Shown piece by piece: positions 1 to 64,000 of a stretch of DNA of 64,000 nucleotides (position 1 is the stretch's first letter; every line of letters begins with the position of its first letter). The stretch lies in the NCBI RefSeq assembly GCF_018873765.1, contig NC_057924.1:5332001-5396000 (forward strand), given 5' to 3'. The DNA is from Telopea speciosissima. Taxonomy: Eukaryota; Streptophyta; Magnoliopsida; Proteales; Proteaceae. The notes under the pieces are model-generated. The model was given only the letters and a program-made list of their open reading frames with translations, ran no database searches and had not been told where the DNA came from. The position numbers and the translations under genes are program-made.

Positions 1-178
1 TTTGTTCTTATGTGAACCCATGAAATAATTTACTAATAACCTGTTCAAGACTTATATAAATGGGGCTATTATGCATGGTTGAATACAAGGGATGCTATAC
101 CAATTGTGTTCCCACTTGTTTCATTGGAATTCCATTGATGATCTATATAGAATCTCACAACTTGACTACTTTTGGCAG

Positions 179-370
179 TCGGCTATTCTGGGTATGCACT
201 CAATAGTGAACCGCCCCATGGTAGTGAATGGAAATGTTGTTCCTCGGCCAATGATGTACATTGCTCTGACATATGATCATAGGCTGATTGATGGAAGGGA
301 GGCAGTTTACTTCTTACGCCGTATAAAGGATGTTGTTGAGGATCCACGCAGGCTGCTTCTTGACATATGA
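179..370 (+). CDS. Dihydrolipoyllysine succinyltransferase (E2 of 2-oxoglutarate dehydrogenase), terminal exon, partial
   Basis: This exon encodes the C-terminal 63 residues of the E2 core that moves the succinyl group to CoA in the mitochondrial 2-oxoglutarate dehydrogenase complex. The reading frame begins after a TTTGGCAG acceptor (171-178), is in phase 0, and starts SAILGMHSI. It carries the acyltransferase signature [13 protein letters not shown], with the catalytic His and Asp, and ends in RRLLLDI and TGA, which is how plant E2 succinyltransferases end. The open frame continues upstream to 92, but that part has no family similarity and is intron. Earlier exons lie left of the window. 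The gene converges on the minus-strand helicase whose stop is at 4541. The alternative, an E2 of pyruvate or branched-chain dehydrogenase, fits the LLLDI end less well. Confidence 0.93.
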
Positions 371-830
371 AAGCATTCCGATTGCTAAATTCTGGATTAG
401 GTGACTTTCTGAATGATCAGATTTTGGTGTATTTTGATTCTGTTGAACCGGAATAAATCCATGTTAGGAGCTTAAAATTTTGTAGGCTTCCTCTTGTTGA
501 TTCACATCTTAAGCAAGTTTTACAATTGTGGTCGACAATGATGAGTTTGCAAGGAGAGAGTAACTTGCACATTACATATTGATGGCTTATACTTCCCGAT
601 AATATTCATGTTTTCTGTTGTTTGGGGTTTGATTCCCATTTTACGAGGAATTCTTGAAGTTTATAAGAGCATTTAACTACCTACTCTCAGTTTTGTGATG
701 AGTAATGCTGTTTCGTTTTTGTGTTTTCTTCTTTTGAATGAGTAGAACCAAACTTACATAAGCCAAAGGGAAAACACCAAAATACAGAAGGATCTATCTA
801 GATGTTTGACTCTGGCAAAGAAAATTTACC
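371..830 (+). other. 3' UTR and downstream flank of the E2 gene
   Basis: AT-rich non-coding sequence follows the stop codon. An AATAAA hexamer at 452-457 is a plausible polyadenylation signal, 82 bases past the stop. The true cleavage site cannot be seen. Confidence 0.5.
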
Positions 831-2689
831 TTTTTGGGTGTCTCGTTGAAAGGTTATTTAGCTTTATTTCCAATTAGACCAAGATATTGTGACTCAGACA
901 GATGTAGGAAATTTATGACCAAGAAACTGTCCGGTATTATTCTAGAATCTGATAAGATTGGCTGGCCTAACCCAACTAGTTCACTCAACAAACTATGTGT
1001 TACGGCAAGATCTGATCGTGCTTTCCTTGATCCGAGCTGTCTTACACAGAAGAGCAGAGGTGGCGAAGGAGTGTCGGACTGAATCGGTAGAATAACTCCG
1101 ATGCTTAAATTAGACCTCGCACAATAGAGAGAGTATCAAGTTGATTGTTTTTTTTTTAACTTGTGTGATGAATGAGAATTTATAAGGTGGAGTTCTTAGA
1201 TCAATATAGGCTTTCGATCATCTAGACCATAGCGGCATTGCTTGCGACTCTATTTGCATAGGTGGCGCTCTTTCAGCATAGACATTTGTCATGGAAAGTC
1301 ATGTAAAATGCATGACCTTAACCATGTTAGTTAAGGATTGGGTTATTCTTTTATCTTGAGTTATTCCTTGCGGTCGAGGTTGCTCTTGATTCATGGCTGG
1401 GACGTTGGCCTGGCCGAGTTTGGGCTTTCTCTGTATGATCGGGTTGGCTCGGAAGTCGTTTAATTATTCGCGTCACGGTCATTTGACTCAGCTTTATACC
1501 TAGGTTAATTAGCTCAGCTCGGCCTTTTAGGGTCTTTTAGGGGACAGGTGGCCGAATGTGATTGGCTGGTGTCAGTCTTGGTTTATCAGGCGGAAAGTGC
1601 TAAAGTTTAGAGACAAGGTGGAACCCTTTTTCTTTTTATTATTGGAGATGGTCTCGAGACTTGTCTATGGCTGGATCCTTGACATCTCTTTGGTGTTCTC
1701 CTCAACTCCTATAATGAGGAAATTCGATATGGTATTGGCTCAGAGAGAATGGCTTTTGTGAATACAATCTTAATGAATCGTGAGTGTAATCCTATGCACA
1801 TAGTGTCCGGATCTTTTAGACGTGTTGGGTCCTCTGTAGCGCGATAGGGAGTATAGTGCACCATCGACAGCCCACAGTCCTTGGGCATGTATCCCAACAC
1901 ACAGACGGGATTGGGTGTTGGATTGTGTGCCCAAACACTGTGGACCGTTGAATATGCACCACAGAGGAGCAGCCCAATGCGAGGACTCATTCCTAAGTAG
2001 TAGAAGTATGAGGAGAGGGGACCTTGACAAAGTGACATGGAAGGAAGGCATCCCAAGTGGGCATCTTCTCAGCTTCTCTTCTAAGCCGGCGTGGGAGATG
2101 GTTCTCAGATTGCTCCGAAGGTTGGATGGCGGCGACAGTTCGGTTTCTGTTTTTTGGTATAATAACATACCTCGACAATCATTTACCACTTAGAAAGCGG
2201 GTGAACCGAGACAAGGCTAAGAGAGTAATGGAGGAAAACTCTTCCCACACGCACGATAAACATTTTCAGGGGGAAATCTCCCTCGACTAAGAAGTAAGAA
2301 TGGCGATAGCAAAAAACTAATGACATCAAGAGAAAATGCGAACCAAACGTTTGACGCATTGATTGCGAGAGGACTGAAAGTCTGAAATGCTTGTAGACCC
2401 GATTCACCCGACTACTATCCGTGACAATCCTTATGGGAGGAAGGCTCAGGCACCTGGCCAGGAGATAACCCTGCAACCAAACTCTCTACCTCCCACTTAT
2501 TGCTCTTTCGAATCCGAGTACTAGCTCTGAGGGCAGGGAGGAGGGTAACTATTTTAATGCTTTGGTGTCCTTGGATAATGAATGAACATTGAATCCAACG
2601 ACGGAAGGGAGTCTTAGGAAATAATGGGAGATACGTTGGATTTGGAAATGGTGATGAGTGTGAGGGCTCACAGGACACAGATCCTCCCT
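831..2689. other. Gene-free stretch, no supported feature
   Basis: Several short open frames occur on both strands, but none shows a recognisable domain, splice structure or paralogue in the window. The sequence is locally GC-richer (1380-1560 and 1860-2160), as in old transposon debris, but I could not assign a family. Confidence 0.5.
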
Positions 2690-2872
2690 CCCTCCCTCTT
2701 CATCACAATGACCAATGGATGTTGGAACATCAGGAGCCTCGGCGCCCTTGAAAAGCTAGCTGCAATTTGCAACTGGATTGAGAGGTTCAGGTTGGAACTT
2801 TGCGCAATAGTTGAAACCAGAGTAGGACGTATTGCAATTAATCAGGATTTTGGTGATGTGGAATCCAACTAA
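2690..2872 (+). pseudogene. LINE endonuclease N-terminal fragment
   Basis: The frame contains CWNIRSLGALEKL followed by LELCAIVETRVG. This matches the start of the apurinic-like endonuclease of plant L1-type LINEs, where a W-N-x-R-G-L block is followed by an 'E-T-x-V' block about 25 residues later. The frame stops at 2872 and no endonuclease core, reverse transcriptase or poly(A) tail follows, so this is a short broken relic. Confidence 0.55.
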
Positions 2873-3954
2873 TGTTTGGGTTAATGTTTTCATTAAGGTT
2901 GTTCCATCAGGTGCAAGGGTAATAAAATCATTACTAAAATAGATTTTTTTTTTTTTTTAATATTAGTTATTAAATTTTACTTTGTAAGATATGAAAAGGA
3001 AAATGGAGATTACATCTGAAAATTATAATTACAAAACAATAGTTTTAAGTAGGTTACACAGTCACGATTAAATAGTTCCCTTTCCCTTTCCCTTTCCCTT
3101 TACTTTAAAGATGGAGCCTAAAGAGGACAGTACATTCATTGCCTTGTGGTGATTGTTGATTTACAGGAGTAATGCTTTTTCGCCTTTCGCTAAGGCTCTT
3201 CAATGATACCTGGTAGAGATTGCAATTCTGGAGGATTTACAACATGTTGGATCTACAATATCAAATATATACTATAAACTCAAAGGATGAATTTACTCTC
3301 CCCTTTTGAATTGGAGTCACGGCATGCTTCCTCCATCGCTGCCAAAAAAGGACAGAGCTATATCAAAGGGCTCTAGTGTTTTCTGTTGTGGCAGTTCTGG
3401 AAGGACAACCCGGTTTGATGAATAGGTCAGAATCAACCGTGACCGATCCCAATTCCAGACATTCCAAAGTGGCCGATTCTAGGGGTTTTGGACCAGATTG
3501 TTGGGTTTCAGATCTGAGGGGTCGATTCTAAGGTTTTTGGGAACGAATCTACTTATCTATCCCAATTCCAAGTTTAGAATGCCTGGCTTCAAGATTCATC
3601 CGAATATTTACTGGGATTTTCTTGGAAGCAAAGTATACTGGGAAAGAGAGCATGTAAGGGGAGAGGGGGGTCGGTAGACAGGCTGTTCCTCTATTTTTAT
3701 CAGTGTCTTAAGAATTGGAATTGGATTGACCGGAATCTACTGAGGCTGATCTTGATTCCGACTAATCTGGATCAGATGATCCATACTTGATTACTAGGGT
3801 TGGGGCATATTTTGTACGATTACTGACCAATCCAAACTTCTGATCCGGATAACGATTCTGTTCTTTTAAACCCTGATTATAAAGGAGGTTATGAGCATTT
3901 ACATGTACACATCTTGCAAGTAGGACCTCAAGCATACATTCACAATCTGTACCA
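2873..3954. other. Gene-free stretch with a TTTCCC hexamer run
   Basis: There is no coding signal. A T-run lies near 2944. A short hexanucleotide array (TTTCCC, about four copies) lies at 3076-3101; it is not the plant telomere repeat. From 3390 to 3800 the sequence is rich in CGATTC/GATTCC words on both strands, as in degenerate MITEs, but I could not find clear ends. Confidence 0.4.
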
Positions 3955-4386
3955 TAGTTAGCAAAAAGGGGAACGGTAATAAAACAGAGTTTTACGGTAT
4001 GTGTTTTAAACAATAAAAAATTACAAATGGACGGTCAAATAAAACGGTAAAAAATGAAAAACAGATGGTACAAATTTTAAACATTTATATTTAAAAAAAA
4101 CGAGACCAAAAAAACGCTACTATTCTCATATAAATTGAGGAATTTTTATTTGAAATACATGCTTCTATTTCCGGTATCCATGCATTGACTTTGAGTTGAA
4201 GGTGATATCATGAAAAATGTAACCCTTCGAGTCATCTTTACGTCCTAAACGCGTTTAAAAGAGGAATGCTTGCCGTTTGCCCTTTTTTACCGTATGATTG
4301 AGAAGCATACGACAAAAAGTGTTTAAAACGATAAAAAACAGGAACGTATTTAAAACGGAGTTTTAAACGCGTTTTTACGAACAGTG
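3955..4386. mobile_element. 432-bp MITE with 10-bp target-site duplication
   Basis: The element is flanked by perfect copies of ATCTGTACCA (3945-3954 and 4387-4396). Its ends are imperfect inverted repeats: left TAGTTAGCAAAAA, right end reverse-complemented CACTGTTCGTAAAAA. A 9-10 bp duplication suggests a Mutator-like MITE. The interior is rich in AAAACG/CGTTTT words and has no ORF. Copy C of the array holds the matching empty site near 40482-40491, in the same sequence context (CATCTTGCAAG upstream, CCAAAAA downstream), so the insertion is specific to the copy A flank. Confidence 0.8.
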
Positions 4387-4540
4387 ATCTGTACCACCAA
4401 AAAGATGCTCCACTTGCACAATATCATTCGAATTAATACCAGAATGTTGCCACCCCATTAACTCGAAAAGCATGCTCTAATATATTAGAGTATTACCATA
4501 TGCATGAAGACAACTCTTGATCAAGATGATATTCAGCATC

Positions 4541-7500
4541 TTATTTATTGAACAAAAATCTCAAGTCAGCCTCCGTTAGTTTTCCAAGAGCCTCAGAAGA
4601 ACCACCTATGGTCCTATAGAAATAAGTACAGCTAGATTAGTTTTGCGTAATGGGCATACATCTCATCAGAAGCGATAGCAATTTAGACAGTTGATGAATT
4701 GGACTTACCCTTCAAACACTAATTCCTTCTTTTCTTGCAGCTTCAGAATCCTCTCTTCAATTGAGTCTTCTATAATGAAACGTATGACTCTAAAAAAAAA
4801 TCCCATAATAAGATCCACAAATTGATTAATGCATGATATGGTGGGAAACAAGTAGGAGAAGAGCTGCACCTGATTGGTTTATACTGTCCAATTCGATGGA
4901 TTCGATCTTGTGCCTGTCGCTCAACAGCTGGATTCCACCAGGGATCCATTAAGAAAACCTAAGCCGTCCTCAAGAGAAACAGATACATAAGAACCAAGTA
5001 GAAGCTTAAAATCATAAATAGAAATATCACTAGTTACACAGCATTGTCATAATGCAGCTGCTACAACAAAAGTTGGCTTGTACCCATACAGCAAGTGCAA
5101 AAGAAGAAAAATGAAAAGGAAAATCTAAAGAATGATGGACCACGCGGGGGGGGGGGGGAGAGGGGGAGGGTTGATTCAACCAACAATTCGGAAAGTACCA
5201 CACTTGGGAGACCTTTAAATGCAGTGACTGAAAATATCCAACAAATGCATTCATGTACCACTTATCATGTTTTCCGTGATGATTCAAAGAAGATGCTGTT
5301 TCAAATGGTTACGATCAATTGATCATGTAGAATTTCCATAGCATATCAGTATATCCTGTTTGTGTGTTCATTATTTAACTCCTGAACATGTGCCATGTCC
5401 ACGAGGGCAGCAACAGAGACAATGCAAAACTTATTCAAGTCTCCATCCTGAACAAACTCTTCTACATGAAAAACAACCCACTGCAAAGTTTTTTTTGGGG
5501 TGAATCACTGCAAAGTTAAGGGGTGTTCAGAAAACAGATGAAACCTGTTATTGTTCCTTAAGGTTCCATTTTTTTTTGGAAGCCAACAATCATGTAAATA
5601 AAATACCTACATGATTTTTAGATGGGGAAGATTTTATATAAAAAATTTCTTTTACATGGTTCTTACCTGGAAATAAATTGAGCCTAACCTATAAAATAAA
5701 CCAAATAACCATCAAGGGAAAAGGCCACTCACATAAGATGCTACTGTCAGATTGAGGGCAACACCTCCAGCTTTTAAGCTCATAAGAAAAATCCTGCAAT
5801 CTGGATCATCAATGAATTTCCGTATTGCGGAATCTCTTGCTTCCATTGTCATGCTTCCCACTAATTGAACGCAATTTATTCCAGACTGCAAAAAGGTTCA
5901 ACACTTAGACAAGGGATCACTTTACAGGGTATCTATTAAGAGTATATGATATTGTGCAGTTTTTACATTACCTTCTGGAGAGAGTAGTTTATCAAATCCA
6001 AAAATGATGTGAACTGGCTGAAAACAATCCCTTTTGCAGAACCATCTCTTTCAAGCATGCATCTGATTTCTTCCCTCTTTAACAGTTTCAAACCCAACAA
6101 TCACTTAGTTAAAAAATAAAATTAATAAAAAAAGAAAGTAAATAGCAAAACCAAATATGCAAACTTGAGGAAACATGAAAGAAAAACTAAAAAGATAATT
6201 TCAATATATATATATATATATATATGCACAAACAGAGAGATAAAGAGAGATTCAGTGACATGTTCCAGAAATCCAATGTCACTATCTCCCCAAAAAGGGT
6301 GAACAACAGTAGTTGACAAACAGAACCCTAAGATCCAATCATGGTACAAGATCTCGCTTTTGTGGCCCACCGAGTCAAGATGCCTTGCGATACATAAGAC
6401 ATACAAGATCTCGACCGAAATCTCGCTATCTCGTCGAGATTTCAGGACATATTTCAAATTCGGTTCATTTCAGATGAACTAGGCCCAATGATTTAAGTAT
6501 ATATACCATATTTCGACCCAAAACTCAACATATCTCGCTGGACTCGGTAGAGCTCGCCTCTCTGGTTTGAAAAACCCCTCCAAACTTGTGCTGTACACTA
6601 TTTTTATTGGGACATTTTACATAAAATACTGGAGATTGAAGATTGAAGGTTGGAGATTGTTGATTGAAGCTTCAAGAACAAAGGAGGAGTTGCATTTCTT
6701 CACAAAAACAGTGTTAGGTAAAAAACTCTTCTCAAAACTCTAGGATGGATGGGCATAAGCCATAAGGTAAATCATCCACTTGTATTTGTTTAACCTATGT
6801 CTCTTTCTAAGTTTCTAATAATTATTAACAAACCATGTATGATTATGAATATGGTGCCTAATGATTAAATGGTTTATGGTTTGATGTTTTTTCAATTCCT
6901 AATGCTTAATTAAATTGTTTTACACCTCAATTATGTGTTCTACTAGTACTAAATATTGAGTGGAATAGCCTACGGTAGAGCTCACCTACGTTGTAGACTA
7001 CCAACCTAGGGTCCAAAGTCAAAGTACCATTTTGGGTTTGAATGTGTAAAAACTAATGTATACATTATGTATAGATTTTAGAAGGCCTAAACTAGGGTGG
7101 ATGTCAAGTTTCAGGACCTATGTTGTCTATATGGCCACTGAAACCCACCACCGAGTCCTGACAGGAAAAAGATACACCAACTTGCTGAGATCTCGGCAGA
7201 ACTAGGTTTCATGGCTGGTCGAAACCATGGGCGAAACTGAGTCCTAAAACCTTGAATCCAATCAGCTCATTTTCTAGCTAGGCCATAAAGAACCCAACCT
7301 CCTCAAATTTGCATAAATGCCTATTTCAATATTGAACCATACAAATGGGGCATGGATCATTTTGCAGGCATGTGGCAATTCCCCAGTGGTAGATTTCCCC
7401 AAGAAGTGCAGTATGCAAGAATTTGGGGCAGACACTCTGTGGAATGGCACCAATGAAATGGAAGAATTAAATACATTGATTTAGAATTTAAGTCATGCCA

Positions 7501-10500
7501 GCAAAAGAAAGAAAATAAAACAGCTTTTGAAGACTGACTATGATATCACAGCCAGTTTTGCAATGTCACAACCACCATGACAGACACCGGCTACTGTTCA
7601 GGTCTAGGTTCTGTTTGGGTTTTATTTTCCAATTTAATTGCTATTAATTTTTTAAGTGAGGCTCGATAAAGTGGCTTAATCCCAGTCCTGTTTGGTTGTC
7701 TTTTCTTTATTATATATAAAGTTGTTTGGTCAGAATAGGACTTCTCCATAGCTGGTTAATTGGAAGAGTCAAGAGTCAGTCTATGCTTTATTTTTTTTTC
7801 CTTTTTGGGTCAGGATTGACTTTAGTCTTACCTTTTTCGTGTCAGAGTCTTGTCTTATTCAAACTCTATACGCATGTAAGGGACTGGCTAAAGCCTCAAA
7901 AACGAATTTAATGAATGAAGAAGCTTATGCTTTGCTGGTCTGTGGATTTCAGGCTTAAATCTGTAAGTTTAAGTGGGTTAACTCGTGGATTCAAAAATGA
8001 TTTAGCTGCTTGTTAAAGTTTCGCTACTGATACATTTGGTGAGTAATGTCCATCTGAAGATCCTTGCCTTGTGTCTAGTGGGGTTATACAATAGGGTCTA
8101 AATGGTTAACAAGGCTAATGGAAACTCCTTGGAGATTTGGGTTTGTTGGTACATTCAAGCATCCAAAATAGAGATGTCCTCGAGGTGATACAATAAATAT
8201 ATGTGCAAAAGTTCTGAATTTGTTGAAGTTTAAAGCTCATCAAGAGTTTAAATTTATTCATATTAGTTTCGAGGTCCATAGACTAAACAAAGCACTTGTT
8301 CAAAATCTAATGGAAGTGCTTCAACTGAAAAAAGATGCCCTACAGACACTGCGGGTTGCCAGTTTGTCTTGAATCATGGATATAAGTCGAGAAGAAATAC
8401 TTCCAGGCATCCAGTCGCCTTGACAACTAGTGTGGCCTTAGTTGCCTAGACAGGTGTTTTGGTCGACTTGGTCGCCTTGCGTCCAGAACCTCTCAAACGC
8501 TTTGGTTCGCCTAGATGCAGTGACAACTATGCTTCCATGGTATTTCCTCATACAAGCAGCAAACTTCATAGTAAGTGATAGATGCAGTAAATTGAGTAAG
8601 AAAAAAAAAAAAAAAAGATCAGATGTCAGACTGCTCAGGGTGGAGAAAAATTGTGGTTTAGCCATTGGATGGCTCTGTTGGGATGATGCTTCCTCATGAA
8701 ACACGTTTCACATCCTTACTGAATCTCTCATTCAAAAGGAGAACTAGCCAAAGAGGGAATGATTATAGGTTGACATATACTTCCGAGATGATCCTGGCTT
8801 TGGATTTTGATGTACCTAGATTTTAGTTCTAAGCTTTGTAGCATGTTCAATGCCTTCTGGCTTTCCTCTTGTTCCCTACAATTTACTCTTCATATACAAT
8901 TGTCATTCATTTAAGAAATATGATTTGTCAATTAAAATAGGCAAGAAGGAAAGGAAAAGAAAAACAAATCATTTTAAGAGACTCCATACCAAAGCTTCAA
9001 TTTTTGTGCTAGTCTGAAAATCTTCAAGACAAATCCTGTTCAGAATACTTGAACGTTTAAACCCCGTCACTGTTGTTTTAGAATTTTGATCCCCTTGATT
9101 CAACTTTGATGTGAAGTCAACAGTAAGCGATTTTGAACATGAGGGGCATGAGGCTTCTTCCAGTGATGAAGAGAAATCTATCAAACAAGCCTTACAGAAG
9201 ATATGCCGACAAGAGGTGACCTGAAACATGAGGACAGATTAGGATGGCAATGAAAAGAAAGACTAGAATAAAATTATCAGATCTATCTAAGGAAAAATTG
9301 ATGGCTTACAAGGCTTAAAAGGTTTTAACAGAGTGAACTCACCACTGAATCTTCTGCAGTCTCATGACAAATGCCACAGACTTTTTCACCATTATAAGGA
9401 TCACCAGTGCCTCCATTCTTTAGTAGTGCAGCTTGGGAATATACCACAAGGTACGGATGATCAACTGCCTATGGTGTTTAAGAGAGGCAAATCAACCATA
9501 TCCACTTGCAGAAATGATATTGCATTATCAATCTTAAGGCCAATTTCACATCACATTATGAGTATAATACAGAAGGGGGGAGGGGTCCAAAAAAGAACTC
9601 AGGTTTTCATGGGTCAATTTTATCCAGCCTTTACAACTTTATTATTTGGATATGGATTAAACACAATTCTTAAAATGAATTAAGTTTTACTACCCAATTG
9701 GCCAACTTTTTCTCGCTTTAAAAGCACAAACAATATCCAAATAAGAGACAAATGTATCCAGAATCATCTTAGATTAGGAGTGTAATATTCACATATGTGC
9801 AAAAAAAAAGAGTTATACAGGATTAGTCATCCACCTGTCGTAATCTTGTAAGGAGGTCAAATATGTGTGCGTAATTATTCAACAAAGTTCCAGCTTCAAC
9901 ATATCTGCGAAGTTAGGAGAAAATCGTAAGAAAATGCCTGGTAAATTGTAAGACATAATGCAAGAATTAATCATACAACAGTAAGAAACTTGTAAGGCAG
10001 CATAAACTTGGTAAATGGCAGTTAATCAGAAATCTCATACTCTACCATGATGGAGAGACTTCCACCCTTTTTTTTTTTTTTTTGGGGGGGGGGGGGGGGG
10101 GAGGGTGAGAGGAAGGTTTGCTAGCCTTTAAAAACTGCCTGCTTGGAGATTTAAAAATAGAATCAAGATATGATCGTGTGAATCCACATATAGTTGCGGA
10201 AAGGATAAGTTGAGTTGAGTATTGAGCAAGGTTCTAAATCTCAGTTTCGAGCCCGGTTTTGACATAGGCCAAAACCGAGATTTTCCAAATTTCGACCAAA
10301 ACCTGGTATTTTCTGGGTCAAACTCAAAAGGTCATGGACTGGTTGAAAGTTGAAACTAGTCCTAACTACCAAAACTGGTCGAATCTTGGTATTTTTCAAT
10401 CGAAACAGGTCAAAACTACCGAAATAGGTCGAAACTGGGCTGGTTAAACTCGGTATTTTTTTTGTTGAAACCACCGAAATATACGAAATATTGTCAAAAC

Positions 10501-13500
10501 TGGTCGAAACCTGGTATGATCCAGTATTTGCCCTTAGGTTTCGTCTCGGAAAGTGCCGAAACCGAGATATCCCGATCGAAACTGCAAGTTTCGAGCAGTT
10601 TCAACCAAGATTAAGAACCATGGTATTGAGAAATGATTGTATGCAGGAGTGAACACTGTTTCATCAGGACCATATCCCACATGGCAGGTCAGGTGGGGCC
10701 TAAATCTTAGTGAGGGGTGCACCCCTGCCAAGTTGAATAAATGGTGGACCATATGCTCGGATTACAGCCTCAAATTTGAAATGTGACTAATATAGCAGGT
10801 CCTCTTCCATCCAACAATCTAGACTATCCCACTTGCCATGGAAAAAATCAAGAGTGGGAACTGCCTTTCCTATCTATACTGGTGGACCTGCCTCCTTTTT
10901 GCCAGAGGACATAGATGAAAATATAAAAAGAAGAAAAATTACATAAGCAAAAGATATTACAATAAATTTACTTTGTATCATTGAAAGTATAGATAAACTT
11001 TCATTAAAATGTCAACAAAAACTTACAAAATTTACCAAATACGTTATGTGATATTTTAGAGGGCAAAGGAAAGGAAGACCAATCATATATAACCTATGGC
11101 AAAATCGTAAGCCTCTATTTTTTGTTGAGTTGAGTAGCTAATGCACAACACTATTGCAATGTAGCAGGAGGTGAGAGCAAGGTGTTTGCTAATTCAAGAG
11201 AAATGCAAAAGCTTTGGAACTTAAAAATCAAGATAGAGATAGCAGCTTCAAAGACCAACATAAGCACACACATATCTGACTAACACAACATCAAGATTTA
11301 ACTTATTAGATTGTTATGATACTTTGCCATATTAAAGTGGACTAGGAAAAAAAATGATAGCAACATTTAAGGACAAGAAGTTCTGATGCAGGAGCAATTC
11401 CTTGGACCCATATCCATTCGAGAATCGGGACCAAGATGAACCGGGTCCCAACCTTGTTCTGATTCAGTAGGATATTTATGATTTATTTTATTTGGGAAAT
11501 ATATGTAATCTTTTATTTTGGGTAGCTAGTAGGGAAATTTCCAATTAGAGTTTTATTGAGTTTCTATTTTTATTAGTCTAAGTTTTAGGAAGTAGTTTGG
11601 AGTCTCTATTGTTGGGTACTATAAATAGATGTGTAACTGATGATTGGAATAGTAGATTGGAAAGAATGAATTGTGTGGCTTTGGGATTCTAATTCATACC
11701 CTGGGATGATATTACCTGTGGATTCCCATCTCCAAACCCTTGCTGAATTAGTGAAGTTGCAGAACCAATTTCTGATCAGATTTGTCCTCCTCCGCCAGTA
11801 GTGGTTTCAGTCATCAAATACTTCTCTCTTGTTTAGTTTTGACACTGTTATTGATGAGCTTTCCAGAGGGTTCTTCAATATTGACGTACCTTTTAAACCT
11901 TGGAGACAATGGAGAGCCCACGAAGGAGTTCTCTCTTAGGGAGTGCTGCTGGTTCAGTTTCCTTGGTTACGTCTTGAGGTAGGAGAAGACTTCGCCTTCC
12001 CACGACTCCTCTCTTCCCTTTGATAATTATAACCTTTAACTCCCTTTTCCCATATTACCCGCCTCTTGCTCAACTATTACCCTTTTTTTTTCATATTTTG
12101 GTTTTCCATTCCAGAACTACCCTTCTCCTCGTATACTTATCTTTCCTTTATGAGTTTCATTCTCTTATGTTGTCAATATTGTTTGCGCTTATGCACATGA
12201 AGTAAGACTGGATGAAAGTAGTAAGCGTCAATTTTGGGAACACATGGATGACTTAATGCAGGGTTTTGGCCAAAATGAATCAATTATTTTTGGAGGTGAC
12301 CTGAATGGACATGTTGGGAGGGATTGTAGAGGAGATGGAGGTGTCCATAGCGGTTACGGATTTGGGGAGAGGAGGGACCTCAATCCTAGACCTTGCGGTA
12401 GCTTATGATCTGTCCATTGTGAACACTTTCTTTGAAAAAAGAGAGGAGCACTTGGTTACCTATAAAAGTGGGAATCATACCAGCCAAATAGACTTCTTCC
12501 TAACAAGAAGGCCAAACAGACTGGTGTGTAAGGACTGTACGGTTATCCCTGGGGAGAGCCTAAACACCCAACATAGACTGGTGGCTTTCGATATGTGCTT
12601 CAGTGTATAGAAGTGCAGGAGAAAAGAACCTATGTACCCTAAGATAAGGTGGTGGAAACTAAAAGGGGAGGCCCTGAGGACATTTACTGATAATGTGGTC
12701 AAACAAGGACAGTGAGACTTTGAGGGAGACACCAATGTGATGTGGAACAAGATGATGACGTATATTAAGAGGATTGCCAAAGATGTGCTAAAGGAAGCGA
12801 AGGGTAGTCGCTAGGCCCCTAAAAAGACTTGGTGGTGGAAAGATGAGTTTCAAGTAGCGATTATGACAAAAAAAGATTGTTCTAAGATATGGCAAAGGAC
12901 TAAAGAAACATAGGATAAAAAGATGTATTATGGTGCCAGAAAAGAAGCTAGGAAGATTGTGGGGATGGCTAGGGTGAAGAAATATGAGGATCTCTATATC
13001 AACCTAAATACAAAAGAAGGGGAAATTGGCAAGAGATGAGGACATTGTAAAGAAATGGGATGGGTATATCTGTGACCTACTAAATGGAGGTAGGATGAGA
13101 AGAAATGACCCAAATGATTACATTATTCAACAAGACACCACACGCCATAGATATGTACTAAAGGTTAGTGTGGCGTAAGTTAAAAGAAGCTTTAAGAAAG
13201 ATGAAAGTAGGCAAGACACCAGGCCCAGATGAGATTCCAATAGAAGTGTGGAAAACCCTTGGAGGTTGTGGGGTATTTTGGTTTACCAATCTATTTAACA
13301 TGATTATGAACTCAAGGAAGATGCCAGATGAATGAAGGAGAAGCATTGTAGTCCCGATCTATAAAATAAAGGTGATCCAAAGCTGCAAAAAAACTATAGA
13401 ACCATAAAGCTAATGAGTCAGTCCCACTATGAAACTTTGGGAGAAGGTTATTGAATCCCGTTTGAGAAGAGAAACTCATATCTCGGTGAACCAATTTGGC

Positions 13501-16500
13501 TTTATGCCAGATAAAACCGCGACAGAAACTATCCACTTATTGAGGAGGATTATGAAAAGATAGAGAGATAGCAAAAAGGATCTCCATATGGTCTTTATTG
13601 ACCTGGAAAAAGCCTATAATCGAGTCCCTAAAGATTTAATCCAACATGTTCTAGTAAAGAGAGAAGTGTCGAGTAAATATGTGGATGAAATTAAAGATAT
13701 GTACGAGGGCGTGGTGACTAGTGTTAGAACTATGAGAGGTCAAGGCAAGGAATTCCCAATTACGATTGGGTTACATAAGGGATCAACCTTAAGTCCATAT
13801 TTATTTGCGCTTATCATAGACGACCTAACGAAGAGCATTCAAGATTAGGTCCCGTGGTGTATGCTCTTCGCCGATGATATCGTTTTGGTGGATGAGACAA
13901 AAGCAAGGATTAACACTAAATTAGAGCTATGGAGGTCAACCTTGGAAACAAGAGGCTTTAAGATTAGTAGAATGAAGATAAAGTATATGATGTGTTCTTT
14001 TAGTCATACTATGATAGATACCGACATGGTGCAAATTGAGAAAAGAGAGATACCGCAAAGGTGACTATTTTAGATATCTGGGGTCAATCATAAATAAAGA
14101 AGGTGACATAAGGATGATGTTTCACAGATAATTAAAGTGGGATGGATGAGGTAGAGAAGTGCGTCCGGAGTGTTGTGCAACTGACGTATTCCTTTAAAGC
14201 TTACAGGAAAATTCTATAGGACTGCTATACGACTGGCTATGACGTATGGGCGGAATGTTGGGCAATTAAGTGTCATATTGAGAAACTTTGTGTAGTAGAG
14301 ATGAGGATGTTAAGATGGATGCACGGAAAAACTAGGAAGGATAAAGTAAGGAATGAACATATTAGAGCTGACTTGGAGTTGCCCCGATCAATGACAAGCT
14401 CTGAGACAGTCATTTGAGGTGGTATGGTCATGTCCAACGGAGGCCTAAGGACACCCCGGTAAAGAGGAGTGATATGATCCTGATTGAAGGAGCTAAAAGA
14501 GCTAGAGGCAGGCCTAAAATGACCATAGGAGAAGTTGTGAGGAACGACATACATAGTCTAGGTCTTGTTCCAAGTATGACCTCGGATAAAGCCTATTGGA
14601 GGGCAAGGATCTGTGTAGCAAACCTACTTAGCTGAGATTCTCCTGTCTTGCTAGGCTATGCCTCTTTCCTCTTACTTTCATCTCTCATCTTTCATTTTTC
14701 TTTTTATTTCCCATATTTCATTTCTCATCTTTTTTTTTTTTTTTTTTAAGACCTCTTTTTTCATCCCTACCTTGTTTTGTTTGGATCCATGTAGCCGACC
14801 CCATTAAGTTGGGATAAGGCTGAGTTTGTTGTTGTAGTTGTTGTTAGTTCCATTCTCTTGAGATTTAAACTTCATTGATTACAATATTGCCACTGCTTGT
14901 TTATCACTGGATTTATTTGTTTGGGTGGGCCCAAAAGCAACTCAATAAGGGTTATTCCAACCTGGGTTTGCACCAAGTTCTGAAGCTTCAAAGAGCTTAA
15001 GCAAGATCAAGGCAAAAGGGACACTTAGGAAGAAGCTTCCTGCAATATGTAGCCAGAACTTGGGCCCAGATTTTTTGGATAAAAAGGTTCATTCAATGAA
15101 CAGATGGGAAGTGAGTATCTAACACTGATGAAACTTTTATATGGTGTTTATATTATTATATGTTATGTGTGTCTTGAATTCTTGTACCCATTTTGAAGTT
15201 TGCCCTGCTCCAACATTTTTTTTGGTGGTGACCCGAAGGGGAAATTTTGTGAGGTCTGTGATGGTAAGTGGTAACGACCTGACCTAATGGATTGACCTGA
15301 CTTGGAGCAGTTTTACCTTTTTTATTGTCTTATTGTGTAAGCAAGAGGAAGAAGTTAGATTTGGGCATTTCGTGTTAGGGTTTTCTGGGGAAAGTTCTTG
15401 CTGCGAATTGCGATGTTCTTAAGAGATCTCCATTGTACTTTTCTTCCATCACATGGTGAATCATTTTCAGCTTCACCCGTGGAAGTAGCATGTTATGTAC
15501 TTGACCAATACGCCAAAAGCTCTAGAGCTGATGGAACACGTTAAATCAAAGCCCTTTAACCTATCCCAAATTAGGCTAGCAAGTAGCATGTTAGGTACTT
15601 GACCAATACGCCAAAAGCTCTAGAGCTGATGGAACATGTTAAATCAAGCCCTTTAACCTATCCCATACTAGACTGGCCCAATCTAGTGCCCATACACTAT
15701 AGTGGGCCCCATTAGGCATATAACAGATCACCATGCTTCTGTAGCCGTCGTCCTCAGCAGCTCTCCCTTTGGCGGTAGGTAGCCCTTTCTAAGCGGCTCT
15801 ACTCTGCTCCAGGTTTTTGTCTGGTGGCAGGTAGCCCTTTCTTGACGGCTTTCACTCTACCCCAGGCTAGGGGTGTCAATGCCAGACCCGCACCGGCAGA
15901 CCCGACCCCACTCGACCGTTTAAAGACCGAACCGAACCGACCCGATTAATAAAAGTGTCGGGCTTCAGCCCGACCCGTTTATAAGCGGTCGTTCCCGGTG
16001 CTGGAAGTAACACCGTCGGATGCCCGACCGACCCGCCCGCTTAAAGGCCCGACCGAGCCCGACCCCCTTTGCCCGTTTAAACCCGACCCCTAAGCTCGAT
16101 TATTATTACCTATTCTACCCCAACCCCGGAGAAAATTCCCAAACGTAAACACGTTCCAACTTCCAACTCCCTAACAAGTAACAACCGGTAACCTAACCCT
16201 CCTAAATGACTAACCATTAACCCTAATTATTTACCCAAAAAAACCATTAACCCTAACTAACCTTCCAAATTCCACCTCTTTTTTTCTTTTTTCTATTCAA
16301 TCTCACAAAATCAAAATTTAGTCTTTGAGTCTCACACATCCACGGCAAAATTGCACTTCTTTTTTCCTTTTTTCTATTCAGTCTCGCAAAGTCAAAATTT
16401 AAGTCTTGGAATCTCACGAGTCACACGGCAAAGGGAGAAAAGAAGAAGAAGAAGAAGAAAGAACAGGAAAGGTAATAAACTAATCATGAATATATTATTT

Positions 16501-19500
16501 TTTTATAAATAATCTATTATTCTATTAGATCGTTTTGTCATCTAGTACTCTAGTTCTTTCACTTTTTAGTTTTTATCTTCATCTCTCGACTCTCTCCCAC
16601 ATGGTTCTAAATGCTACACGCCTATATCTGATCCATCATATGTGGAATCCTCCCTCTCATAATGTGATTAACTCGATATTGATGGCAGCTCCATCTCGCA
16701 ATCCAGGGTCATGGAGTAGGGGGCATATGGAGACCTTGAGGGGTCGATTCTTATAGGTTTTGTTCTATTGGCTAATTGTAATTCAGTCACGGTAGAATTG
16801 AAAGTAGTCGATCAGTCTGAGACTGCCCTTCTACTTGGATGGGTACATTTAATCTTAGAAGGAAATTTTAAAATGATGATTGGATGGCTTAGTAGAGATA
16901 GGAGGTCCTGGAGATAAACATACTTCATTGGAAAGCTATATAGCATTATGCACCAACCAAGAGTTATCTTTTGTATGAAGGATGCATTCAGCCAATTCAT
17001 TAGTTGATGAGTTGGTTAAGTAAGAGGTTAAAGGGAATTTCTATAGTTGGGATCTTACCCCATTCTCGTAGTTCCTATTGAGCATTTATTGTTTCATACT
17101 AACCTAGTAGTCCTACTTATCCGAAATAAAAACTCTTCCACAAAAGATTCCTAATTGACTAGAATATTCACCATTTCGGAATTTGTTCTTGGTTTTTTTT
17201 TTTTTTTTAAATTTGTTATTAGTAATATTTATTATTATTGTTTGAACTTTGGAGTCATCATGAAGCCTCTTTCAACCTTACATGCATTTGGTTATTAGGT
17301 GCTTGAAAAATATTTCTTTAGGTTTATTTAAGTTTAATAAAGTACATATTTTAGAGACTATATTTTGAAGAATTTTAGCTTTATTTTGATGAAGATTATT
17401 CTTGTTTATTATTTGCAGCTTATTGTTAGTCACTTAGTCATTTAGCATAAATTAGAAATGCCAAATCAAAGAATCCCGAAGTTCAAATGACTCCAAATGA
17501 AGGAAACGTTTCTAGTCCGTCTTCTAGTAAGACAAATGCTGCACCAGCCTACTTGCTTCTCGGTGCTACACTGGTACTAGAGCTCCTACTTCAACCGGTA
17601 TTACAATGAGAAAGAGGAAAATAACTTCTATAGTTTGGAAAGAGTTTATTCAAATTCCTAAAGAAAAGAATCCTCGATGGGAGACAGAGGGCAAAATGTA
17701 AGGCTTGTGGGAATATATATTTGGTGACTCGGATATCAATGGCATTGGCGGTTTGAGGAGACACCTTAAGAATTGCACCAAACGTAAAAACAAAGATATT
17801 GCCCAAATGATATTAAGTGGAGGTGATGGGAATCGACATGTAAAAGCAAGAAGATTGATGCAGAAATGGTGCGAGATATGATTACCATGCTTATTGTTAG
17901 AAGAGAACTACCCTTGGTGTTTGTTGAATATCAAGAGTTTAGGGATTTGATTACCTATCTTTACCCACAATTCAGCCCGATTAGTAGGAATACCCAATTG
18001 GCTGATATCTTGAGGTGGCACAATAGGGAGAGTAAGAGGATTAAGGAATTTTTGAATTCCTTCAATGGTAGGATGTCATTGACTCGATTTGTGGTCCTCC
18101 ATCACTGACTCTTATATTTCTCTCACTTGTCATTACATTGACACGAATGGATATTGCATAAGAAATTACTAAAATTTTGCATCATGCCACCACCACACAC
18201 AGGAGTTAACATAAGTCAAATTGCATCGGAGATGTTATTGTATTGGGGATTGAGAAGAAAGCTGTTTTCTATTACTCTAGATAATGCTTCGCAAATCTCT
18301 CTTTTATTGATCACTTGAAAAGAAATTTGGTGTTGAAGAAGGCTTTAATGTGTGATGGTGATTTTTTTCATAATCGATGTTGTGCCCATATATTGAACCT
18401 AATTGTACAAGATGGTTTGAAGGTAATTGATAATTGTGTACAATTGGTTCGATCCGAGTAGCATATGTGAAGGCATCTCGTGCAAGGAAAGTGAAATTCC
18501 TAGAATGCTAAGCGGTGGGTTTATCAAATAAGAAAGGATTGCATGGAGATGTTACCACGAGGTGGAACTCCACTTATCACATGCTTGATTCTGCTATATT
18601 CTATAAGAGTGCATTTCATGAACTTGGTTGGTGAATAAAAATTATAGAGAGTGTCCAAGTCTCGAGGAATGGTCCAAGGTTGAGCAATTAATGCATTTTT
18701 TGAAGCCTTTCAATGACATCACAGAGGTGTTATACGGGACCAAGTACCCAACGGCAAATTTGTATTTTCATAACGTATGGAATATACATAAGTCTTTGTT
18801 GGAAGTGATAGTACATGGAGATGACCTTATGAAGAAGATGGCACAAGAAATGAAAAAGAAGTTTGACAAGTATTGGGACTCATATAGCATTATTTTAGCT
18901 ATTGCGGTTGTATTTGACCCTCGATACAAGTTATCCTTTGTTTCATGTGCTTTTGATAAGATATATAATCTTGACTCTAGATCAAGGGAGAAATTTAGAC
19001 TTGGAAAAACAAGTTTAGAACGACTCTTTGAAGAGTACCGAAGCATGGATGTGACCATGGAAGAGGGGGCATTACACTCGGATGATATAGAGGCGATACG
19101 GTTGGAAATGCATCGGATGGCAGGTATAAATCATTTTGTTTTTTATTTCTATTGTATATTCATTTCAATATGTTGCATTTTTATATTGATTTTTTATTTT
19201 ATAGGAGCTAAACGCATATGAGAGTAGCAATAATACAACAAGATCAGATAAATCTGAATTGTATTTGTATTTGGAAGAGCCAAGGATCAAAGATACGACG
19301 AAGCAATATGATGTATTGGCCTATTGGAAGTCGCAGGAACTAAATATCATGATCTTTCTCGGATGGCACGGGATGTGTTAGCTATTCCGGTATCAACGTT
19401 GCTTCGAATCGCTTTTAGTCTTGGAGGTAGAGTTATTGACAAATATAGAAGTAAGCTACTACCAACAAATGCTGAAGCACTGATTTGCCCCCAAGATTGG

Positions 19501-22500
19501 ATGTTTGGAGTAGACTTTAGAGGTAGTTTTTAAAAATTTGTGTACATTTTATTAAATTGATATTATTTTCTCTCTTTTTTGGTCATATTCTTATTATCTT
19601 ATATGTACTATTGTTTATTTTTTTCTTTAAAGCTGAACGGGTGATGATGCCAATGATTTGGCTGATGCTTTAAAAGATGTGTTGTCCATGAATGAGAGTG
19701 GTGTAACTAATGAGGCTCCGTGAGGACCAATACCTACACAAGGATCTTCAATTGCTTCTACCGCAGGTTGTAAATAACATTTAGTCTATTAGATGACTTT
19801 CTACAGGTATTGTCATTTTTCTTCTTATGTTTTTTATTTGCCTTGTCTTTTATTACAATCACGTTTTGACTTGTACTATCTTTCCACGGGGACCACAGGT
19901 ATTGTCATTCGATCTTCAAATGTCATTTAATCTTCTAGTTCTTCTAGCTCAATCTTCGAGTAAGTTTTCATCTCTTTAAACATTGCACACAATTGGTTCA
20001 AACTTGAGACTTAAGTTTCTCTATTTTTCTAGTTTTGCTAAGATGACATGAATAGATAGATAAGATCTAGCGTTGTTGCTCTATTTTCTGCTATATATAT
20101 TGTTCTTCTATTTATTCTAAATGTCTTTTGTTTCATGTAGGTCTCTTCTACTTATTTTGCTTAATCGAACAAAGGCAACAATCGTTGGACTCCGAGAGGC
20201 CAACCATTTTGTTTGAGTTACCGAGATCCAAGAATGCTTGTGAAATGTGATGTTACAAGCTGATGTTTCATTTTGATTCTTATGTCTGTACTTTGTAGAC
20301 ATGGGACATTGGACTGATATTACTTTATATTTTGTTACTTTTGACGTTATAGTTTGTAGACATGGGACATGGGACTGATATTACTTTATATTTTGTTACT
20401 TTTGACGTTATAGTTTGTGGACATGGGACATCGGATATGGGACATGAGACTTTCCTATATTACTTTTATATTTTGTTACCTTTTTTTTTTTAAATAGGAC
20501 ATGGGACATGGGACGTTATAGTTTGTGGACATGGGAAATGGGACTGATATTACTTTCCACACCGTTTAGTGCTCGTTTAGAGTTAAATAGGCCATTAGCC
20601 TGACCGAGGCCCGTTTACCTTGAATAAGGCTGTCCCGATTAAAGACCGAACACCGACCGACCGAAATTAAACAGTACCATGTCCGCCCAATGCAAGCCCG
20701 AACACCTAAACGGTCGGATACGGTGCAGCCTATAAAATTGGTGAGGCCCGTCTAGGCCCGACCGAGACCGACCGAACCCGACCGGTTGACACCCCTACCC
20801 CAGGCGGCCCTTCTCCTAGGTAGCCCTTTCTGTAATTTGAACCCGTGACGTGGTGACTGGTTCTGATACCAAATGTTAGGTACTTGACCAATATGTTAAA
20901 TCAAACCCTTTAACCTATCCCATACTAGGCTGGCCCAATCTAGTGTCCATACACTATAGTGGGCCCCATTAGGCACATAACATAGCACATCATATGGGTA
21001 TGAACCACATTAAATATTTGTGTCATCCTTGCTGAAATCTGTTTTGTTTCTTCGTGTTTCTTAGAGTTTGCGTTAAGATTATATATAAACTTAAGGCATA
21101 CAGCAATTCAAATGCACACACAGACATATATAAACATTATTTAAAAGAATTGAAAAAATGAATTCCAAAATAGAAAAGAATATACATAGAAAGTTGATCT
21201 TTACATGGAAAAGAATATACAAAAATAAGGAAGAAACTGCTATTTATAACCAGAAACAAAGAACTAAAGAAGAAAATGAGCAAAACTACGCACGTATTAA
21301 ACTGCAACTGACTTTCATTATACAGTGAATTGTAATAATCTTCTTCTTTAATATCAAAAGAATCCCGCCTCAAGTGAACCTAGACAAACAGGGACATTAC
21401 AGAAGTTATAAAAAGACAGTAATCAAATCTTAGATATCAAGAAAGATCTTAAGAATGATCTTAGAACAGTGATACTTACAATTGTTGGAGGAAGGGCGAG
21501 ATCTGCAGCCCGGCCTTTCTTTGTGCGTCTTAGCACTATGCTTTTCAAAAGTTTATGTTTCAGTAAAATCATGGCTCTGGTTCGGCTTCTGCCTTCGTCA
21601 AGATCTCCCGATGCTTGTATTGGTTTAGAAATATACTTAAATGAACAACACAAAAAGATATTACCACCAGAAAAAAATTACAGTGAAACCTCAGCCTCGT
21701 AACAACAAACATGAAAGAAAAAGAGAAAACAGGTTAAGAAAATGAAAATATGTAAAACTCACTCTGTTCCACCAGCAAAAATGCCTCATAGATTTATGAA
21801 CACAGTTTTGACACTCTGATGTGGAACTGTAAGTAGAAGCATTCCAAAGTTTAGATATTATAAAGTAGTTAATTCAGCAAGATAAGAATGCTAAGGCCTA
21901 ATGGGAACTACAAAAGCTAGGGAGAGGGAAAAAAAGTAAATTAATTTCACTATGCCATTTAGAAGTATGATTTGATTAAAGCAAGACCATAAGTAGCTAA
22001 GAATCATAACGAATCACAAATACATTACCTGTAATCAAGAGATTTGCAATCACAATCTCGACAAAAGTAATATGAATAAGGTGTTATTTGTAAAAAACGG
22101 ACCTGTATAACCCAAGTCACAAAATTTTTCAGCCCAAAAGTTAAAGATAACATAACAGCTAACTACCCAATGAATTTAGATGACACTTACCAGTGAATAA
22201 AGTTCTCCAACACGATTCTGAAGTGGAGTGCCACTCAAAGCCCATTTATATGAAGACTCTAAAGCAAGAACAGCCTTCGCAGTACTGCTGCGTCTATCTT
22301 TGATATAATGAGCCTACAAACATAAATTAAATTTGATTCTTCAACAATTAGAACATTTCAAGGCCGTGAGCTAGAATGGAACTTCAAACTCAACGAACAG
22401 AAGAACCAGGAAAGACGCAGCATTCTTAAAATAATGATAATATAGGAACAAACACACACAAACACATGATTCTTAACTGTAGTTTGGCCTATCATCCTTG

Positions 22501-24042
22501 GATTTCACAAAGCCCCAAAATTCTAGAAGATCCATAACACAGAACCCTTGTAAGACATCTTCCTAAAATAAAAAGTGGGATCACAAACTTACTTCATCCA
22601 AAATAATGCGCTCCCACTTCACAGAGTGCAACACTGAGTTCCTTGAGGTAGGGTTCTCCATTGGCTCTTTTTCTTGCTTGTATTGCTTATTAGCCTTCTT
22701 GCCAGCCCCTTCTATACTTTCCCAATCTTGATCAGTCACACTTCCAAGACCGGAGGATTTCATTTTCTCCTTGGAGGGTTTGAGTCCACTCTCCTTTTTC
22801 TTTTTCACTTGTTTAGACTGCTTAGCTGTTCTAACAGCGTCAGGCCCACAAAAATACTTTAAATGAACAGACATCTTCCTGGAATGAAACCACTTCCCAC
22901 AGAACACACACTTCTCCTTGGGTGGCATCACATTCTTCCTGTACTCTGCCTCAATGATGGAATATGTGGTCAGGACAAAATCGTATTCAGCGAACTCATC
23001 TGAACTCTTTTTTCTATTGGCCCCGTGATATACCAATACCTTGGTGCTCCCTGTAGGTGTGAACCGACCAATCTCATTTACCCACTGTCTCACAGCAACC
23101 ACGGGACAAATAACAAGGGTGCCTTTAGTTTCAGGCAACACTGTTGATGTACTCGGTGAAGGATTGGGATCACCATGCCTCCAAGTTGATTGCCGGATTG
23201 CCCGCTTGGCAAGAACAAGTGCAATGGCCTGTATTGTCTTGCCCATTCCCATCTCGTCTGCAAGGATTCCTCCTCTTATTGTAGATTCCTCTTGTTTCAA
23301 AGCCCAGGCCAACCATTCTTTTTGGTACCTAAGCAGAGGCATCAGCAAGTCTTGGGGTGGCTCAGCAATCTCGGGCACTTCTTCGTCTAGAATATCCATA
23401 TCAGCATCTTTTGTTTCATTTGCATCAATCCAACTTTCATTCTCTTGTTCCAAAACTTCCCACATTAATATTGGCCCTTCTTTTCTTTTTCCACTCCTCC
23501 CTCTTTTCTTTTTTGGTCGAGAGTAGCGAACAAAATCTTCTTCAATGGGGAGAACTGGTTCAACTTCATTGCTTGTTATTTCCATTAGAAAATTTGTAAA
23601 GTCAGGATCGTCTCCGTCACTAATTTCAAGCACAGTGTTTCCTTCAAATTTCTCTCTCTTCTCCTCCTCCGCTTCCCATGAAGAATTTGCATCTACATAT
23701 ACAAAAATCATTGCAAAGGGGATCAACTCTCTGACGTTCTTCACTATGAAGAAATCAAAGAGGGGCACTAATGAAATATATAAAAAGATACCTTCATCGC
23801 TAACGCTCCCATCTGAATCTGAAAGTAGGACAAGATCTTCCTCGTCAGAAAAATCTTCCGACGGGCGCTTCTTGCCTAATTAAAGGATCGTTTCAGGGAA
23901 TCATGGACTTATATTGAAATTTAAAAAACCAAAAAAAAAAATACGAGAGACGATTTTCCAAAGAATGGAAGGGCAGATAAGTTTTGGAAAATTTACGTTT
24001 CCTGTCGTGGTCCGAAACTGTGCGACGAGGCCGTAGATTCAT
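4541..24042 (-). CDS. RAD16: RAD16/RHP16-like SNF2 helicase with inserted RING finger, copy A (intact, 16 exons)
   Basis: A nuclear Swi2/Snf2 ATPase of the RAD16 family, which acts in yeast in global-genome excision repair and as a RING E3 ligase. Exons in transcript order: 24042-23997, 23875-23792, 23692-22593, 22313-22191, 22102-22029, 21826-21763, 21635-21480, 21379-21294, 9904-9835, 9468-9343, 9220-8990, 6076-5972, 5885-5733, 4958-4870, 4789-4709, 4613-4541. All junctions are GT-AG and phases agree, giving 886 codons. Seen: acidic N-terminus; Walker A DEMGMGKT near 189-196; a C-x2-C..H..C insertion ([16 protein letters not shown]) near 305; DE|AH split by intron 3; SGTPLQN near 437; a C3HC4 RING at 632-671 ([17 protein letters not shown]) split by intron 10; [22 protein letters not shown] at 821-831. 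The first exon ([15 protein letters not shown]) is inferred, because exon 2 has no ATG and a TAA lies just upstream of its AG acceptor. The length fits plant RHP16-like proteins. Confidence 0.88.
6077..8989 (-). other. Intron 11 of copy A, outside the inserted element
   Basis: This 2.9-kb intron separates the RING exon from the helicase C-terminal exons. It holds an (AT)11 microsatellite at 6204-6225, the insertion at 6342-7255, and otherwise AT-rich sequence that is alignable by eye with the same introns of B and C near its 3' end. The two opposed open frames at 8438-8704 have no family signal. Confidence 0.7.
6342..7255. mobile_element. 914-bp insertion with 9-bp target-site duplication, class unknown
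   Basis: The element is flanked by ATCCAATCA at 6333-6341 and 7256-7264. The homologous intron of B (26757-26765) and of C (42383-42391) each has a single ATCCAATCA in the same context, which is a clean empty site. No ORF is present. The ends (left TGGTACAAGATCTCG, right GTCCTAAAACCTTGA) show only weak inverted similarity. The interior is rich in CGAGAT/ATCTCG and GAAAC words at both ends, as in large Mutator-like non-autonomous elements. The 9-bp duplication supports that class. Confidence 0.75.
10074..10104. repeat. Poly-T/poly-G homopolymer junction
   Basis: A run of T is followed directly by a run of G, then GAGGG. A similar G-run lies at 5145-5158. Such runs are prone to length errors in assembly. 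Confidence 0.6.
10229..10622. mobile_element. 394-bp MITE with 10-bp near-perfect duplication
   Basis: The flanks are GTATTGAGCA (10219-10228) and GTATTGAGAA (10623-10632). The ends are inverted: left AGGTTCTAAATCTCAG, right reverse-complemented CATGGTTCTTAATCTTGG. The interior consists of GTCGAAAC/GTTTCGAC and CCGAGAT words on alternating strands. The duplication length suggests a Mutator-type MITE. Confidence 0.65.
12170..14846 (+). mobile_element. RTE-type LINE, 5'-truncated and decayed
   Basis: Translated in shifting frames, the region gives an endonuclease C-terminal part ([14 protein letters not shown] near 12285, then QIDFFLTRR), a reverse transcriptase ([11 protein letters not shown] near 13220, [15 protein letters not shown] at 13585, FADD at 13867-13878) and the RTE C-terminal block [11 protein letters not shown] with [10 protein letters not shown] (14405-14520). 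It ends in a 3' UTR GTAGCCGACCCC..TTGGGATAAGG and a GTT-rich tail (14825-14846), which is typical of plant RTE elements. Several stops and frameshifts make it inactive. It lies antisense to the host gene, inside intron 8 of copy A. It starts within the endonuclease, so the 5' end is missing. Confidence 0.85.
17600..19533 (+). pseudogene. hAT transposase (BED zinc finger, RNase-H fold, dimerisation domain), decayed
   Basis: Read in several frames. A BED finger (VWKEFI, then KCKACG, then [10 protein letters not shown]) lies at 17630-17790. A DNA-binding helical part ([16 protein letters not shown]) lies at 17900-17960. The RNase-H-like central part, with [16 protein letters not shown] and [10 protein letters not shown], is open at 18628-19133. 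The hAT C-terminal dimerisation domain, with YLEEPRIK and [15 protein letters not shown], lies at 19255-19510. Frameshifts near 17700 and 19325 and stops near 18106 break it. It resembles the plant RICESLEEPER group of zinc-finger BED transposases. The gap at about 19130-19205 is AT-rich and has GT/AG signals, so part of it may be an intron rather than damage. Confidence 0.88.
20292..20555. repeat. 61-bp tandem repeat inside the hAT element
   Basis: A unit starting TTTGTAGACATGGGACA recurs at 20292, 20353 and 20414, with a partial, rearranged fourth copy to about 20555. The inner word ACATGGGAC is repeated further. It lies between the transposase and the right subterminal region. Confidence 0.8.
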
Positions 24043-25239
24043 TGCTGTCGGTAGGATGAGCGATCTAGTCAGTGTTCGGAGGTTGTGTATTCTTCGATAG
24101 AGAATTAAAAGGGCTTCAAGACAATTTGAGAGAGGGGACAAGGGAGAAGGAGAGCTGCGGTAGTTGTGTGAAGCAAGGCTTCACTGAACAAGACAACCGC
24201 GCGGCGGGAAAAAGCAATGCCCATTCACTGATTTATATAAATATTTTTGTAGGGCACGTGTTGAAAGTTTACACGTGCATCTGATGAAACTGAAACGGGC
24301 ATAGAACGTGACCTAAACCGTCGGATTGGGATCAACGAGGAATTATCTAAATTACTTGGGAATCGAGAACTCGGGATAAGGTTCCTCCTTCGATTAGATG
24401 AGATCATGAGAAAAGAACCGGAGAGGGACAAGGGTGAAACTTGAAACTCGTTGACGATTGACGAAAGGAGTTTGGTTTCCGTTGAAACCGGAACTATGTA
24501 GTTTCCGCTGCAGATTCGGACACTTCCATCTAGGGCTCAACGCCGCAGCGGAGTTGCGGTTAAGGATTCTCTCTCTCTATTTTCCAGTTTTCTCTGGCAC
24601 ACCCTCGGTCTCTATCGGTTATTTGGTTGCTGCTTTGGAAGTTGCAGAGTGAAATAACAGAGAGGAACCTATCCCTGACCAACCCTTTGGCCTTGATGTG
24701 GTGAAGTTGACGGTCATTCTCTCTCTCTCTCTCTCTCTCTCAGAAGTTTTAAAGGCCCAAATGTTTCTTGTTTGGATTAACAATATCGAAGGAACCTGAT
24801 GGCCAGATCATGAGCTACTAGGAATGACGACTCGTCTGATCAGTTCAGTGCAGATTTGTAATAGAAGAGAACTGAAAAGATGGTTTTCCATTCGGTGTTC
24901 TCAAATTTCTAATGTACATCAACTCCTACTGACCTTAATCCCACTCAAGCTTTGATCTTCAGCAAAAAGCCAAAAAACAAAACGAAAAACATAATGGCTG
25001 AACCATAACCAGAAAATTGGACATCTTTTTATTAGATTAATCCCCTGAGCTGCTGCTTTTTCAGACAAAATCAAACAGGTTTACATGGGAAAAAAATACA
25101 CGACCCCTTTACAAGTGTAGTAGTAACCTTTACAATGTAAGATCAGATTGTTGCTGCTATCCCATTAACTCAAGTGTGTCAACATCTGCATGGAAGACAA
25201 CTTACTGATCAAGATGGCTCCATTTGAAGGTGCTTTTGC
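24043..25239. promoter_or_regulatory. Intergenic region between copy A start and copy B stop
   Basis: This 1.2-kb region must hold the 5' UTR and promoter of copy A and the 3' UTR of copy B. A (CT)n tract at 24719-24741 (GA-rich on the coding strand) is the kind of tract common in plant core promoters. From about 24805 the sequence matches the flank downstream of copy C (from 40105; shared GACTCGTCTGATCAGT), marking the edge of the B/C duplication. No other gene is supported. Confidence 0.55.
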
Positions 25240-28200
25240 TTAATCGGAAAACAGAAATCTTAGGTCATCTGCTGTTAATCTTTCCAGGTCCTTAGGAGAA
25301 CTACCAACATTCCTATAAAACCCAAAGGAATAATAAGATTAGTTTTGCCTTAAATGGGTTGAATCTCATCAGATGCTAACAAAGGGTAGGACATGGGTCA
25401 ACGAATTGAACTTGCCCCTCAAGCACCAACTCCCTCCTCTCCTGTAGCTTCAGAATCTTCTCTTCAATTGTCTTATTAATTATGAAACGTACAACCCTAA
25501 GAAAATATCCCAGAATAAAATTTTATTTCTAAATTGATTAGTACATGACTTGGTGTAATTGACAATTAGTAGGAGAATAACCACACCAGACTGGTTTGAG
25601 CTGTCCAATTCGGTGGATTCGATCTATGGCTTCCCACTCCGCAGTTGGATTCCACCAGGGTTCCATTAAGAAAACCTAAGCAGGACTCATGAGAAAAACA
25701 CATATATCAGAACTGAGTAGACAACCTAAAAGCCACAAATAGAAGCTACCATAATATTATTACTTTCAAAGAACTGGCATAGTGCAGCTATTCCAACGTA
25801 AGATGGAATAAGAAAAACAAAAAGGAAAATTCAATAGTGGGGTTGGGAAGAGGTTTTTGACCAAATATTCAGTAATGGCTATACTGTGGAGATCTCCTAA
25901 GCCAGTAGGTTTGAATGCAGTGACTGTGAATATCCCTGATGTATTCACTTACAGATCACTCCGGCCACGTTTCTTGTGATGATCCAAAGGATATGTCTTT
26001 TCAAATAGTGTTCAGGAAACCGGAGAAACTTGTTTTTTATTTGTGAAACACCATTCCCCCCCCTCCCCCCTCCGCACGTCCAACTGAAGACTTCTCTGGG
26101 GTAATCATATCTTGGAGCATTTTCTGTGAGCACAACCTATAACACCAAAAGAATGTACATAATCTTCAATGGAAAAATGTCACTCACATGAGATGCTTCT
26201 ATCAGATTGAGAGCAACACCTGCAGAATTTAAGCTAACAAGAAAAATCTTGCAGTCTGGATCATCATTAAATCTCTTTATTGCAGAATCTCTTGCGGCCA
26301 GGTTCAGGGTTCCCACTAATTGAACGCAATTTATGTCACACTGCAAAAGGTATAACACTCAATAAGGGTCCACTTTTAAGGATGTCCACCAAAAGTTATA
26401 TGGTTTTGTGCATTTTTACTCTACCATCTTGAGAAAGTAATTTATCAAATCCAAAAACGATGTGAACAGGCTTAAAACAACTCCTTTTGCTGAATCATCT
26501 CTTTCAATCATGTTATCAATTTCTTCAAACTGTAGAAGTTCCAAAACCAATAATCAGTTAGCTAGAAAAATTAACTCGATAAAAAGTGAAAACGAGTGAC
26601 CAAACCTGAAGAGAAACATGTGGGAAACGATAGAGATAATTTAAATATAGATGGAGAAGAGAGAGAGAGATTCACTGACAAGATGTTTCAAAAATACTAT
26701 CCAGTGTTCTTGAGAAAGATGAATGAAAAAGGTTGACAATCAGAATGCTTAGGATCATCCAATCAGTCCACTTTCTTGCTAGATCTACCATAAACAACTT
26801 TATTACTTCAAAATTGCATTATGATTATTTTATGTTGATCGTCAACCATTCAAATGGTGCGTGGTGTACTTGATAGCAATTTGTTGATTCCCCTATGATA
26901 GCTTTTTCAGAGACAAGTGTAGTTTGTAAGAATATGGACGAACAAAGGGACCAATTTGAAAAAACTTTGGATGAACAAAGGGACCAATTCCATGAAAGAG
27001 TAATAAAAAATTAAGAAGCCCATATACTTGAATGAACAATGACAGAAGAAATATATAGATTTCAGATCCTTAATCTCGTGAGAGTTACTGTGGTGACACA
27101 TTCAGTGGAATGGGTAATGTCCATTGGAAAATCTGTATTTGTGTTCTGTGGGATCATACAATAGGGGTATACAATGGTTTGAAAAGGCTAAATAATGATG
27201 GGAGCCCCATGGGAATTTGGACTTTGAGGTAGATTCAATGTTTATTATATGGATTTCCTGAAGGTAATTCAACAAATATGCGTGCAAAGATTGCAACAAA
27301 CTTGAAATCATAGCTCATCACAAGGTATACTCCATCGATTTACATTGTAGGCACATTGGTTACAGAAATCAAAATCGAAAGCTACTTCGACAGAAAAAGA
27401 TTGCCTATGCAATCTCTGTGTTCTCCTGGATTATAGATGTAAGTCAAGTAGGGATGTTTCCATGGGGGTATATACATATCTAATAATTACATAAATAAAA
27501 ATAAATGGTACTCCAGGAATTCTCTCCCTAACCATGTTGTACTTTCCTTTTGCTTCTTTAATATGCTGAAGGATCACATCCTCCTGGAGATAACTTCAAT
27601 ATGCTGAAGGATCACTTCCTCCAGGAGATATCATTAACTTCAATTAATGGGGCGGAATGTTGGGCTGTTAAGAAGAGTACTATAGATAAGATGAGTGTAG
27701 CGGAGATGACGATGTTGAGGAGGATGTGCGGCAAGACCAGGAGAGATAGAGTAAGGAATGATTGTATTAGGACCAAATTGGGAGTTGCACCAATCCGGGA
27801 CAAGCTCCGTGAGAGCCGCTTGAGGTGGTATGGTCATGTCCAATGGAGACCCATGGAAGCACCAGTAAGGAAGAGTGACCAGATCCAATTTGAAGGAGCT
27901 AAAAGAGGTAAGGGCAGGCCTAAAATGACTATTGGAGAATTGGTAAGAAAGGATATGCATGTGGAAGGGCTCGAGCCTAGTATGACTGCAGATACAGTGG
28001 CTTGGAGGACAAGGACCCGTGTAGCCGACCCCCTATAGGGGATGTTCCTAGGATGCTGCTTTGACTACCTTTTTTTTTTTTTTTAAAACTGTCACGGCCT
28101 CTTCGGATCCATGTAGCCTACCCCATTTAGTTGGGATAAGGTTATGGTTGTTGTTGTTGCTTTTTGAGGTGTAAGATGCAGTTGCACTTGGGACCTATTG

Positions 28201-31200
28201 AAGTAGCAGATTCAGTCATGGTATAAGTGAAATCAGCTTGTTTGGTATTAGTGATATCCTCTTTCAGACAGTTTGTAGGTGAGATGGACTGTGCCATAGA
28301 CTATAGTGATCAAACGATTCTCTTCTGATGGAGTTTTTCATGGAGATTCTCTAGTCTTAACAGGGAAATGCACCATTTAGCATCCTTCCTGAATATCTCA
28401 TTCAGTTGGAGACCTAGGTCAGCAAATCTCATAACAAATCCCAACCCTCGATCCTCTTCCAAGATGATCGAGGGTTGGGATTTTGTTATATTTTATTTTA
28501 TCACTTACCTTTTGTAGCATGTTCGGACACTTACTGGTTATTCTTTTTCATATATTCTTCAAATGAATTTGCTTTTCATCTAAAATACATGTTTTTTTCA
28601 ATTAAAAAAAAGAAAGAGAGGCAGGTGGGGGAATCTACTCAGAGCCTACATACCAAGGACATAATTTTTGTGCTGGTCTGAAATTCTTCAAGACAAACTC
28701 TGTTCGCAAAACTTGAATGTTTAGTCCCCTTCACTCTTGTTTTTGCCCTCTGCTTGGGGCATGAGCCTTCTCCCAGTGCTGCAGAGTAATCTATGAAACA
28801 ATCCTTACAGAAGACATGTCCGCAAGAGGTAACCTGAAAGATAATGGTGGCAATGAAAAGAAGGATTGGATGTACACAATGTCAGATGATCTAAACACAA
28901 CTGTAAGGCTAACCACTGGATATTCTGCTTCATCAACGCAAATACCACAGACTTGTTCATGATAATTAAGATGGCTTTTGTATCCGGAGCTACTTCGTAC
29001 TATAGCTTGGGGAAACAAGTCAAGGTATGGATGATCCGCTGCCTGTGGTGTTTAAAAGAGACAAATCAACCATATGAACTTGCAGAAATGATATAGCTCA
29101 TGAGCTGTCAATCTTAAAGACAATGTCACTTCACATCAGTGTAAATATCCAACGCAAAAGCTTGAACTACTGGGTGGAGGGAATCAGGTATATGAGGAAA
29201 CAAAAGGCTTTATGGGTAATCGATGGGACTATTTTGCCAACATTTCCTCTCAAATGTAAGTAGGATGGAACTACATGCACGTGCATGGATGCACAGATGA
29301 TGAAACAGAATGGAAGCAGGATCAGAACCTGCTCTGATACCATGTAAATATCCAACCCAAAAGCTCGAGCTATTGGGTAGAGGGACTCATAGGTATATGA
29401 AGCAACGGAAGGCTTTAAAGGTAACCGATGTGGGACTATTCTCCCACAAAATTAGAAGCTCAAAATAACGGAGAGGAGGCCTTGAACAAGAACTCAAAGA
29501 GCTTTCATGAGTTAAAACTTCAACCAGACTTTGTCAAGTTTACTTACAGCAGAGTCTTGAGAAACTTAAGGAGAAATCGAGTTAGCACATGAAGAAACAA
29601 TCCACTCGGATTATAGAAGCAAAGACTTAATAGTATTATCTTTCCTTTTTCCTTGGAAAGATATGAAGATCTAGAAAATTCTATCCTTTAGCTCTGTAAG
29701 AAACATTTCAATTTGAAATACAAATGAGCTTGAGTGAAGTCTGATTCAATTTTGAATAATTATTTTACCTTCTTCGTGTGCTCCGCTTACATTTGATGTC
29801 TATCTATTTGTTTTCTGTTAGGATTTGCATGATGAAAAAGTTCTTAAACTGGCCCTACTTTTTATTTGATGTAATATAGAAGAATTAAACTAAAAGGAGG
29901 GTAATGACCTAATGTTCACAAGTATACATTCAGGAAAACAAGACAATCAAGACAATGTTTTGAGTATGCAAGTGCTATCCCATAAATTTAATCGCAGCTA
30001 TTGCTGGAAATAAGGATAAGGGGGTCCTAACAATTCCTTCAAGAGAATTAAAAACTTCTGAACTTCTTAATAATAAACCATCAATCAAAATGAAGTAATA
30101 AAATAATTCTAGTCACTTCATGCTTCATCCTTGAAAAAGTGCTCTTTCCATTCCAAAATTTCCTTGGAACAGCATTTGGTACTTCAGCCGATTGGATCTG
30201 TTCCCAAAGCTGCTATTACTCCTCCCTAATATAAGATCAAAGGAAACATTTAGGTAGTTCCAGATCCTAAAAATACAGAAAAAGGGTTTCCAAATTTCAC
30301 TTGAGAAGAATAATAATGATTCAGATCAACAGTCACTGTTTCCTCACATAATAAACAATGATGATGCAAAGGTGGGCCATAGGAATTTTATTCTTCAGCT
30401 TATTTGGGATTGCATCTCATTTGACATCAAAAGCAAGCTAGCTTCGGTCGCATCTTCTTGATAGGACACCCCAAGGAACAGGCATATTGTTGCTTCCTGG
30501 GGTCTCCCTTACTCCTTACACCCTTCTTCCTCTTGAAGCTGGGGATTTTTCTTTGGATTGTTGTAGTTTGTATTTTTTCTTCTTCCCCGTTGAGCGGGGC
30601 CCCCTGTTCTCTCTCTCTTTGGTAATGAATTATTTATTCACCCAAAAAAAATGATAAATCAATTTTTTCAGGAGCAGAAGTACCTTACGAAAAAATTTTC
30701 AGACAGCAAGTTGAATCTATGACACCCTTACGAAAATAGACATAGTAGGTTGAATACAAATCCAGTTAAGTTGCCTAGAATGATCTGGCGAGGAAAAAAA
30801 AAAGATAAACATGGTAGAGTTGATTTCTGTCATTCATATTCCTTCGGAATTGCAAAACCCTGGTCATCTGCTTCCTTTCCTACTTCAAGGCTTCTTCAAT
30901 CTAAATTATGTAACATTTCTCCGCATGAAAGACATGGAAAAGGTATGCTACACTATAAATCTTCTCAAAGCATCACTTCGTCACCTATCAAGCATTTGAT
31001 AAATTTTCTAACAACTTAGAGTGCTTCTCAAATTCCCATAGGAATCAACAACTAAGTTGCATGAAAGACATGGAAAAGGCATGCTACACTATAAATCTTC
31101 TCAAAGCCTCACTTCGTCACCTATCAAGCATTTGATAAATTTTCTAACAACTTAGAGTGCTTCTCAAATTCCCATAGGAATCAACAACTAAGTTGCATGT

Positions 31201-34200
31201 CTTCACGATACTTTATACCCGCTCCTTCCCTTTTCAGTGAATATATTATGTTACTTGTAATGGGATTGCGGAAGTAAGTAGAATATACATCCTCCTGCTG
31301 ATTAATGTTCAAGTTTACCCCCAGAAACTTTGTTTCCCTCTTCTTTTTGACATTAAAATTTAGGATCTCTTCAAGTTTCCCTTTTTAATTAATAAGAGGA
31401 GAAAGTATGGGTTAAGTGCAGGCCTTGACATGCTTTAACAAGGTCCTAACTCCCAACAGAATACACTCTATACTAAAAAAAAAAAGAAGGAAAAATGCTT
31501 TAATAGTAAGTGTTATGAACTCTTCACAAATGGATGCCCTAATTCATTGGATATGAAAGCCACCTGTTGAGATGGAAGAATGTACTGTATAGATGTCAAA
31601 TGCCACAACATTCATTGTGAACAAAAGGCTCCGAATGACAAATCCAGGATTAATAGCAAGAGTTTTCATCCTCTTGGATCAGAGAATACACCGGTCATTA
31701 ATCTTTTATTGCAGGACTCATAATTAGGTCTGTCAAAGGATTCTATTTTGAGCAGATATGTATCAATATATGGTTTGTTAAGCCGACCATGGATATGCCA
31801 ATATCTGGTCTGATTAAGATGTGGCCTGTTTAACAATGTCTGATATCAGGCATATTGAACAAGTATACATGTATGTATATCTGACAAAATTATATACATA
31901 CGATTATATACATCAACTAGATATACTTAAGATGACGCATATAGCTTTGTAATCTGTAACATACACCTAAAAAAATAAAATTATGGGTATGCAGTATTTT
32001 TAATTATATAATTTGTTAGGTTTTATATGTTCAGCTTGTACTAATTACATAATCTATACTCTTCAGTGTGTATGTAGGTATTGTTGTGTTGTATTTGGGT
32101 TTTTATCTTATTACAAGTATAAATATGTACCATCATTATAAACATATAGGATAGATGCAAGAGTTTGTAAGGTTGACGCCCCCCCCAAAAAAAAAATGTT
32201 ATTTTAATCCTGACTTGAATATCTGATATCTTGTCCTGATATTTGGATATCAATCGGATCTGAATATGGATCTAGGTCCATATGATCCATCAGATTTTAG
32301 GTATACAGTTAAATAATCATAGAGAATACATAAATAGGTATAACTACTCCATATTCAGTCAATCTACAGCCCTACTCACGATGGACCAATGCATTTACCA
32401 TCTCAAATCAGACTTCGTGCACAATGGGGCAGTGCAAAAAATTAGACAAAAGGCATGGCCAACATCATCAACTACTATGAACGTTTAGCAAATAACGACA
32501 AAGTTTAAGAAACTCAATCAAGTACTCAACCAACACTAAGTCAACTTGATTATAGTTACTCATCCAGAAAAAAACTTGATCATAGTCTGCAACCAAATCT
32601 GCACCAAACCAGTAACTTAACCTTGCTTTCATAAGTACAAACACAAAACGTATCAAGAAGAATCTTAAACTGAAATTTCATGGTTAAGAAGTTTAATATC
32701 GTACAGATGCAGCTGAAACCAACAGTTGGTTTAGACAGGATTAACCACTCACCTGTCGCAATTTTGTAAGGAGTTGAAATATGTGCTTGAAATTACTCAA
32801 TACGGTTCCATTTTCAACATATCTGCCAATTACAGAGTGCACCATTTAGAAACTTGTCCAGGAAATGCTTGCACATAATACAAGAATTAACCAACAACAT
32901 AGAACACTCATAAAGCAGTGTGAAATTAAGTACCATCACAATCAATCAGAACTCTCATCTTCTGGACTTCCCATTATGGGGAAGCTTCAATTTATTTTGG
33001 TTTACTGAGGCTTTGTTTAGTAGTATTAAGAAGCAGTTGAAGTACTGATACTCAAAACAAGGAAGGCATTGTTTAGTAGTATTAAGAAGCAGTTGAAGTA
33101 CTGATACTCAAAACAAGGAAAAGAAAAGCTATAAGTATGGAAAGAATTAGAAAATTGCCAACAAAAAATATATCTTATTAGAAAATTATTTTGTATCATT
33201 AGTAGTATGATAAAACTTAAGGATTTCATTGACACTATAGAGAGTCAACGACTCTCTTACACTCTTATATTTAATATTGTCTATTAATAATTAATGTTGA
33301 TAGTCTTTTGTATCCATCGGCGTCAAGCGATTACATTGTCATTGTACACAACTATTAAATAAATCAAAAGATGTGGACTGGTGGGAGAGTTAGTTATATC
33401 AATTCCCTTGCTCTCTCTCCTATTCTTCTTCTTCTTCTTCTTCTGTTTTCTATTCTGCAGGTTGTACACAACTATTAAATAAATAAATAAAATGTGGAAG
33501 CTTTGGTTCTCAAAAACTGTATGGATTTGCAGCCTGGAAAACATCTACATAATACATTGAATACAGCATAGAGGTTTAATCAAGGTTTTAAGTATCGGTA
33601 TCGGGTATCATATCGGAAAGGTGATTTTAAGAGACGTATCGGATCGTATTGGAGAGTATTAACCATATCGGGTCACATATCAACCCTATACAGTTGATAC
33701 TTTTTAAGTAACGTATCGGTGTGGTATCGTATCGATACCCTAAAAATAAGATATGTATCGGTTAGTTTCGGAGGATACGTTAAGATACTTAAAACCTTGG
33801 GTTTAATATATAAATTTTAATGATATCAAATTCGTTGTTTTCAAAATACTAAAGCAAGATCCAGGACAAGAGTGATACTTACGAAGAGGCTTTCAGCAGT
33901 TGGTAGCCTGAGCTAGAGCACAGGTTTTTGGGAAAAAATTTCATTGAATGAACGGATGCGAAGAGTAAATCCAACATTAACAAAATTTTAAAATTATATT
34001 TATAACAAGAAGTAGACAAAACTTATGGCATATAATAAAATACACAGATAAACAATAGCACATACATACATTTAAAGCAAAAAAATTAAGAAAGTTGAAA
34101 CACGATATGAAAATTGATTCATAGAACCAATATAAGTGGTGGCATGAAAAAAGGAGATAGCAGAAAGTGCATGGTGAACATTGAAATGTCCATACAAGAA

Positions 34201-37200
34201 TTAAGATGGAGCTGCTACATATAATCAAATTCAAAGCAACAAAAGAAGAAAAGAAGCATGAGGACTCACACAGTAAATTGTGACTGGCTTTTACTAAACA
34301 GTGGTCTGTAATACTCTTCCTCACCAATATCAAGATTATCTCGTCTCAGGTCAACCTAGAAAACAGTGATATCAGAAATTCTGAGAATGACAATCAGTTT
34401 TTCATCAGCCATGAGAAATATCATAGAACAAGGTTAACTTCCATAGACGGTGCAACCTTCTTCATTAGGACTCTTTAACCCCTATAAGAGACAGGAGAGA
34501 GAGGAATAGCTGTACTTACAGTTTTTACAGGAAGGGAAATATCTGCAGCCCTTCCCTTCTTAGTGCGTCTTAATGCTATGCTTTTCAAAAGTTTATGTTT
34601 TAGTAAAATATGTGCCCTTCTGCGGCTTCTGTTTTGATTGGCATTATCTTCCGATGCTAGTATAGGTTGAGAAATATACTAATACAGAAAGGATAAGAGA
34701 TATTATAATCACAAAAAATGTTACAGTTAAACCTCTGAACATGATGACAACAACAAAAGAAAAGAGAAAAACAAAAATGACTACGAGATGTAAAACTCAC
34801 TTTTTTCCACCACAAAAAATGTGTCGTTGAATGGACACAGTTGCACTTTATTTTGGAACTGTAATTGGAAGCATGTTCCAAATGATAGATATAGCAAAGC
34901 TGTTAGTTTCAGAAAGTTAAGAATGAAAAATGGAACTGCAAAAGTAATGAAATGAAGAAATAGACAAAGTTTCAGCATTCAAGTGAACAAGCCATGATAT
35001 GTAATGAGGATATTAACTTCATATACACAAAATATGGTAATGAGGATAGTAGCAAGCCATGATATGCGTCTACACCATATATATGAGAGCCCAACATGCA
35101 GGCTGGATAAGGGTGCACTGATGGGTCCCCCCAGGAAGATCTTATATGTTAAAAGTTAATATAACCAACTCATTGGAAGAATTTTTTTACTTTTCCCCCT
35201 TTCATACCATTAAAAGAATTAATATTGAGTTCCTTTACTTTTTCCCCTTTCATACCATGTTTTCATGCAGTACAGATCGCTGATACTCTACCTAACCAAA
35301 GGTTGGTGCCTTACCTCTCACTCCAATCCTAAATTTATGCCCAAAATTCTACCAGAGACAGTTTCCAGCTCTCCTCTCTCATCAAGATCACTTTTTTACG
35401 CGTTTATGATAGTAAAAGGTTTGACAGTATATGTTCTCTGTCCTCTCACCCAACATTCTACAACCTATAGCTATGTCACCCTACCTCAGTTTGCATCTTA
35501 ATTGTGAAAGATAAGAGCTTGAAACAGATTTAAGAAAAAGAAAAATACAAATGCATTAGGATCTTTCCGGCTAGATTTGGTCTTTGTTGGAGACTTCAAT
35601 TATCACTTATCAGTACATCTTACTACCTACCAGCTACAACACATACTAAAGTATACAAAGAAAATAGACTCTTGGATCAAGCACACATTTCAAATGGTTA
35701 TATAAGGCCTAGATATTGTTAAGTAATGTCACCTGACTCCATATGTTTCAGTCCCTTTAATGAAAGGAAGCAGCGGCAAATTTTTTCCTTGACACCGCAT
35801 ATTCAAAGACGAAAATTATCCTTTAAGGACATCATGCATCCTTATTTTATTTAGGCTCCAATCTCTAAATAACCAAAGCAACTCCTAAATAGAGCTCCAA
35901 AAATATTTGGGAATTAGTGAACTTAAAACAGAATAAATTGAGGCAAATATTCAAGAGGTGCCCTTTGTAGCTTGTACTAGCTATTTGGGTAACATTTTTA
36001 ATGGGCTGAGCCACATCCATGGTCTTTCAAGCCCACTTATAACCACATTGATCCTTCCATAGTAGGAAATACTCCCCCTATCGTGGTACACATCTTAACA
36101 ACTCCAGAGTTAATATTAATAGATAGAGAGGAAGAAATATAATTTTTCTTAAAAAAAAAATCAGCTGGATGGAAACAGACATCTTATTAGACCAAGCAAG
36201 ACAGTAAGCACCCAGTAAATTACCTGTACTCAAGTGATTTACAATCACACTCCATACAGAATAAATACGAGTAAGGTGTTATCTGTAGAAAACGGACCTG
36301 TATAATTCAAATTACAAATTTATCACCTTAAAATGTAACAGACTACACAAACAACTAAATGCCCAATGAATTTAGATGCCACTAACCAGAGAATAAAGTT
36401 CTCCAACATGAAGCTGAAGCGCAGTACCACTTAATGCCCACTTATATGAAGATTCCAAAGCAAAAGCAGCTTTTGCTGTACTCCAGTGTTTATTTTTTAT
36501 GTAATGAGCCTAAATAAAAAAACAAGCTGTGATTCTTAAATAGTAAAAAAGAACATTAGCAAATGAGTTCTGAGAAGTGGAAAGCCATAGATCACCTGAG
36601 AACATTTTTTGCAATTTGAAAACAAGTAAATGTGTAGATAAAAGAAACACCATCTATATTTCAGAACTAATTAAAGACATTCTAGTTATGAAATAGCTAA
36701 CATGCTTCAGATAGTTCATGGAATTTCAAAAAAGAAAACGAGTAAAGAGTGAAGAAGGGAAAATGGTTAAATCTTATTTAGTTATTTCATCTATACAGCA
36801 TGAGCCTTATAATTAGGTGTGTCAGTCAAATTAAGTGATATCATGTTTTACAATTCCCTAAGCAATGAATTTGTTCCACATATTTCCTTCTCATTGTGCC
36901 AACTCAAACATCATTTTGCTTTTCTTTTTGACTTTTCACTTACAAGCACACCTCGGGCTTCAGCAGAGCACCAACTTATTTGAAGAAAATTTTTTGTTTC
37001 GAAAACATGCAGTAGTGTCTTCTTGTACCTTTTAATAACAGCATAGGGAAATCAGAGGGACACAGAGTAACTCTACTGTAAAATCACATAGTCTTAACGA
37101 TGTATTTTCCCAATATAAAGATGGAATCATGTAAGCTTACTTCATCCAATATAATGCGGTCCCACTTCATACTGTGGAGCACTGAGACACTGGAAGCAGC

Positions 37201-38334
37201 ACTTTGACTGGTCTCAGCTTCTAGACCAGGCAATTGCATTTTCTTCTTAACCATCGCATTTCTGTACTCTGCTGCAAGGGTGGAATATGTGGTCAGGACA
37301 AAATCGTTCTCAAAGAACTCATCTGAACTCTTCTTGGTTCTTTTGGGCCCGTGGTATACTAATACCCTGGTGCTCCCTTTGGATGTGATCCGATATAGCT
37401 CACTCTCCCACTGCTTCATAGCAACCACGGGGCAAATAACGAGAGTGCATTTTGTTTCAGGCAACATTGTGGCTGAACTCGGTGAAGGTGAGGAACCACC
37501 AGATCTGCAAGTCGATTGACAGGTTGCCCGCTTGGCAAGAACGAGTGCAATGGCCTGGATGGTCTTACCCATTCCCATCTCATCTGCTAGTATTCCTCCT
37601 CTCATTGCCGATTCTTCTTGTTTCAATGCCCAGGCAAGCCATTCCTTCTGGTACCTAAGCAGAGGAGTTAGCAAATCTGAGGAAGGGTCAGCAGTTTCAT
37701 CCATTTCCTCACCTGCATGGTCCAATTCAGCATCTTTTGTTGCATGGGCATCGATCCACTTCTCGTTCTCTTCCTCCCAAACCTTCCACATTAATATTGG
37801 TCTCTCTCTCTCTGTCCCTTCCTTCTTCTCAGGTGCATGCAAGCAACCAACTCTATCTTCTTCAATATGGAGAACCGGTTCTTCTTCACTGGTTCTTTTA
37901 CTCTTATGTTCATCTTCTGTGCATAGTTCCGCTAGAAGGGCAAGGCCCACTTTGTCTTCTTTACGGCTTTCTTTACTCTTAGATTCATCTTCTAGAATTA
38001 ATTCCGCTAGAAGGTCAAGGCCCCCTCTGTCTTTCTTTTTTGGGGCACACTCAGAAACATCATCATCGTCACTAATTTCTATCACAGCTTTTCCTTTATC
38101 TCCGACGCCAAAGCCCTCCTTCTCTTCCTCTGCTGTCGGAGGTTCACGCGGAGAACTTCCATCTATATAGACAGAAAAGAAAATATCCATCGGAAAAAAA
38201 TAGCAACAAGAAAACAACAAAGGAGTGTACAGTGAGATACCTTCTTCGCTAACGCTCAAGTCCGAATCTGAATCTTGGCTAATCAAATTCGAAAAATAAT
38301 CTTCTTCGTCGTAACTATCTCCGTCCCCCTTCAT
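25240..38334 (-). CDS. RAD16: RAD16/RHP16-like SNF2 helicase paralogue, copy B (open frame, altered motifs)
   Basis: Exons in transcript order: 38334-38241, 38162-37141, 36509-36387, 36297-36224, 34858-34801, 34678-34520, 34355-34270, 32822-32753, 29042-28914, 28833-28654, 26529-26425, 26340-26188, 25675-25587, 25496-25416, 25312-25240. Phases agree throughout, giving 831 codons. Introns are GT-AG except the last, which has a GC donor. The ATG at 38334 follows an in-frame TGA. Walker A DEMGMGKT (225-232) and DE|AH are kept, but motif III is SGTALQL (400-406) instead of SGTPLQN, the RING ends CPKQ (630-633) so the last cysteines are lost, VFSQFTS is VLSLFTS, SLKAGG is SLNSAG, and the last motif is [11 protein letters not shown]. 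The C2H2-like insertion of copy A is missing, and the acidic N-terminus carries a 22-residue tandem repeat ([12 protein letters not shown] and [12 protein letters not shown]). Inference: translated, but with weakened ATPase and E3 activity, or an early pseudogene. Confidence 0.82.
27644..28160 (+). mobile_element. Short 5'-truncated RTE LINE in copy B intron 10
   Basis: Only the C-terminal reverse-transcriptase tail is present: [16 protein letters not shown], then [11 protein letters not shown], then [10 protein letters not shown], ending RTRVADPL with a stop at 28036. It is followed by a T-run, GTAGCCTACCCC and GTTGTTGTTG. The final 130 codons are open, so this copy is younger than the LINE in copy A. 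The matching intron of copy C (about 43385-43470) lacks it. A nearby 39-bp direct repeat (27560 and 27599) lies at its left edge. It lies antisense to the host gene. Confidence 0.85.
29140..29448 (-). mobile_element. 309-bp TRIM retrotransposon in copy B intron 8
   Basis: LTRs of 103 bp (29140-29242) and 106 bp (29343-29448) both start TGTAAATATCCAAC and end in CA. The 100-bp interior has the minus-strand primer site TGGTATCAGAGC (29331-29342), touching the right LTR, and a purine tract GAGAGGAAA on the minus strand (29243-29251), touching the left LTR. There is no coding capacity. Copy C lacks it at the matching place (about 44460-44475). No 5-bp duplication is visible, so the flanks have changed or the insertion caused a small deletion. 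Confidence 0.85.
29453..32752 (-). other. Copy B intron 8, remainder
   Basis: Non-coding. 30923-31058 is repeated in tandem at 31059-31194 (period 136). The sequence from 29453 to about 31445 is homologous to 44470-47140 downstream of copy C's first exon, and the homology stops at 31.45 kb, where the LINE starts on the C side. The reading frames at 30750-31019 are non-coding repeats. Confidence 0.65.
31725..32374. mobile_element. Probable hAT-type MITE, 650 bp
   Basis: The left end TAGGTCTGTCA and the right end (reverse-complemented TAGGGCTGTAG) are short inverted repeats. The flanks are CTCATAAT (31717-31724) and CTCACGAT (32375-32382), 6 of 8 matching. The interior is AT-rich with repeated GATATC/ATATCTG words and no ORF. 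Confidence 0.5.
33013..33120. repeat. 56-bp tandem duplication in copy B intron 7
   Basis: TTGTTTAGTAGTATTAAG starts at 33013 and again at 33069, with almost no divergence. A second pair of direct repeats (TGTACACAACTATTAAAT) lies at 33343 and 33463, around a (TTC)n tract. Confidence 0.8.
33581..33799. mobile_element. 219-bp MITE with 8-bp duplication
   Basis: The perfect inverted ends are CAAGGTTTTAAGTATC (33581) and GATACTTAAAACCTTG (ending 33799). The flanks are GGTTTAAT at 33573-33580 and 33800-33807. The interior is built from CGTATCG/CGATAC words. The 8-bp duplication suggests hAT or a related class. Confidence 0.82.
34859..37140 (-). other. Copy B introns 2 to 4
   Basis: These introns separate exons 2, 3, 4 and 5. 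They are AT-rich and non-coding. The short open frame at 35265-35501 has no family signal and lies antisense inside an intron. No transposon ends were recognised here. Confidence 0.6.
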
Positions 38335-40708
38335 CTTGGTTATTCAAATTCGAGGATCGTTACAGGGAGCCATCAATACATCGACTTGTGTCGGAGCTTA
38401 AACTTTAATAAAGAAGGAAAGAAAGAAAAAAAAGCATCTTATTGCAGGCTTATAAGAATCGATTTATTTGAAACACGAGATATAAGAGGGGAAGAAGAAG
38501 AAGAAGAAGAAGTTAATTTGAATCCTTACCTTCCTGTGTACTTCTTTGCTGCCAGCAGGAAGAGCGATGGAGTAGATGTACGAGTTGTGTAGCCTTTTCG
38601 TGAAAAAATGAAACAATGGCGGAAACGGAGCAGTTTCAAGTCAGTTTCAAGAATGGCGTGGAGAGTTGCAGTCTTGCAGATTGATAGTCGTTATGGGAAA
38701 GTAGAAAAGAGGCGGGAAATAACAATCCAGTAGAATTAGTTAATACCGTTCATCCTTGCTATATTCCTTTTTGGGGTTTTTATTTCGGTAAAATTACAAG
38801 ATTATCCAAAACTGATCCGTCAATCAATTATGCATCTCACCCATGGATTTAGTTCACGGTACCGTTACATATCAGCGATATTAGCCTGATTCCAAATCAA
38901 AACATTACTTTTTTTATTGAAAATATCATATTCATTTCGTAGCTGATCCAATATCGATTCCTAAAACCGTGATCCCATCTCTTTCAATAGATCAAATTAT
39001 CTACAATAAAAATAGGGAAAAAGAACTCAGTCGGGAGTGTGGCCTACACCAGCACTCCCATGAGTCTCTCTCTCCCTCCTCCTCCTCGTTATATTAAAAG
39101 ACACATCTCCCTCATTGTTTTGAGGAGGAGAGAGATAAATAAATGGGAGTGCTGGCGTAGGCCACACTCTCGGACACAATATTACTTCTCATAAAGAGAT
39201 GTAGTAATACCCTATATAGGGACCGCCCTCACCATTGTACGTTTTAACATTTTTCCCTTGATCATCGCACCAAAAAAAAAAAAAAAAGTTTCCCTCCACC
39301 ATCCTAGGTTTCACAAACGCCTCAAAGGTTTTAGTATGATCCCCAAAATACCCTTTGATACCCCTTGTGCACATCTGAACCCACCTCGGTGAATGGATCC
39401 CCCCCCATTCTCCGTGACGGAAGGAAAACTTAGTCTGAAACCTTGGGAGAGGGTTCTCCAACAGGTAGTGTGGCTGCAGCACCGACGCGGGGGCGAATGG
39501 GAATGTGCACAACAGCATCAACAAGGCGGTCATTACTGCCCTTTATGGGGGCGAGGCAACATTTTGCCCCCTCTTTGTCTAGGCGCAGCGGTCATGATGC
39601 TTTTCAGAGTGTTTTTTGTGCTATTTGAAGGAACTCTCAATACTCAATTGTAAGCGTCACACCCCTGCTACACACTCAGCAGTCTTCTTCCAAGCAAGGC
39701 TTGAAGAGAAGCTTAAGGAGTCTCCACACAGCAGAACATCATCAGAAGTCAAGACACCAAAACCTCAACATATCCTTATATCACATCAGGCTCCTTCCAA
39801 TGTTTTGTTTTAGTCTTTTTGGTACTTTTTATTAGGAGTCCAGATTCAAATTTTTGTTATTTTTTTAATTTTTTTTAATTTTTTATTTTATCTATATTTC
39901 TTACAGTTTTCATTAATAAGACAAACCAAGCTTGAAATGAAGTGCTAGCCACCTGTATTTGAACTCCAAATACTCTGTGATTGCATTTGATTTTATCAGT
40001 TAGGAGGTTGGATTGGGAAATACAGGAATCATCAAAATATGCTTCCGATGATAATTCATAAGTGAGCTTTTTGATCCATTGATCCATTGTAAGGGTCTAG
40101 AAATGTGCTACTAGGAATGAAGACTCGTCTGATCAGTCAACTGCAGATTTTCAGGAGTAATTCATCAGGTGTGAGTGACGTGTTTTGATGAAGAGAATTT
40201 TGTAATGGAAGAGAAATGACTACATTGACATAACCACAAAACTGGACATCCTTTATGTATAGATTAATCTCCTGAGCTGCTGCTTTTACAGAAGACTTTT
40301 CAATCTCTTAGACAAAATCGAACTGGTAAACAACACTGTCCATTTTCATGGAATTTATCTGAATATGAAGTTGATCACTATAATGCAATAAACAATCATA
40401 GACAAAAGGAGGAAAAAAAAATCGAAATTCAAAATTTTCATGTACTCATCTTGCAAGTAGGATATAAGGCATAAATACATAATATGTGCCACCAAAAAAT
40501 AAGACCCATTTACAGTGATGTAACCTTTCCAATATTCCAATGTAAGATCAGAGTGTTTCTATCCAATTAACTCAAAAAGCATGATCTAATGTTAGTGTTA
40601 ACATCTGCATGGAAGAGAATTCATTGATCAAGATGTCTCTACTCCATTTGAAAACAATTCATGCCTTCTTATCAAAAGTCATACTCCATTTGAGGGTATG
40701 ACTTTTGC
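38335..40708. promoter_or_regulatory. Intergenic region between copy B start and copy C stop
   Basis: The region holds the presumed promoter and 5' UTR of copy B, with a (GAA)n tract at 38488-38512, a foldback element at 39031-39173, and GC-rich unassigned repeat debris at 39190-39660 whose open frames have no family signal. From about 40105 it matches the flank of copy B (24805 onward). No gene is supported. Confidence 0.5.
39031..39173. repeat. Foldback element, arms about 50 bp
   Basis: The left arm starts TCGGGAGTGTGGCCTAC and the right arm, reverse-complemented, starts TCCGAGAGTGTGGCCTAC. Both run through CAGCACTCCCAT into CTCTCTC..CCTCCTC. The loop is about 40 bp. It could be a small MITE or a transcribed hairpin. 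No clear target duplication. Confidence 0.75.
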
Positions 40709-43700
40709 TTATGTATGAAACAAAAATCTCAAGTCATTTGCTGTTAATCTTCCCAGAGCCTCAGGAGAACCACCAACAGTCCTATAAAACCCAAAGGAAC
40801 ACTCAGATTAGTTTTGCATTATGGGTGGAATCTCATCAGATGCTAATAAGCATGAGACATGGGTCAAGGAATTGGACTTGCCCTTCAAACACGAGCTTCT
40901 TCTTCTCCTGCAGCTTCAGAATTCTCTCTTCAATTGTGTTTTCAATAATGAAACGTGTGACCCTAAGAAAATATCCCAGAATAAAATTTTATATCTTAAA
41001 TTGATTATTGCATGACTTGGTAGAAATTGACAAGTAGGAGAAGAACCACACCAGACTGGTTTGTACTGTCCAATTCGGTGGATTCGATCTATGGCCTGCC
41101 ACTCCACAGTTGGATTCCACCAGGGATCCATTAAGAAAACCTAAGCAGGGCTCATGAGAAAAACACATATATCAGAACTGAGTAGACAAGCAAAAAGGCC
41201 ACAAATAGAAGTAATCGAAATATTACTACTTCTAAATAACTGTCATAGTGCAGCTATTCCAACATAAGATGGCATTGTGGCCACATAAACTAGTGGAGAG
41301 CAAGAAAAACGAAATAGTGGGGTTGGGAAGAGGTGGCTTGACAAAAAATTCAGAAAGGGCTACACTTTCGAGATCTCCTAAACCAGTAGGTTTGAATACA
41401 GTGACTGTAGATATCCCAGATGTATTCATTTACGAACCACTCTGATCATGTTTCCTCTGTTAATCAAAAGGATATGTCTTTTCAAATGATTTGAACCAAT
41501 TGATCACGTAAGATTTTCCTGAGGACATCCCAATTATGTGAGTGTTCCCTACAATCCTGAATATTCACCATGTCCATGAGTGAGAAAATTCAGTATTTTT
41601 CCCCATCCTGAACCAACTGCTCTGAATAAAAGCTGGAGAAAGAAAAATAATGTTGAGGAAACAAGAGAAATCTGTTTTTATTTGTGAAACTTCAGAGCCT
41701 TCTCTGTTCTCCCCCCCTCCCACCCCCCCACCCCAAAAAAAAAGAAGGTCATCATATATCTTTGAGTATTTTCTGTGACCACAACCTATAAAACCAAAAG
41801 AATGTACATAATCATCAATGGAAAAAGGTCACTCACATGAGATGCTACTGTCAGATTGAGGGCAACACCTCCAGCTTTTAAGCTCACAAGAAAAATCTTG
41901 CAGCCTGGATCATCATTAAATTTCTTTATTGCAGAATCTCTTGCTGTTAGGTTCATGGAGCCCACTAATTGAACACAATTTATTCCAGACTGCAAAAGTA
42001 CAACACTCAATAATGGTCCACTTTTCAGGATGTCCACCAAAAGTTATATGGTTTTATACATATTTATTCTACCTTCTCCAGAGAGTAGCTTATCAAATCC
42101 AAAAACGATGTGAACTGGCTAAAAACAACTCCTTTTGCTGAACCATCTCTTTGAATCATGACATAGATTTCTTCCCTCTGTAGAAGTTCCAAAAACCAAT
42201 AATCAGTTGGCTATAAAAAATGAATGACCAAACCTGAAGAAAAACATGTGTGAAATGATAGAGATAATTTCTATAAATAGATGGAGAGAGAGATTAAGAT
42301 TCAAGGTGTTTCGGAAATCCTATCCCATATTATTGAGAAACATGAATAATAATAATAATTGACAATCAGAATGCTTAGGATCATCCAATCAGTCCATCTT
42401 CTTGCTAGGTCTACCATAAACAGCTATCACTTCAAATTTGCATTATGATTATTTTTTGTTGATCGTCAACCATTCTAATGGTGCATGGTGTACTTGATAG
42501 CTATTTGTCAATTCTTCTATGGTAGCTTCTCCAAAGAATGTGTGGTTTGTAAGAATTTGGATGAACAAAGGGACCAATTCAACGAAAGAATAAGATGTAG
42601 TTGGACAGGAAAAAAGAAGAAGCCCATACACTTCAATGAACAATGATAGAGAAGAAAGGTACATATCTTCAGATACTTGATCTTGTAAGAGTTTCTGCGG
42701 TGAGCCGGTGAGTGGCACAATTAGCGTAAGAGGTAATGTTCATTGGAATCTTATGACAAGGCTAAATAATGATGGAAGATCCTTGGGAATCGATAGACAA
42801 GGCTAAACAATGATAGAGAAGACAGGTACAGATTTTCAGATCTTTGATCTTGTAAGAGTTTCTGCAGTGAGTGTAGCACATTTAGCATAAGAGGCAATGT
42901 TCATTGGAATCTTTTGACAAGGCTAAATAATGATGGAAGATCCTTGGGAATTAGGTTCTGTGGTACATTCAAGAATGAATATGGATTTTCTGAAGGTAAT
43001 TCAACAAATATGCGAGCAAAGGTTCCGACAAACTTAAAATCAACTCATCAGAAAGTATAATCCATCGATTTACATTGTAGGCCCATTCATTACAGAAAAG
43101 AAATCAAAATCAAAAGCAAGTGCTTCGACAGAAAGATGGCCTACACAAACTCCATTTTCTCCTGCATTATAGATTTAAGTCAAGTAGGGATGCTTCCATG
43201 GTGGTTCTTCACACACATAAACTCCATAATTGTGATATATGCATTATCTAATAATTATATATTAAAAAAAAAGAAGACAAAAGGTACTCCAGGAATTCTC
43301 TCTCTAGCCTTGCTGTACCCTCCTTTTGGCTTCTTTAATATGCTTAAAGACCAGATACTATTATCCTCCTGGAGATGTCATTAACCTCAATTTTAGTGAA
43401 TGCTCTTAGGGGATGACAGAACCTCGGGGTTTGTAAGAGGGTTAAATGATGGCTTGGGGTCTAAGATGCAACTGCAATTGGGACCTATTGAAGTAGCAGA
43501 TTCAGTCATGGTATAAAGTCAAATCAGCTTGTTTGGTTTTATTGAAGTCCTCTTCCAGACAGCTTGTAGGGGAGAGGGAATGTGCTATAGTTATCAGATG
43601 TTTCTCTTCTGATGGTGTTTTTGAATGGAGATTCTCCAATCTTAACAGGGAAATGCACCATTTAGCATCCTTCCTGAATATCACATTCAGCTGAAGATCA

Positions 43701-44374
43701 AGGTCCGCAAATCTCACAGCAGAAGATATTGCCAAACGGTCAGCTTGGAGTTGCTATTATTGGTCCTCTTCCAAGATGATTGAGGTTTGGGATTTTGATA
43801 TATTTTGATTTCTCAATTACCTTTTTTAGCATGTTTGGAGACTTCTGGCTTTTCTTTTCATTTATTCTTCAACAAATTTGTTGTTCATAAAAAAAGATAC
43901 GTTTTTGTCAATTAAAATAGGAAAGAGAGAAGATGGGGGAATCTACTCAGAGCCTCCATACCAAAGCTTCAATTTTTGTGCTAGTCTGAAAATCTTCAAT
44001 ACGAATTCTGTCCAGAATACTTGAGCGTTTAGTCTTCCTTGGACTCAACTTTGATGTGGAGTCAGTGGTAAGCATATTACTACATGAGGGGCATGAAGCT
44101 TCTTCTCCCATTGCTGCAGAGTAATTTATCAAACAATCCTTACAGAAGACATGTTGGCAAGAGGTAACCTGAAAGGTGAGGATGACAATGAAAAGAAGGA
44201 TTGGATGTACACAATGTCAGATGGTCTAAACACAACTTGATGTCTTACCACTGGATCTTCTGCTGCCCCAAGGCAAATGTCACAGACTTGTTCACCATTA
44301 TCAGGAAGGCCTGTGTTTCTGTTCTTTAGTGCAGCAGTTTGGGAATAAACCACAAGGTATGGATGATCCGCTGC
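40709..44374 (-). pseudogene. RAD16/RHP16-like helicase, copy C, 5'-truncated (last seven exons)
   Basis: Exons in transcript order: 44374-44249, 44168-43962, 42177-42073, 41989-41837, 41140-41052, 40962-40882, 40781-40709. They match copy A exons 10-16 and join in phase into 277 codons without a stop. A full C3HC4 RING (CDIC, CQHVFCKDC, CPSC), [18 protein letters not shown] and [11 protein letters not shown] are kept. The first half (Walker A, DEAH, SGTP) is absent: the homologous segment ends at about 47140, where a LINE begins. The last intron has a GC donor, as in copy B. No promoter or start is visible, so a truncated pseudogene is likely. Its coding exons look less decayed than those of copy B, so truncation may be recent, or the RING-helicase C part may still be expressed from another start. 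Confidence 0.8.
42640..42952. repeat. About 170-bp tandem duplication in copy C intron
   Basis: The word series TGATAGAGAAGA.., GATCTTGTAAGAGTTTCTGC, TGTTCATTGGAATCTT, GGAAGATCCTTGGGAAT occurs at about 42640-42798 and again at 42810-42950, with small differences. Copy B has a single copy (near 27040-27220). Confidence 0.75.
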
Positions 44375-45440
44375 CTGTGGTGATTAAAAGAGACAAATCA
44401 GCCATACGAACTTGCAAAAATGATATTTCTCATGGACTGTCAATCGTACAGACAATCTCACTTCATATTAGAAGTTCAGAATAACAGAGAGAAGGTCTTG
44501 AAGTAGAACTCAAAGAGGTTTTATCAGTCAAAACTTTATCCAGACTTCGTCAAGTTTTACTTACAGCCAAGTCTTGAGAAACCTAAGGAGAAACCAAGTT
44601 AGCACATGAAGAAACAACCCAGAGTTTAGAGAAACAAAGACTTAATACTGTTATCTTTACTTTCTCCTTGGAAAGATACGAAGATCTAGAAAATTCTATC
44701 CTCAAGTTCTGTAAAACATTTCAATTTGAAATATGAATGGGCTTGAGTGAAGTTTGATAAAATTTTGAATAATTCGTTTTCCTTCCTCATGTGACCTGAT
44801 GTTCAAACAAGTGTACATTCAAGACAACAAGACAATGTCTTGAGTATGCAAATGCTATCCTATAAATTTAACCGCAGCTGTTGCTGGAAATAGGGATGAG
44901 GGGGTCCTAACGATTCCTTAAGGAGAATTAAAAACTTCTGAATTTATAAAATAATAAACCATCAATGAAAACAAAGTAATAAAATAATTCTAGCCACTGC
45001 ATGCTTCATCCTTGAAAACTCTATTGCTCTTTCTGTTGCAAAATTTCCTTGGAACAACACTGGGTACTTCAGCAGATTTGGATCTGTTCCCAAAGCTGCT
45101 ATTACTCTTCCCTAAAATAAGAGCAAAGAAAGTCATTTTGGAAGTTCCAGATCCTTAAAAGCCATAGAAAGTGTTTCTAAATCTCACATGCTTCATCAAG
45201 TAACAGCCAAAGTGTCTTTACATAATAAACAGTGATGATGCAAAGGTGGGCCATAGGAATTTTCTCCAAATAAGCCATCTAAAAAGATGAAGCAATTGTC
45301 ATACACATTGGGCCGCATTGCCAGAGCCATCGTCTATGGGATGTTCTGTCAAAAGGTCTTCCTGATATACATGAGATATTAGCAAATGAGATGATTTCTC
45401 TGTATTGATGTATACATTTACACTGCCCTTCCCTAACAGT
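44375..45440 (-). other. Region upstream of copy C's first retained exon
   Basis: Non-coding and homologous to copy B intron 8. The exon that should come next upstream (copy B exon 8, LLTKLRQ) is not found anywhere to the right. Confidence 0.65.
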
Positions 45441-45627
45441 TCGAGCTTTTAGGTGAAATGGTAGGGAACATGGTATCAGAGCAGGGAAGTCAAGTGTTCG
45501 ACTCCTAGGAAGTGTATCGAAAGAGTTTTCCCGACATTTATTCTCCCTCGGTGCCGCGTGAGTTCCACGTGCAATGACCATGGGATCTTGGCCTGCACGT
45601 AGCTTTTAGGTGAAATGGTAGCGAACA
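45440..45627 (+). mobile_element. Retrotransposon relic: LTR end, primer site, second LTR end
   Basis: An LTR-like end, GAGCTTTTAGGTGAAATGGT..GAACA, is followed at once by the tRNA-Met primer site TGGTATCAGAGC (about 45471-45482) and about 115 bp of interior. Then the same LTR-end sequence recurs at 45601-45627 without a primer site. This is the order expected of a small TRIM-like element in plus orientation with eroded LTRs. Copy B lacks it. Confidence 0.5.
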
Positions 45628-46341
45628 CTCTGTCATTCACATTCCTCCTGAATTGCAAAACCCTGGTCGTTTGCTTCCTTTCCTACTTCTAGGCTCCTTC
45701 CATCTAAATTGTCTAACATTTCTCCACTTAAAGGCATGGAAAAGGTATGCTACACTATAAATCTTCCCATAGCCTCACTCCATCAACTTTTGATTAATTT
45801 TCAAACATCTTGGAATGCTTCTCAAATGCTTTCCCATAAGAACCAATAACTAAGGGCTGATTTGGTATGATTTCTATTTCAATTTCATGGGTCATAAATT
45901 GAAATTGAGGTGCTTGGTATGATTTGTTTTTACCTTATTTATTAAAAAAAAAAGAGTGTCCCAGTGTACGAAGCTTTTAGGTGAAATGGTAGCGAACACT
46001 CTGTCATTCATATTCCTCCTGAATTGCAAAACCCTGGTCGTCTGCCTCCTTTCCTACTTCTAGGCTCCTTCCATCTAAATTGTCTAACATTTCTCCACTA
46101 AGGCATGGAAAAGGTATGCTACACTATAAATCTTCCCATAGCCTCACTCCATCAACTTTTGATTAATTTTCAAACATCTTGGAATGCTTCTAAAATGCTT
46201 TCCCATAAGAACCAACAACTAAGGGCTGATTTGGTATGATTTCTATTTCAATTTCATGGGGTCATAAATTGAAATTGAGGTGCTTGGTATGATTTTTTTT
46301 TTACCTTATTTATTAAAAAAAAAGAGTGTCCCAGTGTACGA
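45601..46341. repeat. 371-bp tandem duplication
   Basis: AGCTTTTAGGTGAAATGGTA starts at 45601 and at 45972. Each unit carries the same intron sequence, the left part of a Harbinger MITE and the first bases of the SINE, and ends GTGTACGA. The duplication therefore came after both insertions. The two units differ by few bases. Confidence 0.88.
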
Positions 46342-46881
46342 GGCTCCCGCTACTGCAGGGTCTAGGAGGGGCAAATGTATGTAACCTTACCCCCGCTTCA
46401 TGGAGAAGCTGTTTCCATGTTTTGAAACCACAACCTGATGGTTGCAATACCACAACTTAACCGTTGAGCCAAGGCTCGCCCACTGATTTTTTTACCTTTT
46501 TATGACCAATTGAAATCAAGTTCATCTGAATAGTGAAATAGCTGAGGTGCTGTTTCAATTTTGAAATTGAAATTGCAATTGCATTCACTATTGCTCTTTA
46601 ATGAGCACATGGTTAATTTGATGGGCAAAGCAGTAATTTCATCTTAAAAATAAAACACCACCCTTCTTCTTCTCCTAATGGTCTGACCACCACCACCCCC
46701 TCTCCCAAAGAAATATAGAGAATCTATTCTCAGAAATTGAACTACCAAATGGATTTCTTATGCTCGAAATATTTCAAATGATGCAACCAAAATAATTTCA
46801 AGTTCTTGACCAAAAATCTGTTTGTTGACTATTTCATGAAATCAATTCAAAATTGAAATTGAAATCATACCAAATCAGACC
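46223..46881. mobile_element. PIF/Harbinger (Tourist-like) MITE with nested SINE
   Basis: The inverted ends are GGGCTGATTTGGTATGATTT and, at the right, AAATCATACCAAATCAGACC. The flanks are the 3-bp TAA (46220-46222 and 46882-46884). A 3-bp TAA/TTA duplication and a GGNCTGATTTGG-like end are typical of PIF/Harbinger MITEs. Copy B has the empty site ACAACTAAGTTGC (TAA at 31189-31191). A partial copy of the left end at 45854 comes from the local tandem duplication. Confidence 0.88.
46308..46484 (-). mobile_element. Au-type tRNA-derived SINE inside the MITE
   Basis: On the minus strand it begins GGGCGAGCCTTGGCTCAACGG (box A-like region), has a degenerate box B (GTGGTTTCAAAAC in place of GGTTCGAAAC), then AACAGCTTCTCC, GGGGGTAAGG and GGGAGCCTCGTACACTGGG, and a T-run at its 3' end. 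This order is that of the Au SINE family of angiosperms. GATTTTTTTACCTT on both sides (46291-46307 and 46485-46498, differing in T-run length) is the target duplication. Confidence 0.85.
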
Positions 46882-47139
46882 TAAGTTACATGCCTTTTGA
46901 TACTTTTTACCCAGCCCTTCTCTTATCAGTAAAAATGTTTTGTTACATGCAGTGAGATTGTGGAAGAAAGTAGCCTTTACATCCTCCTGCTGATTAACAT
47001 TCAAGTTTACCCCCAGCAACTTTGTTTCTCTCTTCTTTTAGACATTGAAATTTAGGACCTCTTCAAGTTCTTTGCTTTTTAATAAACAAGAGGAGAAAAC
47101 ATGGGGTTAAGATGTTGGCCTCGGCATGCTTTACAAGGT

Positions 47140-48747
47140 TCTAAAGAAGATTGTATTACTACAGCCTACTTAATGAAGACTTTTCTGGTAATAGGGCTCC
47201 AGAAGGTTGTATTACTCATCCTGACACCACATTGCATAGGTATATGCACAAAATTAGGGTGTATGAGGTAAAAGAAGCTTTAAGAAAGATGAAAGTAGGC
47301 AAGGCTCCTCGCCTAGACGGGGTCCCAATAGAGGTGTGGAAGAGCTTAGGAATTTGTGGTTTATCTTGGCTAACCAAGCTGTTTAACAAGATTATGAGTT
47401 CAAAGAAAATGACAGATGAACGAGGAGAAGCATTGTGGTCCCGATTTACAAAAATAAAGATGATATCCAGAGTTGCAATAATTATAGAGGCAAGAACTAT
47501 GGGAGAGGGTTATTGAAACCCACCTGAGAAAGGAAACTACTATTTCGGAGAACCAATTTGGTTTTATGCTAGGAAGATCCACGATGGAAGCTATTTTACT
47601 TTTAGGTGACTAATGGAAAGATATAGAGAGGGCAAGAAGGATCTCCAGTGGTCTTTATTGACCTAGAAAAAGCCTATGATAGATTTCCTAGAGAGTTAAT
47701 TTGGAAAATACTGGAGAAGCGAAGGGTGTCATGTAAATATGTGGACATTATTAAAGATATGTATGATGTAGTGACTAGCGTAAAAACTGTAGGCAGTCAA
47801 GATAGTGAATTCCCACTTACAATTTGGGTTACAACCATAGTTCGAAAACGAACTTGTCTCGTTTTGGTGTCTCGACCAGGTCGAGGCCATCTAAACCTTG
47901 ACATTTCGCTGAAACATAGTATTTTTTTCTATTAATTTTTCTTGGGCATTTCAGGGTGCAAAAGGCCAAAATGAGTGAAATACCGAAACAAAATGATCGG
48001 ATTAACCAAATTTTCAATGAAGCGGTGCATTTTTTAGACCGAAGTGAGCAAGATTCCAAAATGAAATGACCGATCGGTCGAAACATTGTCTGTTTTGGGT
48101 TTTGGCATTCGTATGATTCGTCTCAGGGGGTTCGAAATTACCAAAATTTCGCCGAGTTTTTTACCTATGGTTATAGTAAAGGTTTTGCACTTATCATGGA
48201 TGATTTAACTAGAGACATACAAGATGAAGTTCCTTGGTATATGCTTTTTGTTGATGATTATGTTCTGATAGATGAGACAAAGGAAGGGATTATCACCGAG
48301 TTGGAGTTATGGAGATCCCGAGTTGGAGTTATGGAGATCTAACTTGGAATCAAAAGGTCTTAAGATAAGTAGAACATAGACGGGTATATGGTATGTAACT
48401 TTAGTGCCAGTAGGATGGCTAATAAGGTGATGAATATTGTTGAGAAGGAGATCCCACAAAGTGACTATTTTAGATATTTGGGCTCAACCGTAAATAAAGA
48501 AGGTGATAGAGGATGATGTTGCCCAGAGGATTAAAATAGGATGGATGAAGTGGAGAGATGTGTCTGGAGTTCTGTGTGATAGGCGTATTCCTTTAAATCT
48601 TAAAGAAAAATTTTATAGGATTGTCATACGACCAGCTATGATGTATGGTGCGAAATGTTGGGCAGTTAAGAAGAGTCATATAGATAAACTAAGTGTAGCA
48701 GATATGAGGATGCTGAGATGGATGTGCGACAAAACTAGGAAGGATAG
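47140..48747 (+). mobile_element. RTE LINE, truncated at both ends and broken
   Basis: Reverse-transcriptase blocks are seen in shifting frames: [12 protein letters not shown] near 47275, VPIEVWKSLGI at 47322, [13 protein letters not shown] at 47651, FVDD (usual FADD changed) at about 48245, and MMYGAKCWAVKKSHIDKLSV at 48640-48700. The 5' end is missing. The 3' end is cut at 48747 by the LTR element, so the WYGHVQ tail and GTT tail are absent. A 340-bp insertion (47834-48176) splits the palm domain. It marks the right edge of the duplicated copy C segment. Confidence 0.85.
47834..48176. mobile_element. Probable MITE within the LINE
   Basis: The ends are ACCATAGTTCGAAAAC on the left and, reverse-complemented, ACCATAGGTAAAAAAC on the right. 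The interior has GTCTCGACC, TTCGAAA and CGGTCGAAAC words like those of the MITE at 10229. It interrupts the LINE palm domain, and about 25 bases of LINE are missing at the site, so the target duplication is unclear. Confidence 0.55.
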
Positions 48748-51500
48748 TGTCACACCCCTATCCCGACAAGGGATAAAATACAATATCAGGGTGTGATTGG
48801 GGTGACACGCGTCATCCCACCTCACCGCCAGGATCTCGATCGATGGCCAACTCACGATCATAAACCAATATTATAATACAATAATATCAGAGCGAAAGAT
48901 AAAGGAATATTACATTTCCAACGATCATAAAATAAGCGGAAGCGTTCTGATGAGTTACCTCATGTTCACACGGCTAAGTGATACATAAATAGTTTGGATG
49001 GATATCCCGAATGACCATAGCATAACTACCCCAAAACAAGTATAATAATAAATATTTATCAAGGCACGTGGCCCCAAAAAAACAAAAGAAGGGAACAAGT
49101 CCCAGTATCAATACGCCGTGGCACAATCATCATGGGCAACCATCGCCATGATCCTCGCCACGGTCTCGGCTCCACGTAATCATACGCATCAAAATCTAAA
49201 AAGAATGTGTATACGGGGTTAGCTCCACCGAGCTAGTGAGAGAGAAAAGGGGATGCACAATCACACAATCACAAATAGTCCATGGTGCATGCTATTATTA
49301 ATTCATTTACCACCTAACACACAATGCTAAGTCAATGGGTATATGCTCATCTAATAACTCGGGAAGACATTGTGGATCCTTCCATTCTCACCACAATGCA
49401 ACCTCAATTATTACTATGGAGCCCGCGCCGGTCGTAGTCATCACCACCCTGCAGGCGGCACCCGATAACCATTACTACCCCGGCCTGGCCTCTCTAACTC
49501 TCCACAGCAAAGAGTGCTCGGCTACCCAACACCTAAACCCCGCTGTTGGTAAGGGTCGTAGCATGGAACCGAGCCATTTACCACCTAACACACAATGCTA
49601 AGTCAACGGGTATACGCCATCGATAACTCGGGAAGACATTGTGGATCCTTCCATTCTCACCACAATGCAACCTCAATTATTACTATGGAGCCGCGCACGG
49701 TCGTAGTCATCACCACCTGAGGCGAGACCCGATAACCATTACTACCCCTGGCCTGGCCTCTCTAACTCTCCAGCAGCAGTGCTCGCTACCCAACACCTAA
49801 ACCCCTGTTGGTAAGGTCGTAGCATAGGAACTGAGCCTAACACGATATACTACATGAATCCTATCGTGTTGAGAGGTACATCCGGGTGTGTCAACGTCCC
49901 ATTCCATCTAACACCGGGTACCAAGACAACACGGCGCATACAGAAAGAATGAGATGCAATATACAATTCCACGCACGGGGTTCCGGTGCATACTTCCCGA
50001 CGCGTAACCCAACACAAATTCATATCATCCAAATCATCATCATCGAATAAGAATAAATGCAAATATGCAATCATGCTTGAATGATAATGTCACAATATAA
50101 TTCATAAATGCATGAATAAGCAATAGTAAACAAGCTCAAACAATCACCCAAACCCACTCACCAATTACTTCAAATGGAGTTTGTATAAGCGCAACGATTC
50201 CCGCTCAAAATCACCCCATTGCACATATGTTGGCGCCATGGAAGTGAATAAGAGTGTGAGAGAGTGTAGGGAGGCCTCATAGAGAAACCCCACCGTTTAC
50301 ATAAGTTATAAGCCTTAAAAACTGCATCGGAGGCAACGTCGGACTCGGCAGGCCTGCCTCCGACCTCGCCTCCGACCTTCCTGCGGGCTCGGGACACATC
50401 GGAGGCAAACATCGGACTCACGATCTTGCCTCCGATGCAACCCAGTGTGATTTCAAGGTCTTTAAAAGCCCAGGGTTGTCCCATTTGGTTCTCTAAGCCT
50501 CGAGGACTAGGGAGGGTGTCTTGGAGTCTATTTGGGTCTTAGAAACACCCAACATTCAAAGATTTAAGGGGGTTTAAAGGATCAAAAGCTCAAAAATCCA
50601 GATTTGGGGTTTTCTTTGGTGGTTAAGCTTTAGAATCAAATAGATTCTGAGAGGTCAAACTAGAGGTCTTTATAGGATTGTAATGAAAATGGGATAGCAT
50701 CCTACTGGGGAAACTACACGTGGCTCGAGCTAACCCTTTGGGTTTCAAAAGAAATCCCCATCTTGGGGCTGCAACCAACGAACCACCCAAGCTCAAACGA
50801 GCAAGGGGGAAGAGAGAAAAATGGGGGAAAAGGGCACTTGGCTTACCTGGTTTGGAGGTACACACGAGGTGCCCTCTTTAAAGCTCCAAACCCAGCAGCC
50901 GTTTCCTTCTTCTTCTTCCCTTCCTTCTCCTCCTTCTCCTCCTCTCTTCAAAGCTCTCCTCTCCTTTCACGATTAGGTTAGGAAAGAGAAAGAAAAAAGA
51001 AAGACTAAGGAATAGTCTTACCCCTCTCTCTCATATAGACTTCACATTTATTGGCCTATTTGGATAAGGCCTCGTAAGTGTAACCTAGGGTCTATTTGGG
51101 TAGGGTGGAAATGGCAGGCACCAATAGCACCTTAGCCACGGGTCTCACCCACTGAGGGTCCTTGTTAGCGGCATTGGATGCGTGGTCGGAGGCGACCGAG
51201 TAACCTTGCCTCCGATGCGAGTAGGAAGGTGGTTCCCACCATAAGAGGTCGGGGCCTTTGGACCACACGCCGAGGGCTTTGAGAGGCGTAAGCACACAAC
51301 AAAATTTGGTCAACTACTTACCCCGACACGTCAAGGTGCAACCTCCGTGGTCCCGACTAGTTTCCACAGAACCTCGTACTATGGTCAATATAGCTGGGTT
51401 TGACCACCGTGAGAACAACTCACCGGCATACGTGGCGTGATAACTACACGTCACGGGAAGAATTAATAATTAATTATACTCCTGGGGTGCGGGTATAACA
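48748..51500 (-). repeat. LTR copy 1 (2753 bp)
   Basis: It is bounded by TG..CA on both strands and joins LINE sequence at 48747. It contains a 270-bp tandem duplication (49304-49575 and 49576-49835, starting ATTTACCACCTAACAC) that is shared by all three LTRs, and a cluster of inverted TCGGAGGC/GCCTCCGA motifs at 50325-50440 and 51185-51225. The short reading frames inside are not conserved as coding. Confidence 0.85.
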
Positions 51501-54392
51501 TTCTCCCCACCTTACAAGAAATTTCGTCCCCGAAATTTGAGGCGCTAGGGTCTCAGTGATAAGGGCTGTTGGATAACAACATCCCAAGTCACCCACATCT
51601 TAAACTAAGTCAAAGGTCGGGTCAAGATCAGGCGGTGCCTACATGTCGCGTGAAGTCGGTTCCACAATTCTCTTTTCCTTACGGTCACATTACCACGGGT
51701 GTGGTTCACAATAACCCTAGGAAAACAGGGTTCCAACTACTAAGTTAAGTCTCAAGGAACAAAGGTTCCCTAGATCTTCCGGATCGGGTGATACCACTCT
51801 AGCCTTCGATCTCGGTCATTCTTGGGTTACAGGATTTAACTTGTCCGTGACCCAACATAGGGTTCACATTCTGAAGGCTTTCACATCCGGTTGTCTCATT
51901 ACCTAACCCAACTTTAGAATGATTTGGAATATTGATGGAATCTCCTATTGTTCACTCCCGATGCGGAGGGAACGCATTTGGTGATCCATTACCCCATTCA
52001 TATCTGTCGTTGGAGAAGGTTTTGTTACATCCTTCGTTTTAGCTTTCACAACCTTTAAACCTATAACACGGTTATCCACAGGAAAGAGTCCACATCGGTC
52101 CTCTTTCGAGAACCAACAACCTTTACTAGCTTTTGTCAAGTCGACTCTTCAGCGGTCTCCATAATTTAACCTATCCGGTCATTAAATTCATTATTCATTA
52201 CCCTAAAGTTTGGTCGACCAAGGTCGGGGCTCCAGCTAGTTTCACGGCGAGGTCGAGGTAAGTCATACTTGTAGTACCCGGAGAATCACTCGTCACACAA
52301 GTCAAGGTTCTAAGGGATATCTATATATATTTATCACACCAATATGTAGGCATAGATTCAATAATTACATTCAAATCCCTATGGACATATCTGTCATCTA
52401 GGTCAATCCACAAGAACAAGAAGTTCTCGAGTGCGGTTCGCTAAGTCCTTTCTTTGGAAAGTCGAATCACGGTGTAGGACTTTCTCTTGAGTCTAAACAA
52501 GGTTTGGATGGACAAGTAAAGTCAAATAGAGTCATCGCTAGCGAGGTGTTATGAGTGACTTCCAAATACACGTGACCTTCGTGGCTTACTCGAATAAACA
52601 GCCCAAACCAACTTATTACTTTCCTTTCCTAGTACTACCCACAGGTTTAGATTCTACGCACCCCCTTAGGGTCTCTACCCGCATAGATTTAGGTTTCCCT
52701 ATCCATAAGGTTTGAGTCCTTACATTCATAGGGTCTAAGGATCTTCATCCTCAAAGGTAACTCTTCTTCCTTTATGTAAGAGAGGAGTCACAAAGGTTAC
52801 CAATGCCTGCTACTTTTTATTAGCTGGTCCGGTCGGGTACAAGTCCTAACCTCTTTCAATTTGAGGTATTGACTAGACTTAGGTGGTTCCCACCAATGGG
52901 TCACACAACGGGGTGTCCGATCTAGGGTATAGGCACATAATCATCACATATAAGTGTGGTCAAAAGGTCTCCAAAATAGGCTCAAAATCTTAAAAGAAAA
53001 TCGGGTGGACTACATGGCGCGTCGGCGCTCGGGTGCGTTCGTGGCTCCTCCGTGAAAATAGGTAGAGCGGATTAACGGGCGGATGTAGAATGCAAATCCG
53101 TTCATTCGTCCGGTCTCGGAAGTCTCAAAGGCAGAGAGAGTTGAAGTCAAACGAATCTATGGATAGACCGCATGAGTGTGGATCCGTTCGTTGATCCGCA
53201 TGTTTTAAAATGATAATTTCAAGTTTTGTGCGGAGCGGATTCACGGCAAGTGGATCCGTTCGTTCGTTTGTTCGTAGAATTTTAACAAAGCGAGCCACGA
53301 GTTTTAAAACTCATTTTGGCTTCAAAGAAAAGGACATAACCGTAGGGAGAAAAATCTCTACAGGGACTTCCGTTTAAGCTCCCCTTAGGTGGTTTCCTTG
53401 TAATCCTAAGCCTCAAGGTTCAACTCTTACTTATTCATGATATGACTTTCTTCTCATTCCTACTTTCTCTTTCTTGGATTTGGGATGAATCATCTCAAGT
53501 TGTGATTCATGTCTTGATTTTGCTTGTAATCCCATGGCCATGTACACCAAATTCATACCAAACCGATTGGCGAAACTAGGGTTTTAGGTGTAAATCAAGT
53601 CCTATTTGATCGATGACACTAAGTTGTTGGATCTTTGTTTGATTATTGCATCTTTTATAAATTTTCAAGTCTTTGCGCATTTTAGAGACTGTTGCTATGT
53701 TTGTCAAGTCTAGTTGAATTTTACTAGGATTATATTCAGGTTTTGATTGTGGTAAAGTTATCAATTCACAATATTTTGGGAAAACTCTCCAAGTTCAAAT
53801 CTAATTCTTTTACATGCCATAAAATCTCATAGAAAATTATCACATTGTCTTATCTTCAAACATATTTCCTTGTATACATGATTGTTGATAAAATCCTTAG
53901 AATCTTTCCTCTTCTCTTTTGCCATATTTGATTCGGTCTTACTAGATAGGGCTTAGCTTACATTCTCGAGTTGTCACAAATCATATTTACTTGTTTCCTA
54001 AGATTCAAACTTCCAACCACAAAATCTGAAAATTTTCTTTGAAGTTCAAGGCATGCTCCATGATTGAATAAACCTATTTCTTGCTTGAACCCATTGTTTT
54101 GTATAAAATATTACTTTTTAGGCATATTATGACCATGAATCTTCATTATTTATCATGTCATTCACATAATGGCCATGCCTTTCCTTTTTTTCTCCAACTT
54201 CTTAGATCACGATTGGATAAAAATCAGAATTTTTTAGCCTAAGAATTCTGCTGTAATTTAATTTGCTTTGAAAGGAAAATCAGGGCTAGGTTTTGAACCT
54301 CATAACTTTACATTGATCATCTACTTAGGCCTTAACATTCAAGGTACTAATTTGCTATCTATTTGACTCTTGGTTGCAGGTTAAAACAATTA
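51501..54392 (-). other. Non-coding internal region of the LTR element (unit 1; unit 2 equivalent 58474-61371)
   Basis: No conserved protein motif was found on either strand. Words such as GGATCCGTTCGTTCG and GCGGAT recur at 53030-53290 (60010-60260 in unit 2). Open frames here are short and differ between the two units. Confidence 0.65.
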
Positions 54393-55092
54393 ATGGCTCC
54401 AAGAACACAGCGTGCATGCGTTGAACAAGTTGCACCAGCTGTGCTAGATCCACTATAGTTTCAAAAGATAGAGGACCAAGAGCTTTACCAAGACTACTTT
54501 CGCTAAAAAATATAGTGGAAGGGCGGAATGTAGTATTGGATGATCTCAAAGCTTACATGGTGGGGGCGAGATTCGAGGCATTGGGGTGGACCAACATTCT
54601 CAACCTTCTGAACCATACTACCCAAAACTCATTCTCTATTTCTATGCAAATCTGAACACCGGGAACCCGGGCACACAAAACTATCGGGTTGTTTCATATG
54701 TCGAGGGTTCCTATAGCCTTCATTGCGCACAGTTGGCCTGGTGTTATCAACGTGTCCATTGGAGGAGCAAGGACCTATTGTTCACTTGAAGGAATTCCTA
54801 TACCTTAATCAAGTGGGAGGTATTGACATTCGACGACCATCGCGGCTGAACTGCGAGTGGTGGATGGCTTCGATGAGGTCACGAAGCAACTCTCCAATCA
54901 GACTTGGCACCTGAGGGTATCGAGAGAGGGGTAGATGACATCGACGACTTTCTTGGTCGCGATGGTGGCGGTGGTGCAATGTCTAGCTCGCTTTCTCTCA
55001 ACAATTAAAGTTATCCCGGATCAGTTCTTATAGTTCTTGTCTTAGGATGAACAACTGGGAACTTTTAGAAATGGTAGACTTGTATATTTAAT
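54393..55092 (+). pseudogene. Antisense ORF relic, plant retrotransposon 'putative plant transposon protein' type (unit 1)
   Basis: It starts MAPRTQRACVEQ just after a TTGCAG/GTT sequence, hits TAG after 21 codons, and continues in other frames with FYANLNTGNPGTQNYRVV and later SWPGVINVSIGGART-like sequence. The block 'Y-P-x-L-x-x-x-F-Y-A-N-L' followed by 'V-x-G-V-P-I' is a mark of the gag-like proteins of plant retroelements grouped as putative plant transposon proteins. It runs on the plus strand while the element runs on the minus strand. More indels than in unit 2. Confidence 0.6.
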
Positions 55093-55697
55093 CGAGATGA
55101 ACAGAATCAAATGTTTTGAGTTGGAGCAGATGAGATCTTGTATTACGAGTTGGGAAAGGCACAGTTATGCGAGCGGAGAGTCCGGAACAATTATGGTGTT
55201 TAGATTGGTATCTTTTGATTGAGTAGGATGGAGTCATATGTTTTTGTTGGAATGGATGAAATCATGAATATTGAAATAAGAAGGATATGGTTCCTTCCGG
55301 GAAGATTTGGAACAACTTGACATTTCTAATTAATCTTATATATATCTTTATGTACTTGCTTAATTCTCTCTTGTTTAAATCATTGTTGATAATTATGCTT
55401 GGTTATAATTGGTTCATTATTGTTTATGAATTTTAACATATAGTTACTCATTTATGACCTACCTAAGGCTCAACCAAGCAATTTCAAAGTTGTAGCTTAA
55501 CACCTATGGTTCAAGTCCTAAGTGCCATGTTGCCTATTATCTTCTAAGTTTTTGTTTCACCACAATCGGTCTTCTCCTATGTCGCACATAATCATTTATA
55601 TTCTTGAAGATTTTTAGTTTAGAACCTAATTGTGGAGAGTAAATCAAGAGTCCGCGAGGCGTGGTCGGTCGCAGAGCATCATTGCTCGATACCATGT

Positions 55698-58473
55698 TAT
55701 CACACCCCTATCCCGACAAGGGATAAAATACAATATCGGGTGTGATTGGGGTGACAGCGTCATCCCACCTCACCGCCAGGATCTCGATGCGATGGCCAAC
55801 TCACATCATAAACCAATATTATAATACAATAATATCGAGTGCGAAAGATAAAGGAATATTACATTTCCAACGATCATAAAATAAGCGGAAGCGTTCTGAT
55901 GAGTTACCTCATGTTCACACGGCTAAGTGATACATAAATAGTTTGGATGGATATCCCGAATGACCATAGCATAACTACCCCAAAACAAGTATAATAATAA
56001 ATATTTATACAAGGCACGTGGCCAAAAAAAAAAAGAAGGAACAAGTCCCAAGTATCAATACAGCCCGTAGGCACAATCATCATGGGCAACCATCGCCATG
56101 ATCCTCGCCACGGTCTCGGCTCCACAAGTAATCATCCGCATCAAAATCTAAAAAGAATGTGTACACGGGGTTAGCTCCACCGAGCTAGTGAGAGAGAAAA
56201 GGGGATGCACAATCACACAATCACAAATAGTCCATGGTGCATGCTATTATTAATTCATTTACCACCTAACACACAATGCTAAGTCAATGGGTATATGCTA
56301 TCGCAATAACTCGGGAAGACATTGTGGATCCTTCCATTCTCACCACAATGCAACCTCAATTATTACTATGGAGCCCGCGCCGGTCGTAGTCATCACCACC
56401 CGCAGGCGGACCCGATAACCATTACTACCCCGGCCTGGCCTCTCTAACTCTCCACAGCAGGGTGCTCGGCTACCCAACACCTAAACCCCTGTTGGTAAGG
56501 GTCGTAGCATAGGGCGAGCCATTTACCACCTAACACACAATGCTAAGTCAATGGGTATATGCTATCGCAATAACTCGGGAAGACATTGTGGATCCTTCCA
56601 TTCTCACCACAATGCAACCTCAATTATTACTATGGAGCCCGCGCCGGTCGTAGTCATCACCACCCGCAGGCGACCCGATAACCATTACTACCCCGGCCTG
56701 GCCTCTCTAACTCTCCACAGCAGGAGTGCTCGCGCTACCCAACACCTAAACCCCTGTTGGTAAGGGTCGTAGCATAGGAACCGAGCCTAACCACGATATA
56801 CTACATGAATCCTATCGTGTTGAGAGGTACATCCGGGTGTGTCAACGTCCCATTCCATCTAACACCCGGTACCAAGACAACACGGCGCATACGAGCAAGA
56901 ATGAGATGCAATATACAATTCCACGTACACGGGGTTCCGTGCGACTTCCCAGACCGTAACCCAACACAAATTCATATCATCCAAATCATCATCATCGAAT
57001 AAGAATAAATGCAAATATGCAATCATGCTTGAATGATAATGTCACAATATAATTCATAAATGCATGAATAAGCAATAGTAAACAAGCTCAAACAGTCACC
57101 CAAACCCACTCACCAATTACTTCAAATGGAGTTTGTATAAGCGCAACGATTCCCGCTCAAAATCACCCCATTGCACATATGTTGGCGCCTATGGAAGTGA
57201 ATAAGAGTGTGAGAGAGTGTAGGGGAGGCCTCATAGAGAAACCCCACCGTTTACATAAGTTATAAGCCTTAAAAACTGCATCGGAGGCAACGTCGGACTC
57301 AGCGGCCTGCCTCCGACCTTGCCTCCGACCTTCCTGCGAGGCTCGGGACACATCGGAGGCAAACATCGGACTCACGCAGTCTTGCCTCCGATGCAACCCA
57401 AGTGTGATTTCAAGGTCTTTAAAAGCCCAGGGTTGTCCCATTTGGTTCTCTAAGCCTCAAGGGACTAGGGAGGGGTGTCTTGGAGTCTATTTGGGTCTTA
57501 GAAACACCCAACATTCAAAGATTTAAGGGGGTTTAAAGGATCAAAAGCTCAAAAATCCAGATTTGGGGTTTTCTTTGGTGGTTGAAGCTTTAGAATCAAA
57601 TAGATTCAGCAAGAGGTCAAACTAGAGGTCTTTATAGGATTGTAATGAAAATGGGATAGCATCCTACAAGGGGAAACTACACATGGCTCGAGCTAACCCT
57701 TTGGGTTTCCAAAAAGAAATCCCCATCTTGGGGCTGCAACCAACGAACCACCCAAGCTCAAACGAGCAAGGGGGAAGAGAGAAAAATGGGGGAAAAGGGC
57801 ACTTGGCTTACCTGGTTTGAGGTACACACGAGGTGCCCTCTTTAAAGCTCCAAACCCAGCAGCCGTTTCCTTCTTCTTCTTCCCTTCCTTCTCCTCCTTC
57901 TCCTCCTCTCTTCAAAGCTCTCCTCTCCTTTCACGATTAGGTTAGGAAAGAGAAAGAAAAAAGAAAGACTAAGGAATAGTCTTACCCCTCTCTCTCATAT
58001 AGACTTCACATTTATTGGCCTATTTGGATAAGGCCTCATAAGTGTAACCTAGGGTCTATTTGGGTAGGGTCAAACATGGCAGGGCACCAATAGCACCTTA
58101 GCCACAGGGTCTCACCCACAAGGGTCCTTGTTAGCAGCATTGGATGCAGGGTCGGAGGCAGCCAGTAACCTTGCCTCCGATGCGAGTAGGAAGGTGGTTC
58201 CCACCATAAGAGGTCAGGGCCTTTGGACCACACTTCGAGGGCTTTGAGAGGGCAGTAAGCACACAACAAAATTTGGTCAACTACTTACCCCTGACACGTC
58301 AAGGTGCAACCTCCGTGGTCCCGACTAGTTTCCACAGGCAACCTCGTACTATGGTCAATATAGCTGGGTTTGACCACCAGTGAGAACAACTCACCGGCAT
58401 ACGTGGCAGTGATAACTACACGTCACGGGGAAGAATTAATAATTAATTATACTCCTGGGGTGCGGGTATAACA
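55698..58473 (-). repeat. LTR copy 2 (2776 bp), central
   Basis: Nearly identical to copy 1 apart from scattered 1-4 base indels and substitutions. The terminal TG reads TA here (TATCACACC). The internal tandem duplication is at 56257-56520 and 56521-56785. Confidence 0.85.
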
Positions 58474-58486
58474 TTCTCCCCACCTT
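58474..58486 (-). other. Polypurine tract
   Basis: Minus-strand AAGGTGGGGAGAA abuts the TG start of the LTR. The left unit has the same tract at 51501-51513. It sets the element orientation together with the primer site. Confidence 0.88.
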
Positions 58487-61371
58487 ACAAGAAATTTCCC
58501 CCGAAATTTGAGGCACTAGGGTCTCAGTGATAAGGGTTTGGATAACAACATCCCAAGTCACCCACATCTTAAACTAAGTCAAAGGTCGGGTCAAGATGGC
58601 AGTGCCTACATGTCGCAAAGTCGGTTCCACAATTCTCTTTTCCTTACAGGTCACATTACCACCTGGGGTGTGGTTCACAATAACCCTAGGAAAACAGGGT
58701 TCCAACTACTAAGTTAAGTCTCAAGGAACAAAGGTTCCCTAGATCTTCCAGATCGGGTGATACCACTCTAGCCTTGAGTACTGGTCATTCTTGGGTTACA
58801 GGATTTAACCGTCCATGACCCAACATAGGGTTCACATTCTCGAAGGCTTTCACATCGGTTGTCTCATTACCTAACCCAACTTTAGAATGATTTGGAATAT
58901 TGATGGAATCTCCTATTGTTCACTCCCAGACGGAGGGAACGCATTTGGTGATCCATTACCCCATTCATATCTCGTTGGAGAAGGTTTTGTTACATCCTTC
59001 GTTTTAGCTTTCACAACCTTTAAACCTATAACACGTTATCCCACAGGAAAGAGTCCACATCAGTCCTCTTTCGAGAACCAACAACCTTTACTAGCTTTTG
59101 TCCAAGTCAACTCTTCAAGCAGTCTCCATAATTTAACCTATCCGGTCATTAAATTCATTATTCATTACCCTAAAGTTTGGTCAACCAAGGTCGGGCTCCG
59201 CTAGTTTCACAAGAAGGTCGAGGTAAGTCATACTTGTAGTACCAGAGAATCACTCGTCACACAAGTCCAAGGTTCTAAGGGATATCTATATATATTTATC
59301 ACACCAATATGTAGGCATAGATTCAATAATTACATTCAAATCCCTATGGACATATCTGTCATCTAGGTCAATCCACAAGAACAAGAAGTTCTCAGGTACG
59401 GTTCGCTAAGTCCTTTCTTTGGAAAGTCGAATCACGGTGTAGGACTTTCTCTATGAGTCTAAACAAGGTTTGGATGGACCAAGTAAAGTCCAAATAGAGT
59501 CATCACTAGCTTGAGGTGTTATGAGTGACTTCCAAATACACGTGACCTTCATGGCTTACTCAAATAAACAGCCCAAACCAGCTTATTACTTTCCTTTCCT
59601 AGTACCTACCCACAGGTTTAGATTCTACGCACCCCCTTAAGGGTCTCTACCCGCATAGATTTAGGTTTCCCTATCCATAAGGTTTGAGTCCTTACATTCA
59701 TAGGGTCTAAGGATCTTCATCCTCAAAGGTAACTCTTCTTCCTTTATGTAAGAGAGGAGTCACAAAGGTTACCAATGCCTGCTACTTTTTATTAGCTGGT
59801 CCAGTCGGGTACAAGTCCTAACCTCTTTCAATTCGAGGTATTGACTAGACTTAGGTGGTTCCCACCAATGGGTCACACAACGGGGTGTCCGATCTAGGGT
59901 ATAGGCACATAATCATCACATATAAGTGTGGTCAAAAGGTCTCCAAAATAGGCTCAAAATCTTAAAAGAAAATCGGGTGGACTCACAAGCGACGTCAGCA
60001 CTCCGGGTGCGTTCGTGGCTCCTCCGTGAAAATAGGTAGAGCGGATTAACGGGCGGATGTAGAATGCAAATCCGTTCATTCGTCCGGTCTCAGAAGTCTC
60101 AAAGGCAGAGAGAGTTGAAGTCAAACGAATCTATGGATAGACGCATGAGTGTGGATCCGTTCGTTGATCCGCACAGTTTTAAAATGATAATTTCAAGTTT
60201 TGTGCAGAGCGGATTCACGACAAGTGGATCCGTTCGTTCGTTTGTTCGTAGAATTTTAACAAAACAGAGCCACGAGTTTTAAAACTCATTTTTGGCTTCA
60301 AAGAAAAGGACATAACCGTAGGGAGAAAAATCTCTACAGGGACTTCCGTTTAAGCTCCCCTTAGGTGGTTTCCTTGTAATCCTAAGCCTCAAGGTTCAAC
60401 TCTTACTTATTCATGATATGACTTTCTTCTCATTCCTACTTTCTCTTTCTTGGATTTGGGATGAATCATCTCAAGTTGTGATCATGTCTTGATTTTGCTT
60501 GTAATCCCATGGCCATGTACACCAAATTCATACCAAACCGATTGGCCGAAACTAGGGTTTTTAGGTGTAAATCAAGTCCTATTTGATCGATGACACTAAG
60601 TTGTTGGATCTTTGTTTGATTATTGCATCTTTTATAAATTTTCAAGTCTTTGCGCATTTTAGAGACTGTTGCTATGTTTGTCAAGTCTAGTTGAATTTTA
60701 CTAGGATTATATTCAGGTTTTGATTGTGGTAAAGTTATCAATTCACAATATTTTGGGAAAACTCTCCAAGTTCAAATCTAATTCTTTTACATGCCATAAA
60801 ATCTCATAGAAAATTATCACATTGTCTTATCTTCAAACATATTTCCTTGTATACATGATTGTTGATAAAATCCTTAGAATCTTTCCTCTTCTCTTTTGCC
60901 ATATTTGATTCGGTCTTACTAGATAGGGCTTAGCTTACATTCTCTGAGTTGTCACAAATCATATTTACTTGTTTCCTAAGATTCAAACTTCCAACCACAA
61001 AATCTGAAAATTTTCTTTGAAGTTCAAGGCATGCTCCATGATTGAATAAACCTATTTCTTGCTTGAACCCATTGTTTTGTATAAAATATTACTTTTTAGG
61101 CATATTATGACCATGAATCTTCATTATTTATCATGTCATTCACATAATGGCCATGCCTTTCCTTTTTTCTCCAACTTCTTAGATCACAATTGGATAAAAA
61201 ATCAGAATTTTTTAGCCTAAGAATTCTGCTGTAATTTAATTTGCTTTGAAAGGAAAATCAAGGGCTAGGTTTTGAACCTCATAACTTTACATTGATCATC
61301 TACTTAGGCCTTAACATTCAAGGTACTAATTTGCTATCTATTTGACTCTTGGTTGCAGGTTAAAACAATTA

Positions 61372-62082
61372 ATGGCTCCAAGAACACAGCGTGCATGCGT
61401 TGAACAAGTTGCACCAGCTGTGCTAGATCCACTATAGTTTCAAAAGATAGAGGACCAAGAGCTTTACCAAGACTACTTTCGCTTAAAAAAATATAGTGGA
61501 AGGGCGGAATGTAGTATTGGATGATCTCAAAGCTTACATGGTGGGGCAGAGATTCGAGGCATTGGGGTGGACCAACATTCTCAACCTTCCTGAACCATAC
61601 TACCCAAAACTCATTCTCTATTTCTATGCAAATCTGAACACCGGGAACCCGGGCACACAAAACTATCGGGTTGTTTCATATGTCAAGGGGGTTCCTATAG
61701 CCTTCATTGCAGACAGTTGGCCTGGTGTTATCAACGTGTCCATTGGAGGAGCAAGGACCTATTGTTCACTTAGAAGGAATTCCTATACCTTAATCAAGTG
61801 GGAGGTATTGACATTCTGACGACCATCAGGCGGCTGAACCTGCGAGTGGTGGATGGCTTCGATGAGGTCACGAAGCAACTCTCCAATCAGACTTGGCACC
61901 TAGAGGGTATCGAGAGAGGGGTAGATGACATCGACAGCTTTCTTGGTCGCGATGGTGGCGGTGGTGCAATGTCTAGCTCAGCTTTCTCTCAACAATTAAA
62001 GTTATCCCGGATCAGTTCTTATAGTTCTTGTCTTAGGATGAACAACTGGGAACTTTTAGAAATGGTAGACTTGTATATTTAA
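61372..62082 (+). pseudogene. Antisense ORF relic, same family (unit 2)
   Basis: The same ATG and the same early TAG (61435-61437) as unit 1, then an open stretch at 61496-61819 containing RFEALGWTNILNL, YPKLILYFYANLNTGN, VVSYVKGVPIAFIADSW and INVSIGGARTYCS, and a further open stretch to TAA at 62082. A run of seven A at 61483-61490 marks the first frame change; one base fewer would join the two frames. Because the stop is shared by both units, the ORF was broken before the array formed, unless both frames are translated separately. Confidence 0.65.
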
Positions 62083-62680
62083 TCTGAGATGAACAGAATC
62101 AAATGTTTTGAGTTGGAACAGATGAGATCTTGTATTCTGAGTTGGGAAAGGCACAGTTATGCCGAAGCAGAGAGTCTGGAACAATTATGGTGTTTAGATT
62201 GGTATCTTTTGATTGAGTAGGATGGAGTCATATGTTTTTGTTGGAATGGATGAAATCATGAATATTGAAATAAGAAGGATATGGTTGCCTTCTGGGAAGA
62301 TTTGGAACAACTTGACATTTCTAATTAATCTTATATATATCTTTATGTACTTGCTTAATTCTCTCTTGTTTAAATCATTGTTGATAATTATGCTTGGTTA
62401 TAATTGGTTCATTATTGTTTATGAATTTTAACATATAGTTACTCATTTATGACCTACCTAAGGCTCAACCAAGCAATTTCAAAGTTGTAGCTTAACAGCC
62501 TATGGTTCAAGTCCTAAGTGCCATGTTGCCTATTATCTTCTAAGTTTTTGTTTCACCACAATCAGTCTTCTCCTATGTCTGCACATAATCATTTATATTC
62601 TTGAAGATTTTTAGTTTAGAACCTAATTGTGGAGAGTAAATCAAGAGTCCGCGAGACTGTGGTCAGTGCAGAGCATCATT

Positions 62681-62692
62681 GCTCTGATACCA
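62681..62692 (-). other. Primer binding site (initiator tRNA-Met)
   Basis: Minus-strand TGGTATCAGAGC, three bases from the LTR end, complements the 3' end of plant initiator tRNA-Met. In the left unit the matching site (55683-55694) reads GCTC-GATACCA on the plus strand, one base short. Confidence 0.9.
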
Positions 62693-62695
62693 TGT

Positions 62696-64000
62696 TGTCA
62701 CACCCCTATCCCGACAAGGGATAAAATACAATATCAGGGTGTGATTGGGGTGACACGCGTCATCCCACCTCACCGCCAGGATCTCGATGCAGTGGCCAAC
62801 TCACAGTCATAAACCAATATTATAATACAATAATATCAGAGTGCGAAAGATAAAGGAATATTACATTTCCAACGATCATAAAATAAGCGGAAGCGTTTAC
62901 AGTAGTTACCTCATGTTCACACGGCTAAGTGATACATAAATAGTTTGGATGGATATCCCGAATGACCATAGCATAACTACCCCAAAACAAGTATAATAAT
63001 AAATATTTATACAAGGCACGTGGCCCCAAAAAAAACAAAAGAAGGGAACAAGTCCCAAGTATCAATACAGCCCGTAGGCACAATCATCATGGGCAACCAT
63101 CGCCATGATCCTCGCCACGTCTCGGCTCCACAAGAATCATCTCGCATCAAAATCTAAAAAGAATGTGTACACGGGGGTTAGCTCCACCGAGCTAGTGAGA
63201 GAGAAAAGGGGATGCACAATCACACAATCACAAATAGTCCATGGTGCATGCTATTATTAATTCATTTACCACCTAACACACAATGCTAAGTCAATGGGTA
63301 TATGCTATCGCAATAACTCGGGAAGACATTGTGGATCCTTCCATTCTCACCACAATGCAACCTCAATTATTACTATGGAGCCCGCGCCGATCGTAGTCAT
63401 CACCACCCAGAGGCGGACCCGATAACCATTACTACCCCCGGCCTGGCCTCTCTAACTCTCCACAGCAGAAGTGCCTGCTACCCAACACCTAAACCCCCGT
63501 TGGTAAGGGTCGTAGCATAGGGAACTGAGCCATTTACCACCTAACACACAATGCTAAGTCAATGGGTATATACTACTGCAATAACTCGGGAAGACATTGT
63601 GGATCCTTCCATTCTCACCACAATGCAACCTCAATTATTACTATGGAGCCCACGCCGGTCGTAGTCATCACCACCCAAGGGACTCCCGATAACCATTACT
63701 ACCCCCGGCCTGGCCTCTCTAACTCTCCACAGCAGCGAGTGCTCTCGGCTACCCAACACCTAAACCCCTGTTGGTAAGGGTCGTAGCATAGGAACGAGCC
63801 TAACCACGATATACTACATGAATCCTATCGTGTTGAGAGGTACATCCGGGTGTGTCAGCGTCCCATTCCATCTAACACCCGGTACCAAGACAACACGGCG
63901 CATACTGAAAGAATGAGATGCAATATACAATTCCACGTACACGGGGTTCCGGTGCAGACTTCCCGGCACCGTAACCCAACACAAATTCATATCATCCAAA
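62696..64000 (-). repeat. LTR copy 3, truncated by the window edge
   Basis: Starts TGTCACACCCC next to the primer site and runs off the window. The internal duplication is at 63264-63531 and 63532-63795. Confidence 0.85.

Follow-up and report, generated by a model that had tools for sequence, protein, structure and literature searches.

The RAD16-like array

The window, a 64,000-nucleotide stretch of the Telopea speciosissima genome (C9:5332001-5396000; 823 Mb in 1287 contigs), together with flanks fetched on both sides from the genome sequence, contains three homologous full-length RAD16-like genes, here termed A, B and C, which form one head-to-tail array on the minus strand. Gene models were obtained using a purpose-written spliced protein-to-DNA aligner in which stops and frameshifts are permitted but penalized, and a self-comparison was carried out over a 124-kb region (C9:5312001-5436000). 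As an earlier reading of the window from its letters alone (hereafter the sequence-only reading) had described, exon boundaries and intron homology are common to the three minus-strand copies in both the self-comparison and the gene models. The E-values of the SNF2 domain, 2.3e-56 for A, 5.1e-53 for C and 3e-52 for B, exclude chance homology. The features are as follows, in window coordinates; positions above 64000 lie beyond the right end of the window.

24042..4541, minus strand: copy A, RAD16-type gene, 16 exons, 886 amino acids (gene model; Pfam SNF2-rel_dom, RING, Helicase_C)
24042-23997, 23875-23792, 23692-22593, 22313-22191, 22102-22029, 21826-21763, 21635-21480, 21379-21294, minus strand: copy A exons 1-8
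9904-9835, 9468-9343, 9220-8990, 6076-5972, 5885-5733, 4958-4870, 4789-4709, 4613-4541, minus strand: copy A exons 9-16
22593..23692, minus strand: copy A exon 3, where the ATPase N-lobe starts (Walker A DEMGMGKT) and which carries a linker insert with Cys and His residues
8990..9468, minus strand: copy A RING region, exons 10-11, with the C3HC4 ligands all present by eye
38334..25240, minus strand: copy B, 15 coding exons, 831 amino acids (gene model)
28654..29042, minus strand: copy B RING region, in which 17 residues present in A are deleted
44374-44249, 44168-43962, 42177-42073, 41989-41837, 41140-41052, 40962-40882, 40781-40709, minus strand: copy C, last seven coding exons (spliced alignment)
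81111-81033, 80889-80018, 78573-78451, 78363-78290, 76551-76506, 76380-76222, 76063-75978, 68455-68386, minus strand: copy C, eight further coding exons past the window
44375..64000, minus strand: part of copy C intron 9 (A numbering) inside the window
48748-65481 (to C9:5397481), no strand assigned: LTR-internal-LTR-internal-LTR retrotransposon in C intron 9 (self-comparison)

Copy A, which had been read as an intact gene of 886 codons, is exactly that: all 15 introns are of the GT-AG type, the 886 codons are followed by a stop, and the spliced aligner returned an identical model of 16 exons with zero defects. The linker insert in its exon 3 is absent or mostly absent in the other copies, B being without most of this Cys/His-containing segment and C and a further copy on contig C4 (see below) likewise affected, with the insert missing in C. 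Arabidopsis RAD16 presumably has a linker like this one, in which case the form seen in A would be ancestral. The 11.4-kb intron 8 of A also holds a hAT transposase fragment on the plus strand (PF14372, E 1.2e-30; window 18628-19221).

The frame of copy B runs through 831 codons to a stop without internal stop or frameshift. One of its introns is GC-AG; in A numbering this is the intron that follows exon 15, which is GC-AG in both B (window 25416) and C (40882) and GT-AG in A. By eye, the B equivalent of A exon 1 is without a start codon, and B would therefore begin in the exon-2 equivalent. The description of B as open, with altered catalytic and RING positions, agrees with the models. In the customary motif and RING ligand names of the family, motif III of B is SGTA where A has SGTP, motif V is SLNSAG where A has SLKAGG, and the 17-residue deletion takes out the last RING Cys. 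Despite this missing Cys, the RING of B (residues 594-631) is over the Pfam cut-off for zf-C3HC4_2, with an E-value (2.6e-08) that beats the best RING match of A (2.1e-06), so that a dead RING would be a reading of one ligand and not an established loss of function.

Copy C had been taken to consist of its last seven exons only, a view that does not survive extension of the sequence. Eight more coding exons lie past the window edge (C9:5400386-5413111), ordered, in frame and on the same strand as the other seven, and the joined model has 780 codons plus a stop in an uninterrupted frame; finding these exons rules out a pseudogene fragment. Position 44374 is the first base of C exon 10 (A numbering), exon 9 begins at 68455, about 4.5 kb beyond the window end, and the intron between them is 24,011 nt long, continuing to window-equivalent 68385; C thus looked truncated because of the window edge and a 24-kb transposon-bearing intron. 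Like B, C is without the exon-1 start codon by eye and begins in exon 2. Its one real defect is the usual acceptor of exon 6, which is GA, not AG, so that an in-frame AG 9 nt downstream is needed, with three residues lost. Motif III of C is SGTV, and its RING (residues 534-574) is intact.

The retrotransposon in C intron 9 has TG...CA ends and is flanked on both sides by a GATAG target-site duplication. Its outer LTRs are 95.5% identical and its two internal parts 98.3%, a related LTR that is 89.5-91.3% identical lies at C4:64696309-64699006, and the LTRs contain repeats of about 264-268 bp. In neither internal part is there a stop-to-stop stretch longer than 113 codons. Judged by these identities, the element is younger than the split of B and C, whose small introns are 85.8% identical, in agreement with its absence from B. 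A satellite origin of the 6.97-kb repeat at 48.7-65.5 kb is ruled out by the ends, the GATAG duplication and the separate LTR copy on C4. A different set of related fragments (window 27601-28038, 14248-14619, 48593-48750 and elsewhere) is scattered over introns and intergenic sequence; to the eye they might be LINE tails, which is a guess, and one ORF from them had no Pfam match.

Relationships among the copies

A search of the genome with protein A, in which 51 of 154 candidates were scored, revealed one more close relative and thus a fourth copy, around C4:64659080-64675383 on the plus strand. Homology in this copy begins within exon 3, so it is 5'-truncated; the Walker A lysine is replaced by Asn (GNT) and the motif VI arginines are lost, and the aligned exons contain zero stops. 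No syntenic block was seen around it when C4:64640001-64700000 was compared with C9:5292001-5446000, the matches outside the gene being a short stretch just 3' and scattered repeat-like pieces. Among the 51 of 154 candidates scored, the C9 array and the C4 copy are the only same-genome matches with at least 54% identity; elsewhere in the genome identity reaches at most 53% per stretch, for example 41% over residues 630-866.

Of the 14 introns compared, seven are of alignable length in each of the four copies. Small-intron identity is 0.853 between A and the C4 copy and 0.858 between B and C, and the four comparisons across these pairs give 0.63-0.68. A bootstrap of 100 on the introns supports the quartet that joins A with C4 and B with C. 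In 624 ungapped intron columns, 112 informative sites favour this quartet against 2 and 1 for the alternatives, and in the exons 122 favour it against 17 and 10. The dS values recover the same pairing, with 0.22 (B-C), 0.40 (A-C4), 0.47 (A-C) and 0.54 (A-B), but leave a conflict of timing, as the A-C4 distance is about twice that of B-C by dS and equal to it by introns. Protein identity to A (0.715 for C, 0.642 for B, 0.631 for C4) is misleading for relationships because C4 evolves fast. On these comparisons of sequence, A pairs with the C4 copy and B pairs with C, with a root between the two pairs that is placed by rate balance only. A group made up of just A, B and C is thus ruled out by the intron identities, dS and the quartet, and the expectation that the three are each other's closest relatives gives way to one in which A, whose small introns are only 0.66-0.68 identical to those of B and C, is joined at 0.853 with a same-genome paralogue on C4.

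Selection and open reading frames

The four sequences were analyzed with a codon model that fits one omega per branch over 638 columns. The estimates are 0.26 for A, 0.31 for the internal branch, 0.91 for B, 0.68 for C and 0.82 for C4; the A branch (2dlnL 15.9) and the internal branch (31.3) are the only ones on which omega = 1 can be rejected. The corresponding values for the B branch (0.23), the C branch (1.63) and the C4 branch (1.74), and for all three together (3.87, 3 df), give no rejection. A single-class test on the 476 columns away from gaps (2dlnL 0.76) agrees with the joint test. Averaged over their codons, the amino acids of B, C and C4 thus look unconstrained.

The frames themselves behave otherwise than neutral change would predict. 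Neutral change of the fitted size should have left B with 10.8 stops, C with 5.2 and C4 with 15.2, against zero observed in each, and zero stops were reached in none of 2000 simulations for B, in none of 2000 for C4 and with P = 0.005 for C. Every one of the 13 indels that separate B from C in the aligned introns would disrupt a reading frame, as would 12 of the 13 that separate A from C4; at the scale of the coding length, these rates predict about 43 (B-C) and 36 (A-C4) frame-breaking indels, against zero observed. When only the end of each branch is taken as neutral, the chance of zero stops is 0.05 for B and 0.26 for C over the last quarter, and over the last half none of 1000 simulations for B and 0.07 for C. 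A two-class model with a constrained class of sites on the fast branches beats an all-neutral one (2dlnL 21.2, 638 columns); the signal drops to 10.3 with gap-flanking columns removed (476 columns), and the size of the class is unstable (0.48 and 0.81).

Comparison with introns gives a different result for each of the three copies. Second codon positions of C changed at 3 of 180 sites against 22 of 367 in introns (p = 0.027), that is, more slowly in codons, in a count restricted to codons identical in the other copies, which favours conserved codons. Those of B (28/221 against 32/377) are not significantly higher than introns (p = 0.12). The exons of C4 are faster than its introns (42/387) both at second positions (48/286, p = 0.03) and at 4-fold sites (16/66, p = 0.005), a pattern that fits poorly with either simple decay or simple selection on the protein. 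The reading consistent with these data is that the frames of B, C and C4 have been required through the greater part of their past, with large parts of the protein able to vary freely. Given zero stops and zero frameshifts against the neutral expectation, "decay" is the wrong word for B and C. The sequence-only reading is right about a RAD16-type ATPase, serial duplication and divergence; its "different stages of decay" do not hold, C being complete and both frames open, and as a description of the array decay fits B only in part and C not at all.

Origin and significance of the copies

The SNF2 N-lobe (PF00176) and the helicase C-terminal domain (PF00271) pass the Pfam cut-off in all four copies, and GKT and DEAH motifs are present in A, B and C. 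Between the ATPase lobes, the C3HC4 RING is complete in A (residues 629-674) and C (534-574); in the C4 copy there is no RING match at E 0.001 and a Cys/His pattern is visible. By its domains, the array is one of RAD16-type SNF2-RING genes of the Rad5/16 group, with putative orthology to plant RAD16 specifically. The best solved-structure match of A is yeast Rad5 (PDB 6l8n, E 7.7e-68), like A a RING-interrupted SNF2 ATPase. Rad5 is a different member of the Rad5/16 group; HIRAN, a domain of Rad5, has no Pfam match in A. DNA-repair ATPases tend to be held at low copy number.

In PMC10454142, Arabidopsis RAD16 (At1g05120) is described as having an SNF2 ATPase, a C3HC4 RING and a C-terminal helicase domain, the same set as A, a likeness of domain make-up; RAD7 binding and a role in global-genome repair are reported for it. 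The same source gives 61% identity between RAD16 and RAD16b (At1g02670), a duplicated paralogue described there as expressed and without the RING, whose mutant is UV-sensitive. The RING of B is likewise partly deleted; RAD16b, as described, is without the whole domain, whereas B is short of one ligand and C keeps the whole RING. Common origin of B and RAD16b looks unlikely, the A-B dS being only about 0.5. Overall, the history of these copies is of a kind that gene families ordinarily show, and RAD16b provides a parallel.

The reading we prefer, with a probability of roughly two in three, is that of three full-length RAD16-type genes produced by an older duplication that separated A from B/C, followed by a later tandem duplication of B/C and by the C4 copy, with A constrained and B and C weakly so. 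The older duplication would have given an A lineage and a B/C lineage; the B/C gene would later have duplicated in tandem, and an A-type gene would have given rise to the 5'-truncated dispersed copy on C4, at a similar time by introns and earlier by dS. We infer expression, activity and role from the observed gene structures, open frames, within-genome relationships and rates. Copy A, under purifying selection, most likely does the ordinary RAD16 job, which by family knowledge and the Arabidopsis protein would be ATP-driven translocation on chromatin and RING E3 activity, with RAD7, in global-genome nucleotide excision repair. In both B and C, Walker A, DEAH box and motif VI arginines are retained, but a Pro and an Asn of motif III are lost; the two genes most likely make protein, with remodelling activity weakened or altered, that acts beside A, a role also proposed for the RING-less RAD16b.

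Among the other explanations, it is rather unlikely that B and C are silent, or were silenced so recently that frames used until lately have not yet collected stops. Such silencing would fit the exon-1 start lost in both, the exon-6 acceptor lost in C, the last RING Cys gone in B, mean omega not separable from 1 and the last-quarter zero-stop chances of 0.05 (B) and 0.26 (C), and is opposed by the zero stops over whole branches (0/2000 for B, P = 0.005 for C) and by the B-C comparison, in which about 43 frame-breaking indels would be expected and none is present. Progressive decay of the tandem array, with C down to its last seven exons, can hardly be credited: just seven C exons are visible within the window, but the other eight lie past its edge, ordered, in phase and on the same strand, which refutes this account for C unless the assembly is wrong there.

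We also consider it improbable that positive selection, for a new function and beyond mere relaxation, acts on a minority of sites in B, C and C4. A free second class of about 9% of sites with omega of about 5 on these branches improves on the capped model (2dlnL 32.9, and 26.5 once gap-flanking columns are removed), and the coding exons of C4 outpace its introns. Against this, the result comes from only four sequences, under a purpose-built model that was started from few points and leaves out multi-nucleotide changes; omega of this site class is above 1 on the A and internal branches as well; C4 also evolves quickly at silent sites, suggesting a mutational cause; and second positions are not significantly above introns in B (p = 0.12) and are below them in C (p = 0.027).

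With two open and loosely constrained copies beside one constrained copy, the array as we prefer to read it lends itself to the questions of how duplicates of RAD16 persist and whether loss of the RING recurs as in Arabidopsis RAD16b. It also illustrates that a window edge and a transposon-swollen intron can mimic gene decay. A more speculative and doubtful extension is that RAD16 copies in this genome have more than once become fast-evolving paralogues in which ATPase motifs are altered, the RING or linker is eroded and selection keeps the frame open. These may serve as regulators or decoys of the RAD7/16 repair complex that have lost part of their remodelling activity, and would have arisen independently of Arabidopsis RAD16b.
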